From: Caenimonas sedimenti
GTDB lineage: Bacteria > Pseudomonadota > Gammaproteobacteria > Burkholderiales > Burkholderiaceae_C
Reading direction: 5' to 3'
DNA length: 64,000 nucleotides
Assembly: GCF_007833165.1 (NCBI RefSeq)
Contig: NZ_VOBQ01000008.1
Location: 310,001-374,000 of the forward strand
Shown here: positions 1-64,000 of the stretch, one piece after another
Layout of the letters: every line of letters begins with the position of its first letter
Numbering within the stretch: position 1 is the stretch's first letter
Made by a program: the position numbers and the translations under genes
The notes under the pieces: model-generated
Told to the model about the DNA's origin: nothing
Database searches by the model: none
Seen by the model: the letters and a program-made list of their open reading frames with translations, nothing else

Positions 1-628
1 CGTCCCAAGAAGCCAGGATGACCTCGGAGCGCGCGCCCTGCTGGGCGTTCATATACTTGGTTCGCAGCAACGTGTCCGGGAAGCATCGGTCGTAGTGCGC
101 GTTGACTTCAACGTGGGCGCACTCGTGGGCGAGCAACTGCATCGCGCGCTCGTAGCGATCCTCCTTGAGCATGCCAAAGAAGACCGCGGCATCCACAAAC
201 ACATGGCTCTTGAGGACCCCATCACGCAAGACACTGGGTGTCATCGCCACACCGACCGTCCTCCCTCGGCTCGGAGCAAGTTCACGCGTTGCGCAGCCTC
301 GATCGAGGGAGCGAAGCGCCTCTTCGTAGTCAATGGCTATCGTGACACCATCAAGCCGCTGGATATCAAAGTAGCGACCCATTTGCACGAAGAGCGCAGT
401 CAGCTGTTCGCCCAATCCATCGGCGGCCTGCTGATCATCGAACCCCTGGACCTGTACGCGCAGGCCATCAGGGAAGGTGCTGGGCCGCGGAAGCGGCGCA
501 TCAGGATTCGTTTCCGGTTGGTTCAACGCTACGCCCCCATACTTGGCGCCTATTCCACGGGTACTCCTCCTCGGAGGAAATGCGCGCGGCGGCGGCGCCA
601 GTTTACGGCCTTGTTTCGCGGACAGCAT
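1..628 (-). CDS. Zincin-like protein with HECAH motif, 3' end outside window
   Basis: An open minus-strand frame runs from an ATG at 626-628 off the left edge without a stop, giving 209 visible residues. The first 60 residues are rich in proline and basic residues. A folded region follows, with HECAH at residues 168-172, which fits the HExxH zinc-binding motif of metallopeptidases. After it come VEV, NAHYDRCFPDTLLRTKY and further well-formed sequence up to the edge. No signal peptide is visible. I do not recognise the family; the protease role is inferred from HExxH alone, and the third zinc ligand cannot be placed because the C terminus is missing. The gene is divergent from a second HExxH protein starting at 742. 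The start is the only ATG near the beginning of the coding-like sequence; no clear ribosome binding site precedes it. Confidence 0.6.
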   Translation of the reverse strand, partial: MLSAKQGRKLAPPPRAFPPRRSTRGIGAKYGGVALNQPETNPDAPLPRPSTFPDGLRVQVQGFDDQQAADGLGEQLTALFVQMGRYFDIQRLDGVTIAIDYEEALRSLDRGCATRELAPSRGRTVGVAMTPSVLRDGVLKSHVFVDAAVFFGMLKEDRYERAMQLLAHECAHVEVNAHYDRCFPDTLLRTKYMNAQQGARSEVILASWD

Positions 629-741
629 CCTGCTGTTTGGACGCGCCGGACTCTCAGGGATGACCGGGCGGTACGGTTGTTCCGCACCTGGCGGCCGGGT
701 ACAGTGTCACCGCTCCGCCGAGTGCGGAGGGAGGACGGGCG

Positions 742-1591
742 ATGGCGGCAATGAAGACGATGGGCGCACGTGTGTGCGGCTGGGCGGCCGCGATTGCGCT
801 CGGCGGCTGTTTCACCCTGCCCGCGCATGCTCAGAAGAAGGCACTTCCGTTCGAGGAGCTGCTCTACACCGGACGAGCGCTGCCCTTCTATGAACCGGCC
901 AGTGGTGGCGGATTCCAGGCTCAGATTGAACAGGCGGTGCGCCGCTCGAACCTGGCGGAACGCATGGCACAGCTCGCGCACGGCATCCGATGGCGCACCA
1001 ACTTGTCAGTGGGATTCGCATCCTGTGGGAGCCCCAACGCGAACTACCAGCCGGCGAGCTCGCGGCTGACGATCTGCTACGAGCTAATCGAGCAGATGGC
1101 AGTCTTTTGCGCGCGAGGACACCGACTTCGCCATGAAGCTCGATCGCAATCGGTTTTCGCAACTGATCGACGGCGCCGTCTGGGCGATCTTCCTGCACGA
1201 GTTGGCGCACGCGATGATCGACATCAACAGAATCCCGATCACGGGTCGCGAGGAGGACGTCGCCGACCAGTTCGCGCTGTTCTTCTCGGCGAAGTACCTC
1301 GAGCCGCGCGGCGTGCCCGTGGTGGTGCCGGCGGCGTGGTTCTTCCGCAACCTTGAGAAGCGCAGAGGAGAGGGGAACCTGCAGCGCCAGTTGGCTGACG
1401 AGCACAGCCTGGATGGCCAGCGAATCTACAACCTGGCGTGCTGGGCGCTCGGCGCCGAACCCGGCCGGGGGCAGTCGGCCGCGCGGTTCGTCGGTCTGCC
1501 GGTGGAGCGGGCCGAGCGTTGCGGTGCGGAGTATGCCCGGCTGGAGGAAGGCATGCGGGCCCGGTTCAAGAAGTACATCTCGTTTCGCTGA
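742..1591 (+). pseudogene. DUF4344-type putative metallopeptidase, frameshifted
   Basis: Two plus-strand frames together form one DUF4344-like protein. The first frame starts at ATG 742 behind GGAGG. It gives a signal peptide ending near LPAHAQ, then FASCGSPNANYQPASSRLT and ICYELIEQMA. The second frame carries AREDTDFAMKLDRN, then HELAH (bases 1196-1210) and GREEDVADQ. The join falls at a run of four T (1105-1108): with three T the reading would continue MAVFAREDTD. So one extra T breaks the gene. HExxH plus the downstream GREED stretch is what the DUF4344 family shows; peptidase activity is predicted for the family, not proven here. The product would be exported. Either the gene is a recent pseudogene, or the run of T is a sequencing error. 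Confidence 0.75.
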
Positions 1592-1614
1592 ATCCTCTTC
1601 CTGGCCCGATCACC

Positions 1615-3921
1615 TCACAGGAGTTGACCTGCGAGCTGGCGCGCTCCGTCGAGCTCGTCTGCGCTGAGCGCGGAGGGATGTCGCAAGGCGTGCTGCACGG
1701 ATAGCTTCGCGTCCGAAGTGCGCTGCATGCGGTGCTCAATTTGCGCTTTCAGGTACCACGCTCGGGCGTACTCAGGATCATGGGCCACAGCGCGCGCGAG
1801 TTCGGCGACGGCTTCTTCCCCCATCCCTTGCTGAACGAAGGCGGCGGCAAGGTTGTAGCGGATATGGGGCTGCGAGGGGATCAACTCGAGCGAACGCGAA
1901 AGATGCTCCTGCGCGCGTGCGAAGTCGCCACTGCGCAAGTAAGCAGTCCCAGCGCAGCGGTGGCTGAACGCATCGTCGGGATCGAGCTTGCAGGCTTGTG
2001 CATAAAGCCCACAGGCGCGCTGCGGGTCTCCAAACTCGTTGTGCCAGTCACCGAGCCTGCGATGCGCGAGGGCGCTTCGCGGGTCTAGGCTCACTGCCTT
2101 CTCGAAGTGAAGGCGTGAGCCTTCGAGGTCCTTCAAGTTCAGCAGCGCATTACCTTTGTTCACCAGCGCGACTGCCTTACCCTCGGCGCTTGGCTCACGC
2201 TCGGCGGCGGTGTCGAAAATCCCCAGCGCCTTGTGGGCGGGTCCGTGTTCACTTATGTAAATGGCTACTTCATTGAGAATCTCCACCTCTCCTCGATAGA
2301 GATGCAGGAGCCGAGCGTAGGCCGAACATTCCGCCGCGGAATCCCCGAGCTCGTGGGCAAGAGATGCAAACATCAGACCCGCCGAGACGCGCATCGGGTC
2401 CAGTGCGATCGCTGACTTCAGGGCTTCGAGCGCGGCGGTCGTGTCTTTTGTGGACCATAGCGTGCGAGCCCGAAACTCATGCGCGCCGGCGTGGTCGGGG
2501 ACTTCCTTGAGCACCGCATCGAGCATAGACAGCGCCTCATCGTGGCGCCCGCTGCGACTGAGAGCCGACGCGAGCTGAATACGCGCCTCGGTGTTACGCG
2601 GGTGACGACCCAGGACGTCGTATAGAAGCTTTTCGGCGGCCTCCACGCGCTCCATGTGCAGCATCGCCTTGGCCATGCCAATCGCGGGCGCGTCTGCCGT
2701 CGGATCAAGTTCATGGGCTGCCTGAAAATCGCGCAAGCCACGGACTGTGTCGCTCATTTCCAGATGGGTGTCGCCGCGCGCAATGAGCGCGGCAGCCGAG
2801 TCGGCCTGGAACTCGACGGCTTTGTTTAGGATCTTGAGCGCCCTGCCACGGCGCCCAAGCGCAGCAAAGGCACGCGCGCGGGAGACGTGATCCTCCACCG
2901 TACCTCGAAACCCTGGAGCAACGATGAAGTCCATCGCGCGAAAGCCCTGGTGCTTGGCCACGGCTTTGAGGTCTTCGCGCAGGGCGGAGAAGTTCGGATA
3001 GCGACGCGCTGGGTCCGCCGCAAGACAGCGGCAGATGATGTCGAAATAGGGGGAATCGATGCGACGAATGCGGCGTGCGAACGCCTCGCGCCAAGCTTGT
3101 TCCTGGTAGGCCTGCACGTTGCCGCTAAATTTCACTTCGAACGGCAGCTCGAGCGACCGAGCAGCGAGTTGCCACAGCGTCACTCCGAAGCTGAACATGT
3201 CGCTTTTGGGTCCGGCCTTCTCACCGGTCGCGAGCTCAGGCGCGATGTAGCCGGGTGTGCCACACGTTGCCCGGCCGTCGGCCGAGTGCAGTTCCTGCAA
3301 CTTGAGCACGTCCGCAGACGGTCGTCCGGAGGAGGAAACATGGCCGGCAGCGGCGAGTACCAAGCCGAAGTCCGATATCTTCAGGAACGGGGAGGCTCCG
3401 ACGAGCAAGTTGGATGGCTTGATGTCCCGGTGAGCGTGAATGCCATGCGACAGGGCATGTTCCATTCCCACGCAAAACTGAACCGCCCACATTCCCAGGA
3501 TGTTGTCGGTGTAGTCGTTCGTGCGACGGATGTAGTCTTCCAGCGAAGTGCACCCGTTCTCGGGGGCGACGTATTGCAGGATGAGAACCGTGTCTCGCCC
3601 ACGCTCGTGCAGTTCGTGCAAGCGCACCACGAAGGGGTGGCTTCCGAGGTCCAGCATTGCCATGGCCTCGCGACGGAAGGCCAGCAGGTCACCGACGCTG
3701 GCTTGCGCGCTTGCGCGCATAACCTTCGCCGCACGCACCTCGCCAGTCGCCATGTCTTCGGACAGGTACACCTCACCCATGCCGCCGCGCCCGAGAAGCT
3801 TGCGCACAACGTAGTGGCCGGCCAGAGGCTCACCCGGTTGCAATACCATCTCTTGCGGCCTAGGCGCGGGCGTTTCGTCCCGTGCTGGTCCGCGCCCGAA
3901 GATCTGCTGCAGGATGCCCAT
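1615..3921 (-). CDS. Ser/Thr protein kinase with C-terminal TPR repeats
   Basis: A 768-residue Hanks-type kinase. The glycine loop GRGGMGEVY is at residues 44-52, the ATP lysine in AAKVM at 66, the catalytic HRDIKPSN at 164-171, DFG at 184-186, and GTPGYIAPE follows in the activation segment, so all catalytic elements are intact. From about residue 330 to the end the chain is a series of TPR-like helices (for example AAALIARGDTHLEMSDTVRG and AHRRLGDWHNEFGDPQRA), which usually bind partner proteins. No transmembrane segment was seen, so it is probably cytoplasmic. It stands alone between a secreted protein and the broken metallopeptidase; nothing nearby shows its substrate. The start ATG at 3919-3921 gives the full N terminus. 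Confidence 0.9.
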   Translation of the reverse strand: MGILQQIFGRGPARDETPAPRPQEMVLQPGEPLAGHYVVRKLLGRGGMGEVYLSEDMATGEVRAAKVMRASAQASVGDLLAFRREAMAMLDLGSHPFVVRLHELHERGRDTVLILQYVAPENGCTSLEDYIRRTNDYTDNILGMWAVQFCVGMEHALSHGIHAHRDIKPSNLLVGASPFLKISDFGLVLAAAGHVSSSGRPSADVLKLQELHSADGRATCGTPGYIAPELATGEKAGPKSDMFSFGVTLWQLAARSLELPFEVKFSGNVQAYQEQAWREAFARRIRRIDSPYFDIICRCLAADPARRYPNFSALREDLKAVAKHQGFRAMDFIVAPGFRGTVEDHVSRARAFAALGRRGRALKILNKAVEFQADSAAALIARGDTHLEMSDTVRGLRDFQAAHELDPTADAPAIGMAKAMLHMERVEAAEKLLYDVLGRHPRNTEARIQLASALSRSGRHDEALSMLDAVLKEVPDHAGAHEFRARTLWSTKDTTAALEALKSAIALDPMRVSAGLMFASLAHELGDSAAECSAYARLLHLYRGEVEILNEVAIYISEHGPAHKALGIFDTAAEREPSAEGKAVALVNKGNALLNLKDLEGSRLHFEKAVSLDPRSALAHRRLGDWHNEFGDPQRACGLYAQACKLDPDDAFSHRCAGTAYLRSGDFARAQEHLSRSLELIPSQPHIRYNLAAAFVQQGMGEEAVAELARAVAHDPEYARAWYLKAQIEHRMQRTSDAKLSVQHALRHPSALSADELDGARQLAGQLL

Positions 3922-4095
3922 TGGCCCGATTTTGCAGCAACTGGGCGTACATCACCGATCGATCAAGGCGGACCGGGAAGTAGCCCATCGCATCACGGTA
4001 CGACTGGAGTGGTGCGTGGCGGAAGGCAAAGTGTGTATGGCTGATGGATCAAGGCGGCACCTCTCGGTAGACTCGGGCTAACACAGGAGGGCTCC

Positions 4096-4806
4096 ATGTC
4101 GAAGATCTACATCCAGATCCTGGCAGGTCTTACCGTCGCCGCCGGCGCGGCTGCCGCGTTGGCGCAGAACACTGTCGCCGCCAAATTCGCAGGCGCGACT
4201 GTGAACCTGGTGATTCCCAAGGGCCACTGCGTCATTCCGCGCGAGGATCAGCTGGGGGCCCTGCACTATAAGCTGCAAGAAGATGGCAATCAGGGCCGAA
4301 ATCAAGTGGCCATCCTCTTTGCTGATTGCGCCGAATGGGCTCAGCGTAAGGCCAATCCCGCCCTGCTTCTGAACCACCACGGTAACTACCTCTTTCAGCT
4401 CACTCAGGGTCAGGAGCGCCTTCTTCCGGTCACCGCCACCCGGGCCGATATTGTCAAAATCTACTTAGACCACGAGCTGAAGTCGGGTGGCGCGAACAAC
4501 CAGGACATCAGCGAGCGCCTGAAAGAGAAAATCGCGAAGTCCAGCGTCCCGTCGCCAGAGTTGCAAGGCAACGTGAACCTTGGCCTCATCGATCGCGATG
4601 AGCGGGCGGCTTACATGGGCGTGGGCGGAACCTTCAACTACGACGGAAAGCCTGTCCGATTTGTGGGCGTAACGGGCGCCACCACCACCCGAGCAGTACC
4701 GACAACTATCAACCTGTACGGCCCAGCGGCCAGCGGAAATCCATTCCGGGAGTTGCTTGCCCAGCAGCGGGAGTTGGTGCGACGGTTCGTGGCGGCCAAC
4801 GAGTAG
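4096..4806 (+). CDS. Secreted protein of unknown function
   Basis: 236 residues starting at ATG 4096 behind AGGAGGG. Residues 1-23 form a signal peptide (hydrophobic stretch, cleavage likely after ALA). The mature part has two cysteines (C50 and C78, in KGHCVIP and FADCAEW) that could form a disulfide. It is a mixed, well-folded sequence without repeats or lipobox. I do not recognise the family. It is transcribed away from the kinase gene; the 174-base gap between them must hold both promoters. A periplasmic or extracellular location follows from the signal peptide only. Confidence 0.7.
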   Translation: MSKIYIQILAGLTVAAGAAAALAQNTVAAKFAGATVNLVIPKGHCVIPREDQLGALHYKLQEDGNQGRNQVAILFADCAEWAQRKANPALLLNHHGNYLFQLTQGQERLLPVTATRADIVKIYLDHELKSGGANNQDISERLKEKIAKSSVPSPELQGNVNLGLIDRDERAAYMGVGGTFNYDGKPVRFVGVTGATTTRAVPTTINLYGPAASGNPFRELLAQQRELVRRFVAANE

Positions 4807-5004
4807 GTCGCTCTCGACGGACGGTTGGTCGCGGTTCTTGTTCCTCTTTCGACGCCGGTTCGAGATCCTGAACGCTGGAGCGCGCTCCGACCAGCACGGC
4901 GAGATCTCAGTGCCCATCCGTGTGGCGAAGGAGATCCAGGCGATCGACAAGGAAGCAATGCGGCTTCAGCGCCGCCTGGACGCTCGGTATCCGGCAGACG
5001 AGGT

Positions 5005-5544
5005 CTAGCGAATCCGGTCAACGCGTTCGAGCGTCAACTCCAGTCGCAGTTCGTTGTCCGAGGTGCTCAGTAGCGCCACAACGGTTGGCACGCCAAGGTG
5101 AAGTGCCACCTCCTGGGACGCACTTGCGCGCTGCAGTACCGGCATTTGCACCACGCCAAGTTCCGATGCAGTCTCCCCCATCGTCACGAGATCGGTCGCC
5201 GTGAATTCCACCCGTGCCCGGTGAGGACCGTCCCGCGTTGTTGGCTCGGGGGTGATCCGCAGGACCTGGCCCAGATCGATCGTGCCTGTGCCAACCATGA
5301 TCCTGCCGTCGGTTCCTCGCTTCAGCGAAGAGATATAGGACGCCTCCTTGGTGGACGCGGCTGGGCTCGTGCTGCCGGCGACAGCGCTCATGCTCACTTT
5401 CCACTCGACACTCTGTGGACCTCGGAAAAGGCGTGCGGTGTACCAGTGTGTCTCGACGTTTCCGTTGACCGCGTACGCAGACTCTGCGTGAGCCGCCGCA
5501 AAATTGAGGGTGAGGAAAAGAACAGCGAGAAGACGTCGCATCAT
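5005..5544 (-). CDS. Secreted protein of unknown function
   Basis: Start chosen at ATG 5542-5544, preceded by AGGA, giving 179 residues. The first 20 residues (MMRRLLAVLFLTLNFAAAHA) are a signal peptide. The mature chain is beta-rich in appearance and has no cysteine pair, no transmembrane segment and no motif that I recognise. It lies downstream of the Cys-rich secreted protein on the same strand, 195 bases away, so it may be the last gene of the transfer-linked run or a separate unit. Periplasmic location is inferred. Confidence 0.65.
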   Translation of the reverse strand: MMRRLLAVLFLTLNFAAAHAESAYAVNGNVETHWYTARLFRGPQSVEWKVSMSAVAGSTSPAASTKEASYISSLKRGTDGRIMVGTGTIDLGQVLRITPEPTTRDGPHRARVEFTATDLVTMGETASELGVVQMPVLQRASASQEVALHLGVPTVVALLSTSDNELRLELTLERVDRIR

Positions 5545-5739
5545 GGTTCCTAGGGCAGTGAGTTCAATTCGAATGCGCCAAGGGTTTCTCTGCAATCGAG
5601 GCGCCTCCGCGAAGGACTCGCGCGGAGTACCCCATATTCCCTCACAGGGCCAGGAGCCCCAACGCGCTCAAAGGGCGGTTGGTGGTGCGTTGAGCGAGGC
5701 GCCACCGCTCTGGGACGCGCTCACCCGGCATTTGACGGA

Positions 5740-6444
5740 TCACTCGATTGGCTTGAGGCCTTCGCCACGCCGACTGCGTCTCTCCTCACCAAATGGGACG
5801 TAGAAGACGTCGAAGGTGAAGCCTTTGGCGTCCGCACCTTCGTTGCTCTGAATTGCCCCCAACTTGATGAACTGCTGGCTGTCTGACCGGATCCAGCAAT
5901 CCACCTCTTGGGTCGCCGTCCTGTCTCGCGGAATGCGGATATCGGGCCGTCGACAATCGCGGCTGAGTTCCGGGCGCCCGTCAACCTCCATACGCGTGTT
6001 CATGGTGGACCTGCCGCCATTCCCATAGGCGTGTGAATAGATCACGACCCGGTAATTGCCTGGCTGATTGGCCCACAACGCGCATTCCAGCTCAGAGCAG
6101 CTCTTTTGGCGGCAGCTAAGGTGCCGGACTTCGCGCCACTCTTCCTCCTTGCACGAAGGAGGCGGGGACTCCGGCGGGTCTGGCCGGGCCGGCCTCGAGA
6201 CATCTGGGAACTGCCCTGGGCCAGTCGCGCCCGAGCAGGTACATGGCTCGCAAGTGATCGAGCCGCATCGCTGGCCAGTCGTGGTCATCGGCTGTGTGCA
6301 AGTCAGCTGCGTCTTCGTTGGTGTCCCACGCGAACACGAACAAGATCTGTATGTCGTCTCACTTGGGCCGTTGCAGTGCAGCTGCGCAAGAGCAGTCCCG
6401 AATGGAGCCAGTAGTGCCACGAGGAAGAGCGCAAGTCGGACCAC
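5740..6444 (-). CDS. Secreted cysteine-rich protein of unknown function
   Basis: A GTG at 6442-6444 with GGGAGG six bases upstream is a better start than the GTG 21 bases further out. It gives 234 residues with a signal peptide (VRLALFLVALLAPFGTALA). The mature N-terminal third is unusually rich in cysteine (CSCSRG, CGSITCEPCTC) and is followed by a proline-rich stretch (RPARPDPPESPPPSCKEEE). A second domain with more cysteines follows (CRQKSCSELECALW, residues about 117-131). The many paired cysteines suggest disulfide bonds outside the cytoplasm. No family is recognised. It follows the small membrane protein by 44 bases and may belong to the transfer operon as a surface or pilus-associated factor; that is inference from position. 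Confidence 0.7.
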   Translation of the reverse strand: MVRLALFLVALLAPFGTALAQLHCNGPSETTYRSCSCSRGTPTKTQLTCTQPMTTTGQRCGSITCEPCTCSGATGPGQFPDVSRPARPDPPESPPPSCKEEEWREVRHLSCRQKSCSELECALWANQPGNYRVVIYSHAYGNGGRSTMNTRMEVDGRPELSRDCRRPDIRIPRDRTATQEVDCWIRSDSQQFIKLGAIQSNEGADAKGFTFDVFYVPFGEERRSRRGEGLKPIE

Positions 6445-6488
6445 GATGTACCTCCCGGCGAGCACTTTGCCCTACCCTTGGAACATCG

Positions 6489-6776
6489 TCAATTCTGGAG
6501 AATTGTGGGTAGGCTTGGCGGCATGTAGTCGAGAAGCAGCCAAGCCGTGGAGCCCACCAGCGCAGCTACAACAAGTACCAGGGCACCGGTAGCCGCGGAC
6601 GGCGCTTGCAGGTCCATGCACCACAGCACAACGGTCGCGACCCGTCGGACGGTATCGTTGTTGGCTCCCAGAAGCACGAGGCCAGCGATGAACCCGTAGG
6701 TGCACCCAGCGAAAAGGCATGCTGCGCCATGAGTGCATGCGGCGATTTGCTCGTTCGACCAGCTCCTAGACTGCAT
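6489..6776 (-). CDS. Small membrane protein at end of transfer operon
   Basis: 95 residues from ATG 6774-6776, starting 8 bases after the stop of the AAA+ gene. Two hydrophobic segments are visible: AACLFAGCTYGFIAGLVLLG (about residues 18-37) and ALVLVVAALVGSTAWLLLDY (about 65-85). So it is a small two-pass inner-membrane protein. No family is recognised and no strong ribosome binding site is seen; translation could be coupled to the upstream gene. It may be a subunit or helper of the membrane-anchored AAA+ ATPase. Confidence 0.6.
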   Translation of the reverse strand: MQSRSWSNEQIAACTHGAACLFAGCTYGFIAGLVLLGANNDTVRRVATVVLWCMDLQAPSAATGALVLVVAALVGSTAWLLLDYMPPSLPTILQN

Positions 6777-6784
6777 CGGGCGCA

Positions 6785-8767
6785 CTACCCGCCGATCACA
6801 GAATCCAGCGCACTCGTGATGTCGTCGCGGCGCACGATCACCTTCTCCTCTCGTCGTGCGATCGCACGATTGAGCGCATGCTGGGCCACCGCCTCGGCAT
6901 TGGCAATGCTCTGATCCACCAGCATCGCGGCCACCTCGCCAGACCCGATGCCAGGCTCGAGTTGCACACTGCGCTTGGCGAACCACGCCACAAGATGCCG
7001 CGCCAAGTCTTCCGCACTCGGAAGATCGAAGCGGACTTTCTCAGTGAAGCGCCCGCCACGCAGCAGCGCCGGATCGATCTGTTCGGGATTGTTGGTGGCC
7101 GCGATCCACACGACATCCGCCACGCGATCGCCGACGCCATCCATGAGGGTCAGCAGTTTGTTCGTCGCCTCAGTCGCCGGCGAGAACTCGCGGCTCCGCA
7201 GCAGCTCGTCGGCCTCATCGATGAAGATCACCGTTGGGCGCAGATCCTGCGCCTTCGCGTACAGCGCCTCCAGGCGTTTCGGATCGCGCGCGAGATCGGC
7301 GCCGGTCGCGGGCAGGAACGCCCAGCCGACCTTCCTGGCTAGTGCCTTGCAGGCAGCGGTCTTGCCGGTGCCAGGAGGGCCGTAAAACAGCACCCCGGTC
7401 GGAAGCGTGCCGCCGTGCTTCTCTGTATGTTCCGGATCGGCCATGCGGCCCACGACCTGGTCCAGCATGTCCCGCGTCCGGGGGCTGAACACCAGGTCTT
7501 CCAGAGGCCGGACGTTCTCTGGAACCGATCCACGCTGCCCCTGCAGCTGCCGCAGGGCACCCATGAAGTCCTCAAAGCCAGCCTCGCTGCTGCCGCCCTG
7601 CCCACGCAGGTAGTCGGACAACTCCTCCGTCACCGCCAATATCCGCTTCGACGAAAAGCCGTTCCAGCGCTTCGCGACCGACACGAGCACGGCTTCGTCC
7701 ACGCGTACGCTCGGCGCATTGCTCTTGAGGCCCTTGCGCAGCAAGCCGATGCGGGCCGGCTCGTCGGGCGGCGTGATCTCCACCTTGTAGTCAAACCTTC
7801 CTTCGCGAACGCCGGCGCCGTCAAGCCGGTCGATGTGGTTGGTCGCGGCAATCAAGATCACGCGCGCTTCACGGATGTCGACCATCAACGTGAGGAGTGC
7901 GTTCACGACATCGCGGTCCTCCTTCGTCGAATTGGCACCGCCGTCCCTCGACTCAAGGAAGCTATCCACTTCGTCAACGAACAGGACGCACGGCTGCATC
8001 CTCCGCGCCTGGGCAAAGGCACCCCGCACTAACGAGGTCCGTTCGCCCACCCATTTGGAGGCGACGTCGGCGGCCGACAACTGAAGGAAGGGAAGCTTCA
8101 GCTCACCCGCAAGCGCCTCTGCAAAGACCGTCTTGCCATTGCCAGGCAGCCCATGCAGGAGAATGCCATTGCGCGGCTTGGTGTCCTTCTTCCGATTGAC
8201 GATTGCCGTCGAAGCATCCTTCAGGCGCTGCTTGATTGCCTCGTTGCCGTAGATCGACGCAAAGGTCGTCGTCGGGTGGCTGACCCGAGCCGGTTCTTCG
8301 GGCGGCTCGCCAGCGTCGGGAATGGCCTGCTTCGCCCGCTCGCGATCCGAACGCTCGCTCTTTAAGAACCCCCAATGCACGGCCCACGTGCCGACTCCAC
8401 TGACCACGAAGAGTCCCACGAGCGGAACGTAGCTCGCGTTCGCCACGGGGCCGATCTGCCACCACAAGAACAGCACAAGCGCGCTGAATCCGAAGAACCA
8501 CGGTCCGTAGTATTCCAAGACGAACGCACCGTCCCCGGCGCCTCGCCGAACAGCCTTCACCACAAGGCCGGCAACCATGCTCAGCAAAGACAGGGCGATG
8601 ATCACAATCACCGGCGTGGCCTCAGCGCTCATGACCGGGTAGTAGTGATAGAGCAAGGGAATCTTGTTCAGCGCCTTGTAGCCGACGACGGCGACCCACC
8701 AATAGAACATCGCGTGCACGATCAGCACGGTCACGATGACCATCTTCTCCCGAAACCAATTGACCAT
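6785..8767 (-). CDS. Membrane-anchored protein with two AAA+ ATPase domains
   Basis: 660 residues; ATG 8765-8767 has AGGAG seven bases upstream. The N-terminal 135 residues hold four hydrophobic segments (about 8-30, 50-70, 88-104, 113-132). Two AAA+ modules follow: Walker A GLPGNGKT at 206-213 with Walker B VLFVDEVD at 261-268, then Walker A GPPGTGKT at 463-470 with IFIDEAD near 514-520. Both modules keep the sensor-like AATNH/AATNN and an arginine in REGRFD/RGGRFT, as in FtsH- and CDC48-like ATPases. No protease HExxH follows, so it should remodel or extract proteins rather than digest them. It sits 59 bases downstream of the VirB6 gene in the same direction, which ties it to the transfer apparatus. 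I know of no standard type IV secretion part of this kind. Confidence 0.85.
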   Translation of the reverse strand: MVNWFREKMVIVTVLIVHAMFYWWVAVVGYKALNKIPLLYHYYPVMSAEATPVIVIIALSLLSMVAGLVVKAVRRGAGDGAFVLEYYGPWFFGFSALVLFLWWQIGPVANASYVPLVGLFVVSGVGTWAVHWGFLKSERSDRERAKQAIPDAGEPPEEPARVSHPTTTFASIYGNEAIKQRLKDASTAIVNRKKDTKPRNGILLHGLPGNGKTVFAEALAGELKLPFLQLSAADVASKWVGERTSLVRGAFAQARRMQPCVLFVDEVDSFLESRDGGANSTKEDRDVVNALLTLMVDIREARVILIAATNHIDRLDGAGVREGRFDYKVEITPPDEPARIGLLRKGLKSNAPSVRVDEAVLVSVAKRWNGFSSKRILAVTEELSDYLRGQGGSSEAGFEDFMGALRQLQGQRGSVPENVRPLEDLVFSPRTRDMLDQVVGRMADPEHTEKHGGTLPTGVLFYGPPGTGKTAACKALARKVGWAFLPATGADLARDPKRLEALYAKAQDLRPTVIFIDEADELLRSREFSPATEATNKLLTLMDGVGDRVADVVWIAATNNPEQIDPALLRGGRFTEKVRFDLPSAEDLARHLVAWFAKRSVQLEPGIGSGEVAAMLVDQSIANAEAVAQHALNRAIARREEKVIVRRDDITSALDSVIGG

Positions 8768-8826
8768 TCGATATCTCCTACGGTGAAGATACCGCAGGAT
8801 TGCCCTCTGTCAACGGGCGGTCCGTG

Positions 8827-10224
8827 CTAGGGCGAAGGCGGAGGGCCACTGGTCGGCGGCGAAGGTGGCTTCGGCGGGGAAAACTTCCGGTAGGCAGTTG
8901 CATATGCGGCTTTTGCCCGCGGGTCCCGATATGCCAAGCTCGCTTGACGGCCGGCCTGCGCGTCCTTTCGTCCGGCGCGATAGGACAGGCCATTTCGGGC
9001 CCCTTGTGCAGCGGCCGCTCCGGCACCAGCGGACACCCCGCTGACAGTCCCCGAACTGACGCGCCCACCCACCGACTGCGTCAGACCTTTGATCCCCGCA
9101 AACCCGATCCCGCCGGCACTTCCCGAAAGCAGGCCAGTTGCAATCGACGGCGCTTGTGCCACCAGCAGTGAAGCGAGGATCGCGAAAACCAACATCATCC
9201 CGAACAGGACCACGTCCGCGTAGAGGGTCTCCATCGGCGCAGCGCCTTTGGCCTCGGTGTAGTGCTTGAGCGCCAAGGAACTCATCGTCGTGAGCAGGCC
9301 AGCGGCCACGTTCAGCAGGAACGCAGTCACGATTTTCAGCATGCACGCGCCCAGAAGGAATTTTAGCCAGGCGTCGAACAGCCAGCCCAGCGGCCTGAAC
9401 ATGAGAAAGGGGACCATTACAGGCGCCAGCGCCAGCACCAACCGCACCGAGATGAACCCCAGGATCACGTTCGCAACCATGATCACGCCCGCGATCACCA
9501 GGATGAACGCAGTGAGGATCTTCGCGATCGCCATCATCAGCATGGAGCCCAGGCCGGCCGCAATCGTACCCAGCCGCCCCAGAATGTCCGTGGGACTTCC
9601 CGAAGCCTCCGTCACGCGCGGCTGATCCACGACCGCGGCAATCGCTTTGAAGATCGGCGCCGCCCCCGCGTTGATCGCACCATCCAGCGTGGACATGTTG
9701 GCGCCGCCGATCGCGCTCCCGATTCCATCCATGGTCGCGACGATGAGATTCGCCGCTCCACGGTCAAGGAACATGGTGACGATCCCGAAGCACACGAAGA
9801 TCGGGACCCACTCGCCAATCAGTTCGCCGATTCCTCGCCCGCCGGCCATCATGCGCAGGGCGGCCCAGATCATCGTGAGGATCAGAAAAAACCCCGTGAC
9901 CAGCTTCCCGAACCCCTGCAGGCTGGAGTTGTTCTCCAGCTCGGTGAGCTTCGCTGTGACGGCGGCGCCGATCTCGGCCATCAGGCTGCTCGCAGAGAAC
10001 GCGTAGGTGCTGGGCGTCGTCGTAGGCGGCGGCGTGATCGGCCCGGCCTGGCCAAAGGCGAAGGTGCACCCGATGCAAAGCGCAAGCAGTACGGCCCGAA
10101 CGAAGTATTTTCGCTCGCCCATCCGGCTGCGGATCACGATGGCGTAGCGGACGGCGTGCTCGGCCAGTGCGCCGAGAAAGTTCGCGAAGGCGAGGACGGC
10201 GGGGCTGACTGCTTCCTGCTTCAC
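8827..10224 (-). CDS. virB6: VirB6/TrbL-type inner-membrane channel protein
   Basis: 465 residues starting at GTG 10222-10224, which overlaps the stop of the VirB5 gene as GTGA, so translation is coupled. It is a polytopic membrane protein. An N-terminal hydrophobic stretch ends near FAFGQ, and several long hydrophobic helices follow between residues 100 and 360 (for example FGKLVTGFFLILTMIWAALR and ILTAFILVIAGVIMVANVIL). The tail from about 375 is Gly/Ala/Ser-rich and ends in proline repeats, as in TrbL proteins. In type IV secretion systems VirB6/TrbL lines the inner-membrane path for the substrate. The assignment rests on topology, composition and position after VirB5. Confidence 0.85.
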   Translation of the reverse strand: MKQEAVSPAVLAFANFLGALAEHAVRYAIVIRSRMGERKYFVRAVLLALCIGCTFAFGQAGPITPPPTTTPSTYAFSASSLMAEIGAAVTAKLTELENNSSLQGFGKLVTGFFLILTMIWAALRMMAGGRGIGELIGEWVPIFVCFGIVTMFLDRGAANLIVATMDGIGSAIGGANMSTLDGAINAGAAPIFKAIAAVVDQPRVTEASGSPTDILGRLGTIAAGLGSMLMMAIAKILTAFILVIAGVIMVANVILGFISVRLVLALAPVMVPFLMFRPLGWLFDAWLKFLLGACMLKIVTAFLLNVAAGLLTTMSSLALKHYTEAKGAAPMETLYADVVLFGMMLVFAILASLLVAQAPSIATGLLSGSAGGIGFAGIKGLTQSVGGRVSSGTVSGVSAGAGAAAAQGARNGLSYRAGRKDAQAGRQASLAYRDPRAKAAYATAYRKFSPPKPPSPPTSGPPPSP

Positions 10225-10991
10225 TGCGAGAAGCCCCCGAAAGCGCGCTGACGAGTCTCGATGGCTTCCTGACGCTGCCGCATCTGCTCGCGTTCAGCGG
10301 CCGCTCGCGTCATGGATTCGGCCTTGTCGGCGTCCTCGTCGGCTTGCCGGCCGACCGAGGCACTCACGACCTCGAGCAGCTTGCCGTTCTGTGTGATCAC
10401 GCGGTTCATCTGGGTATTGAGCATCTGGATTGACTGGTGCTGCCCCACCGTTGACGGAATCTGGTTCTGCAGGTTCCGCGCGAACGCATAGTCAGACTGC
10501 ACCTGCTTGATCACTGTCTCCTCGTACCGCAGGCGCTCGATCGCCCGCTTCTCGCGGCGGGAGGCTTCCGCCGCGACGTCGACCAGGTACCCCTTCCAGC
10601 CCTTGCCCAGCAGCCGCGCCTCGGTCATTCGCTGCTCAATGGCTCGCGACTGCACGGTGAGGCTACCCTGCAGGTTCTCCAGTGCCTGCTTGTATTGCAT
10701 CACGTCGTTGAAGGCCTTCAGGGCGTCGGGCGCAAGGCCGGCAGGCAGCCCGGCCAGGGACTGGATGTTCAGCTGTTCCAGGCCGAACTGCTCCATCTGC
10801 AGCGCATATTTCTGGATCAGCTTCTTGGCGGAGAGCGCCTGGTCGATGGCGATCTTGAGCAGCTCCAGGTTGTTCATCAGCTGGGTGGGCTCCGTTGCAC
10901 CCGCCACGCTGCCACCAGCCTGAGCCGGGGCCATCGGGACGGCGAGCGCCATGGCGAGGACGAGACTGGCAAGCTTCTTAGATCTGGACAT
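10221..10991 (-). CDS. virB5: VirB5/TrbJ-type pilus-associated protein
   Basis: 256 residues from ATG 10989-10991, with AGGAGG seven bases upstream. A signal peptide covers residues 1-24 (ending PMAPAQA). The rest is long helices with coiled-coil character (for example EASRREKRAIERLRYEETVI), and the C-terminal 45 residues are highly charged. This matches VirB5/TrbJ, a periplasmic minor pilus component. It overlaps the end of the VirB4 gene by 14 bases and the VirB6 start by 4, so the three are co-translated. Confidence 0.85.
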   Translation of the reverse strand: MSRSKKLASLVLAMALAVPMAPAQAGGSVAGATEPTQLMNNLELLKIAIDQALSAKKLIQKYALQMEQFGLEQLNIQSLAGLPAGLAPDALKAFNDVMQYKQALENLQGSLTVQSRAIEQRMTEARLLGKGWKGYLVDVAAEASRREKRAIERLRYEETVIKQVQSDYAFARNLQNQIPSTVGQHQSIQMLNTQMNRVITQNGKLLEVVSASVGRQADEDADKAESMTRAAAEREQMRQRQEAIETRQRAFGGFSQ

Positions 10992-13512
10992 GGAGAACCT
11001 CCTGAAGGAACCTGAGCTCCCAGCCGGGGCCACCCTCGGCCGCGTACTCGAGTAGCTTTTGCCGCTTGGCGTCCTGCGCCGTCGCTTCGTTGATCGCCAG
11101 GATCACGGGGGGCATCGGCATGTTGACAAGCCGGGTGACGGACGGGCGAATCAGCAGATAGTCCTGCTTCGGGATCGCGTTCGCCAGCAGTTCGATCTGC
11201 GCGTCCGTCGTTCCCCAGACTTCATTGAAAAGCTTGGCCTGCTGATAGGCGCTCTGCTTGACCGAAGGCAGGAAGATCTGCGTCGCGATGTTCGTCACGA
11301 AGCTCCCGAGTGTCGGGAGCTTGGCGATCTCTTCGAGGTTCTGGGTCGCGAACACCACGAAGGCGAGCTTCTTGCGGAAGGTCCGCAGCCATTCCTCCAT
11401 CTTGCTCGCGAACGCCGGGTTCGAGAGCATGTACCACGCCTCCTCCACGTAGATCATGGTCGGCGTCGACCCGTCGAGACTGCGCTCGATGACGTAGAAG
11501 GCGTAGTCCATCAACGGGCTGGCCACCTTGGGGTCGATCAGCAGGCTTCCGCACTCCACGCCCACCAGGTGCGTGAGCGTGAAGTGGTCCTCGTCGTTGT
11601 CGAAGTACTTCGCGCGCGAGCCCACCGCGCCGTAGCCCGACTCCGGATCGCTCTGGTCAACGTAGGCGGTCAACTTACTGGCCAGGTGCTGGTCCTGACC
11701 GACCAGGAGCGCATACAGCCCGGAAAGTTTCCAGTTGGACTGCCCCGAGCGACGCAGCTGCTGGATGGCCGTGTTGATCATCGTGCTTTCCTGCCCCGAC
11801 ACGTTGTGACCGTCGGCGCCGATCAACACCTCGACCCACTGGCGCAACCGCTCGTCGTCCCCGTTCCTGAGCATGACGAGCACCGGGTTCAGCTTCGGCG
11901 CCTGCTTCATGTCGATGTGCTTGCCGCCCAAAAGAACCGTCCCCATCATGAGCGAATAGCCCATGTCGAAGATGAAGGTCTGGGCCGGTCTGTATTTTCC
12001 GAACATCGCGATCAGCGACAGCATCAACGAGGTCTTGCCGGCGCCGGATCCACCGATGATCGCCGTGTGCCCGAGATCACCCTCGTGGACGTTAAAGTCG
12101 TACATCACGCCGTAGGGCGTCGGGAATCGGCACCACGCGGGCACCTCGTGGCCCAGGAACTTCGAGAACAGCGGGTGGTTGGGTTCGCCGCGGGACACCG
12201 TGCGAATCGGCGCCAGATCCGCGAGATTGGCCGTAGAAGCCAGCTTCCAGCGCAGAGTCCTGTTCGCCCCGCCGGGCATCGTCGTTTGGAACGCCGACAG
12301 CAACCCGTGCACCTCGCGGATCACGGTATATCCGCTGGACCGCAGCGAAGCGCCCAGCATGTCAACCGCATCCTCAGCCTGCCGCGGCGTGTCGCCCAGG
12401 GCCAGCAGCGTCATGTTGTAGTAGCCGTAGGAGACGTCGCCCGCCGTCAGCTCAGCGAGGGCCTGCTGCGCATCCTCGGCCAAGTGCAGGTTCCCGGTGT
12501 TGACCTTTTCGCTGGTCATGTCGAAGAGGCGCTCCGCAACGCGCGTGACGACGGATTTGACCTCGGAGCGATAGAACATCTCGTGCTCTTGGATCGCATT
12601 GGCCGCCGGCTGTTGATCGAGAACGCGGTAGCACTGCACGAGCACGTACTCGCAGTTCAGGCCCATGAGCCTGTCGATGTGATGGCTGTGCCCCTCGGGG
12701 GGCGTTCCCTTCATAGAAAGCGCGGCGAAGTGACAGGTCTTTGACGGCCCGCGGACCATGAACTTGTCGTGTTGCCGCACGAGGGTGTCCGCCGCCAGCA
12801 TCGTGTTGAGGTACGCGAGGTGCTTGGGGGGATGGACCGGCCCTCTGATCGAGGCGAGATTCGCCCGGGCGTAGAGCTCGCCGAGGAAATCCCCGTCGTG
12901 CAGCCGCTGGAACCCCATGCTGGTTTGCACGACGCCGGTGAATGCCGTGAGGACCTTCTCGAACTCCTGGGCGATGTCCGCCAGCTGGCCGCGAATGCGG
13001 GCGATCTCGCCCCGTTCGGAGAAGCGGCGCCGCGCCAGGCCGCCCAGCGCCTTGAACACGTTTCCATCGTTCTCGGCAAAGGCATTGCGCACCGACTCGA
13101 AGAACGCTTCGGACTGGTTGGGAAAGTTGTACGAGATGTACAGCGTTTGCCGCAACGTCGCGTTCTTCCGCTCTTCGCACACCTTCGCCCACTGCTTGTC
13201 GATCACGCGAGCCACCGGACTCGTGAAGTCGTTCTTGAGGTAACCGGAGGTGTAGCGCCTCTCCTGGACGCTCCAGAGCGTGCACCGGTCGTTCAGCGTC
13301 TTCAGCGCCGTCTGCAGGACATTGATGCGCTGGTCGACCATGACGTCTTCCCGGCCTTCAACGTCATCGCCGTGGTACTCGAAGGCTGCCAGGAGCGACC
13401 CGTCCATGCACAAGACGAGTCCTGGTGTGATCAGCCCGAACCAGGGAAGCAGCTCGGAAAAACTTGAAGCCGCGCGACGCGGCTTGGTGAAAAGGTCTTG
13501 GAACGTCAGCAT
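10978..13512 (-). CDS. virB4: VirB4/TrbE-type conjugative ATPase
   Basis: 844 residues, the normal length for TrbE/VirB4. Walker A GGSGAGKTS lies at about residues 484-492, and a Walker B-type stretch MIYVEEAWYML at about 685. The N-terminal half is the typical membrane-associated VirB4 domain. In type IV secretion systems this ATPase powers pilus assembly and substrate transfer at the inner membrane. It follows VirB3 by 12 bases. No key residue is missing. Confidence 0.95.
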   Translation of the reverse strand: MLTFQDLFTKPRRAASSFSELLPWFGLITPGLVLCMDGSLLAAFEYHGDDVEGREDVMVDQRINVLQTALKTLNDRCTLWSVQERRYTSGYLKNDFTSPVARVIDKQWAKVCEERKNATLRQTLYISYNFPNQSEAFFESVRNAFAENDGNVFKALGGLARRRFSERGEIARIRGQLADIAQEFEKVLTAFTGVVQTSMGFQRLHDGDFLGELYARANLASIRGPVHPPKHLAYLNTMLAADTLVRQHDKFMVRGPSKTCHFAALSMKGTPPEGHSHHIDRLMGLNCEYVLVQCYRVLDQQPAANAIQEHEMFYRSEVKSVVTRVAERLFDMTSEKVNTGNLHLAEDAQQALAELTAGDVSYGYYNMTLLALGDTPRQAEDAVDMLGASLRSSGYTVIREVHGLLSAFQTTMPGGANRTLRWKLASTANLADLAPIRTVSRGEPNHPLFSKFLGHEVPAWCRFPTPYGVMYDFNVHEGDLGHTAIIGGSGAGKTSLMLSLIAMFGKYRPAQTFIFDMGYSLMMGTVLLGGKHIDMKQAPKLNPVLVMLRNGDDERLRQWVEVLIGADGHNVSGQESTMINTAIQQLRRSGQSNWKLSGLYALLVGQDQHLASKLTAYVDQSDPESGYGAVGSRAKYFDNDEDHFTLTHLVGVECGSLLIDPKVASPLMDYAFYVIERSLDGSTPTMIYVEEAWYMLSNPAFASKMEEWLRTFRKKLAFVVFATQNLEEIAKLPTLGSFVTNIATQIFLPSVKQSAYQQAKLFNEVWGTTDAQIELLANAIPKQDYLLIRPSVTRLVNMPMPPVILAINEATAQDAKRQKLLEYAAEGGPGWELRFLQEVLHVQI

Positions 13513-13524
13513 TTCATGGTGCTT

Positions 13525-13833
13525 TCAGCGAGGCAGGCCCCGACCCCACCCCTTCGGGCGCATCCATACGTCGTCCTTGGGGCGCGGTGTGGCGTCGTAG
13601 ATGTGTTCCTCGCGCAGGTATGCGGCGAGGTTCGCCACATACTGGTCATCACGCTTGGAGAGCCAGCGGCCGACGAGGAAGAGCAGGAACGCGAGGGGAA
13701 TGAACCAGTAAGCGCGAAGGCCCATGCCCATCGTGACGAGCATCATCAGCCCGGCGAACATGCCCTTCTCGATGCCCATGATCAGCTTGGGCCGATGCAA
13801 GGACGTGTGGAAGTGGCTGAACCTCGAAGCCAT
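13525..13833 (-). CDS. virB3: VirB3/TrbD-type membrane protein
   Basis: 102 residues. The N-terminal segment with HRPKLIMGIEKG is characteristic of VirB3/TrbD and is followed by two adjacent hydrophobic helices (about residues 24-39 and 42-57). The C terminus is charged. It starts 6 bases after the VirB2 stop and ends 12 bases before VirB4, the usual order B2-B3-B4. In the apparatus it works with VirB4 at the inner membrane. Confidence 0.9.
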   Translation of the reverse strand: MASRFSHFHTSLHRPKLIMGIEKGMFAGLMMLVTMGMGLRAYWFIPLAFLLFLVGRWLSKRDDQYVANLAAYLREEHIYDATPRPKDDVWMRPKGWGRGLPR

Positions 13834-13839
13834 CGTGGC

Positions 13840-14205
13840 CTACTGCAGGCAGGCGCTCAGGCCGGCCACCTTCTGGATGTACTGGGAGTTGGCCAGGATG
13901 CCGCCAATGGCGGTGATGATGCCGAAGATGATCGTCACCGAAACCACGCGTCCCCAGTCCATCTTCATGATCATGCCGACCACCAGGGTGATGATCACGA
14001 CGATGATGAAGATCAGGACTGCCAGCGGGCCTTTGAGCCACGCCACGACCTGGCAGCCGAACTCGGTGATGAAGGGGACATCGAAAGACTGGGCGCGCGC
14101 GGAGGCCGGCATCAGCAGCATTGCGAGCGCGATACACAGGATGAGCGCCATGCCCATCCGGGCGTTGTTGCGTTGCGGCGCGGAAGGCAGGGGATTGAAG
14201 TTCAC
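13840..14205 (-). CDS. virB2: VirB2/TrbC-type pilin
   Basis: 121 residues from GTG 14203-14205. A basic N terminus is followed by a signal sequence (MALILCIALAMLLMPASARA). The mature part has the two long hydrophobic helices of conjugative pilins (WLKGPLAVLIFIIVVIITLV and VSVTIIFGIITAIGGILA). One cysteine precedes the first helix (FGCQVV) and one lies at the C terminus (LSACLQ). It lies directly before VirB3. An internal ATG (MGMALIL) could also serve as the start. Confidence 0.9.
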   Translation of the reverse strand: MNFNPLPSAPQRNNARMGMALILCIALAMLLMPASARAQSFDVPFITEFGCQVVAWLKGPLAVLIFIIVVIITLVVGMIMKMDWGRVVSVTIIFGIITAIGGILANSQYIQKVAGLSACLQ

Positions 14206-14253
14206 TTTGGGACTCTCCTTCGGGTTGAACAGGTTGGGACCGGTCGGCGGTGA

Positions 14254-15252
14254 CTACACCGCCTCGATTTCGTAGGTGCCGCGCTGGCGGTCATAGCCAT
14301 GCAGGCGGGAGACTTGCGAGACGGTGCGCTGGGCGCCCTGGCGCTCGATGAAGAACATGACCTGGACCGTCTCCGCAATGGAGGCACGCAGCGGGTCATA
14401 TGGGACGCCCATGTCCGCCATCAGCAGCAGGTTCTCGAGCCGGGGCAGCGCTTGCTTCGCGCTATTGGCATGGATCGTTGCGCCAGAGCCCGGATGGCCG
14501 GTGTTCGCCGCGTCCTTCCAGTCGTAGGCCTCGGGCCCACGCAGCTCACCGACGATGATTCGCTTGGGCGCGTAACGCATGGCAGTGCGGACCGCCCGCC
14601 GCGGCGAGACCCCGTAGTCCTCGTCGCACTCCACGACCACGTGGTTCTCGTTCTGCAGCTGCAGCTCGTGGACGGTCTCGATCACGAACAGGCGGTCCTC
14701 ACGCGGCATCAAGGCCAGCGCGGTGTTCATCAACGTGGTCTTGCCCGAACCGGTGCCGCCGACGATCAGGAAATTCTTGGTACCCGACATGGTGTCGGCG
14801 AATTCCTGGGCGTGGCGTTCCGAGATGACGCCCTTGCCGATGTATTCGTCCAGAGTCAGGATGCGCGACGCATGACGCCGGATGCACATTGACGGCCCGT
14901 TGACCGCCACTGGGGGAAGGATCGCCTCGACGCGAAATCCGGGCAGGCGCCCGCTCAACGTGCGCTGGCCCGACTTCTCACCGACCTCACGCGCCACGAG
15001 GGTCGCGATCAGCGTGATCGCCGCCGAGATCTCGCCGGCATTGAGCTTGACGGCGACCCGGAACTCGCGCCCCGCCTTCGAGATGAACACCTCGTTAGGC
15101 GCGTTCACCATGATCTCGTTAACGTCCTCGTCCTCCAGCATGGGCCGCAGGGCATGCAGCGTGTCCTTCAGCTGCGCCAGGACTTGCTGCTTGAAGCCGA
15201 TTCGCTGCGCCGTCGGAAGGGCGCTGGGCGTGATTGCCATGGAGGAGGTCAT
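14254..15252 (-). CDS. virB11: VirB11/TrbB-type traffic ATPase
   Basis: 332 residues if translation starts at the ATG at 15250-15252; a second ATG lies 12 bases further in, and neither has a clear ribosome binding site. The N-terminal domain contains EDVNEIMVNAPNEVFI. The C-terminal RecA-like domain has Walker A GGTGSGKTT near residues 162-170, then the acidic and His-box motifs expected for this family (RIIVGELRGPEAYDW, TGHPGSGATIHAN). The hexameric ATPase works with VirB4 and the coupling protein in secretion. It is first of the VirB block and 79 bases from the DUF4400 gene; a hairpin lies in that gap. Confidence 0.95.
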   Translation of the reverse strand: MTSSMAITPSALPTAQRIGFKQQVLAQLKDTLHALRPMLEDEDVNEIMVNAPNEVFISKAGREFRVAVKLNAGEISAAITLIATLVAREVGEKSGQRTLSGRLPGFRVEAILPPVAVNGPSMCIRRHASRILTLDEYIGKGVISERHAQEFADTMSGTKNFLIVGGTGSGKTTLMNTALALMPREDRLFVIETVHELQLQNENHVVVECDEDYGVSPRRAVRTAMRYAPKRIIVGELRGPEAYDWKDAANTGHPGSGATIHANSAKQALPRLENLLLMADMGVPYDPLRASIAETVQVMFFIERQGAQRTVSQVSRLHGYDRQRGTYEIEAV

Positions 15253-15294
15253 TGGAGAAATTCTGGTGTCGGAGGTGGCGGGGTCCCCCCCTTC

Positions 15295-15318
15295 CAACGC
15301 ACCGAACTACGTGCGTTG
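15295..15318. repeat. Inverted repeat before virB11, copy 2 of a pair
   Basis: CAACGCAC and GTGCGTTG are perfect 8-base arms around an 8-base spacer. Read on the minus strand, the element shares ACGCAC-N4-TTCGGTGCGT with the hairpin at 20406-20429. It lies just 5' of the virB11 start, so it may be an operator or an RNA hairpin controlling the VirB block. Confidence 0.6.
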
Positions 15319-15331
15319 AGCGGGAGAACGC

Positions 15332-15970
15332 CTACCGGCCGAAGAGCGGCTGGCTGTTGGACACCAGGACGGACAGGGGGATGGCCACGATCACCGCCCA
15401 AACCGGCGCCAGCAGTGGCGAGAGGCTGAACGGCAGGGTCAGGTACAGGGCGGGTAGCGAGAGCACGGGGATCACGAGCATCCCGGCCAGCGTGAACGTC
15501 GCCGGCCGGAGCGACCCGAACTCCGCCTGCTTGACGCTGCGCTGCATGAGCCCGTCGTACACGGACGCGACGAAAACCGGGATGAGCGCCGCAAGCCAGA
15601 ACAGCACGATGGCCAGTCGCATGGTGAGGACGTAGGCCTGCATGATCAGTCCCTGCAGGTACGAGTTGTACAGCTTGGACATGATCTCGCCGCCGGCGCC
15701 GCCCACCCGTGCGCTCAGGCGCTGTTCTTCCTTCGTGTGCTTCGCCTGGGCGATGCCGCTGGCAGCGACCGCGATCGGGGAATGCGCGAACATGCTGTCT
15801 GCGAAGCCGACAACCCACCCGCCAATGGTCGGTCCCATGGCAGATCGCGTCTCGGCGATCTCGGCCGCCAGATAGACCTCCATCTTGTCCCCTGCTCTTA
15901 GGAGGGGCGCCGCGAAGAATCCGAGGATCGCCAGCAGGAGCCAGAACCCGAGGTGCTGCGAATTCTTCAC
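15332..15970 (-). CDS. DUF4400-type conjugation membrane protein
   Basis: 212 residues from GTG 15968-15970, three bases after the previous stop. There is a hydrophobic N-terminal helix (about 8-26). A pair of helices lies around residues 110-137 (QAYVLTMRLAIVLFWLAALI), and two or three more lie between 157 and 203. The sequence and its place next to the TraD-like coupling protein match DUF4400, a membrane protein of MOBH-type mobilisation regions in integrative elements and IncC-like plasmids. Its exact role is unknown; it is probably part of the coupling protein complex. Confidence 0.75.
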   Translation of the reverse strand: MKNSQHLGFWLLLAILGFFAAPLLRAGDKMEVYLAAEIAETRSAMGPTIGGWVVGFADSMFAHSPIAVAASGIAQAKHTKEEQRLSARVGGAGGEIMSKLYNSYLQGLIMQAYVLTMRLAIVLFWLAALIPVFVASVYDGLMQRSVKQAEFGSLRPATFTLAGMLVIPVLSLPALYLTLPFSLSPLLAPVWAVIVAIPLSVLVSNSQPLFGR

Positions 15971-15973
15971 GGA

Positions 15974-16600
15974 TCAGCCCTGCGGCGCGTACTTGGCCAG
16001 GTAGCCGGCGTCGCGGGACGTGCAGATCGCGGCCACCATGTGCTGCCGCACGCCCGTCAGGACCACGTCCGACGTCGGCTGGTCGGAATGCCGGACGATC
16101 AGGTCCTCGATGCCGTTGCGCCCGGCCCACTGCAGCAGGGGCTCGGAGAAGTGAGCCCAACGCACCAGGTGGCCACCACGGGCGCGCCCACGGACCACCA
16201 GCCGGGCGACGTCGGCCGATACGCTCACCAAACCGTACATGTAAACGCCCACCAGCCGGCCTTCGAACGATTCACCGTGCGTCACCGCGTTGTGCGCGCG
16301 CTTGACGGCCTCTTCGACCGCCAGCTGCAGCAGCGAGCCGTGGCACGGGCTCGGCCACTTGGGAGTGATGAAGTTGGCCAGCTTTTCCGTCGCCTCGCGC
16401 AGGTTTTCGTGATGCGTCCACAGGGACGCTGCGGTGTTCTCAAGCGGCGTGCCTTCGATCACCTTGTCCAGCCACGCGCTGCACTGGTTTTCGCCCGGCA
16501 GGTCCCGGACGGACCAGATCACTTCGTGGATGTCGTCGGCGGGCGAGGCTTCGACGTGCTTGGCGATGGTGGGCTTGAAGGGTAGTACGGTGGAGGTCAT
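15974..16600 (-). CDS. Conserved transfer-region protein, function unknown
   Basis: 208 residues. The ATG at 16598-16600 overlaps the stop of the coupling protein gene as ATGA. There is no signal peptide or transmembrane segment, so it should be cytoplasmic. The sequence looks folded and has several histidines and tryptophans (SLWTHHENLREATEKLANF), but no known motif. Tight coupling between the TraD-like and DUF4400 genes suggests a partner of the coupling protein. Confidence 0.75.
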   Translation of the reverse strand: MTSTVLPFKPTIAKHVEASPADDIHEVIWSVRDLPGENQCSAWLDKVIEGTPLENTAASLWTHHENLREATEKLANFITPKWPSPCHGSLLQLAVEEAVKRAHNAVTHGESFEGRLVGVYMYGLVSVSADVARLVVRGRARGGHLVRWAHFSEPLLQWAGRNGIEDLIVRHSDQPTSDVVLTGVRQHMVAAICTSRDAGYLAKYAPQG

Positions 16601-18555
16601 TTGCCTGCTGCTCGTTGATCGTCCGCGACGAGGACCGGAATGCGCCCCTTTACCAGCTCGCCGCGATTGAAGAAACCGACGTAATGAAGGTCGGGCAGGC
16701 GGGGCAGCAGAGATCGAGGGAAGATCTCTTTGTCCCGCTCGGAGATGGAGGTACTGGAGTTCGCCGAGAACTCCAGGCCCACGTCCTCGGTCTTGGAGCC
16801 GATGCCCGTGGACTGCCCGCGCACGATGATGGCCGTCTCGCCCAGCTTGTCCGTGACGAGATCCATCGTGTCCGCATCCTGCGTCGCGCCGACGATGAGG
16901 TTGTTCATGTTGCCCACCAGCTTCTTGGCCCGCGCAACGTTGCCGCTGAACTTGTCCACCAAGTCGCTGAAAGTCTGGAAGAACACCCACAGGAAGACAC
17001 CGGCGCCGCGGCCCTTGTTCGCAAGCTGGATCGCGGGCGCACCGATTGCATCGCCGGCCTCGTCGATCACCGCGTGGATGCGGCGCGGCTCCTCGCCACG
17101 GTCGGACGCCGTTCCATGGTTGTAGATCTCGGCGGCCACAGCCGCCGCGTCAGCCAACGCCATAGCAGCGATGGCGCGGCCGACAGATTCATCGGCGAGC
17201 GTGTCGGTGCCGATGTAGAGGATGTGGTTGCCTTCCACGATTCGCTTCATGTCCATGATGGGACGCTCGTCGTTGATGTCGTCGTAGTCCGGCGACAGGA
17301 GCCCCTTCAAGTCGTCTGTGGTGAGCTTGGTCAGCATCGGCGTGATCGACACGATCATCTTGCCGAACCACTCTCGATTCGCTTCGAGGATGGCAACAAG
17401 TCCGCGCAACTCTTCGGGCTTGACGGGCAGGCCCTGGCGCCGCGCCTCATCCTCTGTTTCCGGAACTTGTTCCTGGAACACCTTGATCATGGCCGTGAGC
17501 TCGACCGAGCCCGTCTCGACAATGCCTTTGGGCGGCATCCTGGAGTTCGCCCGCAGCGCGTTGATCTGCTGCTCCAGCTGCTCGTTCAGCTGAGGGCACT
17601 CCTCGGTGTAGAACCGGCGTAGCGCCTGCTGCGTGAGGTTCTCCACCGCCGATCGGGACTCCATCGCGGTCTTCAGCGTATAGATCGAGACGCGACGCCC
17701 GATGTACTTCATCGCGTTCGTGATGCGATGCACGGCCATCCAGCAGAACTCTTTGAAGTTGTCACTCTCCTGGCTGTCCAGCACCATCGTGATGCGGGAG
17801 GCGACTTGCGACACCCGATCCCAGTTCTTGATCAGGTCCAGCCGGACGGACTGCGAGGCGAACGCCGGGTGGACCATCAGGAAGCGGTCCGGGTGCCCCG
17901 CCAAGGCCGCCGCCTGCCTGCAGATCTCGCGCAGGTCCTTGTCGCCCTTGGGGTCGATGACGATCACGCAGTCACCGCGCATCGCCAGCTGGAAGATCAC
18001 GAGCGCTGCAAGGCGGGTCTTGATCGCACCGGTCGTTGCGACGATGGCGCAGTGCCCCTTGAGCGATTCGAAGGGCAGCAAGACGTCGCCCTCCGCCATG
18101 TCCAGGCCGTGAATCCACGGCAGTCCCTTCGAGCGGCGCGGATCCTCCGAGTGGCCAGCCAATTTGAGCCACCACTCGGGCGGATAGACCTCGTCAAGAT
18201 CCCGCTTCATCACCTCGTAGGCGCGTTGGGTGTGTCGCGGCTCCCACTGGAAGCCCCAGCCGAGCCAGAGATTCTTCTCCATGCGGGGCAGTGCTTCGCG
18301 CAGGCGCGACGCGTTCATCACCTGGGTGGGCTGCCCGGCGAGCGCCAACTTGTAACGCAGCAAGCGACTGGCGCTGTGTGCACGCCAGGCGCACATGCCG
18401 ATGGCGAGAAGCGCGCACGCGAGCAGCGCAGTCTTGGCTGCGCTGAAGCCGATCGTGATACCGAGCATCCACACGCCGGCCACCGCCCAAGCGACGGCAG
18501 CACGGGCCTCGTACGCGGGCCGCAGGAGCTGCTCGAATCGTTTGCGCTCGGTCAT
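16597..18555 (-). CDS. traD: TraD-like type IV coupling protein with altered P-loop
   Basis: 652 residues from ATG 18553-18555; the relaxase-like stop overlaps this start (TGATG). The N terminus has two hydrophobic helices (about 19-56), as in membrane-anchored coupling proteins. The motor domain has a Walker B-like segment VIVIDPKGDKDL, a later HAVIDEAGDAIG, and the C-terminal ARAKKLVGNMNNLIVGATQD region typical of TraD/TraG. The P-loop near residues 164-175 reads VATTGAIKTRL instead of the usual GTTGVGKTRL: the first glycine is alanine and the one before lysine is isoleucine. In the family this ATPase feeds the relaxase-DNA complex to the VirB channel. The altered loop may weaken ATP use. 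Confidence 0.85.
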   Translation of the reverse strand: MTERKRFEQLLRPAYEARAAVAWAVAGVWMLGITIGFSAAKTALLACALLAIGMCAWRAHSASRLLRYKLALAGQPTQVMNASRLREALPRMEKNLWLGWGFQWEPRHTQRAYEVMKRDLDEVYPPEWWLKLAGHSEDPRRSKGLPWIHGLDMAEGDVLLPFESLKGHCAIVATTGAIKTRLAALVIFQLAMRGDCVIVIDPKGDKDLREICRQAAALAGHPDRFLMVHPAFASQSVRLDLIKNWDRVSQVASRITMVLDSQESDNFKEFCWMAVHRITNAMKYIGRRVSIYTLKTAMESRSAVENLTQQALRRFYTEECPQLNEQLEQQINALRANSRMPPKGIVETGSVELTAMIKVFQEQVPETEDEARRQGLPVKPEELRGLVAILEANREWFGKMIVSITPMLTKLTTDDLKGLLSPDYDDINDERPIMDMKRIVEGNHILYIGTDTLADESVGRAIAAMALADAAAVAAEIYNHGTASDRGEEPRRIHAVIDEAGDAIGAPAIQLANKGRGAGVFLWVFFQTFSDLVDKFSGNVARAKKLVGNMNNLIVGATQDADTMDLVTDKLGETAIIVRGQSTGIGSKTEDVGLEFSANSSTSISERDKEIFPRSLLPRLPDLHYVGFFNRGELVKGRIPVLVADDQRAAGK

Positions 18556-20363
18556 CAGAGCTGCAGGCGCTTGCACGCCAGGTTGGATAGAACCACTGCC
18601 TGCACCTTGCTGCCACCCTCGGGGATGGACACCTTCTGGACCTTCAGCCCGGGGGTCTGGGCCGGGGTGTTGATAAACCCGGCGCGCCCCATCGCCTCGA
18701 CCCATGTTGGGACGTCGCGGATGTTCGACGTCAGGAAGTCGAACGAGATCGCCGCGCCTTCGTCGACGCGCCGCATGGTCTTGCTGTGTTCGCCGCGCTC
18801 CCGCCACGCTTTCACGACCTTGCCCAACAGCTCGACATGCAGAGAATTGCCAAGGGTGTTCTGGACATCCTCCGGCACCAGGTCTGCGTAGCGAATGTCG
18901 GGGGCTTCTCGCAGCGGGCGCGTAGGCTCCGGCACCGTCACCGGGGATGACACCTCGCCCGTCTTCGGCGGCTCCGCCGGCGCGGGGGCTTCGTCATCGA
19001 CCTGTATCGGTTCGACGGGCTCTCGCACCTGTGCAGCAGCGCGCGATTTGGGCTCGCGGGCCGCGGGCGCTGTCGAAGACGGGCGAGGGGCAGGCGGCGC
19101 CGGCGCTTGAGCGGCGGCCGCGAGCGGGTCTGCGGCGATCACGGCTTCGAGCGTCCGGCCGGTCTCACGCCGATAGTCCGCGGAGTCGAAGTCCTCCAGC
19201 ACCGCCAGCGGGTTGACCACTTTCAGCGCGGACCAGATCTCGCCATCATCGGAGACCACTTCCACAATGCCGACGTCGCTGCCCGACCCCGTGACAAGCT
19301 CGGCAGCGCGAAGCAGCTTCGCGACCGTCGCTGCTTCGGTCGGCCATCCGGCGTAGTCACGGTCCTGACCGTATCGAATGAGATCCGCGGCAGCCTCCGG
19401 CCAGCGCAGGTAGACCCCGTTCTGATCCACGAATAGCGGGGAGCGATCCGGCACCCAGGTGCGCGCCTCGACCAGCGCACGGAGCGCCCCCGCGAGATAG
19501 GGCCCTTGGTGCGTGCCGGCGACGACGCGGCCGAACGCCTGCGGGCGCCGGGCGTGCTCGCGAACCATGATCTTGGTCCAGCAGCCCACAACGACCTGCT
19601 GAGCGATCAGCGAGCGCCCCGGGGCGCCCGATGCGAGGTCGTAGAGCGAGGCGACCAGATCAGCAGCGCCGTTCTCGAGGTGCTGGAGATTCACGCTCCC
19701 GACGATGTTGGGTAGGAGCGCAAGGCCGGCCGTACCCGGCCCGATCTGCTCAGTGTCGTCCACAGTCGCCCAGGACACGAAGACTCGATCCAAGCCGCCG
19801 TCCGAGGCCCACTGGGTCAGGCCTTTGAAGTGGCGTGGCCAGGACGCGCCAGCCTCCGAAGTCACCACCAGCCGCTCAAGCGGCTTGCCGAGGGGGTAGA
19901 ACATCCCGACCAGGAAGCACAGGTAGCGCCAGCGCGACTCCAGCTCATGGCGGCGCTCGACGCCCTCGCTGCCGGTGAAGATCCGGCCGTCGGAAGACTG
20001 GAACGCGAAGAAGGCGCACTCCAACGCCGCGCGGAACAGACCCATCTCGCCCGAGAACAAGCTCGTGGAGGTGGCCGGCAGCGCGTTGATGTGGACCGCC
20101 AGGCGCTTGAGGGGCTCGATGAAGCGCTGCTCGAAGTCGTGCTCCGCGGCGGCCGCGTGCAAGCGCAATCGGCGCACCAAGTCCTCATTGGCGACGAGGA
20201 TCGCGTCCGGATCGAGAATCTTCAGGCCGGGGTCGGCCGGCGGGTACCGCAGGGCCGTCGCTGGAATAGCCGCCTGGATCGGGGGCGCGACGCGCTGCGG
20301 GCTGGATGGCGGGTGTTGCGCAGGTGTCAGCCCGACGAGCTTGCGCAACCACTGGAGAGTCAT
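18555..20363 (-). CDS. TraI_2 (MOBH) relaxase-like protein, HD residues missing
   Basis: 602 residues from ATG 20361-20363. Residues 45-330 align in pattern with the TraI_2 domain of MOBH relaxases (LPATSTSLFSGEMGLFRAAL, then RWRYLCFLVGMFYPLGKPL), and residues about 500-602 with the TraI C-terminal domain. A proline/alanine-rich linker lies between them (about 410-490). The family normally has a histidine cluster after the LP motif and an HD pair before GK. Here these positions read TSTSLFSG and YP (156-157), so the metal-binding residues are absent. It heads the block with the coupling protein. It may be a degenerate relaxase or a non-catalytic relative that recruits another nickase. Confidence 0.7.
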   Translation of the reverse strand: MTLQWLRKLVGLTPAQHPPSSPQRVAPPIQAAIPATALRYPPADPGLKILDPDAILVANEDLVRRLRLHAAAAEHDFEQRFIEPLKRLAVHINALPATSTSLFSGEMGLFRAALECAFFAFQSSDGRIFTGSEGVERRHELESRWRYLCFLVGMFYPLGKPLERLVVTSEAGASWPRHFKGLTQWASDGGLDRVFVSWATVDDTEQIGPGTAGLALLPNIVGSVNLQHLENGAADLVASLYDLASGAPGRSLIAQQVVVGCWTKIMVREHARRPQAFGRVVAGTHQGPYLAGALRALVEARTWVPDRSPLFVDQNGVYLRWPEAAADLIRYGQDRDYAGWPTEAATVAKLLRAAELVTGSGSDVGIVEVVSDDGEIWSALKVVNPLAVLEDFDSADYRRETGRTLEAVIAADPLAAAAQAPAPPAPRPSSTAPAAREPKSRAAAQVREPVEPIQVDDEAPAPAEPPKTGEVSSPVTVPEPTRPLREAPDIRYADLVPEDVQNTLGNSLHVELLGKVVKAWRERGEHSKTMRRVDEGAAISFDFLTSNIRDVPTWVEAMGRAGFINTPAQTPGLKVQKVSIPEGGSKVQAVVLSNLACKRLQL

Positions 20364-20405
20364 ACCGGGAATTCTTAGGCGCGCCCCCTCACCTGCGACC
20401 CCGCT

Positions 20406-20429
20406 CTACGCACCACATTCGGTGCGTAG
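20406..20429. repeat. Inverted repeat before relaxase-like gene, copy 1
   Basis: CTACGCACC and GGTGCGTAG are perfect 9-base arms around a 6-base spacer. There is no T run, so it is not a standard terminator. It lies between the FlhC-like stop and the relaxase-like start and shares its core with the repeat at 15295-15318. It is a candidate operator or structured leader of the transfer operon. Confidence 0.6.
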
Positions 20430-20439
20430 CACCACGAAA

Positions 20440-21129
20440 CTATCCGTGGCGCAATTCTTCCCGCATCCGCTCGCGCTTGTCGCGGTGCTCACGCAGGCGC
20501 TTGTCGAACGTCGCCCGCGCTTCCTTCATCCGCAGATCGAGCACGCCGCAGGCCGGGCAAGCGTGCGCCGAGACGCTGTCGGCCAGCACGGGGTGCCTCG
20601 AGCCACAGTCCTTGCAGGTGACCAGCTCGATGTCGCCCTTGCGGATGCCCTGCAGGAGGATCCAGTAGGTCTCGAATTCGACACGGGCTGCTTGCGTGTT
20701 GCCCGGATAGAGGTCCGAGCGGTACCGCAGGTACGACTCCAGCATCTTGTCGAGCGCGCGGCCAAGGCTCGGCTCTGGTTCGCTGAATTCGCCTGGCCCG
20801 CGCGTCCCGAAATGCAACGCCAGGAGATAGGCTGCATCGAAGCGATCGAACTTGGTCTCCAGGAACAGCGTGCTCTTGTAGCTTTGGCCCACCCCTCTTG
20901 GCCGTGCCGGTTGCAGGCCGAATTCTTCGAGGCGCCGGTCGATGTGCTGCTTGAGACGGCGCGCGGAAATGTCCTTGGCGCCAATGAGATCCAGGATCAG
21001 GTTCGTCCGCTGGGTCAACCGGATCAGCGCGTCGAAGCGGTCATCCCAGGCCGGGTCTTCGAACAGCGCCACCCGGTTGCGCACAGACGCGCGCGCACGG
21101 CCAAGTTCTTTCATGAGTTTCGCGGTCAC
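20440..21129 (-). CDS. FlhC-like transcriptional activator subunit
   Basis: 229 residues from GTG 21127-21129, with GGGAG nine bases upstream. The C-terminal part matches FlhC: a helical stretch ESYLRYRSDLYPG, then TYWILLQGIRKGDIELVTC and the zinc site C172-x2-C175 ... C191-x2-C194 (CKDCG, CPACG). The tail is highly charged. FlhC forms a complex with FlhD. The related SetC/AcaC proteins activate transfer genes in SXT and IncC elements. Here it lies 24 bases after the FlhD-like gene and 76 bases before the relaxase-like gene, so a role as activator of transfer is likely. Confidence 0.75.
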   Translation of the reverse strand: MTAKLMKELGRARASVRNRVALFEDPAWDDRFDALIRLTQRTNLILDLIGAKDISARRLKQHIDRRLEEFGLQPARPRGVGQSYKSTLFLETKFDRFDAAYLLALHFGTRGPGEFSEPEPSLGRALDKMLESYLRYRSDLYPGNTQAARVEFETYWILLQGIRKGDIELVTCKDCGSRHPVLADSVSAHACPACGVLDLRMKEARATFDKRLREHRDKRERMREELRHG

Positions 21130-21153
21130 TTCGGACTACTCCCTGGTCTTCTG

Positions 21154-21759
21154 TTAATTCAAGAATGTCTTGGCGGGTGCGCGCCTGGTCAACCGCGCTA
21201 GGACCGTGCGGTCGACCGTGCTGAGCGAGCGAGTGGTTGCGGCGACGAAGTACTCCTCGCGCACCATGCAAGCCACCACCATGGAGGGGTCTCGCGCCAA
21301 GAGATTGATCTCGTAGGGGCAGAAGCGCTGCAACCAGTTGGCTTCCGCGAAACTCAAGTCGAAGACCTGGCACGCCTGCTGCACTGAAGTGCGCACCATG
21401 TCGAGCCGCGCGCCAAGTGAGAGCGCCGATTCCTGCACCGACGCTGACTCCAACTCATCGGAAATCGAATAGTTCGCGCAGGCATCCAGGTTGAATTCCG
21501 TGCAGCGCACGTTGAGGCCGAAGAGGGGAGTCTTGCAATCCGCAGCGAGCTCGACCTCTTCCTGATCGAGCACATCGAGCAGTTCCAGCAGCTCTCGCTG
21601 CCCAGGGAACCATCGGTTGATGAGCCGCGGATCGTCGAGCAGGCCCTTCTTCACCAGCCGCCAGCGCCGGATGAGTGCGGATCGGTTCTCGAGTTGAACC
21701 GACCGGTCAGGCGTCGAAAGGTGGCGAATCTTCTCGACGTGATTGTTGAGGGCTTCCAC
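21154..21759 (-). CDS. FlhD-like transcriptional activator subunit
   Basis: 201 residues from GTG 21757-21759; no strong ribosome binding site. The central-to-C-terminal part (SALSLGARLDMVRTSVQQAC, then SFAEANWLQRFCPYEINLLA) resembles the helical FlhD core, though the protein is longer than the roughly 115 residues of E. coli FlhD. The match is weaker than for the FlhC-like partner, and the pairing rests largely on gene order (D then C, as in setDC and acaDC). It would bind DNA with the FlhC-like protein. Confidence 0.6.
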   Translation of the reverse strand: MEALNNHVEKIRHLSTPDRSVQLENRSALIRRWRLVKKGLLDDPRLINRWFPGQRELLELLDVLDQEEVELAADCKTPLFGLNVRCTEFNLDACANYSISDELESASVQESALSLGARLDMVRTSVQQACQVFDLSFAEANWLQRFCPYEINLLARDPSMVVACMVREEYFVAATTRSLSTVDRTVLARLTRRAPAKTFLN

Positions 21760-22079
21760 TTGGGTCTACTTCGATTGACAATGGTTTGCGAATTTGAATT
21801 GTGTCTGTCGAATTGTTTCGGCAGCACTTGGACAACGAACTACACTGAATTTCTAACAGCAGGTGTGGCATTCCGCGAAACACGGACCTGTCATAACTAA
21901 CAGTAGAAAACAAACTTTTGCATTTGCGCGACACCGAAACGTCTACCTTGGCGTTTCCGTGCCGCTGCTTCTCTCCAGGGGACGCTCGACCTTGTACGAT
22001 GACGCGTTGACCGCGGCGGCCCACCACCCGCAGCACCCATGCAACACCGTCCCCGGCGCCAAGCGCCCGAGGGACACCG
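21760..22079. promoter_or_regulatory. Divergent regulatory region, FlhD-like / XRE-like genes
   Basis: A 320-base gap with no gene, more AT-rich than its surroundings in the left 170 bases. It must hold the promoters of the FlhD-like gene (minus) and of the XRE-like gene (plus). Direct repeats GAATTGTGTC and GAATTGTTTC lie around 21800-21825 and could bind one of the two regulators. I could not place -35/-10 boxes with confidence. Confidence 0.5.
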
Positions 22080-22784
22080 ATGACTCGGTACAAGAACAAT
22101 AGGGCGACGCGCTTGGCAGACACACACGATTCACCGTTGGAACGGCTGCGCCAGCGATTCAGCCTGCGACTCGTCACGCTGCTGGACGCCCTGGCCTACC
22201 CCACGCTCCTTCCGGATCGGGCCAAGAAGCTCGAAGCGCTTCTCGGCATCGCCGAACATGACCGCGCATCTCTCGGATACCAGCTCCTTCGGGGTGGGCA
22301 GATGCCCGACTACGACCTGCTCCTTCGCATTTGCGAAGCGCTGCAGCGGGAACCGGGCTACTTCTTGGACGAGCATCTAGCTGATGTTCCCCCAGGAACG
22401 CGCGTTGTCAAACCGCTAGGCGCAGGGGAAGAGCTCGCCTTGCGCCTGCCCTCCGACGTTTCATCGCCGCGCCACGTGCGTCACGGCCTCGTCTACCACC
22501 GCACGCGCAACCCCATGGGTTTCGCCATCCCTGCCGGGGCCTTTTTGATCGCCCTCGCTCCCACCCCCACGGTGGTCGCGGAGCCCGGGCGGCTCTATCT
22601 TTTCTCGACCGATGAGGGTTTCGACGTGCGCCGCTGCAGGGCCTGCGACTCGGGTCGCGCGACCTTTGTGACGGAGCAACCGGCCGACATCCCCCTCATC
22701 GTTCCCACGTCTGGACCAGCCGGCTCGCCGGCCAAGCCCTTCAGCCTCATCGTCGCGATTCTCCTGGACGGCAAGACCCTATAG
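22080..22784 (+). CDS. XRE-like helix-turn-helix regulator
   Basis: 234 residues from ATG 22080 with GAGGG upstream. Residues about 60-96 (SLGYQLLRGGQMPDYDLLLR, then ICEALQREPGYFLDE) fit an XRE-type helix-turn-helix. The C-terminal half (VYHRTRNPMGFAIPAGAFLI onward) looks like a compact beta-rich sensing or dimerisation domain, loosely like the C-terminal part of phage repressors, but the S24 peptidase Ser/Lys pair is not evident. It is divergent from the FlhD-like activator, an arrangement often seen for a transfer repressor and activator pair. A repressor role is inferred. Confidence 0.65.
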   Translation: MTRYKNNRATRLADTHDSPLERLRQRFSLRLVTLLDALAYPTLLPDRAKKLEALLGIAEHDRASLGYQLLRGGQMPDYDLLLRICEALQREPGYFLDEHLADVPPGTRVVKPLGAGEELALRLPSDVSSPRHVRHGLVYHRTRNPMGFAIPAGAFLIALAPTPTVVAEPGRLYLFSTDEGFDVRRCRACDSGRATFVTEQPADIPLIVPTSGPAGSPAKPFSLIVAILLDGKTL

Positions 22785-22845
22785 GTTCAGAAAGCGTTTT
22801 GCTTTCCAGACTGCGCGGCTTGCCCGTACACCACGCCGAAAGCAG

Positions 22846-22880
22846 AAGGCCCGCCACCGAAGTGATCGGGGCGGGCCTTT
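22846..22880. terminator. Bidirectional terminator
   Basis: AAGGCCCGCC and GGCGGGCCTT form a 10-base stem with a 14-base loop, followed by TTTGC on the plus strand. It sits between two convergent genes (XRE-like on plus, primase on minus) and probably ends both. Confidence 0.75.
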
Positions 22881-22901
22881 GCAGTTGAGTGATGTCCCAC
22901 G

Positions 22902-23993
22902 TCAAGCGGGTGTGAGGTCGCGCTTGTGCCGTTGCTCCCAGTAGTCGGCCATGTCGAAGCCCGCTTTCGCCGCTTTGACCAGCATGACGCGCACGCCATG
23001 GGCGCGCAGACGCGTCGCCAGCTGCGCGGCATAGTGGCTGCCGGCGCGTCGGTAACGCGGTGGGGCATCTCTACCCTGCGCCACCTGCTTCAGTTCATCG
23101 TGGTCCTCGAAGATCATGGCGCGCTTGACCTTGCCAATCAGCTTGGTGGGCAAGTCGAACGCCGCCATGGACGGCCCGTTCAGGCATGGCCACACCGGCA
23201 CCTGGCGAAGCATCGCCGCCGCGAGAGCGGATTCGATGCCTTCGGCAAACCCCAGCGTGTCGCCTGTGACTTCCATGATGGGCACCGCAAAGCCGTTGAT
23301 GCCGATGCCCTTCTCGTTCTTCTTCACCATCGGAACGTCCGCCTTGCGGCCCTCCGCGGTGAGGTAGGTCTTGTGCAGCTGCACGAATGCGCCGCCCGGA
23401 TCGAACGCCTTGGCGATCATCGCGGGGAACTTTCCCAGCAGGACCGGCTTTTCGTTCGGGTCATCCGGCGGAGCCCAGTAGTCAAGCGCGGGGTGCAGCC
23501 GGATCATTCGCGGCGCGATCGTCAGGCCCGGCACCCGATGCTGCAGGTAGCGGTGCACCGGATCGTTGTCTATGACCGGGCGGCTTGCCTCCCAGATTTC
23601 CACCATCCGGCGCATGTTTCGCTTGTGCTGCTCTTCCCGTGACGGTGCCGCCTCGCGGCGGGCGGCCAACACCACGGGATCGGGAGCGAACCCGCCGAAG
23701 TGTTCGCGAACGTGGTCGGCCGCTTCCCAGAAGTGCCGGTATCCCCGCAGCTGCATGAGCATGGCAAAGCCGGTTTGAAATTTGCCGTCGCCGCAGCCGT
23801 TGCAGACCCAGACGCCGCCATAGTCCTTCTTCCAGCGGTACCGATCGCGGCCACCGCAGAAGGGGCACGGCCCCTTGCGGCCACTGAAGAATGCCGAGTC
23901 CATCCCCGCGCGGGTCAGGATGTCGGGCCAATTGTCGTAAGCGAGGTCTTCCGCCTTGGGTTTCGACTCGCCTCCAACTTGCGTGTCGTTCAT
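22902..23993 (-). CDS. Plasmid DNA primase with zinc finger and Toprim domain
   Basis: 363 residues from ATG 23991-23993, preceded by GGAGAGG. Near residues 35-60 there is a four-cysteine zinc finger (CPFCGG ... CNGCGDG), as in phage P4 alpha and TraC-type primases. A Toprim core follows near residues 265-275 (GFAEGIESALAAAML) with MIFEDHDEL about 50 residues later. Between them is the usual linker (PVIDNDPVHRYLQHRVPGL). No helicase domain is attached. The enzyme would make RNA primers during plasmid replication or for incoming single strands. It has its own promoter of the shared class at 24102-24147 and a 102-base leader with hairpins. Confidence 0.85.
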   Translation of the reverse strand: MNDTQVGGESKPKAEDLAYDNWPDILTRAGMDSAFFSGRKGPCPFCGGRDRYRWKKDYGGVWVCNGCGDGKFQTGFAMLMQLRGYRHFWEAADHVREHFGGFAPDPVVLAARREAAPSREEQHKRNMRRMVEIWEASRPVIDNDPVHRYLQHRVPGLTIAPRMIRLHPALDYWAPPDDPNEKPVLLGKFPAMIAKAFDPGGAFVQLHKTYLTAEGRKADVPMVKKNEKGIGINGFAVPIMEVTGDTLGFAEGIESALAAAMLRQVPVWPCLNGPSMAAFDLPTKLIGKVKRAMIFEDHDELKQVAQGRDAPPRYRRAGSHYAAQLATRLRAHGVRVMLVKAAKAGFDMADYWEQRHKRDLTPA

Positions 23994-24101
23994 ACCTCTC
24001 CTTTCGGGGTGAGGCGACGACGCTCCCAAAGGAGCGTGCGCCCCTTCGGGTTGTTGATGCAGCCACAGGGGCTGCGAGCTCGCAGATGCGAATTCCTCTT
24101 C

Positions 24102-24147
24102 ATTCTCGTCGGGCCTCCAGCTAACGTCCACCGATGCCGACCACGAC
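24102..24147 (-). promoter_or_regulatory. Shared-class promoter (primase)
   Basis: On the minus strand: core CGTGGTCGGCATCGG, -35 TGGACG (24125-24130), 17-base spacer, -10 GAGAAT (24102-24107). The predicted leader of about 102 bases holds the hairpins ACGCTCC/GGAGCGT and GCAGCC/GGCTGC. It is one of six related promoters in the window. Confidence 0.65.
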
Positions 24148-24249
24148 CCGTGGCCAGCGGGTTTCTTCAGGAGCCGCGTGCCCTTGGCTGCGTAGAGCAG
24201 CCCCTGAAGAAACCCCCCGCACAAGGCGGGAGGAAATTGCCGAACCGCT

Positions 24250-26361
24250 CTAGGCGGCCAGCACGGTTGCCAGGTGCGAGCGGAACAACTCGGTCAGAGC
24301 GTCCGGCAACTGGTCCGCGGACTGAATTGCGACCGAAGTCGGAATGCAGTGCTCGATCACGCAGCCGATGCCCACCCCAACCACGGTCACGTCTTCGTCC
24401 CTTGCGAGCTGCAACGCTTTCGCGAGTTGTTCCGGATCACCGGGCTGGCCATCCGTGAGGATGACCAGCAGGTTCTTCATGCGCTTCTGCCGCAGAAGGA
24501 GAGGCAGCTCCACCAGGCACGCGGTGCCGAGAGGGGTGCCACCTCCGGCGATCAGGCCAGCGCAGCGATTGCTGCAGGACCTGGGGTTTTCGCCAAAGGC
24601 TTGCAGCGTTTCGGTCACGACCTGGGTTCCGGGGAACCTCGCAACTTTCGTCCTCACGCCCAGACGCTGAAGTGCCAGGCTGAAGGCAAGCGCAGCATCC
24701 ACGGCAACGTGCAGACGTTGGTCCATGCTGAGGGACGAGTCCACCAGCACCGTCGCCGCCGCCTCGATCCCCGCAGCCGCATCGGTGCGGACGAAGACGC
24801 GCGGATCGCCGAGCTTGCGCAGCCGCCAAAGACGACGCGGGTTCACCCGGCCGCCTGCTGGTACAGCGCGCACTGGTCGGCGCCGCTTGTCCTGCAGCTC
24901 ACGACGCAGCACGGTCACGAGGCGCGACTGCACACCTTGCAACCGCGAGTTGTGGGCAGCCAGTGCCGAGTTCGCCTGCGGGGCAAGTGCCATTCCGGCA
25001 CCTGCTCCGGGAGGCCCCTCGCCTGCATCGTTGGTGTGCAACGAAACCAGCGCCTGCTCCAGCAGTTCTTCGACGGAATCGCCGTCGTTGGCGCCGAGCA
25101 GCACAGCATGCAGTCGCTGCATGTCCGGGTCGCTCAGAGGTTCCGCGGGCGCCTCCGAACTTTCAGCCTGGCCGTACTTCTGGACCAGGACTTCGCGCAG
25201 AAGCGTGCCCAGGTCGATGCCGTCACTGCTGTTCTCCGCCTCAAGATCGGTCGCTCCTTCGCTGCTTTCGGCCGCCTGCGAGCCAGCCTGTTGCGCCATG
25301 GGGGCTTGGGCGCCATCCACGTCTGCGGTTGCGCCCGCCCCGGGTTGGCTTGCGGAAGATGATCCGCCAACGGACGCACCGCCGTCCGGCTCCGTTCCGG
25401 TGCTGTCGCACGAGGCGGAGTCAGATGCGCCCTCGGGCTGCTCGCCCTGTTGCGGCGCGTCGCCAGGATTGCCCTGTGCCGCATCGCCACTGCCTTCTCC
25501 GCCCTCGGCGTTGTCCGTCTCGGACGCGGCACCGCCGGGCTGTTGATCTCCCGGCTTGCCGTCCTCTTCACCATCGGCGCTGTTGGCGCCATCCGGCTCG
25601 TTGTCCTGGCCGCCTTGTTGGCTCTCATTCGCGTGTTCCTCGGCTTCCGCCTTGGCGCCCGCTTCCTGCGACTGGCCATTGTCCGGTTCGGACTTCTGGT
25701 CTTCCTGCGACTGCGGCTCCGTCGATGGCGGCGGTGGCGGGAGTTCGCGAAGGCGCTCGATCACCGTGGCCGCGATGGCCTCGGCGTCGCGGCTGCATTT
25801 CGCGTCGCCCAGTTGGCGCACCGCCTCGTCGCACACGTCGTGCTGGATAGCCGTCAAGGCCGGCGCGATCGCGGCGAGCAGGCCAGGAACGTGCCTGCGT
25901 GTCGCCGGGTTGGGTGCATGCGCAAGGAAGCCCTTGAGCAGCAGGTTCAGTTGCACCGCAGCCATCGGGTCTGCCAACTTCGCCGGCAGAGCCTCCATGA
26001 TCGAAGGCAGCAGCTCGTCGAGACCTCGGGCGAGGACAACGCCTGCACCGGGATAGATGCGCGCTTGCGACGCCTCCATGCGCGGGTCTTCAAGGGCGTT
26101 GAAGATCGGAACAGCCTGCGCTTGCAGGCGTTCCGTCCAGCCGGTCTCGGTGTGCTTCAGGTGGCCACTCTCGTGCACCGCGAGGCGCGTGAGCAAGGCC
26201 ACTTCCGCGGCATCGCCCGTGACGGGCGGTGGCAGGTTGATCTCTCCGCTGGTGTTGATGCTTGCAGAGCCGGGGCGCCAGCGGATCGGCACCCGTTTGC
26301 CCATCATCAGGGCGATGAAGGCCTCGATCAGGCGCATGGCGCCCGATACTTGCTGGTTCAT
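24250..26361 (-). CDS. CobT-like VWA protein with HESGH motif
   Basis: 703 residues from ATG 26359-26361 with GGAG upstream. The N-terminal domain contains HESGH (63-67), a perfect HExxH zinc motif. A central stretch of about 200 residues (roughly 215-420) is low-complexity and rich in E, Q, D, G, S and A. The C-terminal third is a VWA domain with the MIDAS motif DSSLS near 530 and LVILTDGQPGD later. This is the layout of CobT-type cobaltochelatase subunits and their plasmid- or phage-borne relatives, which pair with a CobS/MoxR-type AAA+ ATPase; such an ATPase is encoded at 39778-40791. Cobalt insertion is unlikely without CobN. Metal-dependent remodelling or proteolysis are possibilities. 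The DUF3150 gene is directly upstream. Confidence 0.8.
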   Translation of the reverse strand: MNQQVSGAMRLIEAFIALMMGKRVPIRWRPGSASINTSGEINLPPPVTGDAAEVALLTRLAVHESGHLKHTETGWTERLQAQAVPIFNALEDPRMEASQARIYPGAGVVLARGLDELLPSIMEALPAKLADPMAAVQLNLLLKGFLAHAPNPATRRHVPGLLAAIAPALTAIQHDVCDEAVRQLGDAKCSRDAEAIAATVIERLRELPPPPPSTEPQSQEDQKSEPDNGQSQEAGAKAEAEEHANESQQGGQDNEPDGANSADGEEDGKPGDQQPGGAASETDNAEGGEGSGDAAQGNPGDAPQQGEQPEGASDSASCDSTGTEPDGGASVGGSSSASQPGAGATADVDGAQAPMAQQAGSQAAESSEGATDLEAENSSDGIDLGTLLREVLVQKYGQAESSEAPAEPLSDPDMQRLHAVLLGANDGDSVEELLEQALVSLHTNDAGEGPPGAGAGMALAPQANSALAAHNSRLQGVQSRLVTVLRRELQDKRRRPVRAVPAGGRVNPRRLWRLRKLGDPRVFVRTDAAAGIEAAATVLVDSSLSMDQRLHVAVDAALAFSLALQRLGVRTKVARFPGTQVVTETLQAFGENPRSCSNRCAGLIAGGGTPLGTACLVELPLLLRQKRMKNLLVILTDGQPGDPEQLAKALQLARDEDVTVVGVGIGCVIEHCIPTSVAIQSADQLPDALTELFRSHLATVLAA

Positions 26362-26409
26362 GTGATTGCTCCAGTGCCGGGCCCAGCACATGGCTGAACC
26401 CGGCGTTCG

Positions 26410-27486
26410 TTAGAACATGGCGCTGGTGAGGCTGGGGCGGAACTCGTCGTTGCCGTCCACAGGATCCATCACCGCGTCCGCGGCGCCCTGCGCGTGGTGC
26501 ACAGGAGCGGGTGCCGGCGACGGTGCGACCGCCACGGCGGGTGCCGTCACGGTGTCGCTCGCCTTGCTGAGCACTTTCTCGAAGGCCTGGCCCGGCGACG
26601 ACAGGTGAAACGCGATCGCCGCGGCTTCCTCGGCCGCCTTCTCGTTGGCCAACGTGCGTGCGAGCGACCAGATGTGCACCAGGTGCACACCATCGATCGG
26701 GCCTTCCTTCGGCAGAAGGGAGAGGCAGTGCTCGACGACTTCGGCCATCGGTTCCACGGTCGGGTCGAGAAAGCTGAAACTGCGCAGCTTCTCCGCGATG
26801 CGGCGCAACGGACCCAGCGTCTTCTGCTTGATCTGGTCGCGCGGCTTCACGACGCCGTCCTTGTTGCCGGTGAGGTAGCGATCCATCAGCAAGCGCGCTT
26901 CGCGCGCCGCGTCGGCGAACAGCTCGCCCTTGAGGCCCGTGACCTGGCGGCCATAGTTCTCGTTGATGGGGCTGCCCTCCTTCTGGCTCGGCGCCGAGAC
27001 GCGCGAGAGATGGAAGCCGAACGCGAGCCTGCCGGCAACGTACTCCGGGGTCGGAATGTCGTTGATCAGGTGGGCCCAGTCCTGGTTGTCGTCCTTGTCG
27101 CGCCATTCCTGGATCCGCGTCTCGAAGTCGCGATGCAGCTGCGTGCGCAGCGCGTCGAACTTGTTCTGCAGATCCGTGAGCTTGGCGTAGACCTTCTCCA
27201 GCTTCGCTTCGGGGATGCCGATGCGGCCGATGAAGGGCAGGCCGTTGCCCAAAAGGACCTTCTCGGCTTCGCGCTTGAGGCGCACGAAGGGAGCGAGGTC
27301 ATCCGGGTCGGCGATCTTGATCGAGCCCAGCGTCGCGAGCGACTCCGGGGGGAGGTTCTTGAACTCCGGGTTCTTCTGCAACAGCGCTTCCTTGCGAAGG
27401 CGCTTGCGTCCGGACCAGAGGTGAACGTCCAGCGTCACGCTGATGAGGCCGTTGGCCTCGATCTGCTTGATGTGAATCTTGTCCAT
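26410..27486 (-). CDS. DUF3150 family protein
   Basis: 358 residues from ATG 27484-27486. It is mostly helical and charged (KLTDLQNKFDALRTQLHRDF), with an Ala/Pro-rich segment near 300-330 and a conserved-looking C terminus. The start (MDKIHIKQIEANGLISVTLD, then VHLWSGRKRLRKEALL) matches DUF3150, which occurs next to CobS/CobT-like pairs on plasmids and phages. Its function is unknown. It is 48 bases upstream of the CobT-like gene and is first in the unit driven by the promoter at 27601-27645. The region before ATG lacks a strong Shine-Dalgarno sequence (CCGGAATCCTCC). Confidence 0.8.
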   Translation of the reverse strand: MDKIHIKQIEANGLISVTLDVHLWSGRKRLRKEALLQKNPEFKNLPPESLATLGSIKIADPDDLAPFVRLKREAEKVLLGNGLPFIGRIGIPEAKLEKVYAKLTDLQNKFDALRTQLHRDFETRIQEWRDKDDNQDWAHLINDIPTPEYVAGRLAFGFHLSRVSAPSQKEGSPINENYGRQVTGLKGELFADAAREARLLMDRYLTGNKDGVVKPRDQIKQKTLGPLRRIAEKLRSFSFLDPTVEPMAEVVEHCLSLLPKEGPIDGVHLVHIWSLARTLANEKAAEEAAAIAFHLSSPGQAFEKVLSKASDTVTAPAVAVAPSPAPAPVHHAQGAADAVMDPVDGNDEFRPSLTSAMF

Positions 27487-27600
27487 GGAGGATTCCGGTT
27501 GAGGGAACCCACAATCCCCCAGCGGGAACGTGAATTCCCATTGGGGTGGAGGTGAATGCAGGGCGAATGTCGCCCGCTGTCGGATGAACCGAACGCTTCG

Positions 27601-27645
27601 AATCTATGCCACCCGCGCCGGTCGTGCAACCGATGGCGACCACGA
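27601..27645 (-). promoter_or_regulatory. Shared-class promoter (DUF3150-CobT-like)
   Basis: On the minus strand: core TCGTGGTCGCCATCGGTTGC, -35 TTGCAC (27624-27629), 17-base spacer, -10 TAGATT (27601-27606). The 20-base core is identical to the copy before the PRTRC ParB gene. The leader is about 108 bases and holds hairpins such as GGGCG/CGCCC. No gene is seen in 27487-27773. Confidence 0.7.
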
Positions 27646-27773
27646 GCGCGGCAAGCTACGACCGCGCCACCGAAGGTCCGTTTTCGGGTCACAGGAAGAC
27701 TCGGCCGAATGCTGTGATCGGACTCGAACGGAGGGGCGTGCCTCGAAGGCGGCCCGACCGCCAGCACTCAGCA

Positions 27774-28442
27774 TCAACCGGGAGGTTCGGGCTCGCGCTT
27801 GTTCGCCTTGGCGGCGAGCGCCTCAAACTGCGAGCGCATCTGCGGCGCCAAGGCGGCGGCGTGGCGTGTCAGCCTGGCCAACTCGACGTCCTGCAATCCC
27901 CGGCCCAGCAACGTCTCGAACTGAGCCCGCACCATCTCGATGCCATCGGTCATGTCCATCTTGCTGGAAGCCTGCAGCCGCAGCAGTGCCCACAGGCGGT
28001 GCCAAGTGCCCTGCAGGCCTTCGAGATCAGCCCCCAGCTTGTATCCGCAGTCAGGAGTTCGCGCCGCCGGATCGAACTGCTCGAGGACCTGCTCGAGCGG
28101 GGGTGGGCGCCGCATGCGGTCCTCCAGCTCGGTGTGTGCGTCCTCCTCGAATTTGCGCATCAACCCGGCGTCCAGCTGAGCGCCTGTTACTTGCTCCCAC
28201 CGCGCCTTCGCGGCCGCTACCTGCGCATTGGTGGTCAGTCCGGGGTTTTCGATGCTCTCGCAGAGGGCCTGCACCAGTTCCTCAACGACGCGCTGGCTAG
28301 GAGCGAGCACGCGCTTCATCTCGGACATGATCCGAAGCGACGCGGGGCTATCGGGGTTGCGCGCCAGTTCGCGCGCGGCCGCCATGAAGGGGCTGGACTC
28401 GTCTGGCAGCTCTTCGCCTTTGGCGTTGTCGTGCTGGCTCAA
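27774..28442 (-). CDS. Hypothetical protein, helical, unknown function
   Basis: Coding-like minus-strand frame with a well-formed protein: ARELARNPDSPASLRIMSEM, then helical segments to the C terminus (LARLTRHAAALAPQMRSQFE, ending in KREPEPPG). I choose the TTG at 28440-28442, which has GAGG upstream (222 residues); an ATG at 28383-28385 and longer starts are possible. No domain, signal peptide or membrane segment is recognised. It is divergent from the imuA gene. Confidence 0.55.
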   Translation of the reverse strand: MSQHDNAKGEELPDESSPFMAAARELARNPDSPASLRIMSEMKRVLAPSQRVVEELVQALCESIENPGLTTNAQVAAAKARWEQVTGAQLDAGLMRKFEEDAHTELEDRMRRPPPLEQVLEQFDPAARTPDCGYKLGADLEGLQGTWHRLWALLRLQASSKMDMTDGIEMVRAQFETLLGRGLQDVELARLTRHAAALAPQMRSQFEALAAKANKREPEPPG

Positions 28443-28669
28443 ATTGGCACCTCGCGGACTCTTGTTCAGGAAGGCTCGGATGACACCAGCAGATTGAACA
28501 GGCTCCTGACGGCAGACTTTAGCCGACGGATCCTGGGTCGGCGGGAGCACCAGACGCGGCAACGCCTTCCGGGCATGTCACGGACGAGCAGTTGCGTAAA
28601 GGTCCAGTGAGGCAGGCTTAAAGGTAAAACCTGCCGCCGAAAGCTTCCCTATTCCTACGCCGAATGATA

Positions 28670-28685
28670 CTGTAGATACATACAG
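28670..28685. promoter_or_regulatory. LexA (SOS) box
   Basis: CTGT-N8-ACAG (CTGTAGATACATACAG, within the longer palindrome TACTGT...ACAGT) matches the beta/gammaproteobacterial LexA operator. It lies 8 bases before the first ATG of imuA, so the mutagenesis cassette should be induced by DNA damage through the host LexA. Confidence 0.9.
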
Positions 28686-28693
28686 TCTTTCAA

Positions 28694-29515
28694 ATGGCCG
28701 CCGCATCATCAGTTCAGGAATGGGAAAACGACGCCGAAGAGGCGCTCGCAGCGCCAGCGCGGCGGCTGCGCGCGCCGGTGTCCCCTGGCGAGGTGCCGGC
28801 GGGCGTCTGGCGCGCCGACGAGCTGGGCTCGCAGGTCGTGGCCACCTTGCCCACTGGCTGGGATCAGCTTGATGCCGAACTCCCCGGAGGTGGTTGGCCC
28901 TGCCACTCGATCAGCGAAATCTTGACGCCGCAGCCGGCCATCGTGGAATGGCGCCTTCTCGGCGGCGTCCTGCGCCACGTCGCCTCTGTCGGCGGCCAGG
29001 TTGTCCTGGTGGGCCCGCCCAAGCAGCCGCACCTGCCCGGCCTGCTCCATGAGGGTGGCAAAGCCAGCCAGCTGATATGGATCCAGGCCGAAACGCCGGC
29101 GGAGCGGCTGTGGGTGACCGAGCAGTTAGTGAAGTCCGACGCCGCCGGCCTGGTAGTCGCTTGGCTGCCACAGGTCCGGTCGGAACAGATCCGTCGCCTG
29201 CAGGTCTGCGCACAGGCTTGCCGGGCACCCGTGTTCCTGTGCCGACCCGAAGCAGCGCGCCATGAGGCGTCCGCGGCACCGCTACGCATGCATGCCACCT
29301 ACGGCCTGGACTGGGAGCTGCAGGTGGAGATCTTCAAGCGCCGCGGTCCGGCGGCGGCGCAGCTGCAATTGCCGTCCATTCCCGGTGGCTTGGCAGCGGT
29401 ACTTACGCCGAGGCTGCGCAAGCCCAGCCGATTTTTCAACAGAGTCGAGGTCCCCGGTGTTGTGGGCAGCCCTGCTCCCGGACGTCGATCCGTCGCACAA
29501 CTTGCCGTCCACTGA
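28694..29515 (+). CDS. imuA: ImuA, RecA-like translesion synthesis accessory protein
   Basis: 273 residues from ATG 28694; the start is uncertain because the LexA box is only 8 bases away and no ribosome binding site is seen. A GTG at 28782 or a later start is possible. The segment WRADELGSQVVATLPTGWDQ followed by LDAELPGGGWP is typical of ImuA. It is a RecA-like protein without a complete Walker A motif. ImuA works with ImuB and DnaE2 (ImuC) in SOS mutagenesis. It overlaps imuB by 59 bases. Confidence 0.85.
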   Translation: MAAASSVQEWENDAEEALAAPARRLRAPVSPGEVPAGVWRADELGSQVVATLPTGWDQLDAELPGGGWPCHSISEILTPQPAIVEWRLLGGVLRHVASVGGQVVLVGPPKQPHLPGLLHEGGKASQLIWIQAETPAERLWVTEQLVKSDAAGLVVAWLPQVRSEQIRRLQVCAQACRAPVFLCRPEAARHEASAAPLRMHATYGLDWELQVEIFKRRGPAAAQLQLPSIPGGLAAVLTPRLRKPSRFFNRVEVPGVVGSPAPGRRSVAQLAVH

Positions 29516-30776
29516 TGTCCTTTCCGGCACCGCAACGTGGGCTCTCCAATACACCCCCCGCGTCGCGGCCGTTGAAGGCACGGCGGTCGTCATGGAGCTG
29601 TCGGCAAGCGCGCGGCTCTTCGGCGGAAAGCGGCGGCTTGCCGAGCGGATTCGCAACGAAGCTGCGGACCTGGGCATCAAGCCGCCCAGCTGGGCGCCCA
29701 CCAGCCTGGCCGCCCTCGCGCTCGGCCGCCTCGGCCGGGTCAATGGCATCAGCGCGCCGCTCGCGCAGGTACTGGACGCCCTCCCCTTCGACACCCTGAG
29801 CGCCGCGCGCCGGCACGAGGCAACCCTTTCCCGGCTGGGCTGCAGAACGCTCGGCGACGTGCGGGCGTTGCCGCGCGGCGGCATGGCCCGGCGTTTCGAC
29901 GCGCAACTGTTGGCTGCGCTGGACCAAGCCTACGGTCTGCGTCCGGATGAACATCCCTGGGTGACGTTGCCCGACCGGTTTGCGCAGCGACTGGAATTGA
30001 TGTCGCGCGTCGAACTGGCGCCGGCCCTGCTCTTCGGCGCGCGGCGGTTGCTCTTGCAGCTGTGCGGCTGGCTCGCAGCGCGGCGCAGCGGCACCACGGC
30101 CTTCACCTTGCGCTGGTGCCACGACGTGATGCGTTCGAAGACCGCCGGCGACGGTGGCCAGCTCACCATCCGCACGGCGGAGGCGACCCGGAACATCGAG
30201 CATTTGAGCCGGCTGTTGGCCGAACACCTGGCCAAGGTGGAGCTGAAGGCACCGGTGGGCGACCTCGAGCTCGTCGCTGACGAGGTGCATTCACTGGAGG
30301 AGAAGAGCGCCTCTCTGCTTCCGGATCCAGTGCAGTCGGGCGAATCGCTTGCGCTGGTGATGGAGCGCGTCGCGGCGCGGTTAGGGCCACAGCGGGTGCT
30401 GCGCCCGGTGCTCGCCGACGACCACCGCATGGAATGGATGGTGCACTGGCAGCAAGCCGCGGCGCCGCAGCCTCGCAAGCGCGTCGAGCCCGCCAAGCTG
30501 CCCCAGCCGGCCTTCATGCTTCACACCCCGTTGAAGCTCGCGGTCCGCGGCGACCGGCCGCTTTACCAGGGGCCACTGGTGCTGCTGTCGGGCCCGCACC
30601 GAGTAGAGGGTGGCTGGTGGCACCGGATCGCTGACGCCGAGGGAAAGGATCAAGAGCAGAACGTGCTGCGCGACTACTGGGTGGCCCTGAGCGAGCACGC
30701 AGGCGTGCTGTGGGTGTACCAGACCCGGCTGGCCAACGACCGCTCTGCCTGGTTCCTGCAGGGCGTGTTCGCTTGA
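29457..30776 (+). CDS. imuB: ImuB, Y-family polymerase-like mutasome subunit
   Basis: The GTG at 29457 has GAGG six bases upstream and gives the usual ImuB start (M)LWAALLPDV; 439 residues. VVMELSASARLFGG and LAALALGRLGRVNG follow, as in inactive Y-family polymerases, and the C terminus carries the ImuB-specific region. In this family ImuB is catalytically inactive and links DnaE2 to the beta clamp. It overlaps imuA and precedes dnaE2 by 12 bases. Confidence 0.9.
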   Translation: MLWAALLPDVDPSHNLPSTDVLSGTATWALQYTPRVAAVEGTAVVMELSASARLFGGKRRLAERIRNEAADLGIKPPSWAPTSLAALALGRLGRVNGISAPLAQVLDALPFDTLSAARRHEATLSRLGCRTLGDVRALPRGGMARRFDAQLLAALDQAYGLRPDEHPWVTLPDRFAQRLELMSRVELAPALLFGARRLLLQLCGWLAARRSGTTAFTLRWCHDVMRSKTAGDGGQLTIRTAEATRNIEHLSRLLAEHLAKVELKAPVGDLELVADEVHSLEEKSASLLPDPVQSGESLALVMERVAARLGPQRVLRPVLADDHRMEWMVHWQQAAAPQPRKRVEPAKLPQPAFMLHTPLKLAVRGDRPLYQGPLVLLSGPHRVEGGWWHRIADAEGKDQEQNVLRDYWVALSEHAGVLWVYQTRLANDRSAWFLQGVFA

Positions 30777-30788
30777 GGGCAAGTTGTC

Positions 30789-33700
30789 ATGGCCGCCCCG
30801 CAGTACGCCGAGCTCTGGTGTCTCAGCAACTTTTCCTTCCTTCGGGGCGCATCGCGGCCTGAGGAACTGGTCGAGCGCGCGCATGCACTCGGCTACGCGG
30901 CGCTCGCGATCACCGACGAATGCACCATGGCGGGTATCGTGCGGGCGCACGTCGCAGCCAAGGAGCTGGGCCTGAAACTCCTGCTCGGCGCGCAGTTCGA
31001 GGTCCAGGGCGATGAACCCTTCGCATTGATCGTGTTGGCACAGACGCTGCGCGGGTACGGAAACCTCTGCGAATTCATCACCGAGCTGAGACGTACCTCG
31101 GAGAAGGGCACCTATCACCTGCACGTCGACGGCGTGCGCGCCGATGCACTGGACGAGTGTCTGGTTTTGGCAGCGCCCCGGAGAGACCAAGCGGCGCAAC
31201 AGTTGCTTGCCTTGTCGCATTGGCTTGCCGGGACCTTCCCCGGCCGGTGCTGGCTGGCGGCGCTGCGCGAGCGGGATCTGAGCGACGAGATGTGGCTGTA
31301 CCGGTTGCGCGAGGCCAGCCAGGCCAGCAGCGTGCCGCTGGTGGCCGCCGGCGACGTGCACATGCACGTGCGCTCGCGAAAACCCTTGCAGGACGTGCTC
31401 ACCGCGACGCGCGTGGGCAAACCCCTCACGGAATGCGGCTCCGAGCTGCAGCCCAACGCAGAGCGGCACCTGCGCACCAAACTGCGCCTGGCGCAGCTCT
31501 ACCCGCCAGATCTCTTGGAGCAGACCTTGGTGATCGCCGATCGCTGCCACGTCTCCTTGGAAGAGTTGCGCTACCAGTACCCTGACGAGGTCGTGCCGGC
31601 GGGCGAGACGCCCTCCTCCTATCTCCGACGCATCACCTACGAAGGCGCCGGACGCCGGTGGCCAGCCGGAATGCCCGCCAAGGTCCAGACCCAGATCGAG
31701 CACGAACTCGCGCTCATCGATGAATTGAAGTACAGCCACTACTTCCTGACGGTCTACGACATCGTCCGCTTCGCCCGCTCGCGCAACATCCTGTGCCAAG
31801 GGCGCGGTTCGGCCGCCAACTCAGCCGTCTGCTATTGCCTTGGCGTGACCGAGGTAGATCCCGCGCGCATGAGCGTGCTCTTCGAGCGCTTCATCTCGCG
31901 CGAGCGCAATGAGCCGCCGGACATCGACGTGGACTTCGAGCACGAGCGGCGCGAAGAAGTGATCCAGTACCTGTACCAGAAGTACGGCCGAGACCGAGCC
32001 GCCCTCACCGCAGCCGTTCACAGTTACAGGCCACGGTCGGCCATCCGGGATGTGGGCAAGGCCTTGGGGTTCGACCTAGCGACGGTGGACGCGTTGGCCA
32101 AGAGCCACCAGTGGTGGGATGGCAAGGTGTTCCGCGCCGACGGCTTGGCCGAGGTCGGCCTGACGCCGGAGAGCCTGCAGGTGCAGCAGCTGCTGCATCT
32201 CACCGGGCAGGTCCTTGGATTTCCGCGCCACTTGTCGCAGCACGTGGGCGGCTTCGTTCTAACGCGCGGTCCGCTCTCGCGGATGGTGCCGATCGAGAAC
32301 GCGTCGATGGTCGACCGGACTGTCATCGAATGGGACAAGGACGACCTGGACGCGATGGGTCTGCTGAAGGTCGACGTGCTGGCCCTGGGCATGTTGACCG
32401 CGATTCGCAAGGCGCTGGAATTCATCGGCCAGCGCAAAGGCTACCGCTTCGAGATGCAGGACATCCCTGCTGAAGATCCCGCCACCTACGACATGATCTG
32501 CAAGGCCGACACCGTCGGCGTGTTCCAGATCGAAAGCCGCGCGCAGATGTCCATGCTGCCCCGGCTTCAGCCCAGGTGCTTCTACGACCTGGTGGTCGAA
32601 GTGGCACTGGTCAGGCCGGGTCCGATCCAGGGCGGCATGGTGCATCCCTACCTGAATCGCAGAATGGGCAAGGAGGCTGTGACCTATCCCAGCGAAGCCC
32701 TGCGCGAGGCCCTCGGGCGCACGCTGGGCGTGCCGGTCTTCCAGGAGCAGGTCATGCAGGTTGCCATCCTCGCCGCCGGTTTCACGCCCGGCGAAGCGGA
32801 TGCGCTGCGCCGATCCATGGCGGCCTGGAAGCGCAAAGGGGGCCTGGAGCAGTACTACGACAAGATCGTCGACGGCATGACGGCGCGCGGTTACGAGAAA
32901 GCGTTCGCGGAGAGCATCTTCGAGCAGATCAAAGGCTTCTCCGAATATGGATTCCCCGAAAGCCATGCGGCGAGCTTCGCCATCCTCGTCTACGCCAGCT
33001 GCTGGATCAAGTGCCACCACCCCAGCGAATTTCTTGCAGCGATGCTGAACAGCCAGCCCCTTGGCTTCTACTCGCCTTCGCAACTGGTGCAGGACGCCAA
33101 GCGGCACGCCGTGGAGGTGCGCGCGGTGGACGTCATGAATAGCGACGTCGACTGCACCCTGGAGGACCTGCCACACGCACCGGCCGTGCGGCTGGGCCTG
33201 CGCATGATCGACAAGTTGAAGAAGGAGTCCGCCGAGCGAATTGTGCAGGCGCGTCGGCAGGCACCGTTCGACGATGCCGGAGACCTGGCACGCCGCGCCG
33301 GGCTGGACCAGCACGAGATGAAGCTCCTTGCGGCCGCCGACGCCCTCATGAGCCTGTCGGGCCATCGGCGGCAGCAGGTCTGGGATGCAGCAGCGCTGAA
33401 GGCCGCGCCGGCGTTGCTGCGCGAGGCACCCATCAGCGAGGACTACCTGGAGCTGCCGGCCGCGCCAGAGGGTGAGGAAATCGTCTGGGACTACGCATCG
33501 CTGGGCCTGACACTCAGGCGGCATCCGCTTGCGCTGCTGCGGCCCACACTCAGCGCGCGCAAGCTGCAGACAGCGGCCGACCTGTACGACCTGCCCAACG
33601 GCCGCCTCGTGCGGTACTGCGGCATCGTCACCCTGAGGCAGCAACCCGAAACTGCCAACGGCACGATCTTCGTCTCGCTTGAGGACGAGACCGGCACGGT

Positions 33701-33890
33701 CCAGGTGATCTGCTGGAAGCGCGTCGGTGAGCGGCAGCGTGAAGTGCTCCTGAAGTCGCGCCTGCTGGTCGTGAGGGGCGTCTGGCAGCGCGAAGGGGAG
33801 GTGCGCAACCTGGTGGCGGGGCACATGGAGGACCTGACACCGCTCCTGGGCCGGCTGGCCGACTCTGCGACCAGTCGGAACTTCCATTGA
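30789..33890 (+). CDS. dnaE2: Error-prone DNA polymerase DnaE2 (ImuC)
   Basis: 1033 residues from ATG 30789. It begins with the PHP domain (LWCLSNFSFLRGASRPEELV). The polymerase active site is at PDIDVDF (about residues 377-383), followed by RREEVIQYLYQKYGRDR. The C-terminal OB domain (GIVTLRQQPETANGTIFVSL) is present. Length is normal for DnaE2. It carries out mutagenic bypass synthesis with ImuA/ImuB and is last in the SOS operon. Confidence 0.95.
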   Translation: MAAPQYAELWCLSNFSFLRGASRPEELVERAHALGYAALAITDECTMAGIVRAHVAAKELGLKLLLGAQFEVQGDEPFALIVLAQTLRGYGNLCEFITELRRTSEKGTYHLHVDGVRADALDECLVLAAPRRDQAAQQLLALSHWLAGTFPGRCWLAALRERDLSDEMWLYRLREASQASSVPLVAAGDVHMHVRSRKPLQDVLTATRVGKPLTECGSELQPNAERHLRTKLRLAQLYPPDLLEQTLVIADRCHVSLEELRYQYPDEVVPAGETPSSYLRRITYEGAGRRWPAGMPAKVQTQIEHELALIDELKYSHYFLTVYDIVRFARSRNILCQGRGSAANSAVCYCLGVTEVDPARMSVLFERFISRERNEPPDIDVDFEHERREEVIQYLYQKYGRDRAALTAAVHSYRPRSAIRDVGKALGFDLATVDALAKSHQWWDGKVFRADGLAEVGLTPESLQVQQLLHLTGQVLGFPRHLSQHVGGFVLTRGPLSRMVPIENASMVDRTVIEWDKDDLDAMGLLKVDVLALGMLTAIRKALEFIGQRKGYRFEMQDIPAEDPATYDMICKADTVGVFQIESRAQMSMLPRLQPRCFYDLVVEVALVRPGPIQGGMVHPYLNRRMGKEAVTYPSEALREALGRTLGVPVFQEQVMQVAILAAGFTPGEADALRRSMAAWKRKGGLEQYYDKIVDGMTARGYEKAFAESIFEQIKGFSEYGFPESHAASFAILVYASCWIKCHHPSEFLAAMLNSQPLGFYSPSQLVQDAKRHAVEVRAVDVMNSDVDCTLEDLPHAPAVRLGLRMIDKLKKESAERIVQARRQAPFDDAGDLARRAGLDQHEMKLLAAADALMSLSGHRRQQVWDAAALKAAPALLREAPISEDYLELPAAPEGEEIVWDYASLGLTLRRHPLALLRPTLSARKLQTAADLYDLPNGRLVRYCGIVTLRQQPETANGTIFVSLEDETGTVQVICWKRVGERQREVLLKSRLLVVRGVWQREGEVRNLVAGHMEDLTPLLGRLADSATSRNFH

Positions 33891-33940
33891 TTCGGCCGCC
33901 ATCGCACCGCGGAACCGACGCCGCGCTCTTGCCGCCACCT

Positions 33941-34016
33941 GTCTGAAGGGCTCGATAAAGCCCTTCAGACAGGCCCCTCTTGCGAGGGGACTGCGGCTCC
34001 GACCGAAGTCGGAGCC
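33941..34016. terminator. Three stacked hairpins between dnaE2 and nrdJ
   Basis: Three perfect hairpins follow each other: GTCTGAAGGGCT/AGCCCTTCAGAC (33941-33970, 12-base stem), CCCCTC/GAGGGG (33974-33989), and GGCTCCGAC/GTCGGAGCC (33995-34016), which has a UUCG loop when read on the minus strand. They fill the gap between convergent genes and have no T run. They may block transcription in both directions or protect the 3' ends. Confidence 0.6.
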
Positions 34017-34024
34017 TGTTCTGG

Positions 34025-36961
34025 TCAGCCGCAGCTGCCCACATAGTGGCAATGGCTGCACTGCATGCACCCGGCCACCTTGTGCAGTGACATGGTGTGG
34101 CACTCGGGGCACTGCTGCCCTCCGCCGGCCAGCAAGCTGCTGCTGCTCCCATGGCCGGCGCTGTTCGCAATGGCGGGAACGACGATGCGTCCCCGTGACA
34201 TCCGATCCAGCTCGGCCAAGCGCGCAAGCAGCACTTCGGCCATGTACGCCACCGTGCTCGGGTAGTTCTTCTGACGGGCCTCCCCCGGAACTTTCGCGAG
34301 GAAGTCGCCGCGCACCTCGCCGAACGTCGTCAGCTTGCGCAGCTTCATCGCGGCCCAGTTGGGGTCGCTGACCCGCAGGTCGATCGAAAGCACCTTCATC
34401 AGCCCGTCCAGTACCTTGGGATACCGGCCGGACAGCCACACCGAGTAGGCGCGGATCGTGCCATCCGGAAGCACCAGCTCCTTCATATGCAACAGGAAGT
34501 CGTCGCCGGTCGCGGGATTGTTGATGTCCACGTGCCAGCCGCGATTGCCTTCCGGGCCAGTTTTCGGCTCGCGTTTGCTGAACAGCGCGTCCACCATGGG
34601 CGACGCCTGCTGTTCCTGAAGGGCGCCGAGCTCGCGCAGCCGGTGCTGCACCAGGAGTGCAAAGCCGGCAGTCAACGAAGGCATGCGCACCGTGGTGCCC
34701 AGGCTGGGATGACGCATCTCAAAGTCGTCATCGCCCTCGGTTTTCAGCAGCGAATCGAGCTTCATGTTCACGAACGCGGCGTCGTCGGTCCGCATGTCCA
34801 CACTCAGGCTCTTGGCGATCGCGCCCAGTCCCCGCGGTGCTTCGTTGCCGGCGATGTAGACCTCCAGCGGGTGGTCCCCGCCGTTGCGCCAGTGGTTCAC
34901 CACGACGGCAAAGTTGCCGCGCGGGTGCCGCACCGCGTACGTCCTGCCCTCAGCGGGCACGTCCGGACGGCTCGGCCAGCGCATCTGCTGCGTCAGGTCG
35001 GGCACGTTCTTGATGGTGACCCGGCGGTCGGGATCGTTCTTGCGAAGATCCAGGCCAGCCTCCTCAGCGGCCATGTGTTCTTCCGCGGCCTTGTCAGCTG
35101 CGGAGGTCAGGACCTGGCCCACCATCTCGTTCGGGCGATAGCAGGTGATGCCTTTCAGCCCCGCCTTCCACGCGTGGACATACACGTCCTGGAATGCTTC
35201 GAAGGAGTATTCGCGCGGCACGTTGATCGTCTTGCTGATCGCGCTGTCCATGTACGGAGCGACGGCCTGCACGATGGCCAAGTGTTCTTCCACCGTCAAG
35301 TTCTGCGCCGTCACCAGCGCCGGATCGGTGGCGTCATCGCCGCGGACGGCATGGAGAACACGCACAGCGTAGTCGTCTGCCTCCCACACTTCGCGCTCCT
35401 CGCCGTTGCCGGTTCGCACCGAGCGGTAGGCTTTGAGGTCGAACGGCGGCTCGATGCCGGAGCTCGCGTTGTCCGCGAACGCCAGGGAACCCGTGCCGAC
35501 CGGAGCGATCGACAGCAGGTGACTGTTGCGGATGCCGAAGGAGCGGATGTCCGCTCGGATGTCATCGGGCAGCGTGGACGCGAATGTTCCTTCCTGCAGG
35601 TACTTCTCGGCGTCGAACAACGGGAAGGCCCCGAATTCTTTCGCCAGTTCGATGGACTTGCGGTATGCCGCATGCGCCATGGTCTGTGCCACCTCAGCGG
35701 CGAACGCGGCGGACTCGCTGCTGCCGTAGCGCAATCCGAGCATGGCCATCGCGTTGGCAAGGCCCAGAAAGCCCACACCGATGCGTCGCTTGGCCTCCGC
35801 CTCCGCCTTCTGCTGCGTCAGCGGCCACTCCGTCACGTCGATGACGCGATCCAGGATCTCGACGATCCCCGCCACATTGCGCTTGAGCGCCTCGAAGTCG
35901 AAGCGGGCATCGGCCGTGAACGGGTTGCGAACGAGCCGCGTGAGGTTCTGGTGTCCCAGGTCGCAGCAACCATACGGCGGCAGAAACTGCTCGCCACAGG
36001 GATTGCAGGCGCGCAGCATCTCGCAGTACCACAGGTTGTTCTTCCGGTTGACCGTGTCGAGGAAGATGATTCCCGGGTCGCCGGTCTCGTAGGCGTTGCG
36101 TACGATCTTCGTCCAGAGATCGCGCGCGCGCACCGTCCGATAGACAAAGCGCTCCACGCCGTCATCGCACAGCTTGCGCCGTGCTTCGAAGGTCGGCTCG
36201 GCCACGTGGACCAGGTCGAAAGTGGCGTCGTCTTCACAGGCTTGCATGAACGCGTCAAGCATGCCCACGGAGATGTTGAAGTTGCTCAGTTTCGCGAAGC
36301 TTGTGCGAATGGCCCAAGCGAAGTCGCCGCGCGTGCGGATCAACCGCGTCAGCTGTTCCACCTCCAGCGGGTTCAGGCCGAAGGTTGCGAAGTCCGGGGT
36401 CTTCTTGGAGTCGATGAACTCCTCGATGTCCGGATGATCGATGCGCAGCACGGCCATTTGCGCGCCACGCCGCGATCCTGCCGATTCGACAGTGGCGCAG
36501 GAGCGGTCGTAGACCTCCATGTACGAGACCGGCCCGGAAGCTTCCGAGTCGGTGCCTTTCACGCGCGCCTTGCGAGGGCGCAACGGGCTGAAGTCGTAGC
36601 CGACGCCTCCACCGCGCCGCATGGTCTCCGAGGCTTCCGCCAGGGCGACCATGATTCCGGGCGTACCGTCGACATGTCCGCTCATGGTGTCGGCGATGGG
36701 CTGCACGAAGCAGTTGATCATCGTCGTCTGCCGGCCCGAGCCGGCAGCGCTGTTGATCCGGCCACCCAGGACGGCGCCGCCTTCCTGCGTGCCGAAGAAG
36801 CGTTCGGCCTGGGCGTCGTCACGCGCGAGAGCGTGCGCAACCCGCCACTGGAGATCGGCATGCGTTGCCTCGCCGGGAAGCGCGTACTTGGTGCGGAACA
36901 GATGCTGGGAAAGCGGTTGGGGCGGCAGAGCCGCTACGACCGCGTCAATTTCAGTTTTCAT
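34025..36961 (-). CDS. nrdJ: Adenosylcobalamin-dependent ribonucleotide reductase (class II)
   Basis: 978 residues from ATG 36959-36961 with GGAGAG upstream. Class II features: RRGGGVGYDFSPLRP, the catalytic region NPCGEQFLPPYGCCDLGHQN (NPCGE near 322), and a C-terminal zinc/redox segment (CPEC ... CMQCSHCHYVGSCG). No N-terminal ATP cone is seen. It reduces ribonucleotides to deoxyribonucleotides using vitamin B12, without oxygen or a separate radical subunit. Its promoter of the shared class lies at 37254-37297, leaving a leader of about 290 bases. It gives the plasmid its own dNTP supply. Confidence 0.95.
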   Translation of the reverse strand: MKTEIDAVVAALPPQPLSQHLFRTKYALPGEATHADLQWRVAHALARDDAQAERFFGTQEGGAVLGGRINSAAGSGRQTTMINCFVQPIADTMSGHVDGTPGIMVALAEASETMRRGGGVGYDFSPLRPRKARVKGTDSEASGPVSYMEVYDRSCATVESAGSRRGAQMAVLRIDHPDIEEFIDSKKTPDFATFGLNPLEVEQLTRLIRTRGDFAWAIRTSFAKLSNFNISVGMLDAFMQACEDDATFDLVHVAEPTFEARRKLCDDGVERFVYRTVRARDLWTKIVRNAYETGDPGIIFLDTVNRKNNLWYCEMLRACNPCGEQFLPPYGCCDLGHQNLTRLVRNPFTADARFDFEALKRNVAGIVEILDRVIDVTEWPLTQQKAEAEAKRRIGVGFLGLANAMAMLGLRYGSSESAAFAAEVAQTMAHAAYRKSIELAKEFGAFPLFDAEKYLQEGTFASTLPDDIRADIRSFGIRNSHLLSIAPVGTGSLAFADNASSGIEPPFDLKAYRSVRTGNGEEREVWEADDYAVRVLHAVRGDDATDPALVTAQNLTVEEHLAIVQAVAPYMDSAISKTINVPREYSFEAFQDVYVHAWKAGLKGITCYRPNEMVGQVLTSAADKAAEEHMAAEEAGLDLRKNDPDRRVTIKNVPDLTQQMRWPSRPDVPAEGRTYAVRHPRGNFAVVVNHWRNGGDHPLEVYIAGNEAPRGLGAIAKSLSVDMRTDDAAFVNMKLDSLLKTEGDDDFEMRHPSLGTTVRMPSLTAGFALLVQHRLRELGALQEQQASPMVDALFSKREPKTGPEGNRGWHVDINNPATGDDFLLHMKELVLPDGTIRAYSVWLSGRYPKVLDGLMKVLSIDLRVSDPNWAAMKLRKLTTFGEVRGDFLAKVPGEARQKNYPSTVAYMAEVLLARLAELDRMSRGRIVVPAIANSAGHGSSSSLLAGGGQQCPECHTMSLHKVAGCMQCSHCHYVGSCG

Positions 36962-37326
36962 AGGACTCTCCAAAGAGTGATTGCAAAAGGGGTCAAGGAA
37001 ACGAGACCCGCCAATGCGCACTCCCCTGGGGAAGTTGCGCATAGGCTGATCCCGGGGAGTGCCGGCGCGAAGCCGGCTCTTGGATGTGCCGTGGCCCAGG
37101 CTCGCCGTGGCGTGGCTGGGTCGGTGTTAGTGGCTGGAGTCGCCCTGGAAGGGCACGCGGTGTTCCAGCTCCGCGTTTGCTCGTAAGAGCAGGTGAACTC
37201 TGAAAGAAGCGTCTGTGGGAGGCGCTTTCCGCAGGATTCGTCCTGTGAGGCCCATTGTTGGGGGCCTTGAAAGTTCTCGCAACAGTTGGCGACCATCCCG
37301 AAGGAATGGCCGCCACCGTCACTAGC
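36962..37326 (-). promoter_or_regulatory. Long structured leader of nrdJ
   Basis: 365 bases without a gene. It contains the shared-class promoter at the far end and several hairpins, including GCCGGC-GCGAA-GCCGGC (37061-37077), which is nearly repeated at 41565-41583, and CCCCTGGGG. No complete cobalamin riboswitch was found. The long leader suggests control at the RNA level. Confidence 0.5.
37254..37297 (-). promoter_or_regulatory. Shared-class promoter (nrdJ)
   Basis: On the minus strand: core GATGGTCGCCAACTG, -35 TTGCGA (37277-37282), 17-base spacer, -10 AACAAT (37254-37259). It starts about 36 bases after the stop of the 77-residue gene and points to nrdJ. Confidence 0.55.
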
Positions 37327-37560
37327 TCAATGCAGAACCGCGGGCGGCTCTTGCAGGGGTCGGAATGCCTGCAGCTGCTGGTACCAAAGCACCGACGGCT
37401 GCCGACCATCCACGATCAGCCCGATCGCCGGGTCGTACCCGACGTTGTGGACACCGCAGATGCGCTGATCGTCGTCCTCGACGACAACCAGCAGGGTTTC
37501 CTCCCCGGTTCGGCGCTGGAACTCCTTGACCTTCTCGGTCAGTTCCGTCGCAACGCACAT
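37327..37560 (-). CDS. Small hypothetical protein, 77 residues
   Basis: ATG 37558-37560 with an ideal AGGAGG six bases upstream. The sequence is compact and looks folded (VKEFQRRTGEETLLVVVEDD, then DQRICGVHNVGYDPAIGLIV). No family is recognised. It lies 62 bases after ssb on the same strand and is probably the last gene of that operon. Confidence 0.7.
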   Translation of the reverse strand: MCVATELTEKVKEFQRRTGEETLLVVVEDDDQRICGVHNVGYDPAIGLIVDGRQPSVLWYQQLQAFRPLQEPPAVLH

Positions 37561-37622
37561 GGCGCCTCCTGGTTGGCCCCGGGGGCGACCTCGAGGGTCG
37601 GTGCCCCGAGGCTGGTTGTTGA

Positions 37623-38048
37623 CTAGACGAAGCCGGACTGGTGTCCGTCCTCGCCTTCCGTTTGCGACGCGCCGCGCGTCCCGGCTTGCCGGGTCGTGCC
37701 GCGCGCCGCGGGCTCCTGGTGGGCATCCCCCGCGCGGGACCTTGCCGGTCTCGCGCCTGGTTGCCACCAAGTGAGCTGGTACTTCACGCTGGTCTTGGCC
37801 ACACCGTTCCCATCGGTCCAGTGGTGCGTCTCCTGCGCGCCGGTCGCCTCGACCCACTGTCCCTTTTCCACGGACTGGCAGAAACGCTCGGCCTCGTCAC
37901 CGAAGCAGAAGAACGTCACTGCTTCGGTGAACTCCTGGCCGCGCGAGTAGCGCGTGCTGAGCAAGCGAAACTCACAGTAGTTCGTATGCTTGCCCATCCG
38001 CAACTCAGGGTGGTGGGCGAGTCTCCCGCTCGCGGTGAGCGTGATCAT
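37623..38048 (-). CDS. ssb: Single-stranded DNA-binding protein
   Basis: 141 residues from ATG 38046-38048. The OB-fold pattern of bacterial SSB is present (GRLAHHPELRMGKHTNYCEF, EAVTFFCFGDEAERFCQSV, KGQWVEATGAQETHHWTDGN). The C-terminal 40 residues are a flexible Gly/Ala/Arg-rich tail. It ends in GFV and lacks the acidic DDDIPF tip that recruits partner proteins in chromosomal SSB. It protects single-stranded DNA in plasmid replication or transfer. The gene starts two bases after the preceding stop. Confidence 0.85.
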   Translation of the reverse strand: MITLTASGRLAHHPELRMGKHTNYCEFRLLSTRYSRGQEFTEAVTFFCFGDEAERFCQSVEKGQWVEATGAQETHHWTDGNGVAKTSVKYQLTWWQPGARPARSRAGDAHQEPAARGTTRQAGTRGASQTEGEDGHQSGFV

Positions 38049-38050
38049 CG

Positions 38051-39031
38051 CTACCGGCCCATGGCCTTCACGCGGTAAAGGTTCTTTTCGCCTTCGCCGC
38101 CGTTAGCCAGCGAGACCGGCACCTTGCCCATGGGGGTGATGGCCACCTTGTCGCCGACCTGGCATCCGTTCGAGAGCAGCTCGCGCTCCAGTTCCGCGCC
38201 GCGCAAGGCGAGCTCGGCTCCGTTGTCCAGCTGCAGACGCGCCTCGAAGATCTCGTAGGGCGCCTTGCCTTTGGGTTCGACCTTCTGGGGGCTGGCTCTC
38301 ACCAGCTTGCCAACGTAGGTGAATCCCGTCGTCACCCTGGGCGCGACCACGCGCTGCGCGGTCGGCGCCTGGGGTGCCTGTTGCGGAGCCTGGATGGGCG
38401 GCAGCGCGGGTGCCAGCGGCTCCGGAGCCTTCTGGTTCTGCTGCACTGTCGGCGCAGGGCCGGGGAGCCTGGCGCGAGTTGCTTCGTCCTTGGGCGGTTT
38501 GCGCGCCTTGACGGCGCGGTTGCCCAATTCGTTGATGAGGCGCTCGGCCAGCTCGATGGTCTCGTCCTTGACTCCGTCGAGTCCGGCCACCGGGTCGTAA
38601 GGTGCGTCAGGAAGCGTATGCCTGCGGCCCTTCATGAGGGCTTTCAGGCAAGGTTCGCTGATGATCAGGTCACGCTTCACGACTCGCGCCGCAACGTAGA
38701 CCCGCAGGTGAATACTCCCCACCGGCGGGTCTAGTCCGATTGACGCGATGCGGTCGGCGATTTCCCAGGTGTCGGCGCGGATGATGGTCTCGGGCGCCTC
38801 GCTCTGCACGAGTACTTCCGGCAGCTCCGGTACCGCGACTCGAACGGTGGCGACCGCCGCTTCTCGCCGTACCCGGCGCCGCTGCACGCGCTCGGAGAGC
38901 GATTGCAGCGCCACACGGACGAGCGGAGTGATGATCCAGGCGCAGAACTTGCCCACCACCATCAGGCCGGCCCACATCAGCTTCACAGCACCGAAGACGA
39001 GCTGCATGAGCCCGTATCCCAGTTCTTTCAT
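38051..39031 (-). CDS. Membrane-anchored protein of unknown function
   Basis: 326 residues. An N-terminal hydrophobic region (about 6-42) contains one or two membrane helices, followed by a basic patch (RVQRRRVRREA). A middle domain is followed by a Pro/Gln/Ala-rich linker (about 195-235). The C-terminal 80 residues (YVGKLVRASPQKVEPKGKAP ... GDKVAITPMGKVPVSL) resemble a small domain found at the ends of some plasmid relaxases and primases (pattern GD-V-G-PV). That similarity is from memory and tentative. It lies between the CobS-like gene's partner and ssb. Confidence 0.65.
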   Translation of the reverse strand: MKELGYGLMQLVFGAVKLMWAGLMVVGKFCAWIITPLVRVALQSLSERVQRRRVRREAAVATVRVAVPELPEVLVQSEAPETIIRADTWEIADRIASIGLDPPVGSIHLRVYVAARVVKRDLIISEPCLKALMKGRRHTLPDAPYDPVAGLDGVKDETIELAERLINELGNRAVKARKPPKDEATRARLPGPAPTVQQNQKAPEPLAPALPPIQAPQQAPQAPTAQRVVAPRVTTGFTYVGKLVRASPQKVEPKGKAPYEIFEARLQLDNGAELALRGAELERELLSNGCQVGDKVAITPMGKVPVSLANGGEGEKNLYRVKAMGR

Positions 39032-39046
39032 GTTGTTTTTCCTCTT

Positions 39047-39781
39047 TCAGAAGGCAGCCTGCTGCGCGAGTGCTCTCCACTCGCCTTCGCTGACAGGCCC
39101 TGTTGGTTCGGTCGCGGCCGGGCCGCAAGTGATCGCATCGCGCAGGGACCAGCCGAGGCTGTCGAGTGCGCGATCGATGTCGTTCACCGTGAACCAGTGC
39201 GCGAGGTATTCACGCCAGGCGTACGGTTGCTTCTCCGGTGTGGAATCCGGCACGTTGGGGCGTTGCGCCACCAGCACCAGGTTGTTCTGCCGCGCCCATT
39301 GGGCGAGCAGCAATGCTGCGTGCACGTCGTCGCTGAAAGCTGGCACGTAGGTCGTGCAGCCGCTGCAGTGATGCAGCCAGCTCTCGATGCCAGTGGGCTC
39401 GCTTTCGCAGGCCTCCAGCTTCTGCGCCCAGGCGTGGACTACGTCGTGCATCTGCATGCCCTTGGGCACCGCCACGAAGTAGATCCGCGCGCCCTGGAAG
39501 TCGAGCCCCAGGTCCGGGTGTTGCACAACGAACATGCCTGTTTGCCCGCCGCCCTGCGGATCGGGTTTCAGGTGCAGGTATTTCGGCTGCGCCACCTTCT
39601 GGTAACCCTCGCGCAGCTTGCGCTGCAGCAGCGGGGCAACCTTGATCGGAGCCACGGCCGCCAGGGTGACCCGGGCGTCGCGCGCGTCGATGAACGCGGT
39701 CTGAACGCGGCCGTCGTCGCAGGTGTCGGTGAAGCCCCACTGTCCGCGGGCGTGAGCGTAGACGTTGTACACGTTGCTCAC
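39047..39781 (-). CDS. Hypothetical protein, possible WGR-like domain
   Basis: 244 residues from GTG 39779-39781, overlapping the CobS-like stop as GTGA. The N-terminal part (ARGQWGFTDTCDDGRVQTAF ... LLQRKLREGYQKV) recalls a WGR domain, but the match is weak. Two cysteines in HHCSGCTTY could bind metal. No signal peptide. Coupled translation suggests it acts with the CobS-like ATPase. Confidence 0.65.
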   Translation of the reverse strand: MSNVYNVYAHARGQWGFTDTCDDGRVQTAFIDARDARVTLAAVAPIKVAPLLQRKLREGYQKVAQPKYLHLKPDPQGGGQTGMFVVQHPDLGLDFQGARIYFVAVPKGMQMHDVVHAWAQKLEACESEPTGIESWLHHCSGCTTYVPAFSDDVHAALLLAQWARQNNLVLVAQRPNVPDSTPEKQPYAWREYLAHWFTVNDIDRALDSLGWSLRDAITCGPAATEPTGPVSEGEWRALAQQAAF

Positions 39782-40791
39782 GTCGTCGCCGTGACGAGGT
39801 TCTCGTCATAGCCCGCCTTCAGGGTGATCTGCTGGTTCACGGCGCCAGCCATCGGCGCACGCATGCGCAACGCCTGCTGGATCGCGAAGTGCAGGCCGCT
39901 GCGGCCCTTGCTGCGCAAGATCGGGTTGTACATGACGGTGTACTTCGCCCAGCGAAGCGCGGCTCGCGTGGAGATCGGCTTGTCGATGTTCGGATCGGCG
40001 CCCTCGCGGAATGCCTTGCGAACCTCGGTGGCCACCTCGACACAGATGTGCGCGATCGGCTTGGCCTTGTCGGCTTCGACGCCGCCGGCGACCAGGTGGC
40101 GCACGATCAGGTCCTTCTCCAGGTCGGCAGACAAGAAGTCCACCTGCATGTAGGAGAACCGGTCGTCGTTGGCGGTGTCCTGCTCGTTGCGACCGGCAAC
40201 GTGGATCAGGCTGTCAACCGCGTTCTGCGTGACGAAGAACCGCGTGCTCGGTGCGGGTGTGATGACTTCACCCGTTTCCGGGATGGTCCACGAGTACCCT
40301 TCCAGGAGCATGTTCAGGCCGGTTGCCTCGCCGGGGTCGAGCACGTTGTACTCGTCCAGCATCACCGACGTGCCATCGCGGCACGCCCTGACCACAGGGC
40401 CATCGACCCAGTGCAGGCGCCCGTCCTCGGTCGGCAGCATCTGGCCGACCAGTTGGTAGCTGTCGGTCTTCGGCGTGCACGGCACCTTGTGCAGCGGCAC
40501 GTTCAGCCGCGCATGAATCTGCGCGATGAAGGATGTCTTGCCCGCCGAAGGGTCACCTTCGATCATGAGCGCGCGGAAACCGCCCACCCAGAACATGGTG
40601 AACTGGCGCAGCCGGTCCATCTCGAACACGTACAGCGGATCGATCTGCGGCACACCGGGGAGCCCTTCCGCAAAGCCAGGGATGACTGCGGCTTCGGCCG
40701 CCTCCGGCAGGTTGAAGGTGTCGCGGATCTTGTAGTTGACGAACCTGCGCTTTTGCTCAGGCGTCGTCTGCGTTTTGGTTGTTGCGTCCAT
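39778..40791 (-). CDS. CobS-like MoxR-type AAA+ ATPase
   Basis: 337 residues from ATG 40789-40791. Walker A GDPSAGKT at residues 79-86, Walker B VMLDEYN at 143-149, and NPIL/RAALRWA segments in the lid region. The pattern (GFRALMIEGDPSAGKTSFIA, LVGQMLPTEDGRLHWVDGPV) is that of CobS-like members of the MoxR group. These work with a VWA protein; the CobT-like protein at 24250-26361 is the expected partner. Translation overlaps its downstream neighbour and the end of the 223-residue gene upstream. Confidence 0.85.
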   Translation of the reverse strand: MDATTKTQTTPEQKRRFVNYKIRDTFNLPEAAEAAVIPGFAEGLPGVPQIDPLYVFEMDRLRQFTMFWVGGFRALMIEGDPSAGKTSFIAQIHARLNVPLHKVPCTPKTDSYQLVGQMLPTEDGRLHWVDGPVVRACRDGTSVMLDEYNVLDPGEATGLNMLLEGYSWTIPETGEVITPAPSTRFFVTQNAVDSLIHVAGRNEQDTANDDRFSYMQVDFLSADLEKDLIVRHLVAGGVEADKAKPIAHICVEVATEVRKAFREGADPNIDKPISTRAALRWAKYTVMYNPILRSKGRSGLHFAIQQALRMRAPMAGAVNQQITLKAGYDENLVTATT

Positions 40792-41428
40792 TGGCAATCT
40801 CGCTAAAGACATTTCCAAGGCCCACTTCCCTGAGGATGGGCATAAGGCCATCCATCAGTCGCTCGGGCGATAGGCCGCAGATGCGGCAGCAGCGCTCGAA
40901 GGAAAATGGGGTGAGGGGTTGAGGCAGAAGTACCTCGTGTTGGCGGCCGTCCTCGTCGTCGGTGACGACTACGACCATCGCTTGGGGTGCGAAGATCCAT
41001 TCCAGGATCTCGCGCTTTTCTGCACCGTTGCCACGGGCCTGCAGTGCACGAAGCGAGTAGTGAAGCTTCGCCTCGTGCAGCTGATCGATCGCGGCGTCCG
41101 ACCATTCCACCGTCGCCTCTTCGGCGCTGTGGTTCGCGTCGGTGTCGGCCTCCTCCTCGCGAAGGGGGTCGACGTCGCAATTCAGATCGTTGCCTGCCTC
41201 CGGCCCACCCAGAGGGTGGTCCAGCACGGCCGGATCGAGCGCATCGAAGAGACCGCGCGTGGCGCTGTCGCTTCGCAACCAGAACCGCCGAGGCGGCTTC
41301 GGTTGTCGCTGTTCCTTGCGCAGGGCTTTGTGGCGTTCCTCTTGCTCGTACGCACGAATCTCGTGCGGCGAGAACAGGGACAAGTGCAGCTGGTGTGGGG
41401 CGCCGTGTTCAGCGACGCCGGCGAGCAT
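40757..41428 (-). CDS. Hypothetical protein, 223 residues
   Basis: ATG 41426-41428 has GGGAG seven bases upstream. The sequence is acidic in the middle (DPLREEEADTDANHSAEE), with a helical region (DAAIDQLHEAKLHYSLRALQ) and a C-terminal part with two cysteines (RCCRICGLSPERL). No known domain. It overlaps the CobS-like gene by 35 bases. Confidence 0.65.
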   Translation of the reverse strand: MLAGVAEHGAPHQLHLSLFSPHEIRAYEQEERHKALRKEQRQPKPPRRFWLRSDSATRGLFDALDPAVLDHPLGGPEAGNDLNCDVDPLREEEADTDANHSAEEATVEWSDAAIDQLHEAKLHYSLRALQARGNGAEKREILEWIFAPQAMVVVVTDDEDGRQHEVLLPQPLTPFSFERCCRICGLSPERLMDGLMPILREVGLGNVFSEIANGRNNQNADDA

Positions 41429-41708
41429 GGGATTGCTCCCTGTGCCTGGCCATGATGCTTTTCATCTCTCGTGCCTCCAGCAGAGGCCCGGATGGCACGA
41501 CCCCTCTCGGGGGCATGCACCCCCGGACCGGGTTGACGTTTCGCGGAGCTAAGCCGCGGTTGAATGCCAGCGCGAAGCCGGCTATCTCGATGTGACATCG
41601 AAGATTGCCAAAGGGCCTGCACAGGCCGCTTGGCAATGCTCACGTCGGGGAGTGAAGAAGCAAGAGGAAGTGAGGAACTGGGGGCCGAAGCCCCCAGAAC
41701 CAGTTTCG
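41429..41708 (-). promoter_or_regulatory. Hairpin-rich leader between small peptide and 223-residue gene
   Basis: 280 bases without a gene. Hairpins include GGGGG/CCCCC (41509-41524) and the element TGCCAGCGCGAAGCCGGCT (41565-41583), which matches the nrdJ leader at 37060-37078 in 18 of 19 bases, and ATCTCGATGT-gac-ATCGAAGAT. It may control expression of the CobS-like operon. Confidence 0.5.
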
Positions 41709-41837
41709 TTACTTCGATGCCGCCTCGAGGGCAGCGGTGCGGGACTGGATCGTGCCGGCGCCTTGGGAGGCGGCGCCGGAACCGAAATAGGCCGTGCACA
41801 CAGCAGCGAGAACGACGAGAACGGCAGCAGCTTTCAT
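41709..41837 (-). CDS. Small exported peptide, 42 residues
   Basis: ATG 41835-41837 preceded by AGGAGAC. The product is a hydrophobic N terminus (MKAAAVLVVLAAVCTAYFGS) followed by a short polar tail ending EAASK. It looks like a secreted or membrane-inserted small peptide. It was chosen because of the strong ribosome binding site. Its function is unknown; it is first in the operon driven from about 42250. Confidence 0.6.
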   Translation of the reverse strand: MKAAAVLVVLAAVCTAYFGSGAASQGAGTIQSRTAALEAASK

Positions 41838-42429
41838 GATGTCTCCTGGAAAAAGGAAACCCAAAAGCGAACCACCGCCCCTCATGGGCTGTGATCGCCC
41901 TTGAGGGTGGTTTGATGCGGTGAGCAGCGCTTGCGCGCGGAACACCAGTTGGTGGCGTGCACATGACACGCAACTGCGATTGCTCGCAGTCTTTTCCGAC
42001 TACGTCGAGAAAGACCTCACGACACCAGCTGCTGGAGCCGTCAGGTCTTGCCCGCCTCGGGACATGGTCGGGGCGCTAGGCGCCCGCCACGGGCTGCACA
42101 ACGCAGCCTATTCATACTTGTTGCCCCTTTCGGGTTGCCGCCCGCCGTCGCAGGAGACCGCTTTCCCTCGGAAGGTTTAGGTGTCCCAGGTGCACCGCCA
42201 CCCGGAATCCGGAAGGCGACGCCATTCTCGACGGCATTCGCTTCGGCCGTCAACAGAAGCCGACCACGCCAGCACCAAAAGCCCGCGAGCCCGAGGCTGC
42301 GTGGGTCGCGAAAGCGCTTGTCACGCTGATTTTCCCGTTCAACGCACCACCAAGCGCCTGTAGGGCGGGCCGGTTCGTGACTCCCTCATTCATAGAGTCA
42401 GAAGGCAACTTTTCATTTGGAGCACTTCT
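41838..42429. promoter_or_regulatory. Large intergenic region with hairpins and a shared-class promoter
   Basis: 592 bases without a gene between two divergent units. It holds hairpins GGGCGC-TAG-GCGCCC (42071-42085) and GGCTGC-ACAAC-GCAGCC (42092-42108), and the promoter at 42224-42268 for the minus-strand operon. A stretch CAACCCGAAAGGGGC on the minus strand near 42122-42136 resembles one in the primase leader. The plus-strand gene at 42430 has GGAG upstream; its promoter was not placed. Confidence 0.5.
42224..42268 (-). promoter_or_regulatory. Shared-class promoter (CobS-SSB operon)
   Basis: On the minus strand: core GGCGTGGTCGGCTTCTG, -35 TTGACG (42248-42253), 18-base spacer, -10 GAGAAT (42224-42229). 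It is closest to the primase copy. The leader to the small peptide is about 380 bases. Confidence 0.5.
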
Positions 42430-43350
42430 ATGAGCGAACCTGCGCTGGCCGAGGCTGGCACCAAGGTTGTTGACGCCGCCCGCCAACGCGCGCACGAACG
42501 TCGGCAACAAGCCCTGATCAAGACCTTCGGCGCGGAATTCGCCAAGAGGTTCACCATGCCGTACATCGTGTTGGAGGGCGAAGTTCTTCGGTCCCCCACG
42601 GCGATCCGGTTCTATCGGAAGGACTTCAGCTACCTCTCCGAGCAGCTGGTTCTCGAATACCAGTATCGCGGATGGCGCGGCTTCAACACCGAGCTGGTGG
42701 GCAAGTTCGGTGACCTGACCTCACAAAAGCTCAGCAACATCAAGACGCTGATGCAGAACACGATCAACCGCATCAAGAACCTCATCCAAGGGCGCGGGAT
42801 GCAGGACGTCGAACTCACCTTGTGGCCCAGCGAGTTCGTGGCCGACGTGCCCGTGATCGCCACCCACGCGCGCACGTACCTCGAGATCCTCCAGATGCTG
42901 GACGAGGTCTACACGATCTGCGGCACCGCCAACCTGCTCGGCGTCATCGATTCCACCCAGCGCACCAACGCCGAGTTCACCTGCAAGAAGGCCATCCGGG
43001 CGTTCCGCTCGATCGTGCAGATGGAAGTGGCCAAGCTGTATCGCGAGGCGGACCGCGTGGTGCGCGAGCAGCATTCGGGCGGCGGCGAAGTCGACGAGGC
43101 GCGCCGCGAGCTGGTGAGCAAGCAGGGGCAGGACATCGCCGAGTTCGACAAGGTCATCCAGGCCGACGAGGACGCGGATCCGGCCATGAGCCTGAACGGT
43201 GCCGACCCGGGCCAGGTGATCGACGATTCAGCCGCCGCCTCCACGGCGGCCGCGGCGGCCAGCGCGCCAAAGAAGCGGGCACGTCCGAAGGCAGCGGAAG
43301 GCGCAGGACCTGGCTCGACCGAGACGCCGGCGGCCACTGCGACGAGCTGA
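42430..43350 (+). CDS. Conserved plasmid protein, helical, unknown function
   Basis: 306 residues from ATG 42430, with GGAG upstream. Helical central part (SNIKTLMQNTINRIKNLIQG, and KAIRAFRSIVQMEVAKLYRE) and a C-terminal Ala/Pro/Lys-rich tail (ASAPKKRARPKAAEGAG) that could contact nucleic acid. It lies 50 bases before the helicase gene and may act with it. I do not recognise the family. Confidence 0.7.
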   Translation: MSEPALAEAGTKVVDAARQRAHERRQQALIKTFGAEFAKRFTMPYIVLEGEVLRSPTAIRFYRKDFSYLSEQLVLEYQYRGWRGFNTELVGKFGDLTSQKLSNIKTLMQNTINRIKNLIQGRGMQDVELTLWPSEFVADVPVIATHARTYLEILQMLDEVYTICGTANLLGVIDSTQRTNAEFTCKKAIRAFRSIVQMEVAKLYREADRVVREQHSGGGEVDEARRELVSKQGQDIAEFDKVIQADEDADPAMSLNGADPGQVIDDSAAASTAAAAASAPKKRARPKAAEGAGPGSTETPAATATS

Positions 43351-43400
43351 TACCTTTGCCTCAATGGTGATGGGCCGCCCGCGAGGGCGGCTCTCTCCTC

Positions 43401-45185
43401 ATGGCCTCCCTCTCCCCCCGCCAGCGAGAAGCCGTAGCCCACGACGGGCACCTTCTCATCGTCGCCGGCCCAGGCTCAGGCAAGACCACGACGACGGTCG
43501 CCAAGGCGGCGCGCACCCTCAAGAACCCCGCGCGATCGTTGGTGATGGTCACGTTCACGAAGGACGCGGCCGAGGAGATGCGCAAGCGCCTGGTGGCAGC
43601 GCTCACCCGCGCCGAGGTTCGCCAGCCAGATGAATCACGCCTGGTGGTCGCGACGTTTCACAGCATCGCGATCCGGCACCTGAAGCGCAACGGCATGCGC
43701 TTGAAGGTCTTGTCGCCGCAACAGCAGGACATGATCTACCGCGACGCCGCGATGTCGGCGGACGTCGACCGGGACGCCTGGGGCGACGTGCAGAAGGAGT
43801 TCGAACGCGTCATGTACGCAGTGGCTCCCGACAGCGTCGACGTCGCTCCCATCACGCAACGCGTGGTCGCTCGCTATCGGGACTTGCTTCGGGCCACGGG
43901 CCAGACGGACCTGTACACGGTCATGCGCGACTGCGCAATCGGCGCGCACGAGGGAACCCTGCCGCCCCTGCCCTTCACGGACATGTTCGTCGATGAGGGT
44001 CAGGACACCGACGACTTGCAGCGCCTGTGGATCTTCGCGCACGCGCGCGTGGGCGTGCGCGTGACCATCGTCGGCGACGACGATCAGAGCGTGTACGAGT
44101 GGCGCAACGCGCTGGGCTATGAGGGGATGCGCTCTTTCCTCGAGACGTTCAATGCCCATCGCATCGAACTGGGGGAGAACTACCGGTGCCGCTCCGAGAT
44201 CCTGACGCCGGCGGCCAACCTGATCCAGTGCAACCAACGGCGCCTTGGCAAGACCCTCGTCGCTGAGCGGGGCCGCGGCGGCACAGTGGCCGCGTTTCGC
44301 ACTGCCAGCCCGCAGAACCAAGCCGAGGCCCTGGCCGAAATCATCCAAGCCGCCCCCGACAAGCATTCCAACGCGGCGATCCTGGCTCGCACGAACCGCT
44401 CGCTGGACTTGGTCGAGATCATGCTGAGGGGCAATGGCGTCCCGTATGCGCGCGTCGGCCGGTCGATCTGGGAGCAACCGGTGATCGCGGGCTATGTGGG
44501 GCTGCTGCAAACACTGCTCACGGGCTCCCCGCCAGGCCTACTCCCGGTGCTGCAGCTGCGCAACGTGAGTGATCAGGTGCGCTCCGATCTGCTGCATTCC
44601 CTGCGCGGAAACGTGGGCTCGTTCCTGGATGGCGAGGTGCCGACCTTGAACTCGATGGATCGCGCCGATGCGGAAACGCTGGGAGACTTGGCCAAAGCCT
44701 TCGCCTACTGGCGTGGCCAGTTGCGCGGCGCTGCCGGCGGCGCCGCGGGATCCGTGCGGGAGGTGATCCTCGAAGTCGGCGAGCTCTACGCGCGCTGGTC
44801 CCGCGGTGAGCACGCGAAGAACTTGCTGGACCTCTGCAGCCGGATCCTGTCCGACCTCAAAGGGCCGCTCTCCGGCCGAATCAACCTCGTGACGCGCAAG
44901 GAACGAGACCACTCGCAAGCCCGCCTCGTACTCATGACCATGCACGGCGCCAAGGGCCTGGAGTTTGAGACCGTGCACATCGTGGACGCGAACGACACCG
45001 ACGACGGCTCCGCTGTCGTTCGCCCGGAGGCTGAAAGGCGGCTCATGTACGTGGCGATGACACGCGCTAAGAATTGCTGCCTCGTTTGGGTGAGCGGACG
45101 GCCGCACCCCAGCGTGGCCGAGGCGCAGCTGGTCTACAAGCGAACGCGAGACGAACTGGTCCAACTAGTACGCGCATCCGCGTAG
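43401..45185 (+). CDS. UvrD/PcrA-type SF1 helicase
   Basis: 594 residues from ATG 43401. All SF1A motifs are present: AGPGSGKTTT (motif I), VDEGQDTDDLQ (II), VGDDDQSVYEWR (III), GENYRCRSEIL (IV), MTMHGAKGLEFETVHI (V), and RRLMYVAMTRAK (VI). It is shorter than chromosomal UvrD (about 720) and lacks its C-terminal tail. It is a 3'-5' DNA helicase by family, probably used in plasmid replication or repair. Confidence 0.9.
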   Translation: MASLSPRQREAVAHDGHLLIVAGPGSGKTTTTVAKAARTLKNPARSLVMVTFTKDAAEEMRKRLVAALTRAEVRQPDESRLVVATFHSIAIRHLKRNGMRLKVLSPQQQDMIYRDAAMSADVDRDAWGDVQKEFERVMYAVAPDSVDVAPITQRVVARYRDLLRATGQTDLYTVMRDCAIGAHEGTLPPLPFTDMFVDEGQDTDDLQRLWIFAHARVGVRVTIVGDDDQSVYEWRNALGYEGMRSFLETFNAHRIELGENYRCRSEILTPAANLIQCNQRRLGKTLVAERGRGGTVAAFRTASPQNQAEALAEIIQAAPDKHSNAAILARTNRSLDLVEIMLRGNGVPYARVGRSIWEQPVIAGYVGLLQTLLTGSPPGLLPVLQLRNVSDQVRSDLLHSLRGNVGSFLDGEVPTLNSMDRADAETLGDLAKAFAYWRGQLRGAAGGAAGSVREVILEVGELYARWSRGEHAKNLLDLCSRILSDLKGPLSGRINLVTRKERDHSQARLVLMTMHGAKGLEFETVHIVDANDTDDGSAVVRPEAERRLMYVAMTRAKNCCLVWVSGRPHPSVAEAQLVYKRTRDELVQLVRASA

Positions 45186-45251
45186 TGGCGTCGGCATCGG
45201 CGATTCACTGGCCGGGCATTCTCGACAACCTTAGAACACTGAGTTCCTACT

Positions 45252-45521
45252 GTGATCTCTTCCCAACGGCTCGAACAGCTCGGCGCAGACATCTCGATCG
45301 CAGGCGCGCTGCTTCTTGCGTTGACCATTCCCGCCTCCCGCTGGGGGTGGGTGCTCTTCTTGTGTGCCAACGGCTTTTGGTTGGCTTTCGCGCTGCGTTT
45401 GCGCTACGCCGGGCTGATCCGGCAGACACTGGTGTTCTGCGCCACGAGCGTGCTGGGCATCATGAATAGCTTCTGGCCCGGTAACCCGGTCCAGGTGTGG
45501 CTCCAGGCTACGCTCTCGTAG
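45252..45521 (+). CDS. Small membrane protein, 89 residues
   Basis: Starts at GTG 45252. Three hydrophobic segments are visible (about 13-28, 30-48, 57-75). No family is recognised. It follows the helicase gene by 66 bases on the same strand. Confidence 0.55.
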   Translation: MISSQRLEQLGADISIAGALLLALTIPASRWGWVLFLCANGFWLAFALRLRYAGLIRQTLVFCATSVLGIMNSFWPGNPVQVWLQATLS

Positions 45522-45607
45522 CGAAGGCGAAGGGCGCAAGGTTACGTTCGTACCCTTCGCTTCGGATTCAGCATCGGGACTGCGCTTCATCTCCCCCCAC
45601 AAAGACA

Positions 45608-45640
45608 AAACGGGACCCTCGCTTTCGCGGGGTCCCGTCT
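45608..45640 (-). terminator. Terminator of PRTRC F-B-A-ThiF operon
   Basis: ACGGGACCC and GGGTCCCGT form a 9-base stem; on the minus strand it is followed by TTTTG. It lies 8 bases past the ThiF stop. It may also stop plus-strand transcription from the helicase side. Confidence 0.8.
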
Positions 45641-45647
45641 TGCGGTC

Positions 45648-46523
45648 TTATGCGACCTGTTTGCGGCGGCGCGGATGCCGTTGCACCCTGCGCTTCTGGG
45701 CGACGGCCGGCCTTTCGACCTTGCGCCGCACACCGTCGCGTACAACGCCGAAGCGCGCCCAGACGGCCGGATCGACGTCGATCTGCGCCACAGCCATGGG
45801 GCGCAGGTTGATGAAAGCCCCATGCGCCTTGATGTGACCCTGCGTGAACAGGTCCCACAGGATGACGCCGGCGAAGTCGGCCACCACCGGGTTGATGAAC
45901 AGCGACTGCTTGTCCAGCGCCTCGGCCAGCGAGCACGACGGCGTGTCGTCGTCATCCTCGGCGGTCGGGTCGATCAGCGCAGGGAACAGCTCGCCCGCGT
46001 GCGGGAGGCGGTCGACCGGGTCGGTCTCTCGCTTTCGCGAGCTCACCTGCCCCAGCACAACCTGGCCGTCACGGGCGCGGTTGCCGCAGTCCAGCCAGTA
46101 GCGCAAACCGCCCAACGTGTTTTCGAGGCTGCGCAGAATGCCCAGTCGCGCTGAGCGGTTGTCCACGGCCCCAATCACCAGGTCGAAGTCCTGCAGGTTG
46201 CTGCGGGTGTCGATCTTCGCGATGCGGCTTTGCCACGCGACGTTTCCTAGCGCCATGTTCGCCCTGTTGACCAAGACGTCCGCCTTGTAGGCTCCGACGT
46301 CACTGGCATAGAACGACTGGCGTCCAATGTTTGCGGGGGAGACCGTGTCGGCATCCACCACGGTGACCATGAGGCCGCCCGGATGTCTCTTGGCGATCAG
46401 GGCCTGGTGCAGGCATTGCAGGCGATCCAGCATGCGGCTTCCAGTCCCGCCAGCGCCGACAAGCAGCACGTTGACGCGTCGGTCGAGCAGCACCGGCGGC
46501 AGGCGGTGAGTGAGGACACTCAT
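45648..46523 (-). CDS. PRTRC system ThiF family protein (E1-like)
   Basis: 291 residues from ATG 46521-46523, with GGAGG upstream and overlapping the protein A stop (ATGA). ThiF/E1 features: nucleotide loop LLVGAGGTGSR (residues 21-30), VVDADTVSPANIGRQSF (55-71), and GAVDNRSAR. A conserved cysteine at 197 (PSCSLAEAL) is a candidate thiolation site. E1-like enzymes adenylate the C terminus of ubiquitin-like proteins. With proteins A, B and C it suggests a protein-modification pathway. The C-terminal 25 residues are very basic. Confidence 0.9.
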   Translation of the reverse strand: MSVLTHRLPPVLLDRRVNVLLVGAGGTGSRMLDRLQCLHQALIAKRHPGGLMVTVVDADTVSPANIGRQSFYASDVGAYKADVLVNRANMALGNVAWQSRIAKIDTRSNLQDFDLVIGAVDNRSARLGILRSLENTLGGLRYWLDCGNRARDGQVVLGQVSSRKRETDPVDRLPHAGELFPALIDPTAEDDDDTPSCSLAEALDKQSLFINPVVADFAGVILWDLFTQGHIKAHGAFINLRPMAVAQIDVDPAVWARFGVVRDGVRRKVERPAVAQKRRVQRHPRRRKQVA

Positions 46524-47140
46524 TCGCACACCTCCAGTTCGCCTTCTTCCGTGATCCGAGCTGGCATCACCAGTCCGGCCATGCAGAGCCGCATGCGGGA
46601 TGTCGGAGCATCCTGGTCGAAGTTGCCCACGACCAAACTGAACTTCATGCTGCCGTGGTCATCCGCGTCATCCTCCCGGGAGAAGAAGGCGCGGTGGTGA
46701 CCGTGGCTGTGCACGTCCACCACCAGGCTCTCGTCCTCGCCGAGGGCGTCTTCCTCGTACTGGATGTACGAGTGGGTCTGTTGGAGCGCGACGCGCCGGC
46801 CGTACCGCCACTGGCCGCTCTCACGGTTCCAGAGGAACGCCCCGGCGATCTCCAGCGGCGCCGCGGCACGGGCTTCCCGATTGAAGGCCTGGACCATTTC
46901 CACCGGGAGCGGACCGCATCGCAGTTCGAGTGCCCCGCCGACGGACCCGTAGGGCATCGGAAGAAGGCTCGGTGCAAGCTGGTGCCGGATGCGGATCCAC
47001 GGCAAGTTGATCTCCCGCCAGACGCCGTCGTTGGCGGCGAGGAAGCGGGTGCCGTAGGCCTGCGCCTCGGGCGGGTTGCCCTCGCCCGGCGCGGCCAGCA
47101 GCGGAAATGTCTTGAGGATTGCTTCGTCCAGTCTTGACAT
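46520..47140 (-). CDS. PRTRC system protein A, JAMM/JAB-type isopeptidase
   Basis: 206 residues from ATG 47138-47140, overlapping the protein B stop by one base. The JAMM motif is complete: H144-x-H146-x10-D157 (HSHGHHRAFFSRED), with S154 and an upstream glutamate (E98) as candidate ligand. JAMM enzymes cleave isopeptide or peptide bonds after ubiquitin-like domains. It should process or remove the ubiquitin-like protein C. Confidence 0.85.
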   Translation of the reverse strand: MSRLDEAILKTFPLLAAPGEGNPPEAQAYGTRFLAANDGVWREINLPWIRIRHQLAPSLLPMPYGSVGGALELRCGPLPVEMVQAFNREARAAAPLEIAGAFLWNRESGQWRYGRRVALQQTHSYIQYEEDALGEDESLVVDVHSHGHHRAFFSREDDADDHGSMKFSLVVGNFDQDAPTSRMRLCMAGLVMPARITEEGELEVCE

Positions 47141-47904
47141 CAGAACTCTCCCTGCGCCTGCGGGCGGGCGCGAAGTTTGTCGATCGCGTCGAGCTCCACG
47201 AGGTCGCCGACGCACAGGTTGATATCGAAAAGCACGGATTCCGGAAATGCCTGCTCTTCGCTGCGCAAGTGCGCCTGCCAGAACTCGCAAGGGTCGATGC
47301 CCACGGTGAGGCGGTCGCGCTCCGAGAAGTTCGGGTGGGTGAACCGGGAGCCGAAGAACATGCGTTCCCAGGCATCGAGGTCGTCGCGCTTGTCCTCGGT
47401 AGGGCGCAGTGCGCTACCGACGCAGATCTGGCCGGAGGACCAGACGTTGAAGAAGGGCGCCTGATACAGTCGCGTCGACCCGTCTGGCCGTCCCCTGCCT
47501 TTGACGGCGAAGACGCGGAGGTCTGCGCCGGTGCAGAAGAAGACCAGCCCAGGTGTCGAACAGGTCCCGAAGGCCTCGAAGGTCTTGGGGTTCTGTTCGC
47601 TCTTCTTGAAGAACATCGCGCGCTTGCACGGCGGCGTCCACCATAGCGTTCTGCCCAGGCCCTGCGCCAACACGCGCGGGTCGCGCCAGCGCATCTGCGG
47701 CTGCTCGCGCGGGGCGAGCGCCTGGACGAGGACCTTGTAGTCCGCTTCCGCAAACGGCGTTCCGGGCCGGATGACCGGCCGGCCATCGATCGCACTCACG
47801 TCGTGCTTGGTTGCAAACGCGTGCTGTCGATGGGTATTGGTGTAGATGAGCAACGCTGCGCTGAGCGCGTAGCCGTCGCCTTCGTTGATCACGCTGACGT
47901 TCAC
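47140..47904 (-). CDS. PRTRC system protein B (E2-like)
   Basis: 254 residues from GTG 47902-47904 with GGGAGG upstream; it overlaps the protein F stop (GTGA). The segment PFFNVWSSGQICVG (C161) resembles the active-site region of ubiquitin-conjugating E2 enzymes, and protein B families have been classed as prokaryotic E2-like. An E2 role is therefore likely but not shown. It is translationally coupled on both sides. Confidence 0.8.
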   Translation of the reverse strand: MNVSVINEGDGYALSAALLIYTNTHRQHAFATKHDVSAIDGRPVIRPGTPFAEADYKVLVQALAPREQPQMRWRDPRVLAQGLGRTLWWTPPCKRAMFFKKSEQNPKTFEAFGTCSTPGLVFFCTGADLRVFAVKGRGRPDGSTRLYQAPFFNVWSSGQICVGSALRPTEDKRDDLDAWERMFFGSRFTHPNFSERDRLTVGIDPCEFWQAHLRSEEQAFPESVLFDINLCVGDLVELDAIDKLRARPQAQGEF

Positions 47905-49043
47905 GAACGTCCCTCCCAGAGAGGTAAATGGGACAGCAGTTCGGCCAGGAGGCTCCACCGTTGCAGGTATTGCTTGGTATCGGACGCGAGGTCCACCAGC
48001 TTGGTCAGGCGCGTCGCCGCCGATAACGGGAGCGAAGTGCGCGCGAAGGCTTCAATTGCTTGACCGCCGTTCATCAGGTTCTGCTCGTGGTGTTCCACGG
48101 CTTCGATCAGCAGGCCAGGGTCGTCCCAAGTCAGCAGCGCAAGTGCCCCCATGGGGTCCCAGTCCTCGCCCTGATACGGGTCTCTCGGGCTATGCCAGAC
48201 GAAAGCTCGGTCCTTGTCCATGGCCAGCGCAGTCTTCAGACGCAGTGCGACGTCGACCGCGGGTTGCAGCTGGTGGCCGCCGTTGGCGCGGAGCCACTGG
48301 CGGACCTTCGTGTCGGATGCGACTTTGGGACGGCGATCCGTTTCGCCACGCGCCGACTTGGGGCCAGTCTCGACAGCGACATAGCCGTACAGGTGCTTGA
48401 AGCCGCCTGCGTCTGCGATGGTGTCCGAGGGCCACATGCCATAGTTCCCGCGCATTTCTTCGATTTGATCGGGCGGCAGCGGACCGTCTTCCGGCGGCTC
48501 GACGCCCTCTTCCCAGAGCAACGCGCGCGCGTAGGCTTCGTCCGTGAACTCGTGCATGTCGATATGCCCGTAGAACACGTAGCCCGCCAATGCGAGGTCG
48601 TAGATCTCGTGCCCGTGGACGCGGCACTTGTCGAGGACTGAGTGGACGAACCACCCGATGCCAGGCTCGGCCGCTTCCAGCGCTTCGATGACGGGTTTGA
48701 GCCGGTACACCGAGAGGCCGCTGCATGCGCCTATTGCCACTTCCAGGCGGTCATCGCGAACGGTCACATAGGGCTTGGCGGGAGCCAGTTCCTCTGACAG
48801 GTGCGCGAAAACGCTGGTCGCGTAGCCGGACCACTGGGCCTCGAGCATTTGCTCGATGCTGGTAAACGTGCCACTGGGTAGCGGCACCCCGATCTTTTCC
48901 GAGGCCTGTGCAAAGCGCGCCAGGCTTCGGCGTCGGCCGCGCTCGTTGGTGAGCTCGGTAGGGATCGCTTCGTCGAGGGCCGGGAGACAGAAGCACCCCG
49001 GCAGCGCAGAACGATGCTGGGTCTGCGCGTAGTTGGTTGACAT
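47901..49043 (-). CDS. PRTRC system protein F
   Basis: 380 residues from ATG 49041-49043. Recognised by position and sequence as PRTRC protein F, of unknown function. It contains HHEQNLMNGGQ and several conserved-looking aromatic stretches (YGHIDMHEFTDEAYARALLW), and has no membrane segment. The start has a GGAG sequence held in a hairpin (CAGGTTC.../...GAACCTG). First gene of the unit F-B-A-ThiF, behind the shared-class promoter at 49155-49199. Confidence 0.8.
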   Translation of the reverse strand: MSTNYAQTQHRSALPGCFCLPALDEAIPTELTNERGRRRSLARFAQASEKIGVPLPSGTFTSIEQMLEAQWSGYATSVFAHLSEELAPAKPYVTVRDDRLEVAIGACSGLSVYRLKPVIEALEAAEPGIGWFVHSVLDKCRVHGHEIYDLALAGYVFYGHIDMHEFTDEAYARALLWEEGVEPPEDGPLPPDQIEEMRGNYGMWPSDTIADAGGFKHLYGYVAVETGPKSARGETDRRPKVASDTKVRQWLRANGGHQLQPAVDVALRLKTALAMDKDRAFVWHSPRDPYQGEDWDPMGALALLTWDDPGLLIEAVEHHEQNLMNGGQAIEAFARTSLPLSAATRLTKLVDLASDTKQYLQRWSLLAELLSHLPLWEGRS

Positions 49044-49154
49044 CAGGTTCTCCGATGGAGGAACCTGCGACCCATTCGGGAGCAGGTCCCGAAGGGTTGA
49101 TGGAAGTGCGCGGCACGAAAGGTCGCGCGAATTCGCTGATGCGAAGACGCTGTG

Positions 49155-49199
49155 ATCTTCAACGGGGTTCCCCGCGCTGTCAAACGATGGCGACCACCA
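49155..49199 (-). promoter_or_regulatory. Shared-class promoter (PRTRC F operon)
   Basis: On the minus strand: core TGGTGGTCGCCATCGTT, -35 TTGACA (49178-49183), 17-base spacer, -10 GAAGAT (49155-49160). Leader of about 105 bases to protein F. Confidence 0.7.
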
Positions 49200-49206
49200 A
49201 AAGGAA

Positions 49207-49233
49207 AAGCCCCGACCTGTGTGGTCGGGGCTT
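49207..49233 (-). terminator. Terminator of PRTRC ParB-E-C operon
   Basis: AAGCCCCGACC and GGTCGGGGCTT form an 11-base stem with a 5-base loop, followed on the minus strand by TTCCTTTT. It lies 21 bases after the protein C stop, so ParB-E-C and F-B-A-ThiF are separate transcripts. Confidence 0.85.
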
Positions 49234-49253
49234 CTCAGATCGATGTGCCTAGC

Positions 49254-49649
49254 TTAGCCCCACTGTCCGAACGCCACGGAGGGGATCGGGAGTGGTTGGC
49301 TGGCCTTGGCGTTGATGGTCGCGGCGACTCGCCGAGCGAGTTCGTCGTCTTCCATCGGTAGGGCGGCAGTCGCAGGGTCACGGTCTGCCTGCTTGCTCAG
49401 CGCATGCCGGATCAGCTGCGCAGCCGGCATCGCCGGCGTCGCGCCCTTGGCGCCAGCTGCGCGCACGAAGGAGTACTTCGCAACGCCCTTGTTGGTGACA
49501 GGCCCCTCCACAACCGCGTTGAGCAGCTCGGCGTAGCCTTGCCGCATGGCGTAGAAGAGGCGAACCTCGTCCGGCGTCATGCTGGGGTCCGGGTCCGCCA
49601 GGTCGGCGCTGTTGTAGACGAACTTCCGTTGGAGATCGATCACTTGCAT
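49254..49649 (-). CDS. PRTRC system protein C, ubiquitin-like, with long tail
   Basis: 131 residues. The first 69 residues (MQVIDLQRKFVYNSADLADP ... FVRAAGAKG) are the PRTRC protein C family, which has been linked to a prokaryotic ubiquitin-like fold. Typical members end near this GAKG-type end; here 62 more residues follow (TPAMPAAQLIRHALSKQADR onward). The tail may be removed by the JAMM protein. It follows protein E by 11 bases. Confidence 0.8.
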   Translation of the reverse strand: MQVIDLQRKFVYNSADLADPDPSMTPDEVRLFYAMRQGYAELLNAVVEGPVTNKGVAKYSFVRAAGAKGATPAMPAAQLIRHALSKQADRDPATAALPMEDDELARRVAATINAKASQPLPIPSVAFGQWG

Positions 49650-49660
49650 GCCAGTCTCCT

Positions 49661-50233
49661 TCAGAACAGCGCCGAGCTGAGCCCGTCGCTGGGGGCGCCC
49701 TCCCCGCCCCCGGCTTGTGCCGGAGCGGGACCAGGTGCGGCGCCGCTCGGTTTGAGCGTCGTGCCGGCGTCTTCGTCTCCCTCGTTGCCGGTGGAGCCGT
49801 GATCATCGTCCTCGTCGTCTTCGTTGTCGTTGTCGTCGTCACTTCCGGACACGCCGGCCGTGATGTCGCGTTTGGGCTTGCCAGAGGACTTGCCCGCCTT
49901 CGCGGGGCTCTTGGCGGCTCGCTTGTCATCGAGCGCCTTGCGCGCCTTGTCTTGCGCATCCTTCTCGGCTGCCGCGAGTTCAGCGTCCGTGGAGTCCGCG
50001 AGGGACACCGTGCGGCACTGGCTCGCGACGTACTTGTCGAAGTAGCCTTCCAAACCTGCATCCAGCTCGGCCGCCGTGTCGCACGCCGACTTGGGCAGCA
50101 GCTGGATGCCTGCCTTGTTTTCCTTCCCCTCGGGGAGGATTTCGACCCGGACCTTGTCGTCGGCCGCGCGGAATCGAAGGGTGAGCACGACACCCTGCTT
50201 GAGCAGAGGTTCGAGCGTCTGAACGAGTTTCAT
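49661..50233 (-). CDS. PRTRC system protein E
   Basis: 190 residues from ATG 50231-50233. N-terminal domain LEPLLKQGVVLTLRFRAADD, then an Ala/Lys-rich stretch and a very acidic region (DDDNDNEDDEDDDHG), ending in a flexible tail. The N terminus matches PRTRC protein E; its function is unknown. The acidic tail suggests contact with basic partners. Confidence 0.8.
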   Translation of the reverse strand: MKLVQTLEPLLKQGVVLTLRFRAADDKVRVEILPEGKENKAGIQLLPKSACDTAAELDAGLEGYFDKYVASQCRTVSLADSTDAELAAAEKDAQDKARKALDDKRAAKSPAKAGKSSGKPKRDITAGVSGSDDDNDNEDDEDDDHGSTGNEGDEDAGTTLKPSGAAPGPAPAQAGGGEGAPSDGLSSALF

Positions 50234-50255
50234 GTGGACTCTTTCGTTTTGAGTA

Positions 50256-50279
50256 GCCCGGGCTTCGAGAAGCCCGGGC
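50256..50279. repeat. Strong hairpin between ParB and protein E genes
   Basis: GCCCGGGCTTC and GAAGCCCGGGC are 11-base arms. No T run follows, so it may reduce read-through or protect mRNA between the two genes rather than end transcription. Confidence 0.65.
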
Positions 50280-50301
50280 CGAGTTCGCTGGTGGCGCTGG
50301 C

Positions 50302-52056
50302 TTACCAGCGAATCATCTTGGGCACGGCGCCCGTGTAGTTGAAGCCTTCGACCTTGAGCATGGCGGCGACATATTCCTTCTTGCTGCCGTTCCGCAGGCT
50401 GCCGTAGGTTTTCCCGGCCGCCTTGGCCAAGCCAATCTCTTGGCAGACCGCGTCGATCTCGCTCTTGGTGAGGACGTCGAGGAACGTCTCGTTCAGCTTC
50501 CAGAACTGCTCGATCTGCACGTCGAGACCCTTGAGGAGGCCCACGATGTCTTCGATCGGCATGTCCGAACGCACGTGCGCGGGCAGCACCTGGAAGGCCT
50601 TCCCCAGCTGCTCCTTGTCGAACTTCAGGAGCGCGCGCATCAGCTTCTCGGTCTTCGTGCCCACCAAGGGGACGTCGGTTCCGAGCGCCTTGTTCACCTG
50701 GCCCATGGCCTTGGAGCCGTCCAGGGAGGTCGCCCGGTGCGCGATGACCGCGATCAGCAGGGCGCGGTTCTTCTCGACGGGCAGCTTCACGGCCATCCGT
50801 TCGAAGACCACCCGCCAGACCTGTTCGCGGTACTCCTTGATCGCGCCGCGGATCGAGTTGGCAGAGGCGCTGCGCGTCGGCGTCGACCGCGTGGGCTTGG
50901 GGTTGTTCTGCGCTTCGTCGTCGTCAGGCTCGGTCTGTGCACCTCCGGCATGCGCCTGGCTCGCGCCGGCGGCACCTTGGTCCGGCGGCTGCTCGGCCGC
51001 CTTCTGGGCTGCGCGATGCGCCTCGACCTTTGCGTCGTTGCACGTGACGTTGAAGCACATGTCCTTGAACTCGGTGCCAAATGCATCGGGCAGTGCCGAC
51101 ACGAATGCGCCGAAGTCCCCGCAGGAGCGGCATGCCGCCGCTTGCTCGGGGCCGACCGGGCGCTTGCCATCGGCGCGCAGCGGCACCACCGTCGCGTTGT
51201 CGCCGGGCCGCACGATGCGCACGACCTGGTAGGTGTCGACCAGCGCCAAGCGGCGCTTTTCGAGTTCGCCCTCGGTCTTCTTGCCGAAGCACTCCTTGTT
51301 CGTGCATCGACGGCCCTCGAAGCTCTCGGTGAAAAGCGCTTGCTGCTCGGCCGTGTTGAACTGGCAGTTCGTGCACTCCGCCTTGTCGAAAATCGCGGAG
51401 TCGAGGTTCTGCAGCGACTGGGCGGCCATCTGCTTGAGCTGCTCGACGGTCGCCATCTTTTCCTGGGCGAGCATCACCGTGATGACGCGCTCCTGCACTT
51501 CCTTGCGCAGCGCCGCCAGGATCTCGACGTGGCCGAGGTCGATCTTCGAATCCAGGTACGCGTCACGCACCGCCTGGATCGCGTTCATCAGCGCCAGGCG
51601 CCGATTCAGTTTCGGCCGGTCCCACCCGAGGCGGGCGGCGGCTTCGTGGCGGTCGCCATTGCAGTGGCCCAGCATGCGGGCCGCGCCTTCGGCTTCCTCG
51701 ATCGCGGAGGGGTCCTCCCGTTCGCCGTTCTCCGCCATCATCATCGCGAGTGCCTGCTCGTCGGTGAGAACGAAGATCTTCGACCGGATCTTGGCGTCGA
51801 TGCCGAATTCGGCTGTGAACGCCTTGAAGCGGCGGTTGCCGACCAGGAGCTGGTGGCGACCGTCGGGCTTGCGACGCAGGAACACCGGGTACATCAGACC
51901 GCGGGCCTTGATGTCAGCCCGAAGGCTGGTCATCTTCTCCGCGTTCATGCGACGGCGGTAGTTGAAGTCCGCGTCGATCTCGGAGCACGAGACCAGGACT
52001 TCCTCGGCGTCATCCAGAACAGCATGTTCCGGCGGGCGCTCCATCACTTCCATCAT
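50302..52056 (-). CDS. PRTRC system ParB family protein
   Basis: 584 residues from ATG 52054-52056. N-terminal ParB-type domain (RRRMNAEKMTSLRADIKARG, LVGNRRFKAFTAEFG, AENGEREDPSAIEEA) with the helix-turn-helix behind it. Two cysteine clusters (CTNCQF ... CTNKECF and CRSCGDF) may bind zinc. A linker rich in A, Q, P, T and S separates the C-terminal domain. It is much larger than the partition ParB at 61715. Its role in the cassette is unknown; DNA binding is likely. SD and start codon lie in the inverted repeat ATGGAATC/GATTCCAT. Confidence 0.85.
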   Translation of the reverse strand: MMEVMERPPEHAVLDDAEEVLVSCSEIDADFNYRRRMNAEKMTSLRADIKARGLMYPVFLRRKPDGRHQLLVGNRRFKAFTAEFGIDAKIRSKIFVLTDEQALAMMMAENGEREDPSAIEEAEGAARMLGHCNGDRHEAAARLGWDRPKLNRRLALMNAIQAVRDAYLDSKIDLGHVEILAALRKEVQERVITVMLAQEKMATVEQLKQMAAQSLQNLDSAIFDKAECTNCQFNTAEQQALFTESFEGRRCTNKECFGKKTEGELEKRRLALVDTYQVVRIVRPGDNATVVPLRADGKRPVGPEQAAACRSCGDFGAFVSALPDAFGTEFKDMCFNVTCNDAKVEAHRAAQKAAEQPPDQGAAGASQAHAGGAQTEPDDDEAQNNPKPTRSTPTRSASANSIRGAIKEYREQVWRVVFERMAVKLPVEKNRALLIAVIAHRATSLDGSKAMGQVNKALGTDVPLVGTKTEKLMRALLKFDKEQLGKAFQVLPAHVRSDMPIEDIVGLLKGLDVQIEQFWKLNETFLDVLTKSEIDAVCQEIGLAKAAGKTYGSLRNGSKKEYVAAMLKVEGFNYTGAVPKMIRW

Positions 52057-52169
52057 GGAATCTCCAAAAAAAATGGGATTCCATGAGCCCGGTCGGGATC
52101 AGGAATCCCGACAGGGTGGTTGAGTCGTGCACAACGGCACGAGCACCTCAAAAAGAGGGTAGCAGCGCG

Positions 52170-52214
52170 ATTCTGGGGGCCTGGGCTTTAGGGCGCAACC
52201 GATGGCGACCACGA
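52170..52214 (-). promoter_or_regulatory. Shared-class promoter (PRTRC ParB)
   Basis: On the minus strand: core TCGTGGTCGCCATCGGTTGC, -35 TTGCGC (52193-52198), 17-base spacer, -10 CAGAAT (52170-52175). It overlaps the 3' end of the TraB-like gene. Leader about 107 bases with GTCGGGAT/ATCCCGAC. Confidence 0.7.
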
Positions 52215-53444
52215 CGCGCCTGCGGGCGCCGGGCGGTTCTCGGCCCGGACGTAAGGCCTGCCAAACAGGCTGGCCATGCCCATGGAGTGAAGCCGTTGGA
52301 TTGCGGCTTGCTCCGATCGCCGCGCCGCCCAGGTGTTGGCCAGGGCAACATAGTGCGTTGGGTGATCACGCAGTTCGTTGAGCAGATACAGCACCGGCAT
52401 GTACTCCTCGTAGCAGAAGATGACGGCCGCCCTGCGGTCCGGTCCGAGAGGGAGTACATTGCGGGCCGACCAATCAGCGATGAACGTCGCCTCGCGTTCC
52501 CACGGTCGCCAAAGGGAAACTGGCGCCGGTTGGCGCGCGACTGCCGTTGTGCTGTTGCCATCCGGGTAGAACGCGATCGCCGCGTTCAGCAGCCCGCGGC
52601 CTGGTACAGGGATGTCCATGCCTACCAGCTGAACTTGCCCGGCCCGGCGCGCGGGCTGGAGCAATTCAATCTCCAGGACAGGAAAGAGCACGGGTTCATA
52701 TCTGCCGATCACGCTCTCCGGCCAGACCACGGTGTCGATGGACTGCTGGGCGGGCGCTTGCCCCATGGCTTGGATCCTGGCGAGGACGCCGTCCATGTCC
52801 GATTGCGGTGCACCCCACTCCGTCATCTGGCCCTGGATGCCAACTGCCAGCGGCGCACGCGGCGCCACGGTAAGACCAACCCCCGCCAAGGCGACCACCG
52901 CGATCAGGACCGCAGTAACGCGCGTTCGGTGGGTCAGTCCAAAGTGCATCGCTCCTACGGCGAGCGCCGCAGGCACCAATGCGCTGGCCGCCACACCCCA
53001 CCAGCCTGCGCCTGGCGCAATGAAGCCAGCGACGATGACGGGATGTCCTGGCAGGATGAGTGCCGCCGGCGGCGCGAGCGTGACTGCCCACCCGGCCAGC
53101 AGTGCGAGCCCTTTGCGGCTGGGCGCTTGAGAGCGTGTCCAACAGAGCGACCAGGTTGTGCTGGCCAGCGCCGCATATATGAGGACGGCCCCAAATCCGA
53201 TGACCAGGCTATCCCCGAACCAGGTACCGATGAAGCTCCCGGTATGCCGCATGACGCCGAGCGTGTAGCCAAACGCAAGCGCCACTGCGAGCGAGCGCCG
53301 CGCGCAGAGCGACAGGGCCAACGGCAGCAGCGCTGCAACGATCGGCACGCGGCCTTCCCCCCACGCCACGGTCCCGACAACGGCGCCGCCTGCCAGCATC
53401 GCCAGCCACTCGATCGCGCGGGTCCGAAGCGGCGCCCCGCTCAT
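52188..53444 (-). CDS. TraB-like (Lnt-type nitrilase fold) conjugation protein
   Basis: 418 residues from ATG 53442-53444. About six membrane helices occupy residues 8-200. The C-terminal part is a carbon-nitrogen hydrolase-like domain with VWPESVIGRYEP and IFCYEEYMP (Cys near 343). The pattern PVSLWRPWER is what I recall for TraB of Ti-type plasmids, which resembles apolipoprotein N-acyltransferase. The catalytic lysine expected in Lnt is not obvious. It may process a lipoprotein or a transfer substrate. It overlaps the upstream gene (ATGA). Confidence 0.65.
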   Translation of the reverse strand: MSGAPLRTRAIEWLAMLAGGAVVGTVAWGEGRVPIVAALLPLALSLCARRSLAVALAFGYTLGVMRHTGSFIGTWFGDSLVIGFGAVLIYAALASTTWSLCWTRSQAPSRKGLALLAGWAVTLAPPAALILPGHPVIVAGFIAPGAGWWGVAASALVPAALAVGAMHFGLTHRTRVTAVLIAVVALAGVGLTVAPRAPLAVGIQGQMTEWGAPQSDMDGVLARIQAMGQAPAQQSIDTVVWPESVIGRYEPVLFPVLEIELLQPARRAGQVQLVGMDIPVPGRGLLNAAIAFYPDGNSTTAVARQPAPVSLWRPWEREATFIADWSARNVLPLGPDRRAAVIFCYEEYMPVLYLLNELRDHPTHYVALANTWAARRSEQAAIQRLHSMGMASLFGRPYVRAENRPAPAGASWSPSVAP

Positions 53445-54187
53445 GGCGACAGCCTCCCGATGGCGCGGAGCAGGTCCAGCTGCGCGGCAACCGGCACGTG
53501 AGGCTGATTCAGGGCCAGTGCTGTGAGCACGAGCTCGCCCCAGGCATGCACCTCCGGCGGTTCCAGCGGGATTGCCACCGGCGAGCTACGCCCTTCCTGG
53601 AGTTTCAAGAAGATCTTGCCGACCTGCCGTTCGGCACTGAGCGACTTGTTGGCGTTGGGCCCGTGATTGCTGAATTCGACCTTGCTGTTGCCGTGCCCGA
53701 GGAGAAAAGCGCCAACGACGGGAAGCTCTCGCTTGGTGAGTTGAAACATCACCTTGCCCGCCCAGTCGAATCGCTCTCCACGCTTTTTCGCACCCTCGAT
53801 CCGCACCGTGTAGCGAGCAGGCGCATCGGCCTCTGTTCGCAGCAAGTCCAGTTCGATCTTGACCGCGGCGGCCGAACCATAGGCATGAAAGCCAGAGTCA
53901 CGCAACTCCGAGCCAGCAGCCTGGGATGGCAGTTGTGATCGCAGCGGCCGCGGCCCGCTGTCCGCATGTGCGTCCCTCGGGCTGGCGAACTGTTTGATGA
54001 AGTCCTCCAGCTCGCCTGGGCTTTCTACGCCTAGGGCAATGCGTCGAAACTTGTCTGATGCCGAGGCTCGTTCCTCGGCATCGAGGGCCTCGATACGCGA
54101 GGAGATCTCGCGGGCTGAGGGCGCGTGCGTGCCCCTGTGCGACAGGACACGCACGACTTGACTGCCGGTGAATTCCACGAACGTCAT
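53441..54187 (-). CDS. Hypothetical protein of the bactofilin operon
   Basis: 248 residues from ATG 54185-54187 (ATGA overlap). Beta-rich central region (KIELDLLRTEADAPARYTVR, and GHGNSKVEFSNHGPNANKSL) that could be a Whirly/MRP-like nucleic-acid-binding fold, but the similarity is weak. No membrane segment. Unknown function. Confidence 0.65.
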   Translation of the reverse strand: MTFVEFTGSQVVRVLSHRGTHAPSAREISSRIEALDAEERASASDKFRRIALGVESPGELEDFIKQFASPRDAHADSGPRPLRSQLPSQAAGSELRDSGFHAYGSAAAVKIELDLLRTEADAPARYTVRIEGAKKRGERFDWAGKVMFQLTKRELPVVGAFLLGHGNSKVEFSNHGPNANKSLSAERQVGKIFLKLQEGRSSPVAIPLEPPEVHAWGELVLTALALNQPHVPVAAQLDLLRAIGRLSP

Positions 54188-54696
54188 GCCAACTCGGGGA
54201 CGCGCTGGTGCGGTGCCGATGCGCGCGCAGCGTCGGGGACCGGCGCGGCACTTGGCTTTGCACAAGCCGCATTGCTGGCTTGCGCCGCCTCGTCCTGCAT
54301 TTGTTTGAAGGTGCGCAGCTTGCCGTACACGAGCATCCCATGAAAGGTCTGGAGGGCTTGGGCCGTGACATTTGCCTTCGCTTGCAGCGTTTCGCACAGG
54401 TAGGCGACACCCCGCGCGTACACCTCGCTGAGTGTGCCATCGGGTGCGGAGTGGATGGTGCCCATCAGATAGGCATCGCCCTCGACGGTGACCTTTCCCT
54501 GGATCTCGCCGGAAGCCAGAAGCCACAACGGGCCCCCGACGACCTCGACTGAGCCTTCGATTCGGCCTTCGACCACGAGACCTCCGCTGCAGCGGATAGA
54601 GCCTACCTGGATCGTCCCGGCAGCGATGCGGTTGACCACGTTCATGGCGACGGGGTCGAAAGCGACTTGCCACTGCGGGCACGTTTCCTCAGTCAA
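54184..54696 (-). CDS. Bactofilin-like cytoskeletal protein
   Basis: 170 residues if started at TTG 54694-54696, which has AAGGAG eight bases upstream; an ATG at 54643-54645 would give 153 residues. The core (GTIQVGSIRCSGGLVVEGRI, EGSVEVVGGPLWLLASGEIQ, GKVTVEGDAYLMGTI) is a bactofilin domain, which forms filaments. The C-terminal 30 residues are Ala/Pro-rich. It overlaps both neighbours. Confidence 0.8.
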   Translation of the reverse strand: MTEETCPQWQVAFDPVAMNVVNRIAAGTIQVGSIRCSGGLVVEGRIEGSVEVVGGPLWLLASGEIQGKVTVEGDAYLMGTIHSAPDGTLSEVYARGVAYLCETLQAKANVTAQALQTFHGMLVYGKLRTFKQMQDEAAQASNAACAKPSAAPVPDAARASAPHQRVPELA

Positions 54697-55567
54697 GCTG
54701 GTACTCCTTCGTGGACGAGACGACCTTGCCGTCCTTGACATCAATTGAACGGATGTTTTCGCCCGTGGGCAGCTGGTCGCCGACCTTGAACTGCTCCGGC
54801 ATCCGCGACTTGGGATTGGTGAACACCGCGAACTTTCCGTCCGGCGTGATGGCGATGAGGCCCTGTCCACGGGTAGGCGCGGGCGATCTGACCTCCGCCT
54901 TCGGCGCCGCGGCGCTCGACGGGGAGAGCGCTTTGGCGGCAGCGGCCTGGCCTGCTGGAGGCTCGTCAAGAAGCACGGCCGGTGGCTTGACCGGCTGGTC
55001 CTGTCGCTTTGCGTCGGCCACAACAGGAGGCGTCTTGCGCTCGATGGTCGGCTGTTGTGCGGGGCGCGATTCGGGCGCGGGCATGAGCGGCCGACGATCT
55101 AGCGCTTCGCTGGGAGGCGCAGGCGGCAACGGCGCCGGTGGCCGCGCGGCTTCTCCACGGGCTTCGTATGGAGCTGCTACAACTTGCACGCCCTGGTGCG
55201 AACCCGGAGCCGGCGGCGCAAAAGGCAGCGCAGGCGCGCTCGGTGCGGGGTCGCGGTTCGCGCCCTGCCCTCTTTCGATGAACGTGGCGGCGCCCGCCAA
55301 GACCAGTAGCAGTACTGCCGCGGCGCCTCCCCAAACATGTGGATGCCTAGTCCTGACCAGTGCACGGAGCTTCCACCAGGCGCCCTGCAGCTTGCTGAGA
55401 TGCTGTTCAACGTCAGTACTTCCCTTCCACTTGCCTTGCGACCAAACCAGCCCCTTGCTTCCCGCTTCGTTGGCGAGCACCTGCCGCACCGGGCGCCCCA
55501 GCGAGATCATCCGAGGCTCGCCAACGACAAGCCTCGTGATTTGATCGCTGATGTGCCGCGCCGTCAT
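54689..55567 (-). CDS. Single-pass membrane protein with PilP/GspC-like C terminus
   Basis: 292 residues from ATG 55565-55567 (ATGA overlap). Cytoplasmic N-terminal 75 residues, one membrane helix (about 78-98: GGAAAVLLLVLAGAATFI), a long Pro/Ala-rich periplasmic linker, and a C-terminal domain (LIAITPDGKFAVFTNPKSRM, then KVGDQLPTGENIRSID) resembling the small domains of PilP or GspC. The layout also recalls the N-terminal half of VirB10 proteins. A role in linking the inner membrane to an outer complex is inferred. Confidence 0.7.
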   Translation of the reverse strand: MTARHISDQITRLVVGEPRMISLGRPVRQVLANEAGSKGLVWSQGKWKGSTDVEQHLSKLQGAWWKLRALVRTRHPHVWGGAAAVLLLVLAGAATFIERGQGANRDPAPSAPALPFAPPAPGSHQGVQVVAAPYEARGEAARPPAPLPPAPPSEALDRRPLMPAPESRPAQQPTIERKTPPVVADAKRQDQPVKPPAVLLDEPPAGQAAAAKALSPSSAAAPKAEVRSPAPTRGQGLIAITPDGKFAVFTNPKSRMPEQFKVGDQLPTGENIRSIDVKDGKVVSSTKEYQLD

Positions 55568-56550
55568 GTTTCAGCGGGCTCGGCGGCCGGCGCGGCCGCG
55601 GTGGACTGCAAGACGGCAGAGGCAATGGCCGCGCCGGCGCCCAAGCGCGTCATCGGCGCCGATTTAGCGCGAAGAGCTGTGGCCGGAGATTCGGTCCCGA
55701 GGCGCCTCGCTGGGCCGCCGCCGAGGAAGTCGCGGGCAGCCTGGAAGTCCAGGGCCGCCGCTTCGAACGCGGCGTCCTCTCCCTCGATACCGAACGCGGA
55801 GTCGAAGTCATCGCACAGGCCCGCATCGGCTTCCTCCTGGCGCAGGCGGCGCGCCTCTTGCAGCGCCTCGACCTCGGACTTTGCGTCCAGCGCGAGCTGC
55901 GCAAGGGAGAACGGCGCGAAGCCGCTTGCCTCGTTGCTGGCCTGCCAGAGGACGAGCTTGAGCGGCACGTGACGCAGCCCGCCGAAGCGCTTCTCCACGA
56001 GCTGGAGTTGCGCGCGCAGCGCCCGATAGGTGTTGATGGAGGACGTGCGGACCTCGAAGGCCGTCAGCGGGTTGGGCTGGCCCTTGATCTGGACGGGAAG
56101 CCGTACCTGCCGGACGCACGACGCGTGGCCGTTCTGCACGAGGTCGCACAGGCCCGGCCCAGGGCAGGCCACTTCGCTCTTGGTGGTGGTGTTGTCGGCT
56201 GAACGCGTGGTGCGCATAGCCGTCTTGCCGTTGCCCGCACAGACCGGCACATTGCCGGGCGTGCTGTAGGCCTGGTACTGGATCGTGAGTGCCGTCGCCG
56301 CCTTTCCGAAGAACAGGCGGATCGGGATCTCCATGATCTTGCCTTCGTTCTCGCCTGTCTTTTCCTTGAGCGAGTCGGTGATGGGGTGAGGCGCGAGCTT
56401 CGGGTCGGAGTCACCTTCGACGACTTCGTGATGGCGTGCGGTGACCACAAATTCGCGGCGCGTGCCACCGCCGAAAAGCGGATCGTTCTCGTAGCCCACC
56501 TTGATGAAGCCTTCGATGTGAGGCGTGACGGGAATGTTGGACAGGTTCAT
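55564..56550 (-). CDS. gp3-like recombination directionality factor family protein
   Basis: 328 residues from ATG 56548-56550, with AAGGAGGG upstream. The pattern fits gp3-like directionality factors: MEIPIRLFFGKAATALTIQY, C104 in VPVCAGNGK, a cysteine group C129/C135/C145, and TSSINTYRALRAQLQLVEKR. Plasmid homologues are often labelled hydrolase or metal-binding protein. In phages such factors switch serine integrase direction; no integrase is seen here, so another use is likely. Confidence 0.65.
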   Translation of the reverse strand: MNLSNIPVTPHIEGFIKVGYENDPLFGGGTRREFVVTARHHEVVEGDSDPKLAPHPITDSLKEKTGENEGKIMEIPIRLFFGKAATALTIQYQAYSTPGNVPVCAGNGKTAMRTTRSADNTTTKSEVACPGPGLCDLVQNGHASCVRQVRLPVQIKGQPNPLTAFEVRTSSINTYRALRAQLQLVEKRFGGLRHVPLKLVLWQASNEASGFAPFSLAQLALDAKSEVEALQEARRLRQEEADAGLCDDFDSAFGIEGEDAAFEAAALDFQAARDFLGGGPARRLGTESPATALRAKSAPMTRLGAGAAIASAVLQSTAAAPAAEPAET

Positions 56551-56585
56551 TGGCCCTCCTTGACGTTGATTCATGAAAACATGGA

Positions 56586-57527
56586 TCAACGCGAAGTCAA
56601 GTCGATGGTCTTGTGTTGCGGCGTCCCCTGCGGCACGTCCATCGGCACATCCAGCATGGGTGCGAGGTGCGTCAGGATCGACAGCACGTCGGATACGCCG
56701 TTCAGTCCGATTTGATGCTTGCGCAACGTGAATTGCGTGACGGGCACAGAGTCATCGTCGAACGCCAGCGTGACTTTCACGACGTCGGGGCTGGCCGCCA
56801 TGGGGGCAACGGTCCATCCGGTGATTGGCTTGGCCTCGTGCAGGGACATCAGCCAGCGACCGAGCCCGTCGGCGACCGCGTATTGCAGGCGGTCTGGCGT
56901 CAGGATGGTGGGAGCGTCGCCTCTGCGCTGCTGGAGCGCACCGGCTGTGACGAGCTTGAACCGATCGTCCCGCGCGGTGCTCGCCGGCGGCAGTTGAGGC
57001 CAGCCGAGTTGCCCGGTCAGCACCATGCATACGAAGCCGAGTACAGGTGCGTCTTCCGGGAGATCAAGCGTTTCGGTGAGAAACGATAGCGGCGCGGCCG
57101 CACGCCCCGGCACCGCGCTGTTCAGGTGGCAGCGCAGCACCGCAGGACGCCAAGCTCCAATCCAGGCGTATGGGCGAACGCCGCTGAAGACCGTCTTGCG
57201 GGCTCCCTTCCCGAGCCAGGTGTCAAGGGCTTCTCCGACACAGTAGTCCGCTTCGCGCCACAGGGCATCTTCCGGAAGCGACGAACCGGGCGCCGAAATC
57301 ACCGGCAGCAAGAACAGCTCCGAGAACCGAGCGCGGTCGCTCACCGCATAGGAAAGCCGTGCGACCTGGGTGGTCAGCCAATCGTGGGCTGCTTCCTGGT
57401 CGTGGTGCTGCCCCAGCAAGTGCCACATCTGCTTGTCGTCTCCACGCTCGATCGCCGCGTCGAATGCGGTGAGCCATTGGCCGGAGGCCGCAGCGGGGGC
57501 CGGGTTGATGTTCGTGTCGGAGGACAT
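56586..57527 (-). CDS. Hypothetical protein, unknown function
   Basis: 313 residues if started at ATG 57525-57527; a GTG 18 bases upstream is possible. Neither has a clear ribosome binding site. The sequence has folded regions (QWLTAFDAAIERGDDKQMWH, VLGFVCMVLTGQLGWPQL) and no motif. It ends 35 bases before the directionality-factor gene and may lead the same operon. Confidence 0.6.
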   Translation of the reverse strand: MSSDTNINPAPAAASGQWLTAFDAAIERGDDKQMWHLLGQHHDQEAAHDWLTTQVARLSYAVSDRARFSELFLLPVISAPGSSLPEDALWREADYCVGEALDTWLGKGARKTVFSGVRPYAWIGAWRPAVLRCHLNSAVPGRAAAPLSFLTETLDLPEDAPVLGFVCMVLTGQLGWPQLPPASTARDDRFKLVTAGALQQRRGDAPTILTPDRLQYAVADGLGRWLMSLHEAKPITGWTVAPMAASPDVVKVTLAFDDDSVPVTQFTLRKHQIGLNGVSDVLSILTHLAPMLDVPMDVPQGTPQHKTIDLTSR

Positions 57528-57660
57528 GTCGCTTGAAGGTAGCACGCGACTTTCGCGTGTCTACCCCGCCCAACGAGCGGTTGCTGTGTCGTTGCGCGGC
57601 CTCGGGCGCCTTGACAGGGGGTCAATTCGTGGTTCCATAGGTTGATCACACGGACACGCC

Positions 57661-58608
57661 ATGGACAGCACCCTTTCCTTCGCAGCCGCTCTCGGCGCCG
57701 CGCATGCCTTCGCCGGAGGGCCGGCCGAGACCCCTCAAACGGGTGTCGCCTGCGACACCCTTCTCTATCGGCACTTGCCGGCGCACAAGTATCACGGCGA
57801 CCGCGATGCCCTCAGCTGCTCCATGATGAAGCCGCTGTTGGTGTCGCCCGCGCACTTCCAGGAAGCGCTGATCGCGGGCGACAAGCAAAGCGATGCCAAG
57901 GATTTCGGCACGCTGGTCCACTTGCTACTTCTGCAACCGCACCTGGTCAGCGAAGAACTCGCCGTCTATCCCGGGGTTGCTGACCGTACGCAGGCCTGTT
58001 CTTCGTTCTGGTCGTCCCATCCTGGTCGGCTGGTCGTGGACGAGCCGACCTTCGCGAGCGGCCGCAGGCTCGCGCAAAAACTTGCCGAGACGCCCTACAA
58101 GGGGCGGCCGCTGCAGCGCTTCATCGAAGAAGGCATTCCCGAGGCGACGATCTATTTCACCGAGCCGGCCACCGGGTTGCGGATGCGCGTGCGCATTGAC
58201 TTGATGCATCCGGACATTTCCTTCGACCTGAAGACGACGCGGCACGCGGCCGCGCGTCAGTTCGTGCGCGACGCGGTCGACAAGGACTATGACCTGCAGG
58301 CCTACATGTACAGCTTGGCACGGTGTCTTTACGAAGGGGCGACTGTCGCGAAGCCCTTCGTGTTCGTGGCGGGTGAGAGCGCTGCGCCTCACTCCGTGCA
58401 CATCCTTACCGCAGGCGAAACGCTGCTGAACAACGGCTTGGCCAAGTTCGAGGACTGCGCCAGCGCTTTCAAGGCTTGTTCTTCGACCAACTTCTGGCCG
58501 GACCTGAGCACTGAGGGAGTGGCCGATATCGACGTTTGGCAACAGCACAAGACGGGAAGCTGGCGTGCCGCCCTGGCGTCGGCCGCGGGTTCAACGCACG
58601 CGCACTAG
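57661..58608 (+). CDS. RecE/DUF3799-type PD-(D/E)XK nuclease
   Basis: 315 residues from ATG 57661. Nuclease motifs: FGTLVHLLL (82-90), E161, RID (178-180), FDLKTT (188-193) and YDLQAYMY (210-217). This matches phage exonuclease VIII-like enzymes that digest one strand from a double-stranded end to start recombination. No single-strand annealing protein is seen beside it. Upstream, TTGACA at 57611-57616 lies in the palindrome TTGACAGGGGGTCAA, a candidate promoter and operator. Confidence 0.8.
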   Translation: MDSTLSFAAALGAAHAFAGGPAETPQTGVACDTLLYRHLPAHKYHGDRDALSCSMMKPLLVSPAHFQEALIAGDKQSDAKDFGTLVHLLLLQPHLVSEELAVYPGVADRTQACSSFWSSHPGRLVVDEPTFASGRRLAQKLAETPYKGRPLQRFIEEGIPEATIYFTEPATGLRMRVRIDLMHPDISFDLKTTRHAAARQFVRDAVDKDYDLQAYMYSLARCLYEGATVAKPFVFVAGESAAPHSVHILTAGETLLNNGLAKFEDCASAFKACSSTNFWPDLSTEGVADIDVWQQHKTGSWRAALASAAGSTHAH

Positions 58609-59954
58609 CCCTGCACGACCTGCAGCGGCAGCGTGGCAACCTTCCAGTCGCGGCCGTACCTGGCGGTTGCGTAGGCGTTGCGGACGAACTCGAGAATTAC
58701 CGGTGAACGGTATTGGCGATTGGCGAAGCGCTTCATCGTGGCCGGCGTGTCCAGCGCCGTACCCACAAGGTCCTTGCGAGCCTGCTCAGCGTACACCTCG
58801 AACTCCGCTGGGGTCAGCGCGTCGAGTTCCTCGTTGAGCTGCCGCACGCGTTGCAAATAGGCGTCAGCCTCCCCAACGGGCCCGTGCACTGGTTTGGCGG
58901 AATGCGCCGGCGCCAATTCTCGATCGGCGGCTTCGGCTGGTTCTTCGAGCAAGCGTCCAGCGCCAGTCCTCAGGAGCTTGCGCAAATAGTTCAGCGGATT
59001 GTTGATGGGGACGCTTGGCTGCGCGCGGGTTCGCCCTCGGAGCAGCTCGATGCCTTCTTGCACCGCCTTTTCGCCGTATGCGTGCACGAGTTGATCGAGC
59101 TCGCGCTCGCGGATTCCGAAGTCTGCAGCATTCTCAACGAGCGACAGGTCCACGGGGCTCGCCTCGGGCTGCACCTGCTTGCGCTTCACGGCGAACTGCA
59201 CGTCGGTGACTGCCCTGCCCTGCTTGTACTCGACCAGGCGCACGTCCAATGAAGTGCGCTGACAGATTTCTGCGATCGCCGGCTTCAAGGTTTCGTTTTT
59301 GAACTTGCGCCATTCGCGCGGCTTCGTGTCTGGATCGTGCCGCAAGGTCTTGGTCCAGAACTCCGGTGGCGCTCTATTCGTGAGTCCCCCCGGTGCGTCC
59401 TTGTAGCGCGCGCAGATCTCGTAGAGAGCGATGCTCGCGTAGGTGGACAGGGCCGCCATTTCCTTGATATCCAACTGCGCCCATCGCGACGGTTCGATGA
59501 CCATGTCTCGGATCGTCGGCGGATAGAACCATGTGACCCAGAGTTCTCCCGCGCGACGCGAGAAGCGCGCCTCTGCGAGCAGCGTGAAGATCCGGCTGTT
59601 TTCGCGTGGATCGTCGCTAGTGGGCTCGAGGCCGGCGATCGAGGCTTGCGCCTCGTCGCTGGCAGACAAGGGAAACCAAGTCACGAGAGTGGTGCACATC
59701 TGTTCGATGTAGCTGCGCACCCGCGACGAATCACGCGTGGTCGCTTCGTAGCCCTTGACGATCTCGCTCATGGGCGCGCTGTAGCCGCCCTCTCCGTCGG
59801 CTTCCATGCGTTGGGCCTTGAAGATCATCACGTTGTAGGCAAGGCGGCCCGCACGCGTGAGGCTCTCCGTCTGTGGCGCGATGGCAAGCGTGGTGACGGC
59901 CTTCCGTAACGTCCAAGGCTTCCCGGACGCTAGCGGAGCAGGCTCTTTATCCAT
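58605..59954 (-). CDS. Rep_3-type plasmid replication initiator
   Basis: 449 residues from ATG 59952-59954; the start has no clear ribosome binding site, so it could be further in. The middle part (SLTRAGRLAYNVMIFKAQRM, ELWVTWFYPPTIRDMVIEPS, ALSTYASIALYEICARYKDA) fits the paired winged-helix initiators of iteron plasmids. The C terminus extends well past the usual length. It binds the iterons at 60038-60432 and opens the origin. It overlaps the RecE-like gene end (convergent). Confidence 0.75.
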   Translation of the reverse strand: MDKEPAPLASGKPWTLRKAVTTLAIAPQTESLTRAGRLAYNVMIFKAQRMEADGEGGYSAPMSEIVKGYEATTRDSSRVRSYIEQMCTTLVTWFPLSASDEAQASIAGLEPTSDDPRENSRIFTLLAEARFSRRAGELWVTWFYPPTIRDMVIEPSRWAQLDIKEMAALSTYASIALYEICARYKDAPGGLTNRAPPEFWTKTLRHDPDTKPREWRKFKNETLKPAIAEICQRTSLDVRLVEYKQGRAVTDVQFAVKRKQVQPEASPVDLSLVENAADFGIRERELDQLVHAYGEKAVQEGIELLRGRTRAQPSVPINNPLNYLRKLLRTGAGRLLEEPAEAADRELAPAHSAKPVHGPVGEADAYLQRVRQLNEELDALTPAEFEVYAEQARKDLVGTALDTPATMKRFANRQYRSPVILEFVRNAYATARYGRDWKVATLPLQVVQG

Positions 59955-60525
59955 GGGGGGAGTGTACTGTCCAAGCCGCTGCGGACGGTACGGGTGTGTG
60001 CTAGGTGCCGCTGGCCGGCTATATCGGGCGGGCGGCGCCGCAATGTCCGGACGCTGAGACTCCTGGGGGTCCGCAAACCTTGGACGCTCGGGCTCATTCA
60101 GCGCCCATTTCGGGTCCGCATTGTCCGGACGTTTTTGAGTCACGTCGCAGTAGCGGCCCACACTTACTAGAAGCGCCGGCCCTGTGGATATCGTTGAGGC
60201 CAGCCGTCCGCAATGTTTGGACGTTTCGGGCGTGTTGCCGGACGCCAACAGGGTTATCCACGGACAGACGTTCGGATTAGCTGGACGGTTCCACCGCGTT
60301 CACCGGACAGATTCCATCGTATCTGTTTGATTTATAACGGTTTTTCGTAGCGCAAACTCTTGAATGTTGTCAATGGTTAAACGGACAGTGTCTTGGAAGT
60401 GGATTGAAGACCGAAACGTCCGGGTTTTGCGGAAGTGGGGGATTCAGTAGTATGCGTTTGTCTAATTGGCTAAAACAACCGACATAGCGCAAAATCGCCG
60501 AATCGCTCAACCAAGGAAAATCCGC
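59955..60525. other. Putative replication origin (oriV) with iterons and DnaA boxes
   Basis: 571 bases without a gene between rep and parA. It holds five iterons of consensus CCGCAAnnnyyGGACGttTCGG, two DnaA boxes (TATCCACAG at 60182-60190 on the minus strand and TTATCCACG at 60254-60262) and an AT-rich stretch (60309-60385). This is the usual makeup of an iteron-controlled origin. Confidence 0.75.
60038..60432. repeat. Five iterons
   Basis: Copies begin at 60038, 60071, 60116 and 60208 on the plus strand; a fifth is inverted at 60411-60432. Examples: CCGCAATGTCCGGACGCT, CCGCAATGTTTGGACGTT. They are about 22 bases long with the core GGACG(T/C)T. Confidence 0.75.
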
Positions 60526-61704
60526 ATGGACATGAAGGCAGGGGAAGCAGCGTTTCGGCTCAAGGGCAGGCAGCCGATTTCCATCGACACATTCTCCGAC
60601 ATCGCCAAGCGCTGTAGCAAGGTGGTCGACAGAGTACGGGCGGCGATGCTAGCCCCAACTGCCACCAAGACGCCGCCGGTATTCCAGACCGCGCAGCTGG
60701 GTGCGATCGTCGGGCTCGATACCAAGCAGGTCGACTACCGGGCGAAGAAGGGTGAATTGCCTGCTGGCGAGCTGACGCCAGGTGGGCGCCGCCGCGTGTT
60801 CTCGCTGGCCGATGTTCGCCAGTGGTCCAGGGAACTGCGCAAGGAGAAGTTGCGTCCGGAAGGTGCGGAGGCCGTGACCCTCGTCACTGCGAATTTCAAA
60901 GGCGGTGTCACCAAAACGACGACGGCCGTCACCCTTGCGCAGGGGCTGAGCATGCGCGGTCACAAGGTGCTGTTGATCGACGCCGACCCGCAGGGAAGCG
61001 CGACCACGCTCTTTGGCCTGATCCCGGGCGTGGACATCGAGGAGGATCAAACCATCCTTCCGCTTTGCCGCGGCGATGCGGATTCGATCGAATACGCGAT
61101 CCGGCCGACCTATTGGGACGGGATCGACCTCGTGCCGGCGATGAACGGCCTATTCTCGGCCGAGTTCGATCTGCCATCGCGGCAGATGACTAGCAAGGGC
61201 TTCGAGTTCTGGAACGTCCTTCACAACGGCATCGATGCGGCGCGGCTGCACTACGACGTGATCATCATCGACACGCCGCCGTCCCTTTCGTACATCACGG
61301 TCAACGCGATCATGGCCGCCGACGGGCTGGTGATGCCCCTGCCCCCTAGCGCTCTCGATTTCTTGTCGAGTTCACAGTTCTGGAGCCTGGTTGCGGAGTT
61401 GACGCAAGGCTTGCAGAAGCACGGGGCGTCGAAGTCCTTTGACTTCATCGACGTCGTGCTCGCGAAGGTCAATTCCGAAGACACGGCGACGTCGGTGGTT
61501 CGCGGCTGGATCGCGAACGCGTACGGCGAAAAGGTAGTGCCGGTCGAAATCCCCGACACGTCCACCGCGGGTAGCGCGAGCGCCCAGTTCGGCACGGTCT
61601 ACGACCAATCGCGTAAGCGCGCGACGCAAGCATACGACCGGCTGGTGGACCTGATCGAAGAGCAGATCGGCACGACTTGGCTGCGGCAAGTCACGCCGGA
61701 ATAG
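60526..61704 (+). CDS. parA: ParA-type partition ATPase with N-terminal DNA-binding domain
   Basis: 392 residues from ATG 60526 with AAGGA upstream; a TTG at 60466 is open but less likely. Residues 56-105 form a MerR-like helix-turn-helix. The ATPase has the deviant Walker A FKGGVTKTT at 124-132, IDADPQGSATT and IIIDTPPSL. This is type Ia ParA, which also represses its own operon. Works with ParB for partition. Confidence 0.95.
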   Translation: MDMKAGEAAFRLKGRQPISIDTFSDIAKRCSKVVDRVRAAMLAPTATKTPPVFQTAQLGAIVGLDTKQVDYRAKKGELPAGELTPGGRRRVFSLADVRQWSRELRKEKLRPEGAEAVTLVTANFKGGVTKTTTAVTLAQGLSMRGHKVLLIDADPQGSATTLFGLIPGVDIEEDQTILPLCRGDADSIEYAIRPTYWDGIDLVPAMNGLFSAEFDLPSRQMTSKGFEFWNVLHNGIDAARLHYDVIIIDTPPSLSYITVNAIMAADGLVMPLPPSALDFLSSSQFWSLVAELTQGLQKHGASKSFDFIDVVLAKVNSEDTATSVVRGWIANAYGEKVVPVEIPDTSTAGSASAQFGTVYDQSRKRATQAYDRLVDLIEEQIGTTWLRQVTPE

Positions 61705-61714
61705 GAGAGAGGCC

Positions 61715-62737
61715 ATGAAACTGAGCGAAAAAGCAGCTAAGGTCAACTTCGACGACTTGGATGACGAGTCCGGGTCGGGCTCATCGGCAGCTCAGCCGGC
61801 GGGTGGGGCGCCCGCGGGGTCAGCTGCGGCGCCTCGGACGCGCGCGACCGGGGTCGCGGGCATCACCGATCGAATCAACCTGCATCACCAGGTCACGGAG
61901 CTTCAGACGCAGCTGGCGGCCTTCGAAGCCGCCCAGCTGGTGGTCATGCTGGATCCTGCACAAGTCAAGGAGAGCAAGTGGAAGAACCGCCACGAGCTGT
62001 CCTATTCGACCCAGGAGTACATGGATCTTCGCGATGAGATCGCGGCGGCGGGCGGGAATGTCCAGCCGATCAAGGTTCGACGCAAGGCGAAGGGCGCGAA
62101 CGGTGAGGACGAGTACGAGATCGTCTACGGACGCCGCCGCAACCGCTCGTGTCTGGATCTCGGTTTCAAAGTGGCTGCGATCATCGAGGACATGGACGAC
62201 CTCGCGCTGTTCACAGCGATGGAGCGAGAGAACCGAAATCGCGCTGATCTGAGTCCGTGGGAGCAGGGCGTCATGTACAAGGATGCACTTGATGCCAAGC
62301 TCTTCGCTTCGCAAAAGCAGATGGCTGCTGCGCTCGGCATCTCCGCCGGTGCGTTGAGCATGGCGCTCGCGCTCGCGTCACTTCCCGATGAAGTCATCAG
62401 CGCGTTCCCGTCGCCCCTCGAGCTGCAGTACCGATGGGGGACGGAACTCACTTCGGCTCTGGAGGCCGACACGGCCCGCGTCATTACGAAGGCCCAGGAA
62501 CTTGGCAAGATGTCTCCGCGACCGACCGCGCGAGTGGTTCTGGAAGCTCTGGTGGGTGCGGGTTCCGGCGCGCCCAAGGTGCAGCCAGAGGCGCGGGAGC
62601 TCCGCTCCGCTGACCGCATGGCTGGCATCTATTCGAAGGATGCCAAGGGCCGGATCAGCGTGAAGCTGAGCAGTGGAGCATTGACGGTGGCCAAGGAAAA
62701 GAAACTGGTGGAATTCTTGGAGCGCCTGTTGCAGTAG
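61715..62737 (+). CDS. parB: ParB-type centromere-binding protein
   Basis: 340 residues from ATG 61715, 10 bases after parA, with GGAGAG upstream. ParB features: YGRRRNRSCLDLG, MERENRNRADLSPWEQG, and a helix-turn-helix near QMAAALGISAGALSMALALA. The palindromes just downstream are its likely binding sites. Confidence 0.95.
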   Translation: MKLSEKAAKVNFDDLDDESGSGSSAAQPAGGAPAGSAAAPRTRATGVAGITDRINLHHQVTELQTQLAAFEAAQLVVMLDPAQVKESKWKNRHELSYSTQEYMDLRDEIAAAGGNVQPIKVRRKAKGANGEDEYEIVYGRRRNRSCLDLGFKVAAIIEDMDDLALFTAMERENRNRADLSPWEQGVMYKDALDAKLFASQKQMAAALGISAGALSMALALASLPDEVISAFPSPLELQYRWGTELTSALEADTARVITKAQELGKMSPRPTARVVLEALVGAGSGAPKVQPEARELRSADRMAGIYSKDAKGRISVKLSSGALTVAKEKKLVEFLERLLQ

Positions 62738-62755
62738 CGCGCCTTGCCCGAAATG

Positions 62756-62786
62756 AAAAAGCCCCGGTCGCCGGGGCTTTTTCTTT
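62756..62786 (+). terminator. Terminator of parAB
   Basis: GCCCCGG and CCGGGGC form a 7-base stem with a TCG loop, followed by TTTTTCTTTT. Strong rho-independent terminator. Confidence 0.9.
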
Positions 62787-62791
62787 TGGGA

Positions 62792-62898
62792 GTTCAACGG
62801 TTGAACGTGCCTGCGAACCACCTTCACAGGACGGGTTTCAACCGTTGAAACCTGTCGTAGCGTCGCGTCCCTTGCCGGCGGTTTCAACGGTTGAAACC
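62792..62898. repeat. parS-like palindromes, cluster 1 (three sites)
   Basis: GTTCAACGGTTGAAC (62792-62806) and two full copies GGTTTCAAC-(C/G)-GTTGAAACC (62834-62852 and 62880-62898). They lie straight after parB and are the likely ParB centromere. Confidence 0.8.
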
Positions 62899-62973
62899 CT
62901 TCGGGGTGCCCCTTGCATCCGAGGCAAAACCGATATGTCTCGCGGCCCGGAAAGGCTGCGTGCGGCCATAGCC

Positions 62974-63315
62974 TCAGGCGACCACGAGAGTTCGCCGTTT
63001 GCGAACGATCACGAGGGGAGGCACCACCGAAATCGAGCCCTCGACCGACGCGGAGGAAGGGCGAGGGTAGGGCGCCCTCGATTGCCTTTGGGCGCGTTCA
63101 ACGGCGCGCCGGAGCTGGCTGCTGTTGCCGAGCGGGGTTATGAAATCGCCGTTCAACTGGACATAGCTACCGCCGCTGTCGACGGCCAAGCCGCCGGCCG
63201 CGGCGCCACGCTCGACACTGCCAAGCAGCGAAAGGCCGAGGTCCTTTTCGCCCGCGTGGGTGTGCATTTTCCAGTACTCCGGTCCTATTCGAACCCGCCA
63301 CCTAGTCGTTGCCAT
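62974..63315 (-). CDS. Hypothetical protein between parS clusters
   Basis: 113 residues from ATG 63313-63315; a longer start exists 15 bases upstream and no ribosome binding site is evident. Contains WRVRIGPEYWKMHTHAGEKD and YVQLNGDFITPLGNSSQLRR, which look like true protein. No family is recognised. Confidence 0.5.
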   Translation of the reverse strand: MATTRWRVRIGPEYWKMHTHAGEKDLGLSLLGSVERGAAAGGLAVDSGGSYVQLNGDFITPLGNSSQLRRAVERAQRQSRAPYPRPSSASVEGSISVVPPLVIVRKRRTLVVA

Positions 63316-63434
63316 CTGGCAATTGTGCATGGGTCGCAGCGTCGCTTTGGGGCAGGGCGCTAGCCCGCCGCCATCGTCGCCTTGCGGCCTGACATCGGTG
63401 TCAGAAGATCCTCGGTGCGCCCGCCGGTGGCCTA

Positions 63435-63497
63435 GGTTTCAACCGTTGAACAGTGGTCAGAAGTGGCCGCGTTCCGCAGGTTTCAACGGTTGAAACC
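63435..63497. repeat. parS-like palindromes, cluster 2 (two sites)
   Basis: GGTTTCAACCGTTGAAC (63435-63451) and GGTTTCAACGGTTGAAACC (63479-63497). Same motif as cluster 1, about 540 bases away. Confidence 0.8.
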
Positions 63498-63555
63498 TCG
63501 GGGCAATGGCGGCAAAGCGAGGGCGGAAGTCTCAGCACAACGCACCAATGAGGTC

Positions 63556-63588
63556 AAAAAAATGCCTCGCACCTTTCGATGCGAGGCA
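63556..63588 (-). terminator. Terminator of rightmost gene
   Basis: TGCCTCGCA and TGCGAGGCA form a 9-base stem with an 8-base loop; on the minus strand it is followed by seven T. Confidence 0.85.
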
Positions 63589-63632
63589 AGGCCCAGCGGT
63601 AACCAGCCGCCAGGAGGTTCACACACGAACAA

Positions 63633-63980
63633 TCAAATCTGAATTCCTGGATGAAGGGTGGTGTCGACCCGGACGGTGGGGTCGCGTTTCGATCCCGTCT
63701 TCGCAATGTTCCAGAGGGGCAGTCCACACGCGACGAGTCCGCACACGTAGGTTTCGACGTGGTGGGCGAGATCGCGCTGCCCCGCCCTGGCGCGTTCCAG
63801 CGCGCCCGCAAGCACGCCACCCTCGCGACGGCACAACGCTTCAAGCTGCGGCCGAAAGATCGCGGAAACCGTGAACGGCATCGGCTCGCCCCCATCGAAC
63901 GCCGCTTCAATGGAGCGCCAGGCGCTGCTATGGAACAGCGCGCGCTGGCCCATCGGCCTGCGGGTTCCCAGCTCGAACAT
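63633..63980 (-). CDS. Hypothetical protein, unknown function
   Basis: 115 residues from ATG 63978-63980, followed by a terminator. Folded-looking sequence (SAWRSIEAAFDGGEPMPFTV, then HHVETYVCGLVACGLPLWNI). No family recognised. The start could lie beyond the window edge. Confidence 0.6.
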   Translation of the reverse strand: MFELGTRRPMGQRALFHSSAWRSIEAAFDGGEPMPFTVSAIFRPQLEALCRREGGVLAGALERARAGQRDLAHHVETYVCGLVACGLPLWNIAKTGSKRDPTVRVDTTLHPGIQI

Positions 63981-64000
63981 CGGAGCGAGCTTCCACCGCC

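Follow-up and report, generated by a model that had tools for sequence, protein, structure and literature searches.

Silencing of early genes in settled cells, combined with their switch-on after transfer, is to our knowledge known for only a few conjugative systems. Intrinsic-terminator attenuators and leaders that sequester the Shine-Dalgarno (SD) sequence employ mutually exclusive helices, a terminator with a U-run and a hidden SD, while at the promoter level the SetCD promoters of the SXT ICEs are the counterpart of the AcaCD promoters of IncC plasmids. The latter carry an activator-type site near the -35 box, as described in passages of PMC4207636. In excerpts of PMC11541004, Frpo/ssi promoters stand on one strand in front of genes of the leading region, SSB being an example. 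Finally, passages of PMC8708921 report EGeRS1 of the pLS20-family plasmids, several structured copies of which cover the ribosome sites of ardC and further establishment genes. One of them, EGeRS1-B, prevents a promoter upstream of it from driving expression, by a mechanism that is reported there as unsolved.

The locus described here carries a shared promoter and, downstream of it, a leader RNA element. We rate the promoter as a further member of a familiar promoter kind, and the leader as a variant of the attenuator or SD-sequestering leader in an unusual use, namely in many copies per mobile element. The closest analogue of the RNA element appears to be EGeRS1, although homology is not claimed: both have several structured copies per mobile element at ribosome sites, whereas EGeRS1, according to the same passages of PMC8708921, is 400-600 bp long, 62-95% identical and Gram-positive, and the present element is 57-89 nt long, diverse in sequence, built of three strands (A, B and C) and found in Proteobacteria. 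With attenuators and SD-sequestering leaders it shares mutually exclusive helices, a terminator-like U-run and a hidden SD, but unlike them it is used many times per mobile element, without a recognised sensor or leader-peptide logic. Similarly to the Frpo/ssi promoters in the excerpts of PMC11541004, it lies on one strand before genes that include SSB, yet its conserved portion extends to the start codon, with the promoters of our locus outside it. As for AcaCD and SetCD, the likeness is that the core of our promoters is directly upstream of the -35 box (a likeness of position only) and that FlhC-like and AcaB-like proteins are encoded, while the site sequence is different and the targets are maintenance or candidate establishment operons, not transfer genes.

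The window resembles a conjugative plasmid backbone

The window, that is, the whole stretch of 64,000 nucleotides that was analysed, corresponds to bases 310001-374000 of contig C45 (410,444 bp) in a genome of 5.9 Mb and 51 contigs. Domain scans, which took in part of its ORFs, and gene content show a replication initiator, ParA/ParB and a DUF3799 protein, a type IV secretion block together with a TraI_2 protein, which we take to be the relaxase (transfer genes at 8827-20363), and moreover a PRTRC cassette, NrdJ, CobS/CobT-like proteins, a primase and an SSB whose match is weak and under its cut-off. Judged by these genes, the window looks like backbone DNA from a large plasmid capable of conjugation. 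The layout of its PRTRC part is common to Hydrogenophaga and Polaromonas plasmids; a ParB-based search for related loci in the genome contigs gave eight pattern matches, none of which was confirmed. The strand that carries the shared promoters is read from 53 down to 24 kb and points at the TraI_2 gene (18.5-20.4 kb), an orientation that would be expected of a leading region if oriT were located near that gene.

Six backbone operons share a plasmid-specific promoter class

The initial annotation had proposed that six minus-strand promoters share a common core next to the -35 box, followed by a spacer of 17 or 18 bases and a weak -10 box. All six are present, the core TGGTCGSCWWCKKTKG abutting a TTG-type -35, and the coordinates first given for them proved to mark the last (3') base of each -10 box. 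The cores have their 5' ends at 24143, 27642, 37295, 42266, 49196 and 52211 (all minus). The promoter of the PRTRC parB operon (52170..52211, minus) consists of core, -35, 17 bp and CAGAAT. The combined scan for core and -10 places the others, likewise on the minus strand, before the PRTRC F operon (49155..49196), before a small ORF followed by the CobS/SSB genes (42224..42266), before nrdJ (37254..37295), before the DUF3150-CobT operon (27601..27642) and before the primase (24102..24143, with GTGG in place of GTTG). Five promoters have a 17-bp spacer and the one at 42266 has an 18-bp spacer, the -10 boxes are indeed weak (GAGAAT, TAGATT, AACAAT, GAGAAT, GAAGAT, CAGAAT), and the copies at 27642 and 52211 are identical over 20 bases, as had been noticed.

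The gene identities suggested for these operons were borne out by family matches, apart from the SSB match, which lies below its cut-off. PRTRC ParB (50302..52056, minus) matches TIGR03734, PRTRC protein F (47901..49043, minus) TIGR03742, the B12-dependent ribonucleotide reductase NrdJ (34025..37042, minus) TIGR02504, the DUF3150 protein (26410..27486, minus) PF11348, and the primase with its zinc ribbon and Toprim domain (22902..23993, minus) PF08273 and PF13362.

The 12-base core alone was rejected as a marker, since it is not specific: there are 243 matches in the window at ≤3 mismatches, with 108 expected. In the genome, TGGTCGNCNNCNNTTG (≤1 mismatch) is hardly commoner than its reversal (164 vs 155). 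When a 17-base core was combined with the -10 box at fixed spacing, the six sites were the top six on C45, at 34.1-37.6 bits in a model trained on these very sites; in leave-one-out scoring their cores reached 20.5-27.3 bits, compared with 16.8 bits for the best non-site core on C45 and 17.0 on C50. Matches of equal score inside genes are absent from C45. The next position by total score, C45:272507 (24.8, followed by 17.0, with a maximum of 16.8 across five block-shuffled versions of the contig), is possibly a seventh site of the class on this contig, with a core of 14.9, which is background level. Two further good sites were found on C50, one at 153283 (an exact 16-mer, before a phage-integrase-type ORF and then an actin-like gene), the other at 148950 (core 23.1 bits, before a DUF3799 protein). 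Eight stretches of related elements (L069-L076, 20-32 kb each and not whole plasmids) gave no match, the best core score being 17.3. As the six sites rank at the top of C45 and the related stretches lack any match, we consider the promoter class real but plasmid-specific. The claim of one promoter class over the plasmid-backbone operons is thus supported by the scan, its extent being somewhat larger than first seen owing to the two C50 sites. Calling the set one regulon for plasmid maintenance is reasonable, and the overall interpretation holds in part. What had been missed is that the hairpin leaders belong to a single RNA family, which occurs much more widely than the promoter itself.

Hairpin leaders end in a conserved RNA element

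With +1 placed 7 nt past the -10 box, four leaders are 102-108 nt long up to their ATG (at 23993, 27486, 49043 and 52056), as originally described, and they are more stably folded than shuffled sequences, with z-scores of -3.4 for the primase, -2.1 for DUF3150, -4.0 for PRTRC F and -5.4 for PRTRC parB. The nrdJ leader has about 205 nt, and the leader of the promoter at 42224 is not unusually folded (z=-0.19).

Judged by sequence and predicted structure, three of the leaders end in one conserved RNA element, and a weaker case can be made for a fourth. The element consists of a hairpin of the form CCC..GGGA..UCCC..GGG and a following hairpin which buries the SD and ends at the AUG; a third helix, outside the model, links both hairpins, and U often comes next, as in an intrinsic terminator. 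The copies with the stronger case, all on the minus strand like the remaining ones, precede PRTRC parB (52054..52119, 56.9 bits with covariance model R2) and PRTRC F (49041..49099, 45.5 bits), both of which were seeds of the earlier model R1, and DUF3150 (27484..27549, 46.1 bits), which was found by R1 though not in its seed. Among the weaker copies, the putative one before a small ORF (41835..41910) scored 15.3 bits (E=1.5) and was also seen in a descriptor scan; the one before an 18-codon ORF that overlaps the gene upstream of CobS (41463..41532) comes from the descriptor scan only, and the one before the primase (23991..24050) from that scan and the fold, R2 listing neither; in the nrdJ leader, the SD hairpin alone was recognised by eye. 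The descriptor scan, which had no shuffled control, matched several loci, evident false positives included. Ahead of parB and F, the plasmids pBPS33-1, pPBL-H3 and JS666 plasmid 1 have the same two final hairpins in other sequences, and it is for this reason that we regard the leader, not the promoter, as the part common to these plasmids.

R1 was built from eight seeds and R2 from 21 training sequences; alignment A4 was used for modelling, the MAFFT alignments A1-A3 being too poor. Already R1 recovered non-seed copies at gene starts. With R2, 131 copies, the 21 training sequences among them, came up in 29 of 32 loci, which is no prevalence, because the loci had been chosen mostly for holding matches. 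The copies are 57-89 nt long, with structure conserved more than sequence. Their 3' end is AUG in 122 of the 131 and GUG or UUG in eight, and an open frame of at least 100 codons follows in 103 of 130, as opposed to 23.5% of random ATGs. On pMOL28 all eight matches, and on pHG1 six of seven (E≤0.05), end exactly on annotated start codons; the seventh pHG1 match falls within an ORF for which the start was probably annotated too far upstream. Covariation, counted on the alignment fitted to the model, is strong and amounted to 261 double-changed cells against 80.7 when shuffled and ≤40 when slid, and 90.8% of the cells are paired. The fold z-score of the element averages -5.1, with 98% of copies below -2. 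The sequence just upstream is mildly structured (mean z -1.29; window copies -0.0, -0.1 and -1.0), and the idea that conserved upstream hairpins belong to the RNA family, for which support was mild, was dropped.

A search of Rfam 15 with the window gave no match to the element (one sub-threshold match lay elsewhere, BjrC68 at 45602-45666, E=0.43), and neither L099-L102 nor L071 had a match at E≤1. A 2017 survey reportedly contains 224 candidate RNAs, and an earlier, unnamed sighting of the element may be among them. In the openly accessible main texts searched, the PRTRC literature among them, we found no description of it, and the passages of PMC11109978, PMC8632094 and PMC6429828 contain nothing that resembles it.

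The element is widespread and precedes candidate establishment genes

At E≤0.001, R2 had matches in 37 of the 399 genomes sampled from the order, in 19 of 369 from the class and in 9 of 349 from the phylum, these being samples that share members and count our own genome, and with a rough calibration of R2; PRTRC ParB (E≤1e-60) was found in 11 of the 399 genomes of the order. Among 20 individually searched genomes or records, 17 had an R2 match at E≤0.05, and at the same threshold EbN1 plasmid 1 and the genomes G052 and G316 had none, though PRTRC ParB is present in them. The copies cluster on one strand, with as many as 13 in 20 kb at one locus (L143) and 21 matches (E≤0.05, one being an antisense duplicate) on JS666 plasmid 1. 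The element also occurs in single-contig genomes (G238, G328 and G255) and is therefore probably present in integrated elements, too.

Twelve of 16 scanned products encoded behind the element have a Pfam family, the families being DUF3799, RecT, SSB, SNF2-type helicases, RadC, ArdC-N, PRTRC ParB and E, DUF3275 and DUF3577. A short, alignable RNA with a putative three-strand switch would mark candidate establishment genes, many of which have no assigned function. The replicons that bear it include the model plasmids pHG1 and pMOL28, and it may serve as a genetic handle and a marker for such genes, and may improve start-codon calls.

Three strands of the element can pair in alternative ways

In hairpin 3, strand A (GGGAnnn) supplies the 5' arm and the loop; strand B (nnnUCCC followed by the U-run) is the 5' arm of the SD hairpin, and strand C (GGAGAnnn) is its 3' arm, containing the SD, after which comes the AUG. 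An A:B helix, which is part of no model, of at least 6 bp is found in 129 of 131 copies, as compared with 46% when the 3' part is shuffled. It is followed by at least four U in 87 of 131 (2.8% in shuffles), leaving 44 without a strict terminator signature. Two features of transcription attenuators are hence present: a GC-rich helix with a U-run upstream of the gene in these 87 copies, and competing anti-terminator helices in the form of hairpin 3 and B:C. A and B of the same copy match over 7.5 bp, but over 5.6 bp when permuted, and none of 300 permutations reached 7.5; mismatched pairs among copies of one locus still give 6.4 bp, as expected of relatives. The corresponding values for B:C are 7.5 and 5.3 bp, and A resembles C beyond permutation (4.3 vs 3.8 of 6).

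Minimum-energy folds were scored for 115 copies, the other 16 of 131 being left out for an A:B helix of less than 5 bp at fixed register. B:C was present in 98, A:B in three and neither in 14, and forcing A:B costs a median of 8.4 kcal/mol. Since these folds hold B:C and A:B is costly, the settled state is predicted to be hairpin 3 with a hidden SD, and with hairpin 3 already in place the terminator may arise only rarely. A:B is predicted to act either as a terminator or as a transient that frees the SD.

A double lock beneath a plasmid-specific promoter is the favoured reading

We favour, as rather probable, the reading that the element is a cis-acting double lock, by termination or by a hidden ribosome site, on establishment genes of plasmids and ICEs, and that in our plasmid it lies beneath a plasmid-specific promoter layer. 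The first layer would be a promoter of the sigma70 type, TTG-N17-NANAAT, whose -35 is immediately preceded by a 13-bp box. The second would be the RNA element with which the leader ends, common to many other conjugative plasmids and ICE-like clusters. When A pairs locally, hairpin 3 would form and B would then pair with C, hiding the ribosome site; if A stays free, it would pair with B into a terminator ahead of the gene. With these pairing choices, the element would therefore silence both read-through and leaky expression, and establishment genes of the leading-region type would remain silent until the lock is opened. The analysis shows the promoter matches, the conservation and covariation of the RNA, the complementarity of A to B and of B to C, the frequency of the U-run and the location of the copies at start codons. 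We infer that transcription is indeed terminated and translation blocked, that OFF is the default, that the element-led genes have an establishment role in this plasmid, and that the lock is opened by a trans factor or by an event at transfer.

One could go further and suppose an RNA-based zygotic induction, in which one kind of RNA switch, with about 20 copies at most per plasmid or ICE and a spread over many bacterial families of the class, holds establishment genes closed while the cell is settled, all copies being opened together on entry. A single trans factor, either a transferred protein or the absence of one coded by the element, would melt or hold hairpin 3 and in this way choose between terminator, hidden ribosome site and expression. 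This is a speculation that we consider rather unlikely.

It might also be that the element is purely translational and comprises hairpin 3 and the SD hairpin, its U-run being an anti-SD only (CCUUUU pairing with AAAAGGAG). The minimum-energy folds, with B:C kept in 98 of 115, would agree with this, and in many copies an A-rich SD is, by eye, a possible partner of the U-run; however, U-runs persist by eye where there is no A-run partner (parB in the window, several copies in L145/L146), and the A:B complementarity exceeded permutation in every trial, and this explanation seems to us rather improbable. Somewhat less plausible is that each copy is a boundary element in same-strand arrays, which chiefly ends transcripts of the preceding gene and incorporates the ribosome site of the following one, with no regulated switch. 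The copies do sit between adjacent genes of the same strand, up to 13 of them in 20 kb, but those in the window lie downstream of the gene's own promoter, where a boundary terminator would therefore act on that gene's own transcript, and C covaries with B, which also speaks against it. That the promoter regions are single-stranded DNA promoters of the Frpo type used on entry is highly improbable, in spite of establishment-type genes on one strand transcribed toward the relaxase gene, a coding strand at 42266 with -35 and -10 paired at 0.75 and 0.81 (shuffled mean 0.55) and two single template-strand boxes slightly above the shuffled mean, because on the template strand -35 and -10 were both more paired than shuffles (ten per site) at none of the six sites.

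An FlhC-like protein is a candidate activator of the promoter

The 13-bp box upstream of the -35 would fit a class-II activator. A candidate is the FlhC-like protein at 20440..21129 (minus), whose Pfam FlhC match is weak (E=0.15) and whose homologues on two sister plasmids are annotated as FlhC-family; beside it lies a second conserved protein with no Pfam match. An AcaB-family-like protein is encoded at 42430..43350 (plus). The XRE-like protein, which had been named as the other candidate, was not identified among the ORFs scanned, which were part of those in the window. It had been suggested that the FlhDC-like pair activates the promoters, and we find it conceivable, though on balance doubtful, that it binds the core in the manner of AcaCD on IncC plasmids. 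On one hand, the core adjoins the -35 directly upstream, and the annotation of the homologues on the sister plasmids agrees with such a role. On the other hand, transfer genes are the usual targets of AcaCD, and no core was found in the transfer region of the window (8827-20363); the sister plasmids keep the regulator, yet the core is absent from the stretches of them that were examined. In passages of PMC4207636 the AcaCD promoters read as class-2 type, which favours the idea, but two AcaCD sites given there are, by eye, unlike the core.

Other plasmids were searched for upstream words of their own. On PBL-H3, the best word occurred in 5 of 15 cases, which is the shuffled level (4-6). JS666 plasmid 1 has its own word in 7 of 19 (19 of its 21 matches being used; shuffled best 4-5) and pHG1 in 5 of 6 (6 of 7 matches used; shuffled 3-4). 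In both plasmids the words sit close to the RNA element, and by position they belong to the leader rather than to a promoter.

Start codons and short frames at the leader RNA element

The AUG with which the conserved leader RNA ends opens a short frame on the minus strand of the window (region 41428-41465), and a counterpart, likewise opened by the element's AUG, is present in L069, a stretch from another plasmid (region 21635-21672). On both plasmids, the gene upstream of CobS starts exactly 37 nt after the AUG of this short frame. It is possible that the frame preceding this gene acts as a leader peptide or in translational coupling.

On plasmid pHG1 (NC_005241.1, region 319618-319761), the RNA element falls within the annotated start of WP_231881527, and the true start of this gene is probably at 319620. 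Very small ORFs, of 25-30 codons, lie immediately 3' of the element at five further loci (L139, L142, L143, L144 and L152), and their products end near ..SGYxxSRPVV..LG or similar.

RNA elements before genes for membrane-type proteins

A further RNA element was found by the covariance model on the minus strand of contig C45, at 273984-274048 (13984-14048 of stretch L091; 27.4 bits, E=0.0033). It is followed by a gene for a small membrane-type protein for which the Pfam scan gave no match. On pHG1 and pMOL28, RNA elements also precede proteins annotated as glycine-zipper and membrane protein.

Other features of the window and of contig C50

Several of the leaders within 24102-52211 of the window carry two small hairpins at their extreme 5' end, a layout reminiscent of the put sites of phage HK022. 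The promoter class of the window is also borne by a second island in the same genome, at about 146-153 kb of contig C50 (L077), whose gene content includes an integrase-type ORF, an actin-like protein and DUF3799. Finally, a protein kinase with TPR repeats is encoded on the minus strand at 1615-3921 of the window, close to the conjugation genes.
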